Of a stretch of DNA of 64,000 nucleotides, positions 1-64,000 are shown piece after piece. The DNA is from Cytauxzoon felis (lineage: Eukaryota > Apicomplexa > Aconoidasida > Piroplasmida > Theileriidae). The notes under the pieces are model-generated. The model made no database searches and was not told where the DNA came from. It saw nothing but the letters and a program-made list of their open reading frames with translations. The stretch covers positions 32,236 to 96,235 of the forward strand of contig JAIQCW010000071.1 in NCBI GenBank assembly GCA_020283715.1, in the 5' to 3' direction. Position 1 is the stretch's first letter, and each line of letters starts with the position of its first letter. The position numbers were made by a program, and so were the translations under genes.

Positions 1-375
1 TGTAGATATCTAATGCTCAACCGTACGTCCAATCCCACTCTTCTTCCACTTCACCTCTCTTCCACTCGCCGTGGAGGCCTTCTCTATTTACCTCCCCTCG
101 GATTCCCGTAGATCATCCTCGGTATTTGTCTACCCGGAAGAACGTAAATATGTCAACCCCTAAGAACAGGAATTCTACCCCGAGGAACAAAATGTGTCCA
201 CCCTTAAGAACAAGACCTCAAGTGGAATACCCGTAGCTGATCTCAGGGAAGCGGAGGGGGAAGTAAATAGAGAAGCTGTCTGCAAGACGGGGAGAGGTGG
301 AGGCGAGTGGAAGAAGAGTTGGATTGGACCTCGGTGAAGAGCTGTCTGCAAGAAAACGATAGGTGGAAAAGATAG
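1..375. repeat. Palindromic modular repeat cluster, truncated at window edge
   Basis: Contains the inverted arms around GGTCCAATCC, the Cys/Gly-type module CCACTCGCCGTGG, a variant of the CTCGGATTCCCGTAGATC module and the TCTACCCGGAAGAACG module, then the same modules in reverse order. No gene is visible in these bases. The stretch precedes the 3' end of the small gene on the minus strand. Confidence 0.85.
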
Positions 376-446
376 TGATTGTATCTCAGGCATATGACCA
401 TAGATTGTATATGATGTAAAATGAAGTTAAGGAAATTAGATGAACA

Positions 447-846
447 TTAGGTGTTTATTTCTTTTTTCGATCGTTCTACGCTTTTATTTGTCTCTTTAGT
501 ATCGTTATTTTCGATGTTTGAAGATTTTTTTGTTGGCATTTTATCGTCTGTATTTTTTCGTTTTCTCTTTTTTGGTGTTTTGTAGTCGAATTCGTCTATG
601 ACGTTGCGATTTTTGTATTGCACAGGTTCTCTATCGTGATACTTTGAGAGATGATTATCTCTTGATATTTATATACATGAATTTATTAACATACAATATT
701 ACATACCTATTTACATTATTATTATTATTTCTATTGATGATAGTATGAGGATTATCCCATTTTCTATGTCTAATTAGATCTTTGGATAAGAAATCTTGTT
801 CTGATTTCGGTAGTTCAGGATCTGTAACGGGTACGAATTTTGGCAT
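447..846 (-). CDS. Small basic protein of unknown function, 2 exons
   Basis: Two exons, 707-846 and 447-660 (reverse strand), joined across a 46-bp GTATGT...AG intron. Phase closes exactly and gives about 117 residues. The protein starts MPKFVPVTDPELPKSEQDF, has a short Asn run next to the exon junction, and ends in a Lys/Arg-rich tail with KKRKRK, which looks like a nuclear or nucleolar localisation signal. I do not recognise the family. It is divergent from the next gene, with about 107 bp between start codons, so the two may share a promoter. Expression as a nuclear RNA-associated protein would be a guess only. Confidence 0.6.
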
Positions 847-953
847 TTTTTAATATTCTGATTGAATATATCGTGCATAATATTAAAATGGAGTATGTAT
901 ATATAGTATTGATGAATTAATGAATAAATATTAAAGAAATGTATGGATAATTA

Positions 954-3275
954 ATGGATGAATTGAATAATACTAAATTATTTAAGGTTTTATATGGTCC
1001 ATTGAATCGTGTTTGTTATGTGTCATTACATACTAAACCAAACAAGTCATTTGTACTATATGATGAATTATATAATCAGATTAGACGTATAGATCTTAAT
1101 AATATAAAATGTTTTCAACGAAGGACTGTACAAGCTGATGAACATAAAAAGACAAAATATGTATGTATTATAGTACTAGTATTGTATATACATTTACACA
1201 TTTATAAAATATCTTTAGATTCTGGAATTATTTTGGTCAAATGAATCAGGAACTGCTTTATCATTTTCATTTTTAACATTTGATGAATGTGATTCATTGT
1301 GTAAATCCATTGAATTAACATTTGGTGTTCAAGTCTATAATTATGGCACATTAAATTTGGCATTCCGTAATAATTTGTTCAAGGATAATGAATTGGAGAA
1401 TAAGAATAGGATAAAAACTGATAATCCAAATAGAGAATATGAATTGTATAAAGATTTTAATACTCGTGATGAATTTTATAACACTGTATGTTTGATAATT
1501 AATTAGGATAAAATTTATTTATGGACTTATAGAGTATATAAATAGGATGTCTATATGCTAATAATAGATGTTCTATCATATTTTTATAGCGTTATGTTTC
1601 ATTTTTAAACTCAAGTGTCTCTAATCTATAAATTTCTTTTAGAATGACGCAGAATCGTCTATTAATTACCCAGATGCTGAATACTCAACTAAATATCCAA
1701 TAATTATAGAGGGAACATTGGAAGAGGGTACATATTTATCATATCGTAGTATAAAAAGTATAAATTCACCATCATTTACTGTATATAAGACTGAATGGTA
1801 TTTATCATGCAGTAAATGGACCCAAGACCAATTTAGAACAATATTTACCTCCAAAGATGATACATTTTACCTTAAAGAATTTATGGTACCGTATTTCTTC
1901 TATCAAAATAAATTTATCTTTTACTATTAGATTGGTCATTACGTTATGTTAAAAGTCTATAAAGCTATCAAGACACATAATAATAGACACTACATTTATA
2001 CAACAGCCATTAAAGGACCAGTTATACCCGGCAATTTTTTAGCACGAGATATGCTACTAAACTCCGTAAAAGTTTGTCTACAACCAATAACTATCTTATA
2101 CATAGGATCTCGTTACACATAATGCACAAATCACACGCGAAGATCTAAAGAAATTACAAACTGATACATCACATCCACCCGAGGTCCAATCCACGACTCT
2201 ACCTAAGGTTAATCCTGCTGTCAGCACTCCACCTGAGGATACAACCACCGTTGGTCTTGCAGACAGCTCTCCACCTGAGGTCCAATCAACCTTGTCTTCC
2301 ACTCGGCGTGGAGCCTCTTCCAATTCACTCCCTGTAAACGGTAATGCCACTCCCGGAGATCGTGGCGATGATCAACCCCTAAGAACAGGAAATCTACCCG
2401 AAGGAACAGAGAATAACAACCCGGAAGAACAAAGTTCAATTGTAGTAGATCTAACCTCAAGTGGAAGTGGACTACCCGTAGCTGATCTCGGGGAAGCGGA
2501 GGGGGAAGTAAATAAGGAAGCTGACGGCAGGACGACCTCAGGTGGAACGGCGAGTAGAAGAGGCGAGGATAGTGATGTAACCTCAAGTGGACTACCCGCA
2601 GCTGATCTCAGGGAAGCGGAGGGAGAGGTAAATAAGGAAGCTGTCTGCAGGACAACCTCAGGTGGAAAGGAGAATAATACTGGACCTCAGGTGAAACTTA
2701 ACAATGACATTAATGATAGACTTGTTGATAGTGTTAAAAATAAACAAGGTGTTAAAAGTTCCTCACCTGTACAGAAAATGGACAATTTTCAATCGGTTGA
2801 CGTTATAGTTACATTTAAGGTATGATTTAGGTTATAATATACACATGGATTGTATAGGAGTTGTTAATTGCTGATATACATTTAGTATGGTCACGTATTC
2901 AAGTTAAAAAGAAAGATGATCAATTTGATGATAAAGAACCCATTATATCTGATCAATTAGATAATCGTCTATTCTTAAAAATCAAAAGGTAAGAACAAGT
3001 TGATTTTTTATATAATACTTTCATTTAGTAGTTCAACTGATGAATTCTATTATATCACATTATATCTACAATCAACATTCCAAAGAAATGTAATTTATCA
3101 TTCAATAATTTTTAATAAACATAGAAGACATTATTTTGTATGTTTAAAATTTCCAACCCTTAATAATCTATAGTCTATGGACCGTTGTGAACGTGATTTA
3201 CAACAAGGATACTATAATGGTATCAAATCAGCTTATGTTAAAATATGTAAAACAGCATTTCAAAATAATACTTAA
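954..3275 (+). CDS. Unknown 635-aa protein with repeat-encoded insert; possible lipid-binding domains
   Basis: Eight exons fit: 954-1160, 1219-1485, 1643-1885, 1931-2065, 2106-2819, 2858-2988, 3029-3137 and 3174-3275. Their lengths sum to a multiple of three. The first ~150 residues look like a PH/GRAM-type beta fold. Exons 3-4 (with GTYLSYRS and GHYVMLKVYKAIK, then VIPGNF) faintly recall the VASt domain of sterol-transfer proteins; this is an inference with low confidence. Exon 5 carries about 178 residues encoded by the dispersed palindromic repeat (bases 2166-2700), including two copies of the ADLREAEGEVNKEA-type peptide, in frame with the rest. The C-terminal exons resume non-repeat sequence. 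It is followed 29 bp later by prefoldin subunit 2 on the same strand. Confidence 0.6.
2164..2700. repeat. Palindromic modular repeat inside coding exon
   Basis: Three arm units, the SSTRRGA module, the CGTTTACGG variant of module D, the ACCCGGAAGAAC module and two copies of the GATCTCAGGGAAGCGGAGG module. All of it is open in the frame of the host exon 5, adding about 178 residues to the protein. Confidence 0.85.
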
Positions 3276-3304
3276 TTAATTATATACATTTAAATTTATT
3301 TATA

Positions 3305-4081
3305 ATGTCAGAAATAGAAACTAAACATGCTACTCTTAAACGTCTTGAAAAAGAACGATTAAATATGTTAGGTCAATTAGAAAATCTATCACAAGATGCA
3401 GCAGAACATAGGTATATTTATTCTATATACATTAATTTATTATTAAATTTCAGACTAGTATTACAGACACTATCAAAAATTCCAGATGATAGAAGATGTT
3501 ATCGCATTGTCGGAGGCGTAGCCGTTGAACGAACAGTATCCGAAGTAAAACCAGCATTAGAAACACATGCAACAAATGTAAATTTATAATTAATTATTAT
3601 TAAAAATCATAATCAATACCTTCACCTCTTCCACTCGCTGTTCCACCTGAGGTTACAACCTTGTCTTCCTCTTGCAGAGAGCCTCTTCTATTTAGTTCCC
3701 CTCCGCTTCCCCGAGATCAGCTGCGGGTAGTCCACACGAGGTCTGTTCCTCTGAGTAGAATTCCTGTTCTTAGGGGTTGACATTTACATTCTTCCGGGTA
3801 GACAAATACCGAGGATGATCCACGGGAATCCGAGGGGGAAATAAATAGAAGAAGCCACCACGGCGAGTGGAAAAGATGGACCTCAAGTGGAAGCTGTCCG
3901 CAAGACGAAGACAAGGTTGTAACCTCAGGTGGAACAGCGAGTGGAAGAGGTGAAAGTATTGATTATGTTTAAATTTCTAATTTCATTATAGATTGATGAA
4001 TTGAAGAAAAAATTGAATGAGCAGTTAAATATATTAACGGATGAGATCGCAAAGTTAAAATCAACGATTAAGGATGAATGA
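3305..4081 (+). CDS. PFDN2: Prefoldin subunit 2
   Basis: A beta-type prefoldin subunit, part of the cytosolic hexameric chaperone that hands actin and tubulin to CCT. Three exons, 3305-3411, 3454-3577 and 3992-4081, give 106 residues, the usual size. The N-terminal coiled coil runs through LKRLEKERLNMLGQLENLSQ. The family signature follows as DDRRCYRIVGGVAVERTVSEV, and the C-terminal coiled coil is IDELKKKLNEQLNILTDEI. The second intron (3578-3991) is swollen to 414 bp by a palindromic repeat cluster. If that intron were read through, the protein would stop at once after NVNL, losing the second coiled coil, so correct splicing is needed. Confidence 0.9.
3602..3972. repeat. Long inverted repeat in prefoldin intron 2
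   Basis: The left arm (about 3605-3672) and the right arm (about 3905-3968) are near-perfect reverse complements over some 55-60 bp, through CCTCTTCCACTCGCTGTTCC and CACCTGAGGTTACAACC. The pairing continues outward into AT-rich flanks (AATCAATAC against GTATTGATT). Inside lie the module C variant and CCGGGTAGACAAATACCGAG. The RNA would fold into a long hairpin that brings the splice sites together. Confidence 0.85.
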
Positions 4082-4089
4082 TTTTATTT

Positions 4090-6273
4090 TTATATCTTCA
4101 GTAATGTAAGGGTAGCGTGATGGAATTTACGTTCTTCCAACATATCCCTCCTACAATCATTTCCATTGCAATGAAGTCTCTCAGTTAATTTCTTAATCGA
4201 ATTATTCATACATGTTTTACTCTTCTCATCATGAGTAGAATTATGAGTATCTTTACAGAAACAACAACATTCTCCTGCTTTACCACCTGTACAAGCTTCA
4301 CATTCGCATTCACATGTAGTAGGAGCAGCACAACCAGTGGTATCTGCGTTGCCACTGATATATTGACCACATGCTGAATCAATGTCTCCATTACAATCAG
4401 TAGTAGTAGTTTCAGCCGAAGGAGTACCATTACAAACTTCACATCCGTTACTAGGACTGACTGTCCCCCCTCCACCAGAAGCAATATTCCCATCACAACT
4501 AGACTCTCCATTTAAACCAGGTACACTCTTAAGACCATTCTTCTTCTGCTGATTAACTTTCTTCAACTGCTCCTCAATTTCAGTCTCATTCTTTTTATCA
4601 GCCTCTGTTAACTCTGTCTTAATAGCTACAGATCTACAATCATCAACCTTAACAAGAGGAGATATCATGGATATTACATCAGATAGTATACCATCACAAT
4701 CATCTGTATCCTCCATTGCTTCTAGTAATAATGTCACTACATCATCCAATTTACTGCTGTATTTATGACACGGACATCTACTTAACCCTGTGTATTTAGA
4801 TTCAGTAACAGTACTGAATAACCATAATACTGTTTCAACTGCAATACTAGCTATACTTCTAAATAATGATGGTTCTACATACACATTATATCCACATCCA
4901 CAACTACTCTCCTCAACCATATAACCCGATTTGATATAATCATTAAAATACTTCGTTAATAAATACATGGATCGAGTTAGGGATAATGATGGTATAACTT
5001 TATATAAATCTTCATCACATTCTCCCCTCATATAACCAATAATCTTACAATACCTATCATGTAACGACACAGTTGCTTTAAATAATTTATAGAATATGGA
5101 ACATAGACATTTACTATCCTTAGAACAATTATTATTAGTAGACTGTCCAGCACTTCCACACGTACATGATTTAATTGCATCACAAGTTGATAGATTCTCT
5201 ATAATACATTCAAGGAAGTTGTGTAATAGGATTAATTCCTCAACCATACGTTTGTATAGCAATAGACATAAGATTCTCAGACTGAATTCTTTTATAAATG
5301 GTTCCATCTCTTCATATGGTTTTGTATCTATCACTTGTGCATTAACCTTATCAATTAATTCCTTTGCCTCCTTTATACAATTCTCCATTGACTCCTCAAC
5401 AAAGTTCTCTATCTTAGTTTTGTTTTCATTACTTGCACATGGACACGTATTAGTTCCATTTGATGTTGTAATCTTGCCAGCTAGATTCTTAAGTACTTCA
5501 CATGCTGCACTATTCAAACTTGTCTTCAATTGTTCAAGTTTACAATTTGTTGATTCAGTACTTTGTACAGTTGATTGAGGAGTAGGAGTAGCTGTAGGAG
5601 TTGGAGGAGTACATGAAGTGTTTTCAACTGATTGTGTAGTAGGACATGTAGCCTGAGAAGTACCACATGAAGTTTGAGCATCTGTTGAAGTCTCGGTACA
5701 TGCATCTGTACCTTCCTTCTTCTCCTTCTTTTCATCCTTCTTCGGACAACATGATATTAATTTATCATTAGAGATACATTGACAACATTTACAGAGTTTA
5801 ATATCCTTATTACATTGACAATTACAATTAGTACAACTGGTACAACATCCACCCTCAGTTCCAGTTCCACAACTCTTGCAACAACATCTTTCCAACGTGG
5901 TAGTGGAAGCAGTAGGAGCAGAAGCATCTTGACATTCGCATTTATCGCATGTATTGTCGCATAAACAACAGCAATAACATTTATTATCTGTAACCTGTGT
6001 ACAATCACATTTACCTGTGCATTGACCATTTGTATGCTTACAACAACAGTCGCATAATTTTATTGTTGTAGTAGCACCATTCTCAGTAGTTACACCATTG
6101 ATACAACAACACTCAGTTTTATCTTTGCAGCAACATTGACCATCGGTACAACATTGTCCATTGGCTGCGGTAGTACAAGAACATGTTCCACCATTTTTGC
6201 AACAACAATTGATATAATCCGAAAGCATTGATAATAATAGAGTTTTATAATCTGATTCAATGATGATAATCAT
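4090..6273 (-). CDS. Cys-rich VESA-like putative variant antigen, single exon
   Basis: An uninterrupted 727-residue reading frame. Residues 1-185 are extremely Cys-rich with many CCC/CC runs (NCCCKNGG, GQCCCKD, CDCCCKH), followed by a Thr/Pro/Gln-rich linker with TPPTPTATPTPQS. A helical central part of about 300 residues has widely spaced cysteines. A second Cys-rich part follows (CECECEACTGGKAGECCC). Cys-rich proteins with CCC runs and helical cores are typical of VESA1-type antigens of Babesia; the assignment rests on this pattern only. I see no signal peptide and no clear C-terminal membrane anchor, so either an exon is missing or this is a divergent member. No introns and no palindromic inserts are present, unlike the neighbouring housekeeping genes. 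Confidence 0.55.
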   Translation of the reverse strand: MIIIIESDYKTLLLSMLSDYINCCCKNGGTCSCTTAANGQCCTDGQCCCKDKTECCCINGVTTENGATTTIKLCDCCCKHTNGQCTGKCDCTQVTDNKCYCCCLCDNTCDKCECQDASAPTASTTTLERCCCKSCGTGTEGGCCTSCTNCNCQCNKDIKLCKCCQCISNDKLISCCPKKDEKKEKKEGTDACTETSTDAQTSCGTSQATCPTTQSVENTSCTPPTPTATPTPQSTVQSTESTNCKLEQLKTSLNSAACEVLKNLAGKITTSNGTNTCPCASNENKTKIENFVEESMENCIKEAKELIDKVNAQVIDTKPYEEMEPFIKEFSLRILCLLLYKRMVEELILLHNFLECIIENLSTCDAIKSCTCGSAGQSTNNNCSKDSKCLCSIFYKLFKATVSLHDRYCKIIGYMRGECDEDLYKVIPSLSLTRSMYLLTKYFNDYIKSGYMVEESSCGCGYNVYVEPSLFRSIASIAVETVLWLFSTVTESKYTGLSRCPCHKYSSKLDDVVTLLLEAMEDTDDCDGILSDVISMISPLVKVDDCRSVAIKTELTEADKKNETEIEEQLKKVNQQKKNGLKSVPGLNGESSCDGNIASGGGGTVSPSNGCEVCNGTPSAETTTTDCNGDIDSACGQYISGNADTTGCAAPTTCECECEACTGGKAGECCCFCKDTHNSTHDEKSKTCMNNSIKKLTERLHCNGNDCRRDMLEERKFHHATLTLLKI

Positions 6274-7396
6274 TTACAATCTTCGTATAATATTATAATA
6301 ATTTTATTAAAGTATATATATAGTTAGTATTCTTATAAGTATAATATAGTTACTGTAGTAGTATCAATTAATGTTAGTAGTTATATAGTATAGATATAGA
6401 GATATCTTCAATTGACATTAATAAATTATGGGAAATAGTGTTTATTATCCCTATAACCCAAGGTTAATAGTGTTTTTTAAATTCATATTGTATGTATAGT
6501 TACTAAGAAATATGGTGGTAAAAGTCATTAACCTGATAATGGTGTTGGTTATACACACTAGTTTACCATGTACTATAAGCACTGTAATCGACAAATGGTA
6601 ATCAGTGGGAAACAGAAGAAGCCTCCATGGCTAATGGTGAAGATAATGAAAGGACCTCAGGTGGAAATGAATGTAGAGGTTGTAATCCAAGTGATGATAC
6701 GGAAGCAAAAATGTAGTACTGATTGAGGGATATGGCTGTCACATATGAAGATTATGAATATAAAGTAAATCGATATAAATCTAGGATTCGTATGTACGTA
6801 GGTATTTAATACTTGTAAAAAGTCCATAATAATCCTCATACTTCCATATGTGTTGGAAATTTTTATCATTCTAGAGATTATGTTACTGGAAGACTGGTTC
6901 ATGATGAGATCAATATTTACATACTTATATCATTAAATCCTCTACCATATACACATATTCTCAATTATTTACATCAGGTAGATTGTCTATAAGTGATTAA
7001 TTTAACTGAGGAATCAAATGGCTTTCATCTAATTGGGGTATTTCTAGTATGGAGGAATCACTAAGGCCACATCTGGGATACAGGGTGGAAGGACGATAAT
7101 AACTAAATGTAAAGTAATATCAATATCCAATATGAATTTGTAGTATATTAAGGTTAATTCTACTCAACACATCATGATACATCATCCCTAATTTTATAGA
7201 ATGTGTAAAAATGACACAAGGGATGATGTAGAAATGTAGGATTGTAAATGCACATTTGAGCAAGAATGTAGCATAATCGCAAAAATATCGCAATGTTTAC
7301 TGTACTATAGTCTCATTTATCGCAACGTTTGTTTTATGTAATTTTAAATAGGCTTTAAATACTTGAAGATTTCATTGATATACACATACTAGAAAA
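6274..7396. other. Intergenic AT-rich region between antigen-like gene and Tpr-like gene
   Basis: No convincing gene. Bases 6269-6480 share sequence with 45463-45760, 46365-46400 and 30692-30900 (see findings), so this is probably the 5' flank of an antigen-type gene. Bases 6600-6670 hold a degraded repeat scrap (CTCCATGGCTAATGG, GGACCTCAGGTGGA). The rest (6900-7396) shows only short, non-conserved frames. Confidence 0.5.
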
Positions 7397-8758
7397 ATGA
7401 CTGCTTCATTTGATAACAGCATAGGCAACGAATGCTCGAGGGATACCTCGATGTTTTTAATGGGATTTACTATGTTGGTGCAATTGAGATTAGCATTGGC
7501 ATGTGCTAAATATGCCCTTGGTAGATACCATCTTCCCGTTAGTAAACTTGGAGTTTTCATTAAACTATTCCATAATCCTATTGAATTAGGAGGACTTGCT
7601 GGATTTGCTGTATCTAATACAATTGCAGCAATTGTAGATGAAAAGAGGGACAAGGCTATATTATCAACTATCACAAATTGGTTGATGGTTGTGTTTGCAA
7701 TATCCAGCTTTTATGTCTTTACGTATGGTGGAGATTTAGGTGATGTTGACCTTTACTTACTGACAATTATAGGACATTATTTTATGGTTGGTATCAATGT
7801 CACATTTTCCAACGGTGTAGAGTCGGACGGTGTCACATATTTCAATGCTGGTGTACCACTATCATCTGTTTTTGTGGCTATTTACCATAAAGTATTTTTA
7901 TATTTTGCAGATAAGTGTCTCCTACAGGATGCTGATTACTGGATTGTTTATGGACAATGTGTTGCAAATATGTTTTTCATGTGTGTCACAGCCACCTGTT
8001 GGACTATGTACTGCACTTTCAACCATTTTACTGGTAGTGGAAGTACAACTAGTAAAAATGAAACTGAATTGTCGGAAGCATTAGGTCATGGAATGACGTG
8101 GTCTCCATTTATGCTTACTGTCTTCTCTTTAGGAGCTTTTTACTGCGTATATCCTGGTATAACACCATTTTTACTTGTTGATCCTAATACTGCCTACAAT
8201 ATTGAGATAATTAATTTGATTGTACATGCTATGCCAGCTTTGATCATCTGCATACTGGATGCCAAATGTTTAGGACCAGGAGATAAATGGGATAATAATA
8301 AAGCATGGTGGAATCTTTCATGGGTCATTGAAGCCTATGCACTCTTTTGTGTCTACACCTGTTATACAATCCTCCATTACCCAGACTCATTCTTAGGCAA
8401 ATTGATAATTGGTAACTCAGCATTGGTTGGATTCATGACTGTATCATTTGTGACTGTACAAGAAGGTCTTAAAGCTGTGGGATTATCAGCAGTAGGCAAA
8501 CAGAAGAATGAAAAGAAAGACGTAGATAATTTGTCGACTGTAACACTCGCTATATCCCTCGCCATCCTCAATTTCACAAATTTCTTGGGAGATGGATATC
8601 TACAGACATACAGGAAAGTAGACAAGGAAAATTGGCCAACTGAAGGATACACGAGATATAGAGGCTTTAAATTCTGGCTTAATGCAGCGTTTAAATTAGC
8701 TAAAAAGAATTTATTAAATGCTTTTAATGTAGATGTTCGAGGAAGAACGCTCATGTGA
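7397..8758 (+). CDS. Polytopic membrane protein, Tpr-related family (Theileria)
   Basis: A single-exon gene for a 453-residue protein with about ten or eleven hydrophobic segments, for example GGLAGFAVSNTIAAIV (about residue 55), WLMVVFAISSFYVFTYG (90), YLLTIIGHYFMVGINV (118), VANMFFMCVTATCWTMYC (185), MLTVFSLGAFYCVYP (235) and VIEAYALFCVYTCYTIL (306). The layout, the N-terminal ALACAKYALG segment and the C-terminal KKNLLNAFNVDVRG are what I would expect of Tpr-related proteins, a multigene membrane family expanded in Theileria whose role is unproven. The better-balanced base composition of the gene and the absence of introns set it apart from its neighbours. A nucleoside- or solute-transporter-like fold is an alternative. 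Confidence 0.5.
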   Translation: MTASFDNSIGNECSRDTSMFLMGFTMLVQLRLALACAKYALGRYHLPVSKLGVFIKLFHNPIELGGLAGFAVSNTIAAIVDEKRDKAILSTITNWLMVVFAISSFYVFTYGGDLGDVDLYLLTIIGHYFMVGINVTFSNGVESDGVTYFNAGVPLSSVFVAIYHKVFLYFADKCLLQDADYWIVYGQCVANMFFMCVTATCWTMYCTFNHFTGSGSTTSKNETELSEALGHGMTWSPFMLTVFSLGAFYCVYPGITPFLLVDPNTAYNIEIINLIVHAMPALIICILDAKCLGPGDKWDNNKAWWNLSWVIEAYALFCVYTCYTILHYPDSFLGKLIIGNSALVGFMTVSFVTVQEGLKAVGLSAVGKQKNEKKDVDNLSTVTLAISLAILNFTNFLGDGYLQTYRKVDKENWPTEGYTRYRGFKFWLNAAFKLAKKNLLNAFNVDVRGRTLM

Positions 8759-8905
8759 AGGAGATGTATACACGATAATGCTCCTGAAATGTTGATAAAA
8801 TGTAGTTTTAAATTTTAAATATCATTTTAATGTAGTATTGTAATATGCCTTGAGGCATTATAATTTTAATTTAATTTAAAATATTCATTACATATTATTT
8901 ACAAT

Positions 8906-9015
8906 ATACCCGTAAGCGATCTCCGGGAGTGGTTCTGCTCTTTAGAGATGACTAAATAGAAGAGCTCCATGCAATGGAAAAGATGTAACCTCAGGTGGAA
9001 AGCTATCTACCGGAC
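8906..9015. repeat. Short repeat unit between Tpr-like gene and LysRS 3' end
   Basis: Holds GATCTCCGGGAGTGG, the TTTAGAGATGACTAAATAG variant of module D and CCTCAGGTGGAAAG. It lies downstream of both convergent genes. Confidence 0.7.
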
Positions 9016-9046
9016 TTTGGTTTTAATGAAAGAGATTAGTTTAGAG

Positions 9047-11755
9047 TTATAATTTGAGTAGTGGGAATGTCATGACATCTTTGATATTTTTGGAGTTGGT
9101 GAGTACCATGACTAATCGATCGATACCGATACCTAATCCACCAATGGGTGGCATACCATAAGCAATTGAGTTTAGAAAATCTTTATCTTGATTATGTAAT
9201 TGTTTTTTAAATCTTTTAATAATTTCAATAGGATTACATTCTTCACTACAACCATTTGCGATTTCAATACCATTGATATAACTTTCAAATCTCATTGTTA
9301 ATCTGGGTTCATCTTTACATTTTAATGCTAATGGTGATATATCTAATGGTAAATGTGTAACATGTATAGGTTCTGTTAATAAATGTTCAATTTTATTTTT
9401 AAAAATTTCTTGTACAATTATACCCCAATCATTAGAATTTATAGAATTATAATTTGTAAATTTAATTAATTCATTTGTATTCATTTCAAGAACATTAATA
9501 CCTATATAATCTTTAATTAATTCTACCATTGATTTACGCTTCCATATAATTTTATTATTATTACAATATTTTAATTCTAATTTTAACATCAAATATGATA
9601 ATAATTCCTCAAAAATATTAATCATATCATCCATATTCATCATTTTACTATACATTTCAATCATAGTAAACTCAGGTGAATGACAAAAACTCACACCTTC
9701 ATTACGAAAACAACGACCAATCTCATAAATCTATAAAAATATATAACAAATAATACGTAAATTATATGTTGTCTACTCCACTCGAGGTCCAATCCAACTC
9801 TTCTTTCCACTCGCCTCCACTTTTCCTTGTCTTGCAGACAGCTCTTCCATTTACTTCCCCTTCCAGCTCCCATAGATCGCTTCCAGGTTCCACTTGAGGT
9901 TATTTACTAATCTCGACGAGATAAGGATAAAGTGACGGAATCTATGTTTGTGAGGATATCTCAAGGAATATAAATTGAAATGAAGTGAGGTTTAGTAAAT
10001 TAGATACAATCATCAAATTCCTCTTCAATGAAGTATTGATATTTATATTTCATCCAATATTCATGGAGTAATCTTCATGAGTTTCCCCAGAAATTATGAA
10101 ATTCCATCAAATTTTGGATGTAAAAGTGATGTTAGTGATTACAGTGATTGGACCTCAAGTGGACCACCCGCAGCTGATCTCAGGGAAGCGAAGGGGGAAA
10201 TAAATAGAGAAGGCCGTCTGCAAGACAAGGATGGACATCAAGTGGAGAGCTGTCTGCAAGAGAACGCAAGGTTGTAACCTCAGGTTGAAGAGCTGACGGT
10301 AGGACGATAATAGTTGGATTGGACCTAAGGTGATGAAGATGTGTATGTAACCTCGGATGGAGTATATATATCATTAGTGATATTTTATAATATATATTTG
10401 GAATGTATTATTCTTACCTTATCATGTAATCCAGAGATGATTAATCTTTTGAGGAATAATTCGGGTGCGATTCTTAGATATACATTATTATTTAGATGTT
10501 TTGATGATGTAATGAATGGTTGTGCTATAGCACCGGATGGTATATTTTGTAATATGGGTGTTTCAACTTCAATAAAATTTTTATCATTTAAAAATTGTCT
10601 AATATATTTAATAATATTACATCTTAATAATAATATATTTTTAGTATTTTTATTAATTAAAATATCTAAATGTCTTAATCTATAACGTGTTTCTATATCT
10701 TTAAGACCATGAAATAAATCAGGTAATGGTAATAAACATTTACTTAATATATAAATTTCATTTACTATTAATGTTAAACAACCTATATTTGTTTTTTTAA
10801 TATTACCTTTAATACCAATAATATCACCTATATCTAATAATTTCTCAATTTCTATAGGATTCAATTCTATACCATTAAATATAATTTTATTATTACGCCT
10901 TAACATAATCTGTAATTTTATATTCTTATCATCTATTATATCTATAAATAATCCATTATTCCTTATACTCATTATACGACCTTTACATTTCCATATAGGT
11001 TCCATAACCTCTTCACCATTCATTAAATCTTCATTTTCTGATATAATTACATTAAAATCATCCAAAAATTTCTCCTCCTTTAATTCAGGATATGGATTTA
11101 TCTTATATTTATTCTCAAGTATATTCAATTTTAATAAACGACTATTCAATTGAGTCACCAATGGATCATTAGCACAATACATCAATATATTCTCTAAACC
11201 ATGAATAATTGAATCATTACCAACCGATAATTCTATATCTGAAGTCGTATAGTTATCTATTTCACTCGAAGTCCCACCTAATGTCTTTCCACTCGCCGTT
11301 CCACCTGAGGTCGTCCTGCAGACAGCTCTTCTAATTACTTCCCCTTCCAGCTCCCGTAGATCGCTTTCAGGTTTTCCACCTGAGGTTACATCCAACACAT
11401 CCTTAGAACCATCTTCCATCATTCCCATGATGGATGATCCATCACTAGCCTTCTCACCGCCACGATCTCCGGGAGTGGCATTAGCGTTTACGGGGGGTGA
11501 ATTAGTAGAGCTCTCTGCAAGAGGAAGAGAGTTGGATTGGACTTCAGGTGGATCAGCAGAACAAGGATGGACTGCGATCTTCGAAGTAGAGTCATTGATG
11601 TATGAGTGATTGTTTGATGTACCTGAATACAGTTTATGATTTACAGGATTGGATGATATAAATGTGATATTTCTACATTTTAGAGCATGAATATCAATTA
11701 ACGCATAGGATATCAATACGCATAACAGCGATAGACATTTGATGTAGTACAACAT
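9047..11755 (-). CDS. Organellar (probably apicoplast) class II lysyl-tRNA synthetase
   Basis: Charges tRNA-Lys for organelle translation. Two exons, 10418-11755 and 9047-9730 (reverse), close in frame to 673 residues. Residues 1-25 form a hydrophobic signal peptide (CLSLLCVLISYALIDI), as expected for import to the apicoplast. Then comes a ~105-residue insert encoded by the palindromic repeat, then an OB-fold anticodon-binding domain (WKCKGRIMSIRNNGLFIDI). The class II catalytic domain has a motif 1 region around NFIEVETPILQ, motif 2 IYEIGRCFRNEG and motif 3 GGLGIGIDRLVM. The only intron, 9731-10417, is 687 bp and filled with repeat including one module G copy. The cytosolic LysRS must be encoded elsewhere. 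Confidence 0.85.
9778..10365. repeat. Repeat cluster with module G in LysRS intron
   Basis: Flanked by arms (CCACTCGAGGTCCAATCC on the left, GGATTGGACCTAAGGTGATG on the right). The central part 9903-10150 is one of six copies of the AT-richer module G. Lies wholly within the intron on the minus-strand gene. Confidence 0.85.
11262..11580. repeat. Palindromic repeat coding in LysRS exon 1
   Basis: Carries module F (CATCATTCCCATGATGG), module D with the CGTTTACGGGG variant and the module C variant AGCTCCCGTAGATCGC. Read on the gene strand it gives the peptides NANATPGDRG, SSIMGMMEDGSKDVLDV and ESDLRELEGEV, placed between the signal peptide and the anticodon-binding domain, that is in the transit-peptide region. 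Confidence 0.85.
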
Positions 11756-11983
11756 CAGATTCTGAAGACTTGTACAGTAACATTTGAAAATGTGATAAAG
11801 CCATTGAATATAATCTCCTTTATCATTATTGTAATTTAGCTGTTGTTAAAATTTATATTTATAACTGCATTTAATATACTCATTGACTATGGATCTGCTT
11901 GTGGGTACTGTTATGATCTATTGCCTTATTGTTTGATTTCATTCTTTATTCGCGGGGATTCTTTATAATTTTTTATAATTAAA

Positions 11984-12311
11984 ATGAAAAATGTCGATTT
12001 GACATCTCCTAATATGACATTTTCCATTGAAAATGAAGATCATACTCTAGGGAATGCACTGAGGACACTTTTGGTCGAGAGGAAGGATGTTGTATTCGCT
12101 GGGTATTCTGTACCTCATCCTATGCAGGCTGAAATGAATATTAGACTTCAAACTACAGGTGAGAAATAGTAGAATTTCTTATATTTCAACTACAGGAGCA
12201 CCCGCGATCAATATTTTCAGTGAATGTCTAGATGAATTGGTTGAAATATGTGATTTACTCACAGGAGCCTTCACTGAGGTCTCTAATAAAGTTGAATACA
12301 CCCAAGAATAA
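11984..12311 (+). CDS. RNA polymerase I/III subunit RPAC19 (AC19)
   Basis: Alpha-like subunit that pairs with AC40 in assembly of RNA polymerases I and III. Two exons, 11984-12158 and 12196-12311, separated by a 37-bp intron, give 96 residues. The RpoA/Rpb11 dimerisation signature is clear: ENEDHTLGNALRTLL near the N-terminus, then GYSVPHPMQAEMNIRLQTTG. The C-terminal helix follows (SECLDELVEICDLLTGAF). The length is short but normal for the apicomplexan form, which lacks long extensions. RPB11 of Pol II is the alternative; the HPMQAEMNIRLQT segment favours AC19. Confidence 0.85.
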
Positions 12312-12665
12312 ATTAATCTCTTAACATTTTTATTTATACATCAAACGTAATGAGTGACTCTTCGTTCATCGAAGATTACAATCCACCTTCGGTCTTACAG
12401 ATGGCTCTTTTATTTAGTTTTTATAAATGATATAATTGTTCTCTCAGAGATCATACATTTGTCTACCTGGAAGAACGACTCTTGTCTCTACACACCCTAT
12501 GTGGTAGCCCTTCAACATTCATTTATAAAATGTCTATATATGGCCTGATGGCTATTACATATCTCTACAAGTATTCATGTAGTTTTAATAAGGCATTTTC
12601 CATTTAAACGGCCTTTCAGTGTAAGATAATTTTTTATATTTTAAAAATGTGAATCGTAGATAGAC
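12312..12665. other. Intergenic region with a worn repeat remnant
   Basis: Bases 12380-12500 keep decayed pieces of the repeat family (CAATCCACCTTCGGTCTTACAGATGGC, TGTCTACCTGGAAGAACG-like). No gene is seen. The decay suggests an older insertion than the crisp copies elsewhere. Confidence 0.5.
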
Positions 12666-15600
12666 ATGACTGTACAATTTAAGCCTGAGGTCCTCAATGA
12701 CAGTCGTGAATTGTCATTGCTGGAATATTTCTTACAATTATCCTTATTTACTACGGATTTACACATTACTAGAGCTTGGAAACTGTGTACAAAGGATGTT
12801 GAAGAAGCATTCATAACCAATTCTGTAAAGGTACTTTCCACTCACACATTTTCACACATTTTCAGGATTATGAAGGATCGATCGTATCATTTTGGATGGA
12901 CTTGAATAAGATGGAACCACCTCAATCATTTGATGAGTGTGTCAATAAAGGATTAATTAATGCTGATCTATCAAAGCAACTCTATGAAACAGGTACCATC
13001 GCTCCACCTCTAGGATTCGAAGGTAATCCTATAGGATCCTATAAAATGCTACTTTTCAAAGTCGCTCTAGGACGCATACTCGTACATAACGATTCAGGTT
13101 TGTCCACAAACAAACATAGTGATCTCTTCACCCGAAATATTATACACCTCTTCATTCCACTCGCCGTGGTGCCTCTTCTATTTACCTCCCCTTCCAGCTC
13201 CCGTAGATCGCTTCCAGGTGTTTTACTTCCACTTGATGTTACATCTACTAGGATAGCCTGGATCTTTATCACCAAGTGCCTCTTTAATTGTCTCGAGTTT
13301 ATCTTTAAGATCTTTACTAATTGTACCTGGAATTATTTCATCATAACCATTAGTCTCTTGTGTCCATTTATTGGCACCGTTTTCCAACGTACGTTTATAC
13401 CATTTATTCTTCTGACTATTACCTTTTCCGCCATCTTGAGATAAACATATTAACAGAGGTTTTTCTAGATCAGGTTTATTATTTTTCAGTGGAAAATATA
13501 CAAATACACCTCCATTATTTTGAAATGTAAAACCATTGAGTGTATCTTGATCAATTCCATTCGTCACCTGACCATGTATAGTTATGCGATTAATATTGAA
13601 GGTAGTGACACCAGCAACATAATGTTTAAAACCTTTATATGTAGCAGTACTAGGTTGACTTTCCTCAACTGGCGTAACAGTAATCGTATTATTTGTGTCA
13701 TTAGGATTTGCTGTATATGGAGTACTTGTATTATTCCTTTCAAGTTTAACCTCAAATTTCCCTTTAACCTCACCAAGTTTCTCTCCAAGTGTTTGAAGAC
13801 CATTACTAATCCCGTAGCCGATCTCAGGGAAGCGGAGGGAAGAGTAAATAAAAGAGCTGACGGCAGGACGACCTCAGGTGGAACACTTAGTGGAACATTA
13901 GATATAACTTGTGTGTAGAATGTCATTTAATATTTAGATAAATTTTTGGAGTGTGAGATTCCGAGTTCATATAATTCATTGGAGTTGAATATAAATACTG
14001 AGCCTAAATATTACAATTCATTATATCGTATAAATGATTCTAAACAAGTATTACCATATGCAATAGTTGAATTGGAATTTGTACCAATACATATAGATGT
14101 ACCAGAGCCTATATGTGAAATGTGTGAAATGGCACCTGCAAAATGGTATTGTCATTCAGATAGGTAATTTAATTACATAAATAAATATATATATTTAAAT
14201 ATAGAGCACATTTTTGTGATGATTGCGATATTAAACAACACTCTTCAACGCCAATTTTCTCTAGACATAAAAGAATATCATTCACCAAATCTCCAAACCA
14301 ATTCGGACTCTGTGAAGAACATATATCAGAAACCATCGATATGGTCTGCATAAAAGTTTGTTTACATGCACTAAAGAATATGTTAACTCCACCTGAGATC
14401 AAATCCAACTCTTTTCCACTAGGCGTGGAGCCTCTTCTATTTACCTATCTCTAAAGAGTAGAGCCACTCCCGGAGATCGTGGCAGTGATGAAGGCAGTGA
14501 TGGAAGTAGAGGTAATGATTGGACCTCAAGTGGAACCCGTAGCTGATCTCAGGGAAGCGAAGGGGGAACTAAATAGAAGAGCTGACGGCAGGACTAACCT
14601 CGGGTGGAGAGCTCTCTGCAAGAGGAAAAGAGTTGGATTTGACCTCCAGTGGATACATACCGGTGATATGATGATTCTCGGTATATATTTGATAAAAATT
14701 CCTGTGATGTTTATTTTTATAGTGTTATACTGCTTTATGCAGTCATTGTATATTGTATGGTAGTCATTCTGATCCTAGTTTCTTTGATCATCCATTAATG
14801 TCTACATTGGATGCTTATGAGTTTTCGGTTAAAAAGAATTCTTCTAGTGATGAATTATTATCACAAAGGACTGCTCTTATAACTAGTCGTATTAAAAATA
14901 GACATAATTTATTGTCACAAATTTATGCAAATTCAATATCATTACAAACAAAGATAGATAATGCCAGCAAATTACTTATTGAACAACTCAATATCATGAA
15001 AGATAAAAAATTAAGATACCTACAAGCAATCACACGAGAAGTCAATACACAACTACTCATTATAAACTGGATTGAAGTACGTTTTAACACACTCATAACA
15101 TATCCAACCTTCACCACAATCTCCACTTTCCCTTTACTTCGTACTCATCTTCCACTACCCCTTCCCTTCCACTCGCCGTGGTGCCTCTTCTATTTACTTC
15201 CCCCTCCGCTTCCCTGAGATCGCTTCCAGGTATTACAGTTGAGGTCTCCACCTGAGGTCCAATCACTGTAATCACTACATTCAATTTTACCTCCAAATTT
15301 TGAAGGAAAATCTGAATTTCTTGGGAAACTACTGATAATATCTCAATGACTATTGAATGTATTTCTGATGTCAATACTTCATTGAAGAGCTCATTGATGA
15401 TACTATTGAGTTATATCATCCTTACTTCATTTCAATTTATATTCATTGAGATATTCTGACAAACATGGATTCCATCACTTTAGTCATATCTCGTCGAGAT
15501 TAGTAATTAACCTCTGGTGGAAAACCCGTAGCTGATCTCAGGGAAGCGGAGGGGGAGGTAAATAGAGGAGCTGTCTGCAGGACCACCACGGCTAGTGGAA

Positions 15601-17081
15601 GAAGAGTAGGATTGGACATCGAGTGTTATGTTTGATGAATTAATTATAATATTACAGTCATTTTTGAATCATTTATTGTTATCGTTAGAGCCTGCTGAGT
15701 TTGTTCAATGTAAGAAGCGTTATGATTTATTGATATGTAAGATGTTTGATGGTGATTTTAAGATATCATCTAGTTTATCTGATATGCCTATTTGGATGTC
15801 TAAAAAATTATTATTGACTGGTGATGTAGATGTTCGTTGTTTATCATTGGAACAATTGAGATTGACCGATTATAATATTGTTAATAATGATAAGGATGAG
15901 ATACCTAAAGAATGGACACCATTAAATTTATATGATAATTGGAATGATGAAATTGGACATTATTCAGATTCTATAGATGATGATAATAAAAAAACTAATA
16001 GTACCAATGTTAATATAGATACTAATTCTTATGAGATTGATTTAAATATTATTAATAAACTTTGGCATTTACTTTCAGAGATAAAAATGGCTACTTTATT
16101 ACATATAATTAAAGTATATTTATATATATATAGAGATGATAATAATAATATTTTTAGATTATTAAAGTACCAGATCGCAATCAATTTATAAAATGTTGTT
16201 GTGTATTAGCTAATAAATATGAACAATTACATAATTTTTTTAAATTTGCTATAGAGGTAATGTTTTTATATATTTATTATAAATATTATAGTATGAATTA
16301 GATATTACAAAAAATTATGGATATTGTATATTAATGAGAAGTACTAGTATATTATCTGATATAATTATATATATATTTATAAATGAATCTAGTGCATGTC
16401 AAGAAACTATTGATTGGTTAAAATTATTATGTTCTAATATATTAAATTATTTATCTTGTGAATATGATATTAAATCAACATCTAAAGATTGTATTATACA
16501 AATTATTAATAAATTAATAAATACTATTGATATTATTAATATACCATCATCATTACGTTTTATTTTATATCTATTAAATGATACATTACCAAATTATAAT
16601 TGTAATCTATGTATAGATGCATTAATTGGTGTTATATTCTCAAATTTTTGTAGAAATATTAAATTTTATTATAATATTAATCTAGAAAATACTAAACAAT
16701 CTGCTTATTTTAAAGATTTTATTAATGAAATCTCATTCTTATTCGGTAGAATTGGTATATTATGTTGGGAATTTAATGATTCTAATTCATTCGAATCTAA
16801 TCTTATTAATCAGGTATCTATATCCTTCTATTATTCATATTAATTTCATTCAGTTGCAAGATTGGATGAATAAATTACTCAACAAACCTAGAATTATATC
16901 TAAATTACATCTAAAAAATGATACAAATATAAATAAATCTGCAATTTTTATACTCGAAATCATCAAAAATATCAAACATGAATTAAATTCTGGAACATTA
17001 AATATTACCACACAAGAATCTAATCTACTCACAAATAAACTCAACCTATTACCACTATTCCAATTAACCAATCAAATATAA
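12666..17081 (+). CDS. B-box zinc-finger protein with PARP-like segment and coiled coil
   Basis: Nine exons fit in phase: 12666-12830, 12866-13097, 13938-14163, 14205-14355, 14723-15076, 15658-16113, 16158-16256, 16292-16813 and 16854-17081, for 810 residues. After an N-terminal helical part, YKMLLFKVALGRILVHND and SKQVLPYAIVELEF resemble the C-terminal half of an ADP-ribosyltransferase (PARP) catalytic fold. Two B-box-like zinc fingers follow: CEMCEMAPAKWYC...HFCDDCDIKQH and LCEEH...CIKCYTALCSHC. A coiled coil (ELLSQRTALITSRIKNRHNLL) and a 400-residue helical C-terminus, of unknown fold, complete it. Three introns (13098-13937, 14356-14722, 15077-15657) are swollen by repeats. The function is unknown; a regulator or adaptor is likely. 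The joining of the first two exons to the B-box rests on splice phase and PARP-like continuity. Confidence 0.65.
13143..13250. repeat. Repeat piece at one end of intronic gene fragment
   Basis: Modules CCACTCGCCGTGGTGCCTC, CCCCTTCCAGCTCCCGTAG and TTCCACTTGATGTTACATC. It abuts the C-terminal end of the reverse-strand gene fragment. Confidence 0.75.
13246..13812 (-). pseudogene. Fragment of a lineage-specific gene family, antisense inside an intron
   Basis: An open stretch of about 188 codons with no start codon and no stop of its own, bounded on both sides by palindromic repeats and lying within the 840-bp first large intron of the B-box gene. It encodes KFEVKLERNN, TITVTPVEES, YKGFKHYVAGV, INRITIHGQV, GGVFVYFPL, KPLLICLSQDG and NKWYKRTLENG. 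The same blocks in the same order occur at 30904-31540, so the two are paralogues. The family is not one I can name. It may belong to secreted or surface proteins of piroplasms. Confidence 0.65.
13798..13905. repeat. Repeat piece at the other end of intronic gene fragment
   Basis: CCCGTAGCCGATCTCAGGG with AGGGAAGAGTAAATAAAAG, CTGACGGCAGGACGACC and CTCAGGTGGAAC. Together with 13143-13250 it brackets the captured gene fragment. Confidence 0.8.
14388..14665. repeat. Repeat cluster in intron of B-box gene
   Basis: Starts CTCCACCTGAGATCAAATCC and ends TTGGATTTGACCTCCAGTGG, which are inverted arms. Module D and module C lie between. Wholly within intron 14356-14722. Confidence 0.8.
15135..15625. 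repeat. Repeat cluster with module G in intron of B-box gene
   Basis: CCACTCGCCGTGGTGCCTC at the left and CCACCACGGCTAGTGG at the right, with module G at about 15262-15508. Wholly within intron 15077-15657. Confidence 0.85.
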
Positions 17082-17106
17082 ATCTTATTCTAATATAATA
17101 TATACT

Positions 17107-17560
17107 ACATCTGAAGTTACAGCCCTGATGTTCCACCTGAGGTCGTCTTGCAGACAGCTCTTTCAATTACTTCCCCTTCCAGCTCCCGTAGATCGCTTCC
17201 AGGTAGTCCACTTGATGTCAATCATTACATTCACCTATCTGATCTTATTCCATGTTGGTATGAATTCTAAAGTCTATAAATTATGGGGACTATCATGGGG
17301 TTTATTATCTGAATAATGGGGTTTATTATTTAGATTATAGGGTGGATTATTATTATTATTGTGTTTTTTATCCCTACATTCCCCCACTACCCCATCTTCG
17401 CCACGATCTACGGGAGTGGCTCTACTCTTTAGAGATAGGTAATTAAAAGAGCTGTCTGCAAGACGAAGATAAGGCTGTAACCTGGAGTAGAGAGCTGACG
17501 ACAGTGGGAAGAGGAGGTGTAGAGAAGATGTAGTGATTGGACCTCAGGTGGAAAGATTGT
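17107..17560. repeat. Two repeat pieces between convergent genes
   Basis: 17107-17225 and 17390-17560 are palindromic modules. Between them (17280-17400) lies the separate ATGGGGTTTATTATC...TTTTTTATCCC element (module J). The stretch separates the 3' ends of the B-box gene and the SPP gene. Confidence 0.8.
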
Positions 17561-17577
17561 ATAACATTTAGGTGAAT

Positions 17578-20500
17578 TTAATTACTGTGTATTTTATTTT
17601 TGGAATTGAGTTCTTCAGTGGTGTGTACAATTCTGGTCCAGAGGTTATGTTGATCGAATCCATAAACTTGTGAGTTAATTAATAATCGTACATCATCGGG
17701 TGTTATGCGATTTAATACAGTTTTAAAATCTGTTAATGCTTTAGAATTTTTAATTGGTTGTTCTAAAAGTTGAATTCCAGACATTTGTCTAACCCAATAA
17801 AATGGTTGTTTACTTTCTTTTGTCATTTTTGATAACAGTTGATGTTTTGCACGATCTATATGAAATTCATTAAATGATGCCGTACCATTACGTATCTCCT
17901 CAAGTATTCTCTTAGCCTCATCCAATATAATCAACGATTTATCAAATGAACTGTGAATAGATATCACAAAATAACCTGCAAATTGAACATCATACATAGT
18001 AAACTCTACATTCGATTCATACGTCAAATGCTTCTCCGATCTCAACTATAAATATATAATATAAACAAACAGAAACCAGTCCGCCTTTCCACCCGATGTT
18101 ACATCCACCTCTATTCCCACTCGCCGTGGAGGCTTCCTCCAATTACCTATCTCTAAAGAGTAGAGCCACTCCCAGAGATCGTGGCAGTTATGTAATTAGT
18201 ACATGACCTCAAGTGGATTACCCGCAGCTGATCTCAGGGAAGCGGAGGGAGAAGTAAATAGAAGAGGCTCCACGCCTAGTGGGAGACAAGGTTGTAACCT
18301 CAGGTGGAGTGCTGTCTATGAGACGAAGAGATGTATAAGACTTACGATTGTGAATGTGCGATTATTGATTAGTTCTTGTAGTAGGCATGTGGCTGCTTTA
18401 GGGAATGCTGGATGTAGCCATAAATTTTTTCTGATTTTTGCGAGTATTTCTAAATATATATATGAATTTAAATGGTATAAGCATACTCATTCTATCTAAT
18501 GCACCTTGAACACTAAGATCATGTCTACAGAAATATATTTTATATAATTTTTAAAACATACATCAATGTATTCTCCAATACATCAGCCATATGAGTACCA
18601 TCAGGTAATATACCACTCGAATTCGGAGCATGACCAGATAATAAAACAATCGCACGCTCCTGATTGTCATTTATATATATAACCTTATCCCTATCTTCCT
18701 CTTCACCACTCGAGGTCCAATCCAACTCTGTTCCATTCTGCGTTGTACATGAAGTCGTCCTGCCGTCAGCTTCTTTATTTACTTCCCCCTTCGCTTCCCT
18801 GAGATCAGCTACGGGTTCTCCACTTGAGATTAGATCCTCAACACCTTCTCCATCGCCACGATCTCCGGGAGTGGCATTACCGTTTACGGGGAGTGAATTA
18901 GAGGAGGCCTCCACGGCTAGTGGAAGAAGAGTTGGATTGGACCTCGGTGGAGAGGCCTCCACGGCGAGTGGAACAGAGGTAACCTCGGGTGGAAGTGGAA
19001 CATTGATAGTATTAAATTCTTGTTGAATGAATGTTTTTGGTATAAGATTGTATTTGAGATTATCATTTTGTCTTTGTGGTAGATTGATGGTAGCTAGATA
19101 ATTACGTATGAGTGGTTTAAGTATATTTAAATCTATATTTCCTGAGATTGAGATTTCGATAGAATCACGATTAAAGATTGAAGATAGATCATTTTGTACA
19201 TTTGATAATGTTGTTTGATTAATAAAATCATTTGTAAAATTATGGAAAGATAATAGACCATTACTCATAGAATGTATTAAATCACCAATACCATATGCCT
19301 ATTAAAATAGAATATAATGATTTTAAAAAAAATATTTTATATAAAATTACATTTAAATCTTGTTGATAAATAATACGATCCCTTTTAATTTTATCTAATG
19401 CACGTATAAATGCATCAGGTTCTATTTTATGATATTGTATTAAATGGTATAAAATTTGTAATGAATTTTCTAAATTATTATTAATTTTTATATTAGAATA
19501 TGGAAATGTTATTTCAATAATAAAATAATCTTCAATCATATTTATCATTACATCTATTAAATGTCTACTACAAAACATTTCAACTTCTGTACGTGTTAAT
19601 TTACCTATAGCACCACCTTCCATCATAGATGATGCTGCAATTAATAAATTTATTTTTTTACGTTTTAATTCTTCTATATTATTTATATTATAATTTAATG
19701 GTATTAAACATCTTATACATGTAAATTGTACATCATCATATTTAAAATTAATTTTTAAACCATTTGATAATTGATATAATTTTATTGTATCATCATTAAT
19801 AGAATATAATTCTAATGATTTATCTAATGTAGACATTATAGGTTTATCTGATTGTATCATAGAATATGTATATTTACCATCTTCTACACCTTGTATATCT
19901 TTAGAAGATAATAAAATTTTCTTCTCTAAATCACTATAATCATTATAATTAACCTCTGTAGCTTTAGCATATTCTAATTCTGTTAATAAACAATGAGATT
20001 CTTTCAAATCATCAATATATTTTCTCATAATACATGTCAAATCATCACTAAAATTAAATAATTCCAACTTGTCATAAATACTCTCCTTTGGAGATAAAAT
20101 CGGAGAAAAATCTGGTCTTTTACCATCCAATTTCATATTTATTATCGCATTTTTCTGACAATTAGTCAATAATTTAGATGGTACCTTAATTTATTTTAAA
20201 TAATAATGATAAATAAAATACCTGAATTGGAGTAAATGATGACCCATCCGATGATTCACACGCCCTATTGAAAGTATCCAATAATACCGATGAATCTATA
20301 GAAATTATAGATGAGAAATGAAGTGAATACTCGACCTGATGTCCAATCCTACTATTATTTCGTCCTGCCGTCAGCTTCTCTATTTATCTCCCCTTCCAGC
20401 TCCCGTAGATCGCTTCCAGGTTCCACCTGAGGTTAATTCCTAATCTCGACGAGATATGACTAAAGTGACGAAATATATGTTTGATACGACATCTCAATGA

Positions 20501-23164
20501 ATATAAATTGGAATGAATTGAGGTTTAGTAAACACGATACAATCATCAAATTCCTTTTCAATGAGATATTAACATCAGTAATACATCCGATAGTCATTCC
20601 ACAATCTTCATGAGTTTCCCCAGAAATTCAGATTTTCCATCAAATTTTGGAGGTAAAAATGAAGGTAGTGTAATTAGTGATATGACCTCGAGTGGAGACC
20701 TCAACTGGACTACCCGTAGCTGATCTACGGGAAGCGGAGGGGGAGGTAAATGGAGGATGCATACACGGCGAGTGGAAGACAAGTATTGGACCTCAGGTGG
20801 AGTAGTTGTTATATATCTTCGTTATTTGACATACCGATATCGATTGGTGTTGAGCAAATGAGATGCAGACCATTGACATTACCATTGACCCATTGAAATA
20901 ATTTAGAAGAGACATCATTAACATCATCGATATGTAATTTAGAAATAACATCAGAGATTGTATTTTTTTCATAATCAGGGCTCATATAAATACGACCACA
21001 AGAATTAGCATCCATAATTCCGGTAATTATATCCTGATTATCAACCCTAGTATTATCTAATCTGCTAACATCCAACATTATAGAATCTTTAACCAATTGT
21101 AATATGTCATCATTAATACCAGTAGATATAAAATGCTTAATCTGAGATATAACATTACAAATCGCCTCACTCCAAGTATCTAAAGGTGATTTAACCTCCA
21201 ATGAACGAATCCTACAACCCTCATTTATACAATCAAAATCATTAGCCTCTACAGATTCATACAATCTAGATCCACGACCCAATATGTCAAAATTCAAAGA
21301 TAACGCCCTATATACAATCTTATTCATAATAGAATTGTACATGTCACCCCATGTTCTCGTCTCAGGTATCGGTAACTTTCTCACAATCTCCAATATAAAA
21401 TTAGACATACGCTCGTTCCTCCATACAGAAATCATAGGACCTATAGAATATACATATATATATCGAACACTTCCATTTCATCTGAGGTCTAATCCAACTT
21501 TCTTCGTCCTACCGTCAGCTCTCCACCTGAGGTCCGTCTTGCAGACAGCTCTTCCAATTACCTATCTCTAAAGAGTATAGCCACTCCCGGAGATCGTGGT
21601 GATGATAGAGGTGAAGATGATGTAACCTCAAGTGGAAGTGGAACCCGTAGCTGATCTCAGGGAAGCGGAGGGGGAAGTAAATGGAAGAGGCCACCACGGC
21701 GAGTGGAAAAGAGGTGGACGTAGAATATAGATTGGATCTCGACTGTAGGATAGTGTAATTTTGTATACCTGTTTGTTCCCAATCGTGTTTTGCGGGTGGT
21801 AGTTCTCTTTTTCTGAAGAATAATGGAATATAAAATGATAGACAAACGTTTGTTTTACGGTATCTCGGTAAATATTCATGAGTGATTCTAGTTGTGGATT
21901 TTTTACATCCTTTAATTTACCAAAGATTCTGGTGATGCTATCAATAGCGACATCTTTATCAATGTCACCAACAATAAAGAGATGTAAATTAGATGGTCTA
22001 TAGTGAATTTTATGATAATTCTTTAAATCTTCTACAGTATATTTCTTTAACATTTCCAAATCTCCTATTGGAAATCTCTTTGACAGTCTGAAGATAAATT
22101 TTTTTTAAATAGTAAATACAAACCTATTTTCAGAATGTAACGCCCTCACTGTGGCACAATTTTTGCGATATTCCATAGTGTTTATTATACTAGCCTCAGA
22201 TAATATAGCTCTACGTTCCTTTTCTACACGCATCTCATTGAATTGCGATGGAGCCTTATGTATTGAAATATCAAGAAATCAACAACAAACCTCTACGACA
22301 TCTAATAGTGTATCCAATGCCTTTTCCAGAGACTCTTTTGTTGTATTGGTACCCTCCATCAATGATGGACAAGAAGTATAAAAGACAGTATGATGAAAGT
22401 CCGTAAATGCATTCGTACGCACATCAAAACCTATCAAATTATCACGCTTCCTATAAATGAAAATTGTATAACATATATAAACAATGTTTTTTGCACCGTC
22501 TATATCCACTCATTCTACCTGTGGTCCAATCCTACTATTCTTCCACTCGCCGTGGAGGCCTCCTCCAATTACCTATCTCTAAAGAGTAAAGCCACTCCCG
22601 GAGATCGTGGCGGAGGTAGTGAGGATGTAACCTCAAGTGGAAAACCCGCAGCTGATCTCAGGGAAGCGGAGGGGGAAGTAAATAGAAGAGCCACCACGGC
22701 GAGTGGAATGAAGAGGTGGATTGGACCTCGAGTGGAGAGCTGTCTGCAAGACAAAGATAGTAAGATTGGATCTCATTTATAGGAATGATGTGGTGTTTTC
22801 TATTTCAACAAACCTGCTTCCCATGTATGTGACATGTTCGCAGAAGTGTGCGATACCTTTTTGATGTTCTAATTCATCTGCTGAACCGCTGTGTACTTCT
22901 AGATATGCTTCAAATCTTTTATTATGATTATCATTTGGTAATATGGTATAATAGAGGCCATTTTCTAATTTACCGCGAGTTAAATTTGGATGAACTTGCA
23001 ACGGTCTCGAGTACTAAAGTGATTATTAAATACAGCAATAGATACACGTAGTTTAGAAACAATAGTTTTTTAAAAAAAATTAGAGGAATGGTGAAAGCTG
23101 TGGCTTTATAAAGCGTAAGGTGAAGGGTACAAGAGATTAGCAACTCCATTAAACATGTACCCAA
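17578..23164 (-). CDS. SPP: Apicoplast stromal processing peptidase (M16 metalloprotease)
   Basis: Cleaves transit peptides from proteins imported into the apicoplast. Thirteen exons (reverse): 23048-23164, 22814-23013, 22291-22450, 22124-22254, 21848-22087, 21769-21812, 20835-21440, 20222-20295, 19351-20184, 18562-19298, 18505-18524, 18346-18449, 17578-18045. They sum exactly in frame to 1244 residues, the normal length. A hydrophobic signal peptide opens the protein. The M16 zinc site is HFCEH in GIAHFCEHVTYMGSR, with the downstream glutamate in EKERRAILSEA; NAFTDFHHTVF and ALHSENRLSKRFPIGDLE are SPP-specific. Residue order follows plant SPP to the C-terminal VRQMSGIQLLE part. Exon 10 holds an in-frame repeat insert of about 110-120 residues. 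Exon 11 is only 20 bp. Five introns are inflated by repeats. Confidence 0.92.
18085..18330. repeat. Repeat cluster in last SPP intron
   Basis: Left arm TTTCCACCCGATGTTACATCC, right arm AACCTCAGGTGGAGTG, with modules D and C and the CTAGTGGGAG variant. Intron 18046-18345. Confidence 0.8.
18700..19005. repeat. Palindromic repeat coding in SPP exon 10
   Basis: Two CCACTCGAGG/CCACGGCGAGTGG arm sets enclose modules C and D (CGTTTACGGGGAGTG variant). On the gene strand it reads NSLPVNGNATPGDRG and PVADLREAKGEVNKEADG. It splits two conserved SPP segments: QQEFNTIN before it and NDNQERAIVLLSGHAPNSSG after it. Confidence 0.88.
20335..20805. repeat. Repeat cluster with module G in SPP intron
   Basis: Left part CGACCTGATGTCCAATCC, right part ATTGGACCTCAGGTGGAG. 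Module G lies at about 20437-20690. Intron 20296-20834. Confidence 0.85.
21475..21745. repeat. Repeat cluster in SPP intron
   Basis: Arms, CTGCCGTCAG/CTTGCAGACAG modules, module D and module C in one block. Intron 21441-21768. Confidence 0.85.
22505..22770. repeat. Repeat cluster in SPP intron
   Basis: GGTCCAATCCTACTATTC on the left, GGATTGGACCTCGAGTGG on the right, enclosing modules D and C and two CCACTCGCCGTGG pieces. Intron 22451-22813. Confidence 0.85.
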
Positions 23165-23249
23165 TAGTGTGTTGTGATGTACCCCATAGTAAAGGCATCT
23201 TTGTAGTGTAAATTAACCCCACAATATTATTCAATGTACCTAAATATAA

Positions 23250-25157
23250 TCAAAAGCTAATATCAACATGATCTACACCATTAGTACGCATATCATCAAG
23301 TAACCATGTAGCTATATCTTTGGCATAATGTGTTATAATTAAATCTGAGCCGGCACGTTTAAAAGATTTTACAACTTCAATAGCGGCTAATTTTTCATTA
23401 TATACACCGGAAGAACAGGCAGCTTTCATGGCTGCATATTCACCAATCGTATGTATAGCTACAAGTGGTACTTTAATTTTCTTTTTTATACCTTTAATAA
23501 CATCCAAAAAATTTGTAGCGGGTTCAACAGCTAATATATCAGCACCAGTTTCAACATCTAATAATAAATATTTATGGGTATTAAATATCAATCATACCTG
23601 TAACACCTTTAAATATACTATCACCAAAATTTGAAATATCATGAAGATAAGTTGAAACGTCGACATTTTGTGATGGCTCTATACCTAGTACTTTATTATT
23701 ATGCGATGAATAGACAGAATTGAATTTAGCAGCCCTAGACATTATTGATACATCAGTAAAGCCATCATAATCTAAAGATTCTCTTGTAACAGCTACTGTA
23801 GCATCCATTAAATCTGATACTGAGACTACATCACATCCAGCTGCTGCTAATACTGATGCCTATAAAATTAATTTATCAATCGTACATATTCAATTAACCT
23901 GTTTAGCTATTTGACCAACAGTAATATCATTTGATATATAATTCAATTCTGGTTCTACTAAACCATCATGACCATCAACAGTATAATATGATACACTAGC
24001 ATCAGCTATAACTTGTACATCAGGAAATGATTCCTTTACAGCCTCTATAGCTCTAGGTAATAATCCATCACTATTCAATCCTTCATCACCTATATAAATA
24101 AAAATTTTATTATATGAATAATAAATGCATACCAAATTGAGTCTTCAATTCAGCATCAACAAAAGGATAAATATAAAATGTTGTTATACCCAATTGTTTA
24201 GCAACATTAACCTCTTTAATTAAATCAACTAATGAAAATATACGCAAACCCGGTACAGATGGGGCATCAATGGAGTCCTTCTACAAATAAATTTTATTTA
24301 CAACATTATACATTCATACAAACCTTATCATGAACAATTAATGGATATACCAAATTCGATAAATGCATATACTGCTGTTTAAATAGCTTACGTCTACATC
24401 TAGATAGTCGAGTACGAGCAAAACGATGAATACCAGGTATCATCAATTCACCACGAGTGTTGTAATCAAATGAATCTGGAGTATCCGGAAATTCATCATC
24501 TTCCGAAGTATCATAATCATCAGTTGAATACTCCTCATCTTCATCTTCATCATATTCTTCATCAGTGTCCCCTTCTTCAGCATCTTCACCTAGGTCGGTT
24601 TCAACGTCAGCAACATCACCATCTGTGAGATCATCCAATTCATCTAATTCTTCATCTCCTTCCCCTTCCTCTTCGTACAAATTCTCAAGAGGCTACACAA
24701 AGCCCGTTGTTATTAAATCTTCAAAAATCCAACAACATTACACCTCCCCAAATATACAACACAAAGTTAAACAATATGAACATAAATACACACAAAATCA
24801 CACAAAACAGCACATAACAATCAAAAAAATTACCTCGGCAGGCTCTTTAGCGTAGATATGAAATGAAGGCTTCGCGGACTCGTTCTTATTCACTGCCTAT
24901 TAATATAATATAGATAAGGAATATAGAATTTGAAGCAAACTTACATTATCACTCGCCACAGGTGATATAATAAAACATGATAATTCACATCTCCTACATG
25001 GCAATCTAGTATTCGAAGTAAAGTTACGATAAATAATAGCAGATGCACAAGGAACCGAGAAAAATGGACTTCTACAACTACAAAATATTAAAAAATATAT
25101 TGTAATATGTAGAATCCTTCTAAACAATAGTATTTCCATATTTAATACTCGACACAT
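23250..25157 (-). CDS. HemB-like protein (delta-aminolevulinate dehydratase fold) lacking a catalytic lysine
   Basis: Seven exons (reverse): 24945-25157, 24834-24896, 24324-24692, 24133-24280, 23899-24089, 23598-23859 and 23250-23557, summing in frame to 517 residues. A signal peptide (ILHITIYFLIFCSC) suggests apicoplast targeting, as for HemB of other apicomplexans. A highly acidic stretch (about residues 95-160) precedes the enzyme domain. HemB hallmarks: RLSRCRRK and LSNLVYPLIVHDK, IPG- and GLRIFSLVDLI-type segments, SVSYYTVDGHDGLV (plant-like metal site), VSIMSRAAKF, GADILAVEPATNFLDVI, GEYAAMKAA and KRAGSDLIITHYAKD. The usual MVKP motif with the Schiff-base lysine reads AVEP, and the usual YGPFRDA reads SSHNNKV. 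So the fold is kept but the active site is not. It is 85 bp from the SPP start codon, same strand. Confidence 0.85.
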
Positions 25158-26038
25158 GCGAGTCGATTAATACACATATACTGCATAATTTCTAAATATA
25201 CAAAATCTGAAGCTACACATAAACCCCTAATCAAATAATTAACCAAACAATACAGTACTAAAATTGAAATATTAATCTGTAACATCTCAAGATATAATTA
25301 TATATTGGATTATGGGGATCGATTACTTCCTACGCCTTGTCTAATCAGTTAATATGATTCCATGTGCATATGTTATTCCTGTTACTTGCACCAATATAAT
25401 GTGAACTTGTCATATTTACCATACAATGTATCAATAATCGCTCTACACTGCAGCTATTATTATCTTTCACTCCTTTGAATTCTATGATTCTATTAAAAAA
25501 TTTTCAAACGTTCGATTTAACTGGTCAGACAACTGAATTTTATAGACCAGATAATTGAAAAACATTTAAATCCTCTTCCTTCTCCTATAGGTTGCTCTAT
25601 AAATCTCGATAAACTTCCTTTTCTTCATTCAACTATTAAATTTTACCTTAAGCTGTTCATTTCTTGATGATACATAAATCATCAAGACTAGATGTAGTAG
25701 GCTTGATAATAACCTGAATATTCGAGGGTGCTCGTCATATCTCCGTTGCTATGATCAATTTAAAATTTTTTTATACTAGTCAATATAATAACAAATTCCC
25801 GTTTAAATAATTATTCTGCATATATTAGCGGATGGTATTGTGTTAACTGGACTCATTTTACCGGTTATATATAACGTTGCCCAATTGAGGTATGCCTTGT
25901 TAAATTAGGTCGTTAGAATATGTAATTACCATCATATATATTGGATTAAATAATGCATAAATGTTTATCCTACTTTTTATTATTAAATGGTTGGAGAATT
26001 GTATAAATTTTTTTGGATTGTTACGATAATGAGTTGTA
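25158..26038. other. Intergenic, divergent promoter region
   Basis: 881 bp of AT-rich sequence between divergent HemB-like and PP2A-A genes. No repeat module and no credible reading frame is seen; it is one of the few longer stretches free of palindromic elements. Confidence 0.6.
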
Positions 26039-29000
26039 ATGGAGGTACAGGTCAATGCGAGTGTGATTTCAGCGGAAAATGATGACATTGCAATAGACAA
26101 CAATAAATATTTTGAGTTATTAAAAGATGAGGTATTGATGGGTGATTCTATAGCATTGTATGCTTTGAATAAGATACATTTGGTGGCTTATGAATTGGGT
26201 CCTATATTTTCTAGAGATCATTTGGTACCATTTTTGGCGAGTAAGTTGTTATTAGATTTTAATAATAATATATTATAGATGTTCAAGAAACGGCTGATAT
26301 GACGACATTGTCAGTATTATGTGATACTTGGTATACGTTATCTAAATATGTTGGTGATGGTTCAAATTTGGTACCTATAGTTAATTCATTGGAATTTTTA
26401 CTTAGCCAGGAGGATCCTGATATAAGAAATCATGTATGTTTAATTTTTTTTATGAATATATAAATATTGATTAGGCTATTGATGTATTAATGAGAATAAT
26501 TGAGGATCATTATTCTAAATATGATCCAAATTGTGGATCGGAATTATTTCAATTAGTTGATAAGGTTGTATGTCCTATGATTGGACGATTAGTTTCAAGT
26601 TTGTTGATATAATGTATGATGATAATAATAAATTATCAGGTGAATGGTTTGCTGGTAGTACTAGTGCTTGTTTTTTGATACCAAAGGTTTATAAATATGC
26701 ATCAGAGGCTTGTCATATCGAATTAAGACAGTAAATTTAAATTATTTTTTTTCATGAAATTTATATTAAATTTTTTTTATAGAAATTTTCAACAATTATG
26801 TGAGACTGAGATGTTAACTGTAAAATTAGCTGCTGCAAAGAATCTAAAGAAAGTAATTACTATAGTTGAATTAGAACATGCTATATCTATGTTTTGGTTA
26901 GTATTAAAGAATATGTCTGTAGAATCACAAGAAGATGTTAGATCATATGCTGTTGAAAGTTGTTTAGAATTTGCAAAAAGATGTACACCTGCACAAAATT
27001 TACATTTTAATTACCCAATATTAAAAGCAGCAGCTGAAGATAAATCGTGGAAAATTAGAGAATTTGTTGCTAGATTATTTCAAAAGGTATCTTTTATATA
27101 TATAATATCTTAATTTAATTAAAGGTTTATGAAACTTTTGGTGAAGATGAAGTACGTATACATTTATTAGATACACATTTAAATTTATTAAATGATTATA
27201 ATGATTATGTTAAATCAGCAGCTATTGAATCATTTTCTGGATGGTCTGGTATATTATCATTAGAATTAATCGAATTATATATACCCATATTGGATAAATT
27301 ATCTAAAATATCATATAGAGATGATAGAAGAAATGTATGTAAAGTATTGGCATTATTCGCCATGAAACTTAAAAAAAATGATGCTAGACGTATCGTTTAT
27401 CCCACTATGCTACATCTATTTAATGATCAATTAATGGACGTTAGATTATGGTTCGTTTATACAACACAATATTATAACCATAAATATACCATCTCCACTC
27501 GAGGTCTAATCCAAGTCTTCACCTCTTTTCGTCCTGCAGACAGCTCCTTTATTTATTTCCCCCTCCGCTTCCCTGAGATCAGCTACGGGTAATCCACTTG
27601 AGGTCTCCACCTGAGGTCCAATCACTGTCTTTCACTTCTTCATTTTTACTTCCAATATTTGAAGGAATCTCATCATTTCTTGGGAAACTAATGAAGATAT
27701 CTCAGTGACTATTTGATGTATTTCTGATGTCAATACTTCATTGAAAAGGATCCTGATGATTGTATTGAGTTTACTGAATATCACTTCATTCCAATTTATA
27801 TCCATTGAGATATCCTCACAAACATGAATTCCATCACTTTACCCTTATCTCATTGAGATTAGGTTTATAACCTCAAGTGGAACCCGTAGCTGATCTCAGG
27901 GAAGCGGAGGGGGAAGTAAATAGAGAAGCTGACGGCAGGACTGACCTCAAGTGGAATATGAAATGTTTGATATATGTATTTAAACATTTACATTTATAGT
28001 GTTGTACAAAATATACATTTAATTTGTAATCGTGAAGAATTTAATGGTATAATTGGTGAAAAATTATTAGAAACTGTTGATATTGTATTAGATAATCCAC
28101 AATGGAGACATCGTTTAATTATTGCTGAACAATTAATCAGTTTTTTTAGTCATTTTGGTCCAGCAATATTTGAAGAAAATTTCTCTAATGCATTGTTTAT
28201 ATTATTATTAGATAGTGTTTGGAAAGTACGTAATGCAGTTTTAATCAGTCTAGAAAAAATTTGTAATGAATGTGGAAGTATTTGGGCTGTTAAATTTATA
28301 TTAAGTGAATTATTAATCATTTATTTTAATCCTGAACAATCACAATATATCAAAAATCATATATTACCACTCTCTTATTCATTTAAAATTATCATTATAC
28401 AAGCACTTGTTGTAAGTATATTATTATAAATATAAATTTAATATATTACAGGCTGTAGCAAAATCAATTGATGTTGAAAATGCTATTAATCATATCGTAC
28501 CATTACTAATTAAAGCAACAATGGTATTAAATATATATCATTAATCATAATATTATACAGGACCCTATACCCAATATCAGATTCGTAGCATCCAATGCAA
28601 TCAGCAACCTCTTCCTCATATACAAGAATGAAAACCCAGAATTATTCCTACAAGCAAAGTGGTATGTTGATCATGAAGATGATTTACCACACTTGAGGTT
28701 ACATTCCTGCCGTTCCACCTGAGGTCTTTCCACTCGCCGTGGTGGCCTTCTCTATTTACTTCCCCCTCCGCTTCCCGTAGATCAGCTGCGGGTTCCACTT
28801 GAGGTTACATCCTCTATACTTTCGCCACGATCCCCGGGAGTGGCTATACTCTTTAGAGATAGGTAATTAGAAGAAGCTCCATGCAATGGCAAAGAGAGTA
28901 TGACTGTAACCTCAGGTGGAGAGCTGTCTGCAAGAGAAGGAGAGTTGGATTGGACCTCGAGTGGATGACAACACTTAATGTTTTGATTCTTCGATTTTTT

Positions 29001-29136
29001 TACAATATTTAATAATTATTACAGTGCATTGATAAAGTTGTGTCAAGATTCTGACATTGATGTAAAGTATTTTTCTAGAAGAGCACTGGATACATTTGAC
29101 GAGTGCTTTAAGGATTCATCGCCCATAGGATTGTAA
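26039..29136 (+). CDS. PP2A scaffold subunit A (PR65), HEAT repeats
   Basis: Scaffold of protein phosphatase 2A, holding the catalytic and B subunits. Multi-exon gene from MEVQVNASVISAEND to RALDTFDECFKDSSPIGL. HEAT repeats run throughout; clear PR65 blocks are GEWFAGSTSACFLIPKVYKY, LRQ-NFQQLCETEMLTVKLAAAK, EDVRSYAVESCLEFAKRC, NPQWRHRLIIAEQLISFF, SVWKVRNAVLISLEKIC and the terminal DSDIDVKYFSRRALD. Most introns are about 36-50 bp, but intron 27451-27999 (549 bp) and intron 28662-29034 (373 bp) hold repeat clusters. At the first of these the join gives DVRL-C-VVQNIHLICNRE. No in-frame repeat occurs in exons. Confidence 0.9.
27495..27955. repeat. Repeat cluster with module G in PP2A-A intron
   Basis: Opens CCACTCGAGGTCTAATCC and closes CTGACGGCAGGACTGACCTC. 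Module G is at about 27615-27868 in the orientation seen in all other copies relative to the gene. Confidence 0.85.
28690..28975. repeat. Repeat cluster in last PP2A-A intron
   Basis: Contains CACTCGCCGTGGTGGCC, module C, module D and GGATTGGACCTCGAGTGG. Intron 28662-29034. Confidence 0.85.
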
Positions 29137-29243
29137 AGTTGTCATTTAAATATTTCATCGCATATAATAAATGAATAAATTAAATTTAATAAATTATAAT
29201 TTAAATGTTTTTCACTTTAAAGTACATTAATACGTTTTTAAAA

Positions 29244-30559
29244 ATGACGAAAAAATCTAGAGTTGAGTCGTATAGAGAGTGTCCAATAGGTACCTTGAAA
29301 GTACCTACTTTTGTTGACTTTAATTTATATAGGACCGAAAAAAACAACATTAAAATCAGCTTCTGCTAATATTAATGGTATAAAATCATCGGAATCGCGT
29401 CGTATGTTCAGTGGTAGTGGTATGATATTGACCAAGCGATATGGTCAACATATGCTGAAGAATCCTGGAATACTAGATAAAATTATTCAGGCAGCTGAAA
29501 TAAGAGCGTCTGATACAGTGCTGGAAGTTGGTCCAGGTTCGTTATCTCCAACTTGCGTCATAACATACAGGTACCGGTAATTTGACTGTTCGATTGGTAC
29601 CATTGGCTAGAAAAGTAATCGCAATAGATATAGATAATCGCATGGTTGGTGAAGTAAAGAAGCGCTGTATACAATTGGGATACAATAATTTGGAGGTCAT
29701 TGAAGGTGATGCCTTGAGGACGACATTTCCAAAGTTTGATGTCTGTACGACTAATCTACCGTACCAAATCTCTAGTCCTTTCATCTTTAAACTCTTATCA
29801 CATCGTCCGTTATTCAGATGTGCTATCGTCATGTTCCAAAAGGAATTCGCTGAACGTCTATTAGCCAATACCAATGATGAAAAGTATGGACGATTGGCTA
29901 TAAACACTAGGCTTTTCTGTACAGTGACTAGAGTTTGTAAAGTATCACCAGGTAATTGCCCTCTTTATACCATTATAATCATCCAGGGAGTTTTAATCCT
30001 CCACCCAAAGTTGACAGTATGGTGGTCAAAATTGTACCGCGGGAGCAACCACTAGTGGTTTGTTTAAATAAAAGGTAACTTAAAATCTTCAGGTTGATTT
30101 CGGTGAGTGGGATGGTATGATTAGGATATGCTTCTCACGTAAAAGAAGAACATTGAGAAGTTTATTTAAGAAACAGACTGTATTATCCATCCTCGAGTGC
30201 AATTATAAATCCTGGTGTACTATAAATAATCAAATCCCTGTAGATATTCCATTTAAGGTATTGACAATGAATTCACTAATTACATACATACAGGATTTTT
30301 GTATGAAGATATTAACAGATACAGGTCTATCTGACCGTAGAAGTATAACTGTTAGCATAGCTGAATTCCTAAAACTTCTTTTGGCCTTTAACGAATCTGG
30401 AATACATTTTTGTAACATTGCTAGGCCACCACGTAGAGAAGTCACCGATGGTAAATCTCTAACTAGAAGTGAGCATAAAATTCATCTATTATCATCACTA
30501 CAGGCACGATCATGCCCGAATTTCTATTCGATGACAACCATATCGAACTCGATGAATAA
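29244..30559 (+). CDS. DIM1: 18S rRNA dimethyladenosine transferase DIM1
   Basis: Dimethylates two adjacent adenosines near the 3' end of 18S rRNA during small-subunit assembly. Exons include 29244-29289, 29333-29536, 29571-29951, 29987 onward, with short introns. The SAM site is VLEVGPGTGNLTVRL (split by an intron within it), followed by VIAIDIDNRMVGEV and VIEGDALRTTFPKFD. The catalytic motif is NLPYQISSPFIFKLL, and KVSPG-SFNPPPKVDSMVVKI is diagnostic. VDFGEWDGMIRICFSRKRR marks the C-terminal part. The end is best read by splicing FNESGIHF to the exon at about 30506-30559 (TIMPEFLFDDNHIELDE); the join is less certain than the rest. Confidence 0.9.
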
Positions 30560-30594
30560 CCAACCAAATGATGAAGGAATCTAGTGACTGATAC

Positions 30595-30685
30595 ACCTTA
30601 GGTCCAATCCACATTTCCTCCACTCGCCGTGGTGGCCTCTTCTATTTACTTCCCCCTCCGCTTCCCTGAGATCAGCTACGGGTGA
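30595..30685. repeat. Short repeat between DIM1 and family fragment
   Basis: Holds TAGGTCCAATCCAC, CCACTCGCCGTGGTGGCC and a full module C. It lies upstream of the truncated family member. Confidence 0.8.
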
Positions 30686-30903
30686 AACAACTTATTACAA
30701 CCCTTGTATAATATTATAATTATTATTTATATTAATACATGTATACCATCATACAACTATACTTCTACCTTCAATTGTATTAATATAGTAGTATAAATTA
30801 CTGGGAGTATATAAAATTGATATAATGTATTGGGACTATGGGGTATGCCACATAATTCTGGGGTATTGTAGTGTTTTTACTATTATTATTTTATTAAATA
30901 TTA

Positions 30904-31540
30904 TAAGAGAGGGAATAAATGGACAGAAATTGGTGGTGCCCTTGCTAATCAAGACCCGGAAAGTAATGATGTTGCTTCTCTACTTGATACTGAATTTGGT
31001 ACAATCATCGACAAATATGAAGTTAAGCTTGAACAGGCTCCGGGGGCAAGTGAAACTTCAACCACATACAAAGCAAGTCCGCAAGATGGTGCAAGTGGTC
31101 AAATTACTGTTACAGAAGTACGACCTAATAGTACCTCTTATAAAGGTTTTAAACATGAAGTTGGTACTAATAAGGAGATCAATCGTATGACGGTACATGG
31201 GCAAGCAATAGAGGGTATTACAGAGTTACAAGGTGGTAGAACTATTACTGGTAAACAATTCGTATATGTATATTTTCATAAGACTGAAGATACAAAATAT
31301 GAAAAGCCATATTTAATATGTTTGACAGATAGTACGGGTAATACTAAAACATGGTATAAACGTGACAATAAACCGGGTGGTGGGTATGAATGGAAGAATG
31401 CGTCCGAGTTTAATGGTAAAAATCCAGAACAGATCTCCGGATTTGAAACTGAGCTCGGTAATATTAAAAGTGCACTTAATCCTCCTGGTGGTACTAAAGA
31501 TAAAGGTTATACTAAATTAGTACCTATTTTAAATTATTAA
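30904..31540 (+). pseudogene. 5'-truncated member of the lineage-specific family also at 13.2-13.8 kb
   Basis: Open from about 30904 (KWTEIGGALANQDPE) to a TAA at 31538-31540, about 205 codons, but with no in-frame start: an in-frame stop lies just upstream in AT-rich DNA. Blocks KYEVKLEQAP, GQITVTEVRP, YKGFKHEV, INRMTVHGQAI, KQFVYVYFHK, EKPYLICLTD and TWYKRDNKPGGGYEW match the intronic fragment in order. An upstream exon with a signal sequence could exist between 30690 and 30900 but I cannot find one. Repeats lie on both sides (30595-30685 and 31545-31660), as at the other locus. Base composition is more GC-rich than the neighbouring genes. Confidence 0.6.
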
Positions 31541-31544
31541 TACT

Positions 31545-31660
31545 TGTAGCTCCCACCGACAAATGGTAGCTGGAAGGGGAAATAAATAAAAAAGCTGTCT
31601 GAAAGACGAAGAGATGAGGGGAATATGGAGGTAGTGATGTAACCTCGAGTGGAGAACTCA
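31545..31660. repeat. Degenerate repeat unit
   Basis: GGTAGCTGGAAGGGGAAATA, AAGCTGTCTGAAAGACGAAG and GTAACCTCGAGTGGAG. It lies between the family fragment and the 3' end of the ZNHIT1-like gene. Confidence 0.75.
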
Positions 31661-31701
31661 TACTTCGTTCGAATCACTTTGTTTCTTCGTTATTTCGTAG
31701 G

Positions 31702-32106
31702 TTACCATTGTGTAAAGTATATGAATTTGCCGCAATTTGTATCGTTGTGTATTTCTTGGCATTTAAGACTACAGAAGTAGTTATTGATTGATTCGATTCT
31801 GCGATTGGCGCAGGCTAGGCATTTATAATTTGCGGTATATCCACAGATGATGCATAAACGACGTCGTGGTTTACTGGGAGCTCCAGCATGAGCTGTTTTC
31901 CAGCACGGTGAATTTGTTCTATAGAATTTTTAATATTTTATAAACTAAACTTACTTGTCCGCGTCAATTTCATCTTGATCGATTACTAACTTGATATCTA
32001 GCGTATCTCTGTGTTTATACTTGCCATGATGAGTAGATTTAGATTGAGTTTCTTCAAAGTCATCTTCACTATCAGAATCTCTACGTTTCCTACCGCGTTT
32101 TCCCAT
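31702..32106 (-). CDS. HIT-type zinc-finger protein, ZNHIT1/SWC6-like
   Basis: Two exons, 31955-32106 and 31702-31918 (reverse), across a 36-bp intron, give 122 residues. A basic start (MGKRGRKRRDSDSEDDFEE) suggests a nuclear protein. The C-terminal HIT zinc finger reads SKPRRRLCIICGYTANYKC, LACANRR, FCSLKCQEIH and DTNCGKF, with the seven Cys and one His expected. The PSKPRRR lead-in before the finger is as in ZNHIT1/Vps71, the subunit of SWR1/SRCAP complexes that deposit H2A.Z. Another HIT-finger protein cannot be excluded. Confidence 0.75.
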
Positions 32107-32504
32107 GAATGAAATTCATCATTAAAGCATGAAGTTATGAGAAGATATCACGAATTAAAATTAAAAACTTCTAATGCTCGATTTAAGTGATGGAAATTTC
32201 AAGAAAAAAATTACGATATCAACCAGTGTTCATAGAAGTGTATGGGTGTAGGTGGTGATGATATTGATGTATTGCCATACACTCTTGAATGTTTTAAAAT
32301 TTTCAGGAATCGTAGCCTCAATTATTCTCTACCTTTTAAATTAATATATAAATGTCTACGACTGTTAATACTGTTTTGGACCCTAAGTGAAGGATATCAA
32401 TAGGAACTAGATTGAATGAAATTATAAATGACATTATTACTAAATAATCAAGAATACAAATCCAAGACATCTCTTACAACTTATCTTCCATTTCTACTTA
32501 CTCT
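32107..32504. other. Intergenic upstream of ZNHIT1-like gene
   Basis: About 400 bp of AT-rich sequence with no gene that I can support; the short frames are not conserved-looking. Confidence 0.5.
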
Positions 32505-32760
32505 TACCACTTGCCGTTCCACCTGAGGTCATATCCTTGTCTTGCAGACGGCCTTCTCTACTTACTTTCCCCTCCGCTTCCCTGAGATCAGCTGCGTGTA
32601 ATCCACTCGAGGTTGCATCACTACCCTATTCACTGCCAGATCTCTGGGAGTGGCTCTACTCTTTAGAGATAGGTAATTGGAAGAGCTGTCTGCAAGACGA
32701 AGAGAGTAGGACTGGACTTCAGGTGGAAAAGACAGTGATTGGACCTCGGGTTGAGAAGGC
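32505..32760. repeat. Repeat cluster just downstream of Sey1
   Basis: CTTGCCGTTCCACCTGAGG on the left and GATTGGACCTCGGGTTGAG on the right, enclosing modules C and D. It ends about 30 bp before the Sey1 stop codon. Confidence 0.85.
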
Positions 32761-32789
32761 GCATGAATTATTGTTATAAGTGTATGAGA

Positions 32790-35700
32790 TTATTTTTCTT
32801 TTACTTTATTGGTGTTTGATTGATTTGAGTTTGTTTGTATGAGGTAGAGGTATATTTTGTGGAATATCCATGCGACGACGCTTTTGATTATGTGTATGGT
32901 GGTTTCAATGAATGCATCGGTATATCTGTAGGTATTTAATAAGCTTTTATAATTTCAACATTACCTTTTGACATCTGTACCGAACCAAATCTCAGAGCAT
33001 TGTTTAAAGATAAAGAATCCAAAAATTAGTAATGGTATAAGAATTTGGAATTTAACAATAGTTTTTATAGTAGTATATAATTCATTCCAACCACATATTA
33101 ATAATAATATCCAAAACATTGGAGGTATATTTCTCCAATTATTTAATTGTACACCTGCTGTATGTAGAACTTCAGCTGAACGTAATATCTCTTGAAATCT
33201 TTTTTTACATTGAGTTATTGTATCCGTTATTATATCCTCAGTTAATGAACATTCACTAATATCTAAATTTGATATACCATTTATAAAATCACGATATAAT
33301 AAATGATCAGGTTTTATTGATTCAACATCAAAATTAGGTACAGATATATCCAATGGTTGAGGATTCCTTAATACTTCAACTATTATAAGAGCATCCTTTG
33401 TAGATTCAGCATATTTATTCTTCAAAAAATCATCCGTTACCCTACCCCAATCCCTAGGTATCTTCTCACCCTTAAAATCCTGATATTGAAATATCGACTC
33501 AAATCTATAAATATTTATGAAATAAAATGATATTCCACCTAAGGTCTAATCCACCTCTTTTCCACTCGCCGTGGTGGCCTCTTCTATTTACTTCCCCTTC
33601 CAGCTCCCATAGATCGCTTCTCGGGTCCACTTGAGGTCCAGTACTAATCTCGACGAGATATGACTAAAGTGACCGAATCCATGTTTGTGAGGATATCTCA
33701 ATGAATATAAATTAGAATGAAGTGAGGATGACAATATTAAATACAATCATCAAATTCCTTTTCAATGAGACATTAACATCAAAATTTCATTCAATATTCA
33801 TTGAGATATCTTCATGAGTTTCCTCAGAAATTGAGAAATTCATTCAAATTTACGAGGTAAAAATGAAGAAGTGAAATTAGTGATTTGACCTCAAGTGGAG
33901 ACCTCAAGTAGAATACCTGGAAGCGATCTACGGGAGCTGGAAGGGGAGATAAATAAAACAGCTCCATGCAATGGAAAATATGGGCCTCGGTGGAGAGCTG
34001 TCTGCAAGACCAACGGTGGTTGTAATCTCAGGTGGAGCAATTACTGAGTTCTATTGTGACGTACCTTTCGATGATGACATTGGCGATTTTTGATTCGATT
34101 CTTTCGAGGTTATCTTTGGCGTTTTGTAGTAGGATGAGCACAACTAGGTAATTGAATTCATCATTTGTTGTATTTTTATTGATTAGGCTTTTATAGCTAT
34201 TGGTGTATGTTGATGTGACGTTGTCATAGCTTTGTATGATGATGTTATTAATTGTACCCCAATATTTATCTGTGGTTAAATTGGCATCTATGAGTGTTGA
34301 ATCGATGGTTTTAAAGGCGGAATTTCCAATTTCCTAAAGAATTATGGTAATTTTCTCCGCTCAACAAACTTTAATTTGTTCTTTTAAAATTTCCAAATGT
34401 CTAGCTCGAATTAAATCAATCTCTCCCTTTAATTGAACTATGGGAATGGGGATGAGAGGAAAATTCTATACAAACCATTGAATGAATCGAGTATAAATGT
34501 ATGATCGAATTGGAATTCAATGGAAATGTCATGTCTGGAGAAGGTGATATTATGTGAGTCGGCTAGCATTTTCAATTTAGTATTTGAATCATTTGATATA
34601 TCATCACATCGTGCCTTGAATTTCGGCCATGCATCATAGGGTTTATGATTAGCAACTTTTGTACATTTGCCATGTCCAGTGATGTTAAAATCATTTTCAA
34701 TGGTTGAAATTGATTCCATTATTAGACTTTTACATGATAATTCCATATTATAATCGAATACAGGTTGATATTTTTCACATAATCTATAAAAAATGTTGAA
34801 ATGTATAGTCGTCCTGATGTACTATCCACCTCTCCACCTGAGGTTACAACCACCTTACCTTGTCTTGCAGACAGCTTCTCTATTTACTTCCCCCTCCGCT
34901 TCCCTGAGATCAGCTACGGGTTTTCCACTTGAGGTCCAGTACTACTCTTTATTCCATCTACACATCAACTCCCGCCACGATCTCTGGGAGTGGCTCTACT
35001 CTTTAGAGATAGGTAATTAAAAGAGCTGTCTGCAAGACCAATGGTGGTTGTAACCTCAGGTGGAATATACAACACCTCAGTCGTTACACTCCTTCGTTCA
35101 TTCAATTAAACAAACATTTTAAGCATATCTTGTGCTACATTGTTGCATATTTTATCATCATATCTGGATGCGTGTAGAAGATATTGATCTAAAGATAGAT
35201 TGGTGGTGGGGTATTATATGTATACAAACCCAATGAATCATTTAAGATTTCTGTGAGTTTCGATTTAAAATCTAATGGGTTATTAAAATATTCAGTGGAT
35301 AAATTAGAGATTAAATCATCTTTAGATTCCAATACTATAGATTTGATTTCATTACATCTAAAATTAGCGAGCATTTCTTTTTGAGTGGGGATATCCAGAT
35401 GATTTTGTTCTTTGATAGTTTTCCATATATTAGTGGCGAATATAAAGAAACCATCAGAGGGTATCTTTCTTGAATATAATTTCGGTCTTATATTTAATTC
35501 CCATTTATTACGTAGATTTAAAACATCTTCATTAAATAATTCTGGATTAGATATAGCATTATTAAATCCATATACATCTATATGAAATATTTCATTGATG
35601 TTAATATTATTAAATTTATCGGGCTAAATTATATGGGGATTAAATATGTGGGGATATTAATTATTTTTTTACCTTTGATATATCATTCCATATTGTAGTT

Positions 35701-36779
35701 ATGTAATCATTGATTATATTTTCACGTATAATCTCTAAAAGGTAATAAATGTTAAAGGAACGTAGTGAATACTACACCAGCGATCCAATCATTATCATCT
35801 ACTACATCATGTTTTCCCACTGCCGTGGTGGCCTCTCCTATTTAGTTATCCCTCCGCTTCCCTGAGATCAGCTACAGGTAGTCCAGTTGAGGTCTAGTAC
35901 TACACTTTATTCCATCTACACCTTCATCACCGCCACGATCTCCGGGAGTGGCTTTACTCTTTAGAGATGACTAAATATAAGAGGCCTCCACGGCGAGTGG
36001 GAAAGAAGTGGATTGGAGAATGGTAGGATTGGACCTCAGGTGGAGCAGTCGTTACACTTCTTCGCATCAACATACCGATTGGTGTTAGTCCTTTGAACCA
36101 ATCTCGTATACAGAAGATGATAACGGTTTTGGGTTGATTTCTATAGATGATGGTGTTTGAGATATGGTAACAAACTGTTCCATTGAGTAATATAATTCTA
36201 AATTGGCTTCGATAACGGTTTTTAATAGGCAATAATTAGATCCTGTCATATTACCTAATGAATTATACCATAGATTTATAATAATACAATCTGATAGAGT
36301 TAATGATAATAATGATGATCTATGTTCGAATGTTAGACGTCCATCACCTCTTTCTCTAGAATCTGTACCTTCAACATCTATAACTAGTATGGGATTAAAA
36401 TTATTATTTTTAGATTTAATAATAGAAGCCCATAATCCTTTAGTAGTTTGTGAATGACCTTTCATATTATCCATTACTTTAAAATTGATACCAAATAATG
36501 AATTTAATAAATGACCTATAGGATTTATATGACATCAAAGATGAGTTCAACATACTTTTACCACTGCTTTGACATCCTAATATAGAAATGACATTATAAT
36601 TATAACCAAAATCATCAAATTTATATTCTTTTAATATCTTTAAAAATTCATTACTATAATTTAAAATGTAAATTTTATATATTTTTAATTTACTTTATCT
36701 CACAATCGTAATTTATAAATTCCGAAGGTGTTGATGATATCGTATCATTCATTATATGAAATGAATCCATTTCTATCAT
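32790..36779 (-). CDS. SEY1: Sey1/RHD3 atlastin-like ER-fusion GTPase
   Basis: Dynamin-like membrane GTPase that fuses ER tubules. The gene starts MIEMDSFHIMND and runs over many exons. G1 is ISILGCQSSGKS, with an intron right after it, then NSLFGINFKVMDNMKGHSQT (switch 1). G3 is PILVIDVEGTDSRERGDGR, with FEHRSSLLSLTLSDCIIINLW. G4 lies in TVIIFCIRDW. A long helical bundle follows. The double membrane hairpin is IPPMFWILLLICGWNELY and FQILIPLLIFGFFIF, typical of RHD3 proteins, with a short cytosolic tail ending NTNKVKEK. Three introns carry repeat clusters (about 33.5-34.05, 34.8-35.07 and 35.78-36.05 kb); none enters an exon. Some inner exon borders are not resolved. Confidence 0.85.
33535..34045. 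repeat. Repeat cluster with module G in Sey1 intron
   Basis: Left CCACCTAAGGTCTAATCC, right GTTGTAATCTCAGGTGGAG. Module G (33638-33885) is among the cleanest: GATATCTCAATGAATAT and its exact reverse complement ATATTCATTGAGATATC about 100 bp apart. Confidence 0.88.
34815..35065. repeat. Hairpin-forming repeat in Sey1 intron
   Basis: The outer arms CCACCTGAGGTTACAACCACC and its exact reverse complement stand at both ends, and CTTGCAGACAGC pairs with GCTGTCTGCAAG just inside. Modules C and D lie in the loop. Confidence 0.88.
35785..36050. repeat. Repeat cluster in Sey1 intron
   Basis: Contains CACTGCCGTGGTGGCCTC, a module C variant with TTAGTTATCCCTCCGC, module D and GGATTGGACCTCAGGTGGAG. Confidence 0.85.
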
Positions 36780-36955
36780 TTATATTTATTATAATTATTT
36801 AAACATGATGAAGGAATTTTATATATTAATCTTATATCAATAGTACTACAAGTATTATTATGTTGATGATGATGATGTCGACGACACAGACTAGACACTA
36901 TAATACACTACACTAGTTACTAAGCAATGTATAAATAAAATTATTCAAATTAAAT

Positions 36956-39900
36956 TTACACATTTTTATAATGATTAAATTTAAAATCACTCGTAGGAAG
37001 TCTAGATAATAATGTAGCTGTAATCGGTTCGTAAAGGAACATTTCTATATTCGAACCACCAACCATACCCATTGATGAATTATATACACCAACATTAGTA
37101 TTACTCCTCCTAGGATATCCACCATATACACCCTTATATAACATCTCTACCCTCCCACCAGATGACAAATCTAACATACCACCCCTCTTCCATTCACCAT
37201 TACACCTGAAGTTACCTCTACCAAAGGTTGTATAACCTCTGTTACCACTCGCCGTGGCGCCTGGAGTCATTCCACTTGAAGTCCAATTATTACCTTCGCT
37301 TCTTCCACTAGGCGTGGCGCCTCTTTTATTTACCTCCCCTTCCAGCTCCCGTAGATCGCTTCCAGGTATTCCACTCGATGTTACGGTTCTACCTTGAATA
37401 CCATTGTTCAGCATGCCATTCCATCTAAAGTTACAACCCTGTCTTGTGTTAGGCGTTAGACCCGATGTCCAATCATTACCTTCACTTTGCCACTCGCCGT
37501 GGTGGCTTCTTCTATTTATTTGTCCTTCCAACTCCCGTAGATGGCTTCCAGGGACCACACTCGATGTCCAATTCTTACCCATACCACTCGCACCTGTAAT
37601 AATAATGTAAATTTAAAAGTAATTCTTAACGTGGGGATAATTATCTAATGTGAGGTTTTTTATCCCCATCACCCGAGGTTCAATCACTCCACTCGAGGTC
37701 CAATCCACCTCTCCTTGTCTTGCAGACAGCCTCCTCCATTTACTTCCCCCTCCGCTTCCCGTAGATCAGCTGCGGGTTCCACTTGAGGTTACATCCAACA
37801 CATCCTTAGAACCATCTTCCATCATTCCCATGATGGATGATCCATCACTTCCCTCACCACGATCTCTGGGAGTGGCTATACTCTTTAGAGATAGGTAATT
37901 AGAAGAGCTGTCTGCAAGACGATGACAAGGTGGATCGGACCTCGAGTGGAGTGATTGGACCTCGGGTGGAGTGGACCTCGAGTGGATTATTATCATCTAT
38001 AAACAAACCGAGGTATAGATTGTTGGTATTGACGATTGTTTTATGATTGTTATGATTTTGTATTTGTTGTGTATAAGATTTGATTTTATGAAATTTTTCT
38101 TTATGTTGATTGGCTTTGATTCTTCCTTGGTAGTGTAATTGTAGCCAAGCGTCATTAAGATTGAGGAATGATTGTGGACCATTTTGAAGTTTAGATATTT
38201 TTTTCTGTTTGAATTCGGGTGTATATCCGTGTGGTATTGTAAAGAGATCATCTAATGATGCTAATGATGATGGGTGTATGGTAGCTTCGGCGACTTGATT
38301 TAATTTTGGTAGTCTGGTATTCTTTAGGTATGAAATTCGATTATTTATCCCAGAGATTAAATTACGTATGGTTATATTATTATTTGTTGATTTATCATGT
38401 AATATCGTCTGTATTAGTGAATACGTAAACACACCATGACACACTACTATATCAGAGGAAGGTAGTGATGGATCATCCATCATGGGAATGATGGAAGATG
38501 GTTCTAAGGATGTGTTGGATGTAACCTCAAGTGGAATGAAGTCTAGTACTGGACCTCGAGTGGAACCCGCAGCTGATCTCAGGGAAGCGGAGGGGGAGGT
38601 AAATGGAGGAGGCTGTCTGCAAGACGAAGATAAGGTTGTACTAGATGTCGTCTTCATCTTGCTTGCAGTAGAAAATTCCTTCTTCGAAGAAATTTCCTCG
38701 TTCCTCGAAGAATTTTCCTTCCTCATTACATTCGGGGAAAATTCCCTCCTCGTTTCACTCGGAACATCCCTCACTTCACTCGTCGATAGTTCCTCCTTCG
38801 TCGTAACTTTCCTCACTACGTTCGGAAGGTCCTTCAATATAATGGGTTTGAATAATGATTCGAGTGCGACATTATCCCATGGTGCGGCTGCGATACAGAT
38901 AATATTGGATGTAGGTGTAGATGTGATATTATAATTAGACAAGAGATAATAATTTAATAGATTGGATACACAATCAACATCTAAAATTGGTATAAATTTT
39001 TGTTTAACAAATTGATTATGCATATTAATATCATTCCATATAATAGAATTATAATTTGCTTTTTTTAATTTACCACTAGTATTAATTAATGGCCATATAC
39101 CTTTTAATTTTGAACCTTTAATATAACCCCATATATTCATATAACCTATAGTATCTAATGTAGTTTGCAAACCACATGTATCTAATATAATTAATACTTG
39201 ACAATATTTATTAACAGATTGTAACATTTTACGTATTTGTATACATGGTATAATACCATTACCAGGATCACCATAATCCATATAATCAATAGGTACATAA
39301 GCTTCATCATAACCTTCACCTTCCCAACCACTTAAATCATCAATTTGTACAGAATAACCAGAATAATAAAATAATATACAATCACCAGGTTTTGTATCAT
39401 TAATTAACCATCTAATAGATTTTAATATATTACATCTAGTAGGTTTATTATCATCTGAACAATTAGGTCCAGGTGAATCTAATATCATCGATTCTGGTAA
39501 ATCTAATAATTCTTTACCAATAAAATTATTATTTGTATAATTAAAAAATTAAATAATGATTTTTTCCCCATTTTCATCTTCTCCTTCTCCTTCATCATCT
39601 TCACTTTCCTTTCCAACATTTCATCATCTAATTCTAATAATTGTTTCAAATATACATCAGCAGGTTCAACATCAATCAATAATATAATATCATTCACATC
39701 AAAACCCATATATTTAACCAATATAGTAGCAAATATTAAAGCATCATTACAAGAACCACGTAATGATATCTCATTATTATTACCATAATTACAACCAACT
39801 ACAACAGCCTTCTTTACATTTCCAGTCCTCATAGGTATTACATTACCATTCATAATACTAGATGTGATGGATCTACTCTCTATTACACTTGGAGTTGTAC

Positions 39901-41054
39901 CTGAGTTTGTCTTGCAGACAGCTCTCCACCTGAGGTCAGTCCTGCCGTCAGCTTCTCTATTTAGTTCCCCCTCCAGCTCCCTGAGATCGCTTACGGGTAT
40001 TCCACTTGAGGTTACAACCTTGTCTTCGTCTTGCAGACGGCCTTTTCTATTTACCTCACCTCGACTCCCATAGATTGTCTCGGATTCCACTTGAGGTCCA
40101 ATCCATACCTTCTCACAGCCACGATCTCCGGGAGTGGTTATACCGTTTACGGGGAGTGAATTGGAAGAGGCCGCCACGGCGAGTGGAACACTGGTTGTAA
40201 CCTCAGGTGGGGTATCATGGGGTTTATTATCAAATATTGTGGGATTATAGTGTTTTTTATCCCCATAAGACCCCATTCCACTAGTGGTGGAATCATTACC
40301 TTCACCTCTTTCATTAGACCTTCTCTTCGTCCTGCCGTCAGCTTCTCTATTTACTTCCCCCTTCGCTTCCCTGAGATCAGCTACGGGTTCCACTTGAGGT
40401 CTAGTACTACTCTTCATTCCATCTACATCTTCACCTTCACCACGATCTACGGGAGTGGCTCTACTCTTTAGAGATAGGTAATTGGAAGAGCTGTCTGCAA
40501 GACCAAGAGAGTTGGATTGGACCTCGAGTGGAGAGCCCTCCATTTCCGGTAGATTAGTTACTGTTGTTATATTTGTATTTTCATTATTTACTTTGGATGG
40601 TTTGACTAGTTCGATTGATTTTAGATGCATTAGGATATCATGTAGATCATATTTTGGTGCATCTGATGGTCTAGCTGTAGTATTAATTGGTGATCTAATT
40701 TTTTAGTTTTAAGATTACTTTTAGTTGTATCAAATGTATTTATATTTTACTTGTAATATTATCATTTTTATTTAATTTATTATTATTATTATATGATATA
40801 GGATATATATTCATTGGTAATTTTGTATTAATATTATACATAGTATCATAATGTGTAGATGGATTTATATTATTATTTAATTGTTTTTTATTATAATAAC
40901 CATTAAACATAGGTGGTGGTATAAAATATAAATTTGATTGTTGTGATATATTTTTAATATTTGCGATATTATGATTCATATTAGATGCACCTTGCATCTT
41001 TACTATATGATTTGATATATTTATTAGATTTTGATTATAATTATCATTAGACAT
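36956..41054 (-). CDS. Metacaspase-like protein with catalytic His replaced
   Basis: Caspase-fold (C14B) protein. An Asn-rich N-terminus (40740-41054) is spliced to a main exon set near 39503-40705, then 39488 downward, and a last exon 36956-37600. The caspase core starts KKAVVVGCNYGNNNEISLRG and CNDALIFATILVKYMGFD. The usual YSGHG reads FYYSGYSVQ (Tyr codon at 39354-39356), so the catalytic His is missing. The Cys is kept in ILIILDTCGLQ (codon about 39174-39176). EGYDEAYVPIDY follows the normal acidic pattern. In-frame palindromic repeats encode large parts before the core (39880-40545), after the p20-like part (38455-38830) and in the last exon (37240-37585). The gene is probably a pseudoprotease, with proteolytic activity doubtful. 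A short intron near 39489-39545 separates the two halves of the core. Confidence 0.8.
37240..37585. repeat. Repeat coding in last metacaspase exon
   Basis: Alternating CACTCGCCGTGG, CACTAGGCGTGG and CTCCCGTAGATCGCTTCC modules. On the gene strand they give GSDLRELEGEVNKRGATPSG and SHLRELEGQINRRSHHGEW, kept open through to the unique C-terminus. Confidence 0.85.
37640..37990. repeat. Repeat cluster in metacaspase intron
   Basis: Modules B, C, F (CATCATTCCCATGATGGATG) and D in order, with CCACTCGAGGTCCAATCC arms on both sides. A TTTTTTATCCCCATCACC piece of module J stands at its left edge. Intron about 37607-38012. Confidence 0.85.
38455..38640. repeat. Repeat coding in metacaspase exon
   Basis: Module F in the opposite orientation to the other four copies, then arms and module C. 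The gene-strand peptide is TSNTSLEPSSIIPMMDDPSL and FTSPSASLRSAAGSTRG, a different frame from the one used in SPP, LysRS and UNC-45. Confidence 0.85.
38660..38830. repeat. Second repeat family (module H) coding in metacaspase
   Basis: Tandem degenerate units such as CTTCGAAGAAATTTCCTCG and CACTCGGAACATCCCTCACTT. The gene-strand peptide runs DVPSETRREFSPNVMRKENS. It directly follows the palindromic repeat at 38455-38640. Confidence 0.75.
39880..40545. repeat. Largest coding repeat block, metacaspase N-terminal region
   Basis: Nested modules with three module C copies and two module D copies, and a module J piece at 40210-40275 (ATGGGGTTTATTATC...TTTTTTATCCCCAT). On the gene strand it encodes about 220 residues between the Asn-rich start and the caspase core. 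Confidence 0.85.
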
Positions 41055-41793
41055 TTTATTAATATTATAATTATATATAGAAATTTTTAAAATTTATATT
41101 TTATATATAATTATAATATAAATTTAAGCACCATTATTTTAAAAATTTATTAATTAACAAATTTATTATGCATTTTAGTGTATTAAAATTTGATTCTTTT
41201 ATATTATAAAATTAAATATAATCTAATAATAAATATTAAATTTTATATTTTATATTGAAATTATCAATTTAATATTAGTTTATATGTATAAGAAAAATTT
41301 TTTAATATAAAATCATACTAGACATGTGAATATATAATTGTAATGTATTAAATTTTTATATATAACTTGAATATATAAAGAAAATATCATTTTTAATCTC
41401 ATAATTTCATCCTGATTCATACTAAATGACCATGGGTACTTGTGATGGGGATCTCATCTCACTAATCTCATATAATAAATAACTTATTGTATAATCACTT
41501 ATAACATTGTATGGTATATTTATTTAATTTCCATATTTTAACTTTAATAATATAGTAAGTTTTCTATATAAATTTCCATTTATCACCAAAGTTCATCTGT
41601 ACCTGTGATTCATTATTAAATTCCTCTTTAAAATCCAATTGAATCTTAATCTATTCATTATAATACGGAATGATGTATTTAATTTCTTAATTACATCACC
41701 TTCTGTATTATTTTTATACCATACTGTCATTTAGCACCATTTGTATATACCCTACCTTGATCTCTATTAATGATTCTTTTAGAAGTTGCCGAA
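41055..41793. other. Very AT-rich divergent intergenic region
   Basis: About 740 bp between the metacaspase start and eL42. No repeat module, no gene. Probably the shared promoter region. Confidence 0.55.
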
Positions 41794-42148
41794 ATGGTTA
41801 ATATTCCTAAATCTAGAAAGACACTCTGTGCTGGTAAATGCAAGAAGCATCAGTTACATAAAGTTTCACAATATAAAAAGGGTAAAGAAAGTGTTCATGC
41901 ACAAGGTCGTAGACGTTATGATATGAAACAAGCTGGTTTTGGTGGTCAAACGAAGCCAATTTTTCGTAAAAAGGCCAAGACAACAAAGAAGATTGTATTA
42001 AAATTGGTATTTTATAATATATAAAAAAATATATTTTATTTCATATCAGGAATGTACCGTATGTAAGAAGAAACGCTTTACTAAAATTAAACGTTGTAAG
42101 AGTTTTGAACTTGGTGGTGATAAAAAAAGAAAAGGGGCATCATATTAA
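41794..42148 (+). CDS. RPL44: Ribosomal protein eL42 (L44/L36a)
   Basis: Large-subunit protein near the E site. Two exons, 41794-42006 and 42050-42148, give 103 residues. The sequence is nearly canonical: [60 protein letters not shown], then the second half of the zinc ribbon [20 protein letters not shown] and [11 protein letters not shown]. An upstream in-frame ATG at 41770 would add eight residues and is not the family start. It converges with the mitochondrial S6 gene, 12 bp between stop codons. Confidence 0.95.
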
Positions 42149-42160
42149 GTACATTATAAT

Positions 42161-42553
42161 TTAAGAATTAATCTCTTTATATAAATGACTATATGGGCTT
42201 GTAATTAAATTTGTTCTATATAACATTCGTTGAGTATTATGCCTTAATATATTTACATTTGAATTATATAGCTTGTGTAAGTGTGGTATAATCTTTGGAT
42301 TTGCAGATAATGCGATATAATAATATCTTCCATACCAAAATAATCCAACCCTAGGCTTTGCTACTCTAAATTATATTTATTTAACAACTAGATTAACAAA
42401 CCTATGTGAAGTATATCTTAATCCTAGGTCTTGTGTTCTTAAGATGGATCCATGATGTGTAGAGGCTAATTTTGATATATGTGAAATTATAGAAATTATC
42501 TCGTTATAATTTACATTTTTAGAAAATAATAGATAAGATTCATAAAATACCAT
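42161..42553 (-). CDS. Mitochondrial ribosomal protein bS6m
   Basis: Two exons, 42402-42553 and 42161-42365 (reverse), across a 36-bp intron, give 118 residues. The S6 ferredoxin-like fold is visible: YESYLLFSKNVNYNEIISII (first strand and helix), HGSILRTQDLGLRYTSHRV (the G-x-R loop), then FWYGRYYYIALSANPKIIPHL (second strand, as in GYYV). The tail is RMLYRTNLITSPYSHLY. No signal peptide is present, so mitochondrial rather than apicoplast is the better guess. Confidence 0.7.
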
Positions 42554-42599
42554 TACTATTGAACTAGTTCCATAGAGATGTCTCGATGGTGATGACTGA

Positions 42600-42710
42600 T
42601 GTTGAGTGAAGGTAGTGATGATGTAACCTCGAGTGGAACCCGTAGCTGATCTCAGGGAAGCGGAGGGGGAAGTAAATAGAAGAGCTGTCTGCAAGACGAA
42701 AAAAGAGATG
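42600..42710. repeat. Repeat unit upstream of bS6m
   Basis: GTAACCTCGAGTGGAACCCG, module C and CTGTCTGCAAGACGAAA. It lies within 50 bp of the bS6m start codon on its 5' side, so it may be part of the 5' leader. Confidence 0.8.
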
Positions 42711-43048
42711 AAGGTAGTATTGTACTACAGGTATAGAAAAAAGTGGAAAAGGGTAAAATTTTTTATCCCAACACCTTCATTAGTATATAAATGGGTAATG
42801 AGCACGATGTGTCTAGTCATCCTTGATGTAATATTTATGTATAATTTAATAATATAATATGTATATGTATATTTGAGATGTTATTAAGTAATATAAATGT
42901 ATGTAGGCTAATAATGCCGTTAAATTTTGTGTATTTTGTATATACTTCAATTACAGTGTCTAAAATATATTTAATGGATCGGATGATGAGATTCATGGTA
43001 TATACAACTTGTATTAAAGCAAGTTGATTAATTTTATCTCTTGATATT

Positions 43049-45211
43049 ATGGCATCAATGTATTTCTTACGTATATTTTTAGTATTGATACACATCTTGT
43101 TATTTATAACGGGTTGTGTAGTACTTGAATTATTTTTAATATTTCGTAAGAATAATGTAAAAAAATTTGATGAATTTGGATTGAATTCTGTATTTAAAGA
43201 TGCATTAGATGATGCTACAAATAATATATTTAATAAAAATTATTTAATTTCAAGGCGTAGATTTGGTACAATAATATTTGGATTAAGTTGTTTAGCTGGT
43301 ATAGGTTTTACAATAACATTATCTATGTTAGCATTTGCTGATGATGAATTAGATTTAGAATTTGTAATGACATTATGGAATATTGATGTAATTTTATGTG
43401 TTGTAATATTATTTATTATAGTTCCTATAGGACTTTGTCATAAATATATAAAATTTAGTTCAAATTTAATGATTGTAAGTTTAATTATTCTTTGATTGAT
43501 GTCATTTTATAATTTATTATTATAGAAGCAACAATTATTAAGAGTATTTGGATTTTTATTTGCTTGGATATGTTTTGGATTATTAGTTGGACAAATGTTA
43601 TTAAATGAAATGTTTTTTCAAATGAATGTTGGGCATATTACATTTATATTGATGTGTACATTATATATGTGTGGTTTTGGTTTATCATTTATAGCTATAC
43701 TTGTTGGGTTTTCTGGTATATATTTACCTTATATTTTATTTATGGTACATGTTGATGTATCTTCTATACGTCAATTAGAACATCGCATTTCTGATTCTTA
43801 TAGAGCTATACGACATATTAAATCGAAATTGAAGGAGGTCACGACGAACGAAGATCCGATGAAGGAGGACCTGACGAGTGAAGCGAGGACAGATGTTCCG
43901 AGTGGAATGAGGAACTTGGATGGAGGATCCGAACGAAGTGAAGATGGGAATTCTGAATGGAGTGATGATGGAATATCCGAATGGAATGAGGAAGAGGGAG
44001 CTGGAATGATGGAATTTTATAGAGTATCGAATTATCATGATAAAATATCCAGATTATTATCAACCTCCAGTTCTATAGAGAGGAATGATTTTACTGAACG
44101 AAGTGAAGTGAGGGAAGTATATCCGAATGGAATGAGGATGGATCTGAAGAACGAAGTGATGAAGGATGGTGCTAGTTCCTCATCATTATCGATGGAAATG
44201 ATGACACTTTCTTCAATGACGAGACAACATCCCTCCTCATTTCATTCGTCGATGTTACCTCCTTCTTCATTTCATTCAGAATGTCCTCCTCCTGCGTCGT
44301 CGTCACTTCCTTCATCACTTCGTTCTTCAGATCTTCCTTCCTCGTTTCACTCGGAATTTTCATCCTCACTACGTTCGTCGGATCCTCCTCCTTCAATATA
44401 TCGTCAGATATATTCATCGGTCTTGACAATCTTAAAAGACACTACAGATTTAAAGTGTATAATGACGTCAATGAATGAATCAACAGATAAATCATCATTA
44501 AAAAATATATTAAATGACATTAGAGATGAATTGGAATACCTAAAGCTAATTAAAGAACAAAAGGATTCAAATTTAAAATTATCTGGTAGATTATTATCAT
44601 TTATAAAACATTTAATCGCAATAGTATGTGCTATAAATTGCTTAATAATATCTAGAAGAGTAGTACTAGTATTTATGGATAATACAGAAAGGATTACAAA
44701 AGAGGGTAACACTTTAGTACTAACACGTATATATTATACCTTTATGGAAGATGATGTAATAGCTACAATGTTAAATAATGTACTCGTAGGTATAGAATTA
44801 CCCACAATATTCGATTTTATTATATCACGTGCTAATATCATCTTCCTAGCCTGTGTAATCGTTTCTAATGTCGGGTATTTTTTTGACTTTGGTAGATTAT
44901 TATTACGCACTAAATATCTACAAAAGAAAAAATTATTAACCGATAATACAATCGGTCTAGCATTAAGTGGATTTTTTATATTATCCTTTCCATCACAATT
45001 TTGCCTAGTCATCCCATTCTTACCCTATACCCTAAAACACCCCATTTTTAGATTAATGTTCGAAAATAATATCTATGTATGGTTCGGATTAAGACACCGA
45101 TTCGATGTATACGTATTCATCAGCATCATACTCACCTTTATCGGTATACTATTCATACACTATAATAAATCAATACGAAAAAGATCCGAATATTCAGCTT
45201 GCAATGTTTGA
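43049..45211 (+). CDS. GPHR/GTG-type membrane protein (Golgi pH regulator family)
   Basis: Two exons, 43049-43474 and 43526-45211. N-terminal membrane spans (LVLIHILLFITGCVVLELF, IIFGLSCLAGIGFTITLSML, DVILCVVILFIIVPIGL, LLRVFGFLFAWICFGLLVG) are followed by the GPHR signature region FIAILVGFSGIYLPYILFMV and the QLEHRISDSYRAIRHIK helix. C-terminal spans include LIAIVCAINCLIISRRVVLV, GLALSGFFILSFPSQ and VYVFISIILTFIGILFIHY. The family acts as an anion channel or regulator of Golgi acidification. The cytosolic loop carries about 190 residues encoded by the second repeat family (43830-44400), rich in SERSEDG- and SSFHSE-type units. Confidence 0.75.
43830..44400. repeat. Module H repeat, inverted arrangement, coding in GPHR loop
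   Basis: The first half uses GAACGAAGTGAAGATGGG and GTTCCGAGTGGAATGAGG; the second half carries their reverse complements (TTCACTCGGAATTTTC, CTTCATCACTTCGTTCTTC). So this family also forms an inverted pair while staying open in one reading frame. Confidence 0.8.
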
Positions 45212-45239
45212 AGGAAGTATGAGCGAATCCGAAGGAGCC

Positions 45240-45395
45240 TGCGACTGAGGTGTTGTCTACTCTACCTGAGGTCCAATCCCTGTCTTCTCCACTAGCCTCC
45301 TCACTTGAGGTACAACCAGTGTTCCACTCGCCGTGGTGGCCTTCTCTATTTACCTCCCCCTCAAGCTCCCGTAGATCGCTCTCGGGTAATACATC
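45240..45395. repeat. Repeat unit downstream of GPHR
   Basis: CTACCTGAGGTCCAATCC, CACTCGCCGTGGTGGCC and the CTCAAGCTCCCGTAGATCG variant. Confidence 0.8.
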
Positions 45396-45764
45396 TTATA
45401 ATAGACCTCTAATCATCACTTAATTAATTTAAATATATTTATTCTAATATATGTATAAGATTATTTACAACTGAAGTATAATATTATTAATAATTTTATG
45501 ATGTATATATAATTAGTATTATTATAAGTATAATATAGTTACTATAATAACTTTACAACATGTTAGTAGTTATATAGTATATATATTATTATAATTATTT
45601 ATATGAATACTTGTATACCTTCCTATAACCATATATCATCCTTCAATTATATTAATATATAAATATATATTGTATATATGTTACAATCATCATTAGACAA
45701 TATTAATATGGGATATTAACCCCATAATAATGGGGTATATGTGGTTTATTTGAGTGTAGTTATG
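45396..45764. other. Intergenic region homologous to other antigen-gene flanks
   Basis: AT-rich; bases 45463-45590 match the 5' flank of the Cys-rich gene (6269-6390), including TATAAGTATAATATAGTTACT and GTTAGTAGTTATATAGTATA. A module J-like ATGGGATATTAACCCCAT lies near 45707. Confidence 0.6.
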
Positions 45765-45890
45765 TAACCTCAAGTGGACTACCCGCAGCTGATCTCAGGG
45801 AAGCGAAGGGGGAAGTAAATAGAGAAGTTGTCTGTAGGAGAAAGGATTGTTGAAGACAGTGAATGGAAGAGTACTGGACTTTGGTATAAA
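45765..45890. repeat. Repeat unit beside broken antigen-like gene
   Basis: GTAACCTCAAGTGGACTACC, module C and a worn CTGTCTGTAGGAGAAAG. It runs straight into the 3' end of the reverse-strand broken gene. Confidence 0.75.
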
Positions 45891-46310
45891 AGCCAACCAG
45901 GAAAGGTGCCAATATATACTACCTTTAGGATAAGCATTATCACTAGTGTTATACCAATGTTTTCCACTTGGTCCGCAATCCTTACTCGCTATTTCTCCAA
46001 TTATATCTAATATGGCTGAATAGGAAACCATTCCGCAGCATGTCCAGTATCCTGACCAACATTTGATAACTGTGGAGTATTCTTAAAAAGTTGATTAATG
46101 CCTTTATTATCATCTTCTAAATTAGCATCATTAATACCACCGTAATCGATAGAATTATCATCCGTACCATTAGGTTGTGTATCTGCAATATCGAAGGCTA
46201 TATAAATAGAAGTAATAATCCTATTACAGCCACATATACTTTACTTATAACTGAAATAAACATAGCAGCCTTACCTAACCACTGTTTATACGGTTCTAGA
46301 GGATCAGACA
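45890..46310 (-). pseudogene. Small broken membrane/secreted-type gene
   Basis: From an ATG near 46310, MSDPLEPYKQWLGKAAMFIS runs into a hydrophobic stretch and, after a possible short intron, into FDIADTQPNGTDDNSIDYGG and INDANLEDDNKGINQLFKN, then a stop. A second frame continues SYSAILDIIGEIASKDCGPS and GKHWYNTSDNAYPKGSIYWH until it meets a repeat. This looks like one gene with a frameshift, truncated by the repeat. Alternatively there is an unseen intron. The family is unknown to me. Confidence 0.35.
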
Positions 46311-46373
46311 TTTTAAGATATCCTTGGTTCCATTTTTACTTTATTCCAAATTATCACCTTTAATGATTTACAA

Positions 46374-46900
46374 TCATCGTATAATATTTAATAATTCTAC
46401 TATAGAAGAATTGTTAGATATGATGGAGCCGGCAGGTTGATTAGAATTCCAACCACCAGCAGGCTTATTCTCCCTGTATCTGTTTCCAAGTTGTAATATT
46501 TGATAGGGAAGTTTGTGGAACAATCCATTCATAATATAAAATGATAATCCAGCTAGGAACATAGAAATCCTACATAGAGGTGTTTTATGTTTTGTATATT
46601 CAGTAGTTGTAGCAGTACAAGCTTTAGCTTCTTGTTTTGTAGCTGAACCTTCTTTTTGGTCTTTAGGTTGAGTAGGAGCAGCAGGAGGATCAGAAGTAGC
46701 TTCTTGTCCACATGAACTTCCTTCATGGACTTCAGATTTAGTAGGTTGAGTGGGACAGCAGGAGGAGATTTAGGTTCTTGTTTTACACCTGAACTTACTT
46801 TTTGGCCTATAGTTTCAGGAGTTTGAGAAGTATCAGCAGCAGGTTTTTGATCTCCACCTGAATTTTCTTCATTTTCATCATCTCCCAATTGTATTGATAT
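46374..46900 (-). pseudogene. Pro/Gln/Lys-rich protein with a one-base frameshift
   Basis: An acidic start (DDENEENSGGDQKPAADTSQ) leads to KQEPKSPPAV. There the frame shifts by one base and continues in another frame as PTQPTKSEVHEGSSCGQEAT, then DPPAAPTQPKDQKEGSATKQ and a hydrophobic end (MFLAGLSFYIMNGLFHKLP). The internal duplication (two PPA-PTQP units) shows which base is missing: one unit has 18 bases where the other has 17. Low-complexity Pro/Gln/Lys proteins are typical of subtelomeric secreted families of Theileria. A sequencing error is possible. Confidence 0.5.
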
Positions 46901-46943
46901 AATAGTATAAAAGATTGAAAAATTATTTTTATGGTGAATTAGG

Positions 46944-49900
46944 TTATAATTCTTCAATGTTCGGTAATTTATTTTTATGACGTTCAAGTTCATTTCTAAT
47001 TTCATTCTTCATTTTAAGCGAGTATTCTCTATTGATGTCATTGAAATTATCATCCTTTGTTTCGAGTATACATGATAAGAATGTCGCTATTCGTAATAAT
47101 ACTTGTTCATCTCTTGTGTGATTTAAGAGTTTAAAAATGTTTGTAAAGTTTGGTACAAAAACGAAATATTGTGCTATACGTAAATCTCTTGCAAGTAACG
47201 CCAATAACCTATAAATGAAGGATGATGTTATGATTGATACGAGGTCCAATCCACATCCTCTTCCACCTGAGGTCCAATCATTACCTTCACCTCTTCCACT
47301 AGGTGTGGTGCCTTCTCTATTTAGTTTCCCCTTCGCTTCCCTGAGATCAGCTGCGGGTAGTCCACTCGATGTCATGTACTCATCAACACCTTTTACACCA
47401 GGTACATAATGGGGTTTATTATCCCCATAACCCCCATTACCCCCATTTTTTCCACCTGATGTCCAATCCATTTCTTTACCAACATCATAATCTCTACTCT
47501 ATTATAGTACAACCTCTCCTTAGTCTTGCAGACAGCCTCCTCTATTTACCTCCCCCTCCGCTTCCCTGAGATCAGCTACGGGTTCCACTCGAGGTCCAGT
47601 ACTAGACTTCATTCCACTTGAGGTTACATCCAACACATCCTTAGAACCATCTTCCATCATTCCCATGATGGATGATCCATCACTACCTTCACCACGATCT
47701 CCGGGAGTGGCAATACTCTTTAGAGATAGGTAATTAAAAGAGGCTCCACGCCTAGTGGAAGAAGTGTTGGATTGGACTTCAGGTGGAGGAGAGTTGGGAT
47801 TGGACCTCAGATGTAGATATATTTCAGTAGACAAAACATACCCTGTGCTGGCGATTAGTGCTCTATGATTATTATAATCGACTATGAATGTGAAGATGAT
47901 ATTGAAATCATTGATATTGATTTGTATTAATTGTAGATTATTGTTAGATTGATTAATAGATTTTAATATTTTTTGATGAATAAAATCATGTACTATATTA
48001 AAACCAGCTGTTAAATTACACCAACCTTCTAATGCAGCAATATTTAATAGAATATTATCAGAAAATAATAAATTACGGAATAGATCCCAACCATTTAATA
48101 AAAATATACGTTTTCTAACATCATCATTAATAGATGATAAATTAATTAAACTTAATGCAGCTTCATATTGATATAATTCATAATTTGATTGTAATAAATA
48201 TAATAATGGTTTAATAGAATCTAAAATATCATTATAATTTAAATTTAATGGATTAGTAATTAAACATAAATATGCTATAGATTGATTAATATATAAAGAA
48301 GATTTATAATTTTCATTATTATTAATTAATATATTTATAAATATACGTAATACACCTAAATTTAATAATATATTACGATTATCTTTAATACTATTTAAAT
48401 AATATAATATTTCTATTATATTTTTATATATTATATCATTTATATCATTATTTTTTTTAATATTTTTTTTATTAATATTTTACATATTATATTATCTGAT
48501 AATATCATTAATTTCCTTCTTGATTTTATAGAATCTTCTTCATTACCCTCATAATATATACCATTCTCTATTTTCTCACCTATACATGGAAATTTCTCTC
48601 TTAATTTCTCCAATGATTCTAATTGATCCATATCAATATTATCATTACCGTCATATATAAATTTTAATCTATCCTTATTACCCTTTAATAAATTTAATAC
48701 TATCTGCGTAAACATTAATATATACTTATTCGATATTACAACTGAAGTTACATCCTTATCCTTTCTACTATACCTTGTCTTCGTCCTGCCGTCAGCTTCC
48801 ACCCGAGGTACATTCCTGCCGTCAGCTCTTCCTTTTAGTTCCCCCTCAAGCTCCCGTAGATCGCTCTCGGGTTCTCCACTCGAGGTTACATCCTTAACTC
48901 TACTTCCATCAATACCGATATCCTTGTTTTCAGGTGAATTATGGGGATATTTGTCGGGTAGATTGGTACCATGGGGTTTATTATCTTTGTGAGGTTTTTT
49001 ATCCCCATTATTCCCCATAACCCCATGTTTTCCACTTGAGGTTACATCCTTAACTTCATCTCCAACCTCTCCTTCGTCTTGCAGACTGCCCCTTCTATTT
49101 ATCTCCCCCTTCGCTTCCCCGAGATCAGCTACGGGTTTATCGCCACGATCTCTGGGAGTGGTTTTACTCTTTAGAGATAGGTAATTGGAAGAGGCCCCAC
49201 GCCTAGTGGAAGAAGAGTTGGATTGTACCTCGAGTGGATTGGATTGGACCTCGGTGGAGTTCCAATATTTATCACTATCAATGATAGGTTTAATAATCAA
49301 TATAAGGAATGAATAATCCATTAATTTATAATTATAATGTAGAGATAAAAATGTTATAGATTCTAATATAATTTCTAAAGGATAACAATTTTTTATATTG
49401 AATTTCAATGCATTTATAGAAAGTTTAAATATATCAAACTCATCAATCAATCTCAATTTTATCTCATCTGAATGTAATGTCAACTTTGATAAAATCAATA
49501 ACTTATACTCCAATAATCGAATATCATCATAATTTCTTCTACTAACTGTTCCAACTCTCTCCGTCTTGCAGACAGCTTCTCCACTTGAGGTTACAATCCT
49601 GCCGTCAGCTCTTCTATTTACCTCACCCTTCACTTCCCTGAGATCAGCTACGGGTTCCACCTGAGGTCCAGTACTACTCTCCTTTCCACTCGCCGTGGTG
49701 GCCTCTCTATTTACCTCCCCTTCCAGCTCCCGTAGATCGCTTCCAGGAATTTTGCCACGATCTCCGGGAGTGGCATTACTCTTTAGAGATAGGTAATTAG
49801 AAGAGCTGACGGCAGGATAGACCTCGAGTGGAGAGGGCTCCACGCCGAGTGGAACAGACGAAGGTAGTGATTGGATCTCAGTTGGATTGGATTGGACCTC

Positions 49901-51598
49901 GAGTGGAATATCATTAATTTGATTGATATATTTGATAAAATTGACATCTTTTTTAATGGTTTCGATAAAATTTTCATCATCATTGATGATATCTTGTCTG
50001 AATTCGGCATAATCTAGTATAGAGATTATAATGAGGTTAGAGTATTGACGAATTTTCTTCATATCAGCATCTGCTGAGTAATAATTACAAAAAGAGTGTA
50101 ATAGTGGTATAATTAATCCATTAGTTATTAAATACTCTTTAAATAATTTCTGATTTGATATATATAATACTCTCATGACATAATACCAAGGTAATTGGAA
50201 AATTATATTAAATTTATCATCATATATTAAAAATTTCCTTAAATGTAATGTTAAAATATTAATAAGACATTCATCATTTATATCATAAAGATTGAATTTA
50301 ATTCTAAAAATTGCTATTAAACATGTATCAATTTGATTATAAATTGAAGAGTTATCCAATTCATATAATAAAGATAATTTTTCTATTAGTTTAGATAATA
50401 AAATAGAAAATTTCGTATTATCTTCTATAATAATATCATCTGAATTAGAGAAGAATAATAAAATACAATCTAAAATTTGTATAAGGATTTTATCATCATC
50501 TTTAGATAATATTATATATAGTGTTTCTAAACTTTGTATATTCTTTATAATAGAAGAACATTTTGATATATCTACCAGTATAGATTGAATGATGGTTGTA
50601 CTACCTTCAGTAGATGGAGTGATGATACCCTCAGATTGAAGAGTATTGGTACTACCTTCAGATTGAGTGATGTCAGTACTACCTTCTTCAGTACCACCTT
50701 CAGTAGACTGAGTAACTTCAATACCACCTTCTTCGGTACTACCTTCAGTGGATTGAGATATTTCATATAATGATTTAACATAATCACAAGGGCATTTTAT
50801 AGAGGATATAAATTGTTTATTAATTTCTATAGTATATTTAGATTTTCTTCTAGATAATATTAGATATATACAATGCCATGTATAATAAAGTGTATTATCT
50901 ATACATGAATTTATAATTTTATTATATGCAATATCAATAAGTTTATATAAAATTTTATCTTTAATAATATTATTTAATGATATTAATTTAAATTTTTTTA
51001 AATTGTCATTAATATTATTACCATTTAAAATCTCATCAAGAATGACATTACAATCTATACATGTATTTATATCATTTTGTTTAACAAGTTTTTTAATAGA
51101 ATTTAAAAGTATTATATGTGGTTGATGATCATTATTATTTGATATAATTTGTTGACATCTATTAATATATATTAATGATGTATTATAATCATTCTTAAGA
51201 TAATAACAATAAGCTATATAATATGTAGCTTTATAATTATTATCATCAATTAATAATGTAGCTTCACATGATAATTGTGTTTCATTAATCTTACCAAGAT
51301 TATAATAACAAAGTGCTATATTACATAATAATGTAGATAATAATTTCTTTATATCATCATATTTAATAAAATAAATTATAGATGAAATTAATTTTTTAAT
51401 CTCATTAATATTTATATTTTTATCTGATATATTTAATATATCAATTATTATATTTATATAACCATCAAGAGCATTCTGGAAATTACCATTTTTATATAAT
51501 TTATTAATATTATTTTTTTCATTTAATAATTTAGGATATTCTAATAATATATTATCATCATTTATATAACAAATACTATCAGATGTTATTGATGTCAT
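46944..51598 (-). CDS. UNC-45/UCS-type myosin chaperone
   Basis: Chaperone that folds myosin heads; needed for gliding motors in apicomplexans. Three exons, 48484-51598, 47842-48382 and 46944-47208 (reverse), close in frame to 1306 residues. The N-terminus has TPR repeats (LYKNGNFQNALDGYINIIID, IALCYYNLGKINETQLSCEA, YYIAYCYYLKNDYNTSLIYI). The UCS armadillo domain is at the C-terminus: YQYEAALSLINLSSINDDVR, ILLNIAALEGWCNLTAGFN and ALIASTG-LLALLARDLRIAQ. Between them, a tandem Ser/Thr/Glu/Gly tract (50580-50760) and two in-frame palindromic repeats enlarge the middle. The join between exons 1 and 2 is tentative: two A8 runs there could instead hide a one-base shift. The last intron (47209-47841) is filled with repeats. 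Confidence 0.85.
47235..47820. repeat. Two repeat blocks in last UNC-45 intron
   Basis: 47235-47475 ends in a CCCC-rich module J piece; 47515-47820 holds modules C, F and D with CACGCCTAGTGG. The gap between them is about 40 bp. Confidence 0.85.
48745..49260. repeat. Repeat coding in UNC-45 (first block)
   Basis: Arms, two CTGCCGTCAGC pieces, modules C and D, and a module J copy at 48940-49030. The gene-strand peptides are NYLSLKSKTTPRDRG, PVADLGEAKGEINRRG and ESDLRELEGELKGRADGR. Confidence 0.88.
49555..49920. repeat. Repeat coding in UNC-45 (second block)
   Basis: Holds both versions of module C (ADLREVKGEVNRRADGR and SDLRELEGEVNREATTASG on the gene strand) and one module D (NYLSLKSNATPGDRG). 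Conserved TPR/central sequence resumes on each side. Confidence 0.88.
50580..50760. repeat. Tandem coding repeat in UNC-45
   Basis: Degenerate units of TCAGTAGA-CCTTC type encode repeated SQSTEG, TEEGS and TEEGG peptides. It is unrelated to the palindromic families. Confidence 0.8.
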
Positions 51599-51704
51599 TA
51601 ATGTGTATATTAATATTTACTAAATATCTACATGATATTATAGGGTACATATTAGAAGATAATAAATGAAATGTCTTTTATTCATCCTCAATATTTTTAC
51701 TCTC

Positions 51705-52080
51705 CAGTGTCTTCCACCTGAAATCTTATCCACTAATTTCATCATTACCTTCACCTCTTCCACTAGGCGTTCCACCTGAGGTCGTCCTGCCGTCAGCTTC
51801 TCCACTCGAGGTCCAATTCTACTCTTCATTCCACTCGCCGTGGAAGCTCTTCTATTTAGTTATCCCTTCGCTTCCCTGAGATCAGCTACGGGTATTCCAC
51901 CTGAGGTCCAGTACTACCTCTATTATCGCCACGATCTCCGGGAGTGGCATTACCGTTTACGGGGAAGTAATTAGAAGAGCTGACGGCAGGATGATGATCA
52001 GGATTGGAGGCCACCACGGCGAGTGGAATGAAGAGTAGAATTGGACCTCGAGTGGAGAAGCTGACGGCAGGACGAAGAGA
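51705..52080. repeat. Repeat cluster 5' of UNC-45
   Basis: Two nested units with three CTGCCGTCAG/CTGACGGCAG pieces, modules C and D (CGTTTACGGGG variant). It begins about 100 bp upstream of the UNC-45 start. Confidence 0.85.
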
Positions 52081-52149
52081 GTTTGTAGATGATGTATAGA
52101 TGTATGAAATTAAAGTGTATTGAAGTGATGATTTCAAGTATGAAGTGTC

Positions 52150-52330
52150 TAATATTCTTCCTTCATCCTCATTTCATTCGGATTTTCCTTCTTCATTTCA
52201 TTCGGGGAAAATTCCTCATTCATCGAAGGATTTTCCTCGTTATACTTGGAATTTTCTCCTCACTACGTTCGAAGAAAATTCCTTCGTTGGAACTTCGATC
52301 CTCACTATGTTCGGATCTTCGTCATCCCTT
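52150..52330. repeat. Module H repeat abutting the OHA-like gene stop
   Basis: CATTTCATTCGGATTTTCC, GGGGAAAATTCCTC and CTCACTACGTTCG units. The stop codon of the reverse-strand gene lies at its edge. Confidence 0.75.
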
Positions 52331-53326
52331 TTTAACGGCAGCTGTTGGTTTTAATGTTTTGAGATCATAGACTAGTAATTTCCGTACACGTATGGCTAAT
52401 TGTACGATATGGCATATGGTACCTAGGCTCATATTATTAAGAAATGGTAGATTCATCTTTTGTAGACATCTAGACATACCATATATACTACCTGGGAAGT
52501 AAGTTTCATTAGGATCATTTGAATTTAATTTATCGAGTAATAATTTTTCAAATTCATTCCATAATTCTTGTGGATATATATCATTTAAATCATTTCGATC
52601 TACCCAATTATTAAACCATGTAGGTACATGTACTAAATAAATATAAGTTTCATTTAATGATCTATTTAATTCAATATTAAATATATTAGGTTTATATTTA
52701 CATATATCTATTATATATTCTGATGGTATACATTGTGTATTAAATTCAATAAATCTTCCTCTAACATTAAAATATATTGGTGGTATTTGATCTTTATATA
52801 ATGATATTAATGTCTCTTTTAAATAATCTACTGCATTATTAAATTGTATTTCATTTAATTTTATTAATTTATTATTATTTCTTTTCTTTATTTTATTTCT
52901 ATAATTATTATATTTAGGTGTATTAAAATAATAATTTAAATTTGTAAAATCATACCCCATATTATTATCATTATTAAAATTTATTTTTTGATTATTATGG
53001 GGTTTATTATAATATTTTTTATTATTAAAATAATTTTTTTTTGGATATATAATATTATTATATGATTTAATATTAATATTTTCAAATTGTTTACATATAT
53101 TATAATCATTATTAAAATCTGACCAATTTATAGATTTCATATAATTATCTAATGGATTTTTATATATAGATTTATTATTATCATCATTATAATAATAAGG
53201 AATTATATTATTATATTCTATATATATACCATTAGTAGACCATAATTTATTATCTGATCCCAATTTAGGATTAATATAATTTGAATAAATCTTATTATAT
53301 GATTCATTCAAACTCATCCTGATCAT
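52322..53326 (-). CDS. Asn-rich protein with OST-HTH-associated (OHA)-like C-terminus
   Basis: Single exon, 334 residues. The first ~170 residues are Asn/Tyr-rich low complexity. The folded C-terminal half has KLNEIQFNNAVDYLKETLIS, PIYFNVRGRFIEFNTQCIP, YLVHVPTWFNNWVDRNDL and SLGTICHIVQLAIRVRKLLV. The last of these resembles the domain found beside OST-HTH/LOTUS RNA-binding modules in alveolates; I assign it by that pattern only. The stop codon falls exactly where the module H repeat begins, so the natural end may have been replaced. Confidence 0.5.
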   Translation of the reverse strand: MIRMSLNESYNKIYSNYINPKLGSDNKLWSTNGIYIEYNNIIPYYYNDDNNKSIYKNPLDNYMKSINWSDFNNDYNICKQFENINIKSYNNIIYPKKNYFNNKKYYNKPHNNQKINFNNDNNMGYDFTNLNYYFNTPKYNNYRNKIKKRNNNKLIKLNEIQFNNAVDYLKETLISLYKDQIPPIYFNVRGRFIEFNTQCIPSEYIIDICKYKPNIFNIELNRSLNETYIYLVHVPTWFNNWVDRNDLNDIYPQELWNEFEKLLLDKLNSNDPNETYFPGSIYGMSRCLQKMNLPFLNNMSLGTICHIVQLAIRVRKLLVYDLKTLKPTAAVKKG

Positions 53327-54174
53327 TTAAATATTATATACAATTATAAATATTATACTACAATTCCTTCCTCTCTCTCTATATATATATCATTTATATA
53401 TAATCAAACCTTGTTATATATATATATATATACTATAACAATTAACAACACACAAATACATCTACATTAATATATATATATATATAATTTATAATATTAA
53501 TTTAATTTAATTTTAAATATATAAACTTATACTAGTGTCTATAATAAAATTTACAATTTATAACAAAACTACATTTTTATTACCCAAAATATAAACATAA
53601 TAATTAATTGATTATTTCAATTAATACTCTATAAATTTATACATATTTTATCTTGCACTCTGCATTAAGTTGCTGATCGTTAATGGGGTTAGATGTGTAT
53701 ATAATCGTTAAAATTATCCCATTATCTATCACCATACATAATAATAATACCTATATCAACTTGATTAATTATATAATACACAAGTATTCTATATAACATA
53801 ATGAAATTCATATAATTTATACTCGATTAACTATACAATTTTTATAACATTTTCATTCTGTCTATATCAAATTTCATCAAATTTATTATATATCATATAT
53901 ACTTCCCTACTTTATACTATAATATATTAATATATTTTGTCATACATACTATATCCAATACCAAACATCAACAATTTATTACAATTTATAAATACTTTAA
54001 ATCTGTACCAATATATAACTTGTTAACCATTGTCATAACATCCTTTCATTAATAATATATTATACCCTTATATATAGGGCCGACCATATCAATGATATTA
54101 CAATATGTCTAATGATAATTATAGAATGAAATTGATCATTATAATACTTTTACACATCTATCAAAGTATAATTC
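53327..54174. other. Long AT-rich intergenic region
   Basis: About 850 bp with TA dinucleotide runs (53390-53490). No gene, no palindromic repeat and no structured RNA that I can recognise. Confidence 0.6.
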
Positions 54175-54870
54175 CAACTGAAGTCTAATCCACCTCCTTT
54201 TCCACTCGGCGTGGAGCCTTCTCTATTTACTTCCCCCTCCGCTTCCCTGAGATCAGCTGCGGGTTCTCCACTTGAGGTTATATCTACTACACCTTCTTCA
54301 CCGCCACGATCTCCGGGAGTGGCTCTACTCTTTAGAGATAGGTAATTAGAAGAGCTGACGGCAGGACCAAGAGAGTTGGATTGGACCTCAGGTGGAAGAA
54401 GACTTGAGTTTTGGTTTCGGGTGGATATTATTTATATATTATAAGTTCTTCATTTGGATAATTGTAACTTAGGGGACCGAGGAAAATTCTTCAATATAAT
54501 TGTCTACCCGGAAGAACGAATATCCACCTAGATACAATCACCATACCTTGTCTTGCAGACAGCTTTCCACCTGAGGTCGTCCTGCCGTCAGCTTCTCTAT
54601 TTACTTCCCCCTTCGCTTCCCTGAGATCAGCTACGGGTTCCACTTGAGGTTATATCCAATACATCCTTAGCACCATCTTCCATCATTCCCATGATGGATG
54701 ATCCATCACAACCTTCATCACTACCTTCTCACCGCCACGATCTCCGGGAGTGGCTATACTCTTTAGAGATAGGTAATTAGAAGAGGCCTCCACGGCGAGT
54801 GGAAGATAAGGCTGTAACCTCAGGTGGAACGGCGAGTGGAAGAAGAGTTGGATTGAACTTCATGTGTAAT
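54175..54870. repeat. Two repeat blocks downstream of and into PWP2
   Basis: 54175-54425 is a complete unit (CCACTCGGCGTGGAGCC to TTGGACCTCAGGTGGAAG). 54490-54870 begins TGTCTACCCGGAAGAACG and includes modules C, F and D. The second block supplies the last codons and the stop of PWP2. Confidence 0.88.
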
Positions 54871-57800
54871 ATTATTAGTGTTTGAATTGATATTATATCT
54901 GTTTATAAGATATTTGATGGTGTAAGAATTAGATTTGATTAATCCCATGATATTAGCTTTAGTATATCTTAATTGTCGAAGTAATAATAGCATTATATTT
55001 CTAAGATTAAGATTTTTATAATTGATGATATTAAGATTGATATGATTAGAATAATTAATAAAATTATTAATATGTAATGTAAAAATAGTATCAAGCCATA
55101 AAAGATGTGTATATAAATGTATAGTACCATAATTAGAATCAATATTTAATATATTTCTAATAAAATTTAATAATATACATATAAAATCTATATCAATAAT
55201 ATAAATAATATTATTAATATAATGTATAGGTATATTTTCATATATATTTAATAATATATTAAAATCATTTAATGCTATAGATAATATAAATGATTTTAAA
55301 TATTGTTTATTATTTAATAATAATAATATATTTTTACGATTAACATTTTTTGTTAATAATTGTATTTGAAATTTATTAATAGATTTTATAATTTCATTTT
55401 TATATATTGGTGTTTTTATATATAATTCTAATGTATATATATATATACCATGTGATGTAGCTATACCAAAATAATAATTATCTAATGAACATGATATACA
55501 CCAAATATTAAATCTATCTAATTTATTTTTTAATTCTATTATTTGTTGTCCTGGTAATTTATTATATAATTGTATCCTTTTTATATTATTTAATTCTTCT
55601 ATATCATCATCTGATATATCATATTCTTCTATTGTATAACCATAATTTGTAATATATTTTGAATTTAATTCACGTCTTATACCACTATATGATCTATTAT
55701 TTGTTAATATATATATATGTACTAATATATATGATTCAGTACTATATATACATACATGTGGTGAATTACGTGAACCACATATTAAATATAATCCACTAAA
55801 TGTATATACTATCGTATTAAAATGCTGATTCTTATCTATATTCGATTGTATATCACCATCTATTATCCTTGAATGAATAGATGAATACTTCTCACTATAA
55901 TGTCTACCACTCTGTATATCCCTTATACCATCTATAGTACCAATTTGCTATATTATATATATAAATATCAAATATATCACCCTCCACTCGAGGTCCATCC
56001 GACGACCGTTCCACCCGAGGTCCAATCCAACTCTCTTCGTCCTGCCGTCAGCTCTCCACCTGAGGTCGTCTTGCAGACAGCTCTTCTATTTACTTCCCCC
56101 TCAAACTCCCGTAGATCGTTCTCGGGTATAAATTCTAATCTCGGCGAGTTATGACTAAAGTGACGATATTCACTCAAGTAAGGATAACTCAATGAATATA
56201 AATTGGAATGAAGTGAGGTTTAGTAAATCCAATAGCATCATCAAATTCCTTTTGAATGAAGTATTGAAATTAGAAATTCATTCAATATTCATTGAGATAT
56301 CTTCATGAGTTTCCCCAGAAATTCAGAATTTCCTCCAAATTTTGGAGGTAAAATGAAGTTGTGGAATGAAGTATAGTCATTGGACCTCAAGTGGAGACCT
56401 CAAGTAGAATACCCGTAGCTGATCTCAGGGAAGCGAAGGGGGAACTAAATAGAGAAGGCCACCACGGCGAGTGGAATGATGTGTCGGATTGTAACCTCAG
56501 GTGGAAGTGGAATACCTGGAAGCGATCTACGGGAGCTGGAAGGGGAGATAAATAGAGAAGGCCTCCACGGCGAGTGGCAACGGCAGGAATGTAACCTCAG
56601 GTAGAGCAGCGAGTGGAATGGAGAGTTGTATTGGACTTCAGGTGTAGAATCTTCAATTAAACAAACCGTGCAATTATTAAGATCCCAGAAGATTATATAT
56701 CCTGAGAGTATGGCGGCGGCAAGTATGGAGTTACCGCGTGGATCGAATGCGATGGCTACTACACTTGAGGTATTTAGTAATGGTTCATTAACACCGCCTT
56801 TATCTCTTCTACCATAGATATTCCAGACCTATATTTTTTTAGTGGGTAAAATTTTCATTTATATAAACTTACATTAATATATTTATCCCATGAGGAGGAT
56901 ACTAAAATATTTAAATTCGGATGGAATGCAACACCGGAAATAGGTGATGTATGTCCACGTAATTCATCTAATAATTTACCAGTTTGTAGATCCCACACAT
57001 ATATAGAATTATTTTCACCTCTAGATCCTGCTGCTATAATACTACCGGATAAATCACATGCTATAGTAACAAATTGTACACCTGATATTGTAAATGTTCT
57101 AAAATTACGATATCTTAATAAATCAAATGCTCTTACAGTACCATCTAATGATGCTGTAATAATAGCATTAGCCTATATGAATGTAAGATGTATGAATGTA
57201 TCATCAATACCTGAGATGTAAATACTATATCTTCTACAGATGCAATATGATCTTCAAATGTAATAAAACATAATCCTGTATTACTATCCCATAATTTTAT
57301 TTTACCATCAAATCCACCAGTAGCAATAATATATCTACTACCAAAGCCTAATTTATTACCACTATAATTTTGATCTATATCCATATTCAATTCTTTATTA
57401 ACATTACTACCAATATTTATAGTAGAAGAGCCACTAGTTGAAAATGCTATAGAACGTACACCATTACAATGACCTAATTGTTTCATAACATAAGTTTCAC
57501 TTTTCCATTCCCATACAATCAACTATAAGTAAATTATACAAGAGAAATATTAAACATACAGAACCAGTCTCTGAACAAGCTAATGCTAACCAATCCCCAT
57601 CATTTGTTATATCTATTGAATCTATAATAGGCATATCATTACCCATTCTTAATGTATATAATGATTCCAATTCAGGGACTCTATATAGACCAAATGTACC
57701 ACCAGTAAATCCAACAACAAAGAGATTAGTATTTTTATTATAGGATACACATGCAACCTAAAGAATAAATTTATTTTTATCTTGAATTTTTATATACTAA

Positions 57801-58889
57801 CGACAGTATTCTTCGGCTGATTACAATATCCCTGCTTCTCCTTATACCAAGTTACACAAGAATACTTCTCTTCAGGTATACCCTCGACTATATTATAAAT
57901 TATTTCTACACCTCATTATAATTACCATATTCTTTAATAGTATTATGCCTGGAACCAATAGATTTACCCGATGTCTTGGTAGTACCTATTAATAATGAGA
58001 TTCAAATTACTACTACTCTAATACCATCGTCAGTAGTGGAATACTTCCAAATTATAATAACACCCTCTTTAGAAATACTGAAGATCCTCTCCATATCTCT
58101 TGTAAAAAATGCAGCCTTTACAGGCCTACGATGTTCAACAAAAGCAATAGGAGTAAATCCAGATACATTATTAACACTCCATAATCGTACAGTTAAATCT
58201 TTAGATGAAGTACATAGAAATTTAGAATCTGTAGACCAATCAATACTATTTATACGATCAGTATGACCAGTATACTCTCTATGTAATACCATCTTCCAAT
58301 ACAAGTCCTCTTGAGGTTGATTCCAAATCTATATCATATTATAAATTAAATACTAAACAAACAAGTAATTTACTCCCTACACTTATTGCGAAATATTTAG
58401 CGTCTGGACTAAATGATGCTGCAACAATAACACGTTTGTTTTCACTAATATATAATTTAAATCAAATATAATAAACTCACTTTAAATTGGAATAAGCTTT
58501 ATTAATTGATGTTACGATAGTACTAAATGATTTAAATTGAAGACGATGAAGTATCTTATCATTCAACATGTTTAAAATATACCCATAACCTAAATCAGTA
58601 TTATAAATCCAATAAATATTCATTACCATGATCATCAATCAATATAGACAAAGGTTTAGTAGGATGACATGATATTAATACCAAATTAGAACGTGTTTCT
58701 GATGAGAATACCGCACTTTTACCAGCCTTTAAATCATAAATACTCATCCTATTACCTATAGGGGATAGTATACACCCATCTATAAGATAAACATTAAAAA
58801 AATTGTCAATTGCATCACCTACCATCAGGACTAAAACAAATTTTTCCTCCCGAATAGGGAGCTCCACAAATATTAGCCAATGAATACAT
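54820..58889 (-). CDS. PWP2: Periodic tryptophan protein 2 (PWP2/UTP1), SSU processome
   Basis: UTP-B complex WD40 protein needed for early 18S rRNA processing in the nucleolus. The first exon starts MYSLANICGAPYSGGKICFS and splices over a 43-bp intron to GCILSPIGNRMSIYDLKAGK. Then come WD repeats: EYTGHTDRINSIDWSTDSKF with SSKDLTVRLWSV, VWEWKSETYVMKQLGHCNGV, TGGFDGKIKLWDSNTGLCFI, and FHPNLNILVSSSWDKYIN. VWNIYGRRDKGGVNEPLLNT and GTIDGIRDIQSGRHYSEKYS are family-specific. The C-terminal helical Utp12 part ends, after SNTNNIT, with a tail HEVQSNSSSTRRST and a stop (54820-54822) taken from the palindromic repeat. One intron (about 55950-56670) holds a cluster with module G. Confidence 0.9.
55980..56640. 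repeat. Repeat cluster with module G in PWP2 intron
   Basis: At about 660 bp the largest intronic cluster, with two module C versions, several CACGGCGAGTGG pieces and module G at about 56133-56370. Confidence 0.88.
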
Positions 58890-59163
58890 TTAATTTATTT
58901 AGTATAAAAACAATTATAGTACTAGAACAAATTTTATGCGATAGACATTTTATAAAAACTGATCGTTAAATCATGTGATGGTAAGAATCATTTTACCAAA
59001 ATGTAGTTTTATGTTATCTCAGATTCTAAACTTTATACCAGCAACTCATAATAACAAATGATGAAATTAAGATTAAAGACTTATTTCAAATAATATTTAC
59101 ATATAATATTAAAATTTATAAATACATATCATTATTATATTCAAATTAGTGCCCCTGGCACTG
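58890..59163. other. Intergenic between PWP2 start and tRNA
   Basis: AT-rich sequence with no gene or repeat seen. Confidence 0.5.
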
Positions 59164-59176
59164 GCCACCTTAGCAT

Positions 59177-59234
<58 letters not shown>
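59164..59234 (+). tRNA. tRNA-Thr (anticodon UGU)
   Basis: A complete cloverleaf. The acceptor stem GCCACCT pairs with AGGTGGC. The D arm holds AGCATAGTGGTAGTGCA. The anticodon stem TCGGT/ACCGA encloses the loop CTTGTAA with anticodon TGT. The T arm is CGGGGGTTCGATCCCCC. A TTTT run right after serves as Pol III terminator. No intron. A box and B box are in the normal places. Confidence 0.93.
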
Positions 59235-59238
<4 letters not shown>

Positions 59239-59366
59239 AATCAATGCGTTGTATCACCTTCACCTAGATTATGATGGACCTTTTAAGAATGTACTCACAC
59301 TATTAAACAATCATGTCTTGTCTATTAATATATTTGTAAATTATATATCCATATATACAACATACA

Positions 59367-59660
59367 TTATAATTGTACAATTTCTAATTGAATAAATTTC
59401 AATTGGTTATTTAATACACATTTAAAGGATGAATTGTATTTAGTTTTAACTATACAAATGTGTTCATATTTGGTTTCATATTTCACTTTTTTATCGCAAT
59501 TGCTCCTTATTAATTTTATTTGCTCTGCAGTACACATATCTTCTAAATTTCCAAAATTCAAGAGAATACCTATAGATACTTCTATTAAATGTATCATATT
59601 ACCCTCTACATTTTTATATGAAGAGAATCCTATCCATTCATTGCCTACTAATGAGGACAT
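59367..59660 (-). CDS. Possible small protein antisense to the next gene's 5' region
   Basis: A 97-residue frame, MSSLVGNEWIGFSSYKNVEG, with EDMCTAEQIKLIRSNCDKKV and a hydrophilic end. Residue use looks protein-like. Its ATG is only one base from the ATG proposed for the forward gene, and a forward frame overlaps it fully, so one of the two is likely a shadow. I do not recognise it. Confidence 0.4.
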   Translation of the reverse strand: MSSLVGNEWIGFSSYKNVEGNMIHLIEVSIGILLNFGNLEDMCTAEQIKLIRSNCDKKVKYETKYEHICIVKTKYNSSFKCVLNNQLKFIQLEIVQL

Positions 59661-59661
59661 T

Positions 59662-60112
59662 ATGTTATCATCTGTAAATAATTATCATCCTACAGGTGAT
59701 TTGGTTCTAATAGATCATTTAAAAAATGGTTAGATTGATGGTATATATCACTTATGTTATTATAGGTGTTGTTTCTGATGAGCAAATAAATGAACAATTA
59801 TCAGAACTTCAAGAGCATGGTTTATTACCTGAAGCTCCAGTACCGGTTTGTTTATTTATATATCTCATTCGATTATAATTATTATTTCAGCCAGCTGAGG
59901 TTAATGAATCTCTAAACTCATATAATAACGATGTTAAAGAGACATCTTATATATTTAATGACATTAATAATTTAGAACATCATGAAGACTCTGATAAACA
60001 TGGTGAGATTTTAATTTTAAATATAATATTCATATCATTAGATGAAGATAATTTCAATGATAAATTAGGGGTGTTGGATGCATTGTCCAAGATGGATGTG
60101 TTGAAGATATGA
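59662..60112 (+). CDS. Unknown small protein, several exons
   Basis: From ATG at 59662 (MLSSVNNYHPTGDLVLIDHL) through three short introns: GVVSDEQINEQLSELQEHGL then LPEAPVP, PAEVNESLNSYNNDVKE and the final DEDNFNDKLGVLDALSKMDV before a TGA at 60110-60112. All introns are GT...AG and about 37-45 bp, and phases close, so expression is plausible. The frame is also open upstream as far as the 59434 area, so the start is uncertain. The family is unknown. Confidence 0.5.
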
Positions 60113-60279
60113 ATGTGTCGAGGAGAACGTGTCGAATTCGAGTAAAAAATCTTTAGATATATAATAGACACTATATAATTTTATATCATTTCTTATATAA
60201 ATAAATTTGTAAATAATGTATACTAGTTGATTTTATTGGATATTATTATAATCTTATAGTAATTGAGTGACAATCCTAA

Positions 60280-61813
60280 ATGGATTCATCCTTAAAGAGA
60301 TCATTTGATGTATATTTATTTACAACTAAAATTCAATATTATATTTAGGAAACAATACGTAAATCTCAACGTAAGAGGGTGAAACCTCGTAGATTTTCTA
60401 ATTCAGATTTCAATTTTGAGTTGGATACAATTTATGCAAATGATATCGCATTAGATCAAGAGATTATAGCTTGGAATTCATTTTATGCTGATGAAAAGAT
60501 ATCTGATCAACCATTTTCTGGTATCGGAATAAAAGATACAATGAATATGATCTATTCATCATTAAAGACTATAAGATCAAGTAGTAGTAGTAGTAATAGA
60601 TTAATTAATGGTAATGATGTAATATTAGAAATTGGTCATGGAAAACATCCACTTTTATGGGATTTAAAAATGAAATTTACTAAATTTAAATATTATTTTG
60701 GTATTGAATTTAGTAATACTGCTATACATGAAGCTATTAAACTTAGATTAAAAAATGGTTTATTACAGAGTGAAGTAGAACTAGATGATAACGTGGAATT
60801 TTTAGCAGCAAGATCGATCAATTATTTTAATGATGATAATACAGCTAATGTAGATGTTATATTACCAGTTGGTTTAAAGTCATCTAAATTAAAGGCAGGT
60901 ATAGTATCTATAATTCTAGGGAAATCATTTTTAGATTATATAACATGCAGGTATATTATTTAATATTATAGGGTTAATTTATATCAATAGGTTATCACAA
61001 TCTGTTAATATTCTTAATTGGGAAGAAGAACCACGAATTTCAAATTCTATTGTTGATATGTTCAACTGCCTCTCTATAGCATTGAGAGATTCATCCGTCA
61101 TTGGAGGAGGTGTTCCGAGCGAAGCGAGGACGGAAGTGACGAACGTAGTGAGGAAGGTTGTTCCGAATGGAATGAGGATGGAAGTTCCGAGTGGAATGAG
61201 GAACTTGGAAGGAGGATCTGAACAGAGTGAGGATGGAGGACCCTCTGAACGTAGTGAAGAAGGAGGAAATTTCTTCGAGGAACGAGGAAAATTCTCTGAA
61301 CAAAATGAAGATGTCAAACCTCCATCCACTGAAGATGGAGACATCAAAGCCTCATCCACTCAATCCATCAAACTTCCATCAACTAAATTCATCAAACCAT
61401 CATCAACTCAATTCATCAAACCTCCACCAGTTATTATTCTCGTAGAACCAGAGTATGTATTAATTAAAATTTTAATTTTCACATCTAGTGACTTTGTAAA
61501 ATTCAGAGATCACATCTGTACAATAGCTAAAGTAATATATAATACAACCTTTGTTAAAATATCTCCTGCTAGATTTCTTAGATTAGTAAATGTTAAAAGG
61601 AATAAAAATATAGGTGCAATATGTTACACATTTCAAAAATTCAATTACACATATAATAATTATATCGAACTTAGACAAGATTTATGTAATGTAACTAAAG
61701 GACTATATCAATTACAAGCACATCAAGATAGTGATTGGTTATTACCATATAGTGTACCACCTAAATGGAAGAGTGATGAGATTAAAGATTTTGATAATGT
61801 CTCTATAGTTTAA
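60280..61813 (+). CDS. Class I SAM-dependent methyltransferase-like protein with repeat insert
   Basis: Exon 1 starts MDSSLKRSFD at 60280, then a short intron, then ETIRKSQRKRVKPRRFSNSD. The methyltransferase core shows motif I as DVILEIGHGKHPLLWDLKMK, motif II as YYFGIEFSNTAIHEAIKLRL, an acidic NVEFLAARSINYFNDD and motif post-I VDVILPVG with IILGKSFLDYITC, as in METTL10/EEF1A-lysine methyltransferase types. After RLSQSVNILNWEEEPRISNS the protein runs into about 65 residues of module H sequence (61105-61300) and a Pro/Ser/Lys tandem tract, then a folded C-terminus (YNTTFVKISPARFLRLVNVK). The substrate is unknown. Confidence 0.65.
61105..61300. repeat. Module H repeat coding in methyltransferase
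   Basis: GTTCCGAGCGAAGCGAGG, GTTCCGAATGGAATGAGG and GAACGTAGTGAAGAAGG units give VPNGMRMEVPSGMRNLEGG and SERSEEGGNFFEERGKFSE. The same peptides appear in GPHR. A separate tandem IKLPSTKF/IKPSSTQF tract follows to about 61430. Confidence 0.8.
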
Positions 61814-61921
61814 AATTTAATTCCCCATTATAAGATTCTTAATAATATTTATATTTATATTAATTTAAATTATAATGTGAATATTTATAATGGAATTTTA
61901 ATAACTTTTAAAGTTATTAAC

Positions 61922-63824
61922 ATGTACAACAATGTCTTTGTTATAATTTATACATTATTTTTATCGACTTTAAATTATATTAATCTTAATTTAATTAATG
62001 GATTTATTTATTATAATAATACTACAAGATTTAAATTATATAGATTCCGTAAATTCAATGTCCCTGATCATCTTCTAGACCCTGATTTCACTACTACACC
62101 CTTTAACTTTAAATCACCTAAATATCCACCGTAAGTCAATATCATTTTAATCGTGATATAATACAGTTATCCATATTATGACACGCCGAAAAATTTATTT
62201 TTTGATATATCCTCTCTTGGAAAGTCTAAACATGATAGTGATGGTAGACCATCAACTGAATCATCTATACAAGATGAATTTATGAAGAATGCTGAAGTTA
62301 AAAGGTAATTTAACTCTGATATCATAGTATATCATTTAGAAATGGAGGTAAAGTTCAAAGAATCGATAAGAATCCAATTTATGGTACGTTAGACAACTGT
62401 AGCATTGTTCAAGGTTTAGAATTAAACGAGTGTTTCTCAACAAATTACGAGGATTACATACATTCTTATGATACAAATTTACATGCTGATGTCATTAAGG
62501 TCTGGTTTTTATTATGTTAATGCTCATTATTTAGACAGATTTGGCGGAATATGATACATTAAGACCAGGTTTAGGGCCTTGGCCCACATTTGATGAGTTG
62601 AAGGAAAAAAATATTGACTTGGATACATCAATAACGTTATTTGTTGATCCCAATGATATGTTAGAGAGACATTTACAACATAAACCATTGAATCGCATAG
62701 ATATTAAGGTTTGATGAAGGATATTAATTAATCTACCCTCTATTAGACCATTGCAGAGGCTAGGACGGAACAAGCTAGATGGTTAGATAGATCAAGGACT
62801 CAAGGTAAGCATTCCATTTATAATGTAAAATAAATGTTATAGAGTGGTCTTTAACGTATGATGAATTTGTAAATTTACCTTTGGATATGAGAGAAGCTTA
62901 TTATGCAAATAGATATCCAATCAGGTAATGACTTGAAGGTACTTATTTAAACTTCTATAGTGATGAAGATGAACGTTTTTTAATGATATTAAATTATAGG
63001 AGATCACTAGGTAAAGCTCCTGGGGTTAGTATTGATGAATTATTTTATATGTTATAGAATTTAAAAAATCCACTAGAATTCCGAAATATGGAATCTAGTT
63101 ATACTTATACATCAAAGGATAGTCCAGTATTAGGAGATTTAAAGAATGTTAGTATTATAAATTGAACCTCAAATATAATTTATAGTGGGATGATCCATTA
63201 GAATGTCCATGGAGATTAAGAGCAAATGAAGTCATCAGGTATTTTTTGACATCATCATTAATTAATCATTAGAGATTGTGTTTCATATGGATGGCCTCTT
63301 AAAAAATTACGTTTCCATACCGGCATGGATGTTTATGATATCACATGGCTACCAGGCGTTATAAAAATACTAGTTGAACGTACACGTGATGAAGGTGATG
63401 AAATTGATAAGGTTGAATTGAATCTTATGCTATTAAAATTAGGTTTGATAATAATTTTTTTATAAAAATGTTTTTTTTATTTAGAAAAAAGATTACAACA
63501 ACTCGATAAAGAAGAATGTACAGATATTTATAATAATTATTCCATCATATTAGCTACAAAACCAACCAATAGCACCATTTTATATTGTAGACGTGATTGG
63601 AATGAAAATATTGGGAAACATGTAACCATTACATTTAATAATGAAAGACGTTCACAGATTAATGGGATATTACTAGGATCAGATAATCCCTTTGGATTAC
63701 ATTTAAATATCAAAGGTATCAAGAAGACAATACCACTCTTTTTCATCCATGAGGTATGATATTTATATCCATTTATAGATGAATGAATATACAGATTGAA
63801 TTGACACAAAATGAGAGAATGTGA
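61922..63824 (+). CDS. RimP-like (DUF150) ribosome maturation factor, signal-bearing, probably apicoplast
   Basis: At least eleven short exons. A hydrophobic signal (VFVIIYTLFLSTLNYINLNL) opens the protein, followed by a long hydrophilic stretch with blocks such as GLGPWPTFDELKEKNIDL and TYDEFVNLPLDMREAYYANR. The C-terminal part matches RimP layout: a ferredoxin-like domain (IKILVERTRDEGDEIDKVEL, then EKRLQQLDKEECTDIYNNYS and ILATKP in place of the usual E-V-S-S-P) and an SH3-like barrel (HVTITFNNERRSQINGILLG, IPLFFIHEIELTQNERM). RimP assists 30S assembly. Function in the apicoplast is inferred from the signal peptide. The start is taken at the ATG before the signal. Confidence 0.6.
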
Positions 63825-63914
63825 TGTTACCACTTGGATTATTACAATTAAGTATAAGGATTTGAATATGATACAAATGTTATTCAGTTATGATGTATGC
63901 GATTTATATTCATA

Positions 63915-64000
63915 TATTCACCTGAGGTTACAATCCTGCCGTCAGCCCTTCTGTTTACTTCCCCCTCGGATTCCCGTAGATCACTTTCGGGTTCCACCTT
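63915..64000. repeat. Repeat cluster cut by window end
   Basis: CACCTGAGGTTACAATCCTGCC, the CTCGGATTCCCGTAGATC variant and GGGTTCCACCTT, about 90 bp after the RimP-like stop. Confidence 0.8.

Follow-up and report, generated by a model that had tools for sequence, protein, structure and literature searches.

A dispersed, palindromic and modular repeat family in the nuclear genome of Cytauxzoon felis with in-frame copies in protein genes

Rickettsia palindromic elements (RPE) are dispersed, non-autonomous palindromes which occur between genes and also in frame inside protein genes, where they add a peptide to the product. Short elements with inverted arms and no coding capacity, in which several centres can be carried by the same arms, are known as MITEs or foldback elements, while the GC clusters and double-hairpin elements of fungal mitochondria are GC-rich hairpin modules of an AT-rich genome, some of them lying inside genes. 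The introner-type introns of Amoebophrya are said to be repeats that invade the genes of an alveolate. PARCELs have been described as tandem 25-residue coding repeats with dyad symmetry in open reading frames, found also in some eukaryotic microbes (PMC2996958). In the relevant passages of a survey of 64 apicomplexan genomes no transposable elements were reported for C. felis, and MITE candidates had been removed as likely false positives (PMC9141347).

The elements of C. felis described here share with RPE the palindromic, dispersed and non-autonomous character, the in-frame location in protein genes, the extra peptide and the presence between genes, but they are nuclear and eukaryotic, modular with alternative hairpins, found in introns as well, and include a long class with a core of its own. 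The family seems to work like RPE; the likeness lies in the way of working and no kinship of sequence is claimed. Inverted arms, shortness, the lack of coding capacity and several centres per arm type are common to these elements and MITEs, from which they differ in the absence of a detectable target-site duplication, in their variable ends, in being near linkage equilibrium and in the many in-frame exonic copies. Compared with the GC clusters of fungal mitochondria, the same kind of GC-rich hairpin module in an AT-rich genome is seen, here nuclear and larger. Coding sequence with dyad symmetry is shared with PARCELs, but the C. felis elements are dispersed instead of being arranged as tandem repeats, and are mostly non-coding, most clusters having no long open frame. 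Both introners and these elements invade alveolate genes; introns are removed, whereas the copies in the cf76 gene (see below) lie within an ORF reported from cDNA.

No nuclear RPE-like family was found in the open-licence literature searched, which agrees with the original prediction, where no such description was known from piroplasms, and the repeat-related passages of three C. felis papers (PMC6310948, PMC10058880, PMC9860807) make no mention of the family. We regard it as possible, with a confidence a little below even, that this is a transposase-free nuclear system in which hairpin modules undergo copying and recombination freely enough for thousands of copies to form one recombining population near linkage equilibrium, with in-frame peptides in several hundred genes including a vaccine candidate, and that it is the first nuclear counterpart of RPE. 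If true, selfish palindromes would be shown to spread in frame across proteomes outside bacteria and organelles as well, and this in a phylum for which an absence of DNA transposons has been reported (PMC9141347); insertions should then differ between isolates.

The window, i.e. the whole stretch of 64,000 nt that was analysed, contained by self-comparison 44 clusters of one palindromic modular family, which occupy 10,246 of the 64,000 bases (16.0%). More than 30 clusters built from common short modules had been predicted, and all seven modules named at that time gave 15 to 36 matches each (at most two mismatches, both strands). The clusters were GC-richer than their surroundings (0.48 vs 0.29), as had been stated. 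The wider sample of 262 kb comprised the window and 20 loci (198 kb, four other contigs); since 138 kb came from a single contig, this sample is not random. Here eleven module definitions gave 15 to 307 matches each, while a first-order Markov control yielded 0 or 1 on each strand, and 228 clusters with at least two modules covered 37,379 bases (14.3%). The genome-wide module search that had been proposed was carried out on the 8.62-Mb assembly of 181 contigs (the C. felis genome has been reported as 9.1 Mb with a GC content of 31.8%, PMC3748084): the exact 18-mer arm CCACCTGAGGTCCAATCC occurred 436 times and its reversed-letter control not at all. A 65-residue consensus of the element open frame gave 4,649 first-look candidates, which are not equivalent to confirmed copies; the best 150 were scored and all of them matched. 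Copies were found in intergenic DNA, introns and exons, all three as predicted (Table 1). The family is a nuclear, dispersed, palindromic and non-autonomous repeat.

Table 1. Elements of the repeat family and their host frames in the window
Feature	Position	Strand	Remark
Sense in-frame cluster	2175..2694	+	In frame 2106-2822 (within the predicted gene 954-3275)
Element, probably intronic	3626..3938	.	Between two prefoldin subunit 2-like pieces
Long element with core	9773..10333	+	Between two lysyl-tRNA synthetase exons, i.e. intronic
Sense in-frame element	11287..11552	-	N-terminal leader of lysyl-tRNA synthetase, frame 10388-11845
Long element with core	15157..15625	-	
Sense in-frame element	18706..18993	-	Frame 18543-19298, sub-threshold M16 peptidase match
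Long element with core	20360..20808	+	
Short element, both arms, g modules on each side	22514..22757	+	DNA fold z = -7.7
Long element with core	27515..27956	-	
Long element with core	33533..34003	+	
Typical complete short element, t modules on each side	34833..35064	-	DNA fold z = -10.5
Two sense clusters	37245..37552	-	In frame 36959-37612
Antisense armless 186-bp fragment	38458..38643	+	In metacaspase exon, frame 37902-39548 (minus strand)
Two sense in-frame clusters	39906..40533	-	Frame 39506-40702, adjoining the metacaspase exon
Two clusters	47261..47788	-	Left one sense in frame 46947-47498; right one (47508-47788) holds a near-identical copy of the metacaspase fragment
Three sense in-frame clusters	48780..49906	-	One 1058-aa frame 48443-51616, TPR-containing protein
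Complete short element, unlike modules on each side (c, g)	54174..54395	-	DNA fold z = -2.3
Long element with core	56010..56606	+	

In sense order the short element consists of the arm CCACCTGAGGTCCAATCC, one of the exchangeable modules t, c and g, N or n, S, a centre of variable length, D, V, an inverted t, c or g and the inverted arm. Several of the modules are small hairpins, and S/D and N/V resemble, by eye, diverged inverted copies of each other. Among the clusters with at least three modules the arm was present at both ends in inverted order in 21, the commonest single class, while the outermost modules differed widely between elements, giving variable ends. The modules chosen on the left and on the right were independent of each other (alike in 20 of 62 elements, 20.8 expected), and a pairing of the alternative modules across the element was rejected on this count. 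The modules are often joined at CTCTTC/GAAGAG, as read by eye, a possible microhomology for exchange.

The original prediction knew a single element type; a second, longer class is also present, in which the same arms flank a conserved, AT-richer, non-coding core. Fifteen cores were found in the 262-kb sample, and the 14 that could be aligned (one cut by the end of its locus was omitted) had a mean column identity of 80% with few indels. A coding core was rejected, as only 1 of the 84 frames of the 14 copies was open throughout, and so was a structured one, with double changes in 2 of 28 predicted pairs. Genome-wide, no open frame longer than 140 aa was seen among the 150 core matches scored of 410 candidates. 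One core frame is nearly open in many copies (DISMNINWNEVRMIK..., e.g. 9938-10115 of the window), with 0-4 stops in the scored matches; this may be chance or the relic of a coding source.

As to the spread of the family, which had been left to inference before, we infer with about even confidence that non-autonomous nuclear palindromic elements are spread by templated repair, the exonic survivors being selected in frame. Whole copies or pieces would be written into breaks or stalled forks, presumably by ectopic conversion or by template switching on hairpins, and short-tract conversion would then keep reshuffling alleles among the copies. Paired changes in stems could be explained by hairpin-templated correction. 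In exons, selection would leave the in-frame, stop-free copies, which would add a hydrophilic, probably disordered peptide to leaders or linkers.

Variable sites were close to linkage equilibrium at distances of 8-30 bp: the mean r2 was 0.015 at 8-15 bp and 0.007 at 15-30 bp, with 0.011 expected by chance. Together with the independent assortment of left and right modules this is in line with the mosaic recombination that had been proposed. At shorter range the mean r2 was 0.16 (under 3 bp) and 0.13 (3-8 bp), and much of this came from the pairs V15-V16, which resembles a GAGAAG/GAAGAG shift, and N11-N18 (r2 1.0), whose two sites pair with each other in the N hairpin. Association between features was below P 0.05 in 1 of 36 pairs, two of which are uninformative by construction, the feature S8 being moreover nearly monomorphic. 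Against the repair explanation it has to be said that recurrent mutation at hot sites could also produce linkage equilibrium. When the 121 elements with a length of 150 bp or more were compared, a single pair shared at least 120 bp at 95% identity or more, namely the intact element at 47508-47788 and the armless fragment in the metacaspase exon, which agree ungapped in 180 of 186 bases; the fragment could, however, be a decayed full insertion.

The main rival, which we hold possible but on balance doubtful, is that the elements are MITEs or foldback elements derived from a terminal-inverted-repeat DNA transposon with a lost or unrecognisable transposase, the mosaics having arisen later through gene conversion. 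Two size classes that have their terminal inverted arms in common are a MITE-like trait, the first-look candidates amount to thousands, and single-stranded DNA of two of the three elements folded, all chosen for having both arms, showed strong foldback (z -10.5 and -7.7; third -2.3). While terminal inverted repeats are thus present, the 44 elements bounded by arms gave no sign of a target-site duplication (shared k-mer 3.09, shuffled sequences 3.05, P 0.41), and the variable ends, with their widely differing outermost modules, as well as the armless copy in the metacaspase exon do not fit this rival. The elements had been described as carrying no transposase, and genome searches for three families, DDE_3, MULE and Y1_Tnp, gave no match; a survey of Apicomplexa is reported to have detected no class II transposons (PMC9141347). 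A search for a Helitron Rep/helicase gave no match, and neither did its control.

Copying through RNA, primed at breaks by telomerase or by an undetected reverse transcriptase, seems quite unlikely to us. Telomerase is present and partial copies would fit truncated cDNA, but RVT_1 matches were confined to one frame, telomerase itself, so that no reverse transcriptase of the LINE/SINE kind was found beside it, and no poly-A or other one-sided end was seen in the elements read. The paralogous pairs L015/L021, L012/L015 and L028/window contained no clean empty site, therefore no insertion event was directly seen, which is a point against the repair explanation. In the paralogous stretches L015:2174-3810 and L021:4615-6233 an element occupies the same gap in opposite relative orientation, by independent insertion or by inversion between the arms. 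The exact pattern of the D module had no match in viral contigs or in GTDB genome contigs, from which the own genome was possibly left out.

Paired changes were seen in two hairpins. In N, two stem pairs covary, each being paired in 131 of 134 copies (81 and 95 expected), and the stem forms CTCT/AGAG (91), CCGT/ACGG (17) and CCCT/AGGG (14) account for nearly all copies, intermediates being very rare. In t, the closing pair covaries (136 of 158 paired, 97 expected); GTCT/AGAC was found 83 times and CTCT/AGAG 23 times, and the commonest broken forms only 5 and 4 times. Such covarying pairs are expected from hairpin-templated correction or from selection on the hairpins. Against the repair explanation, the stems of g, c and S are nearly invariant and the arm stem shows no covariation (149 paired, 156 expected). 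The covarying pairs would also suit elements with a regulatory or chromosome-structural function for the host, whose hairpins are kept by selection, and so would the low variation of most sites (a mean of 1.6-3.6% for those below 10%, a low figure favoured by the thresholds of the module match). Since exons, introns and intergenic DNA are occupied alike and the left and right modules are unlinked, we hold a host function very unlikely.

To collect exonic copies in the 262-kb sample, an open frame had to measure at least 200 aa and to remain open for at least 40 codons to the left and to the right of the cluster. In the 25 frames obtained there were 42 clusters, 39 in sense and 3 in antisense orientation (P 6e-9), and one reading frame dominated (D 23/25, S 27/28, N 18/21, V 30/35). 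Since these frames had been chosen for being open, openness itself is no evidence, and it is the orientation, the uniform frame and the gene context that count; most other frames of D and N, as read from their sequences, contain stops, and this is one source of the bias in orientation and frame. The distance between S and D was in phase in all 20 exonic elements and in 32 of 72 others, the latter only slightly above one third (P 0.03), thus the frame is kept mainly in exons. These results support the RPE-like behaviour proposed originally. Disorder-promoting residues made up 62% of the element residues and 36% of the host residues. Of the best 150 genome-wide matches to the element peptide, 74 lay in frames that run for at least 200 aa without a stop and 52 in such frames of at least 500 aa, up to 3,670 aa, shares which are biased upward as these are the best-scoring matches. 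Scaling from 25 frames in a non-random 262 kb would give, very roughly, 800 element-bearing frames in the genome.

The single sense frame in exons would also be expected if the family descended from protein-coding repeats or evolved mainly through them, and the alleles of the D module, for which the search pattern fixed some positions, differ partly by synonymous codons. Third positions, however, were not in excess in non-exonic copies (P 0.50), and exonic copies showed only a weak excess (0.093 against 0.070 and 0.077; P 0.15), so that, despite the hint from the D alleles, coding selection on the whole family is not supported. Considering also the near-random S-D phase outside exons, a coding origin appears very unlikely.

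Some protein genes that are otherwise conserved carry elements in frame. The original prediction had listed five host genes (SPP, LysRS, UNC-45, metacaspase and the gene 954-3275), and in-frame copies were found in all of them, though the one in the metacaspase exon (38458-38643) is antisense and armless, the neighbouring frame 39506-40702 containing two sense clusters. Two of the names are less secure: the 'UNC-45' frame (48443-51616) has weak TPR and armadillo-type matches only, with 0 of 7997 candidates reaching the threshold in a protein database, and 'SPP' corresponds to the sub-threshold M16 match, whose frame (18543-19298) gave no match at E 1 in the PDB. The pieces flanking the probably intronic element at 3626..3938 resemble, by eye, prefoldin subunit 2. 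The LysRS insert is in sense and in frame as described, but it belongs to the N-terminal leader and precedes the conserved core.

It had been pointed out that orthologues of distant species carrying the same inserts at the same sites would speak against recent insertion. In two cases compared, no such insert was seen: the LysRS of B. caballi has no counterpart of it, and in mammalian PARN the flanking stretches are about 20 residues apart where the PARN-like nuclease of locus L020 carries elements, although the four flanking matches include two weak ones, with i-E values of 1.2 and 0.03. The elements of this nuclease occupy residues about 238-329 in one open frame and 126-234 in the following one; both fall inside the CAF1 domain match, which covers residues 45-466 and 3-303, respectively. 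In a Yju2-like protein the element (residues 183-202) is inside the domain match of residues 15-217. Other element-bearing frames match the kinesin, CAF1B/HIR1, LCCL, gamma-tubulin complex, MFS and FAINT families, by frame and not by the position of the element. Pfam scanning of sixteen sample-locus frames left 5 without a family, plus L026.

One host gene is cf76, which encodes a published C. felis vaccine-candidate antigen (PMC3748084). Six distinct primers published for it (PMC3748084) match locus L031 exactly and once each, one of them having served to locate L031. The ORF from the ATG at L031:7 is 2172 bp long including the stop, equal to the published length, and by offset its position in the assembly (6540-8711 of G000:C114) is that reported as contig00195:6540-8711 (PMC6310948). 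It contains two sense in-frame elements, at about L031:540-822 and 1726-1977, and two of the published primers lie inside the first. According to the report the full ORF was amplified from cDNA, clones were sequenced and a single exon was found (PMC3748084); judged by this published account, both elements are therefore apparently retained in the mRNA. The possibility, raised with the original prediction, that exonic copies are spliced out or are assembly artefacts is thus spoken against for cf76 alone.

A 30-bp tandem repeat in the C-terminal region of cf76 was reported to be doubled in 10 of 11 samples (PMC3748084). The only near tandem repeat of such size in this region is a 33-bp unit in 2.0 copies, made of the c module and the arm; it is probably the published repeat, the two lengths differing by 3 bp, and in that case one array of element modules probably differs between isolates already. 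About 37% of the C-terminal fragment is element-derived. This fragment is reported to react strongly with survivor serum, and the N-terminal and central fragments more weakly (PMC3748084). Since the other element sits in the latter two, a strong effect of a shared epitope is argued against. Still, the reading of the serology is affected, because the C-terminal fragment comes in part from an element whose peptide has similar counterparts in many other open frames. In a later trial the immunogenicity of cf76 was reported to be below expectation (PMC10058880).

Beside the family, some other features were noted. The FAINT domain gave 145 matches genome-wide (150 of 224 candidates scored), which fits a piroplasm of the Theileria/Cytauxzoon type. 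A tRNA gene at 59164-59235 (+) was the sole Rfam match above the gathering score in the window. A cysteine-rich frame of 727 aa at 4090-6273 (-) has no Pfam match and belongs to a family of which the genome contains 39 matching stretches; it has some likeness to the VESA-type proteins of Babesia. A third repeat of about 130-290 bp, which has none of the modules, is present in the window at 45420-45675, 30711-30800 and 6268-6397 and also in loci L009, L021, L027 and L028, and one of its copies adjoins the start of the cysteine-rich frame.
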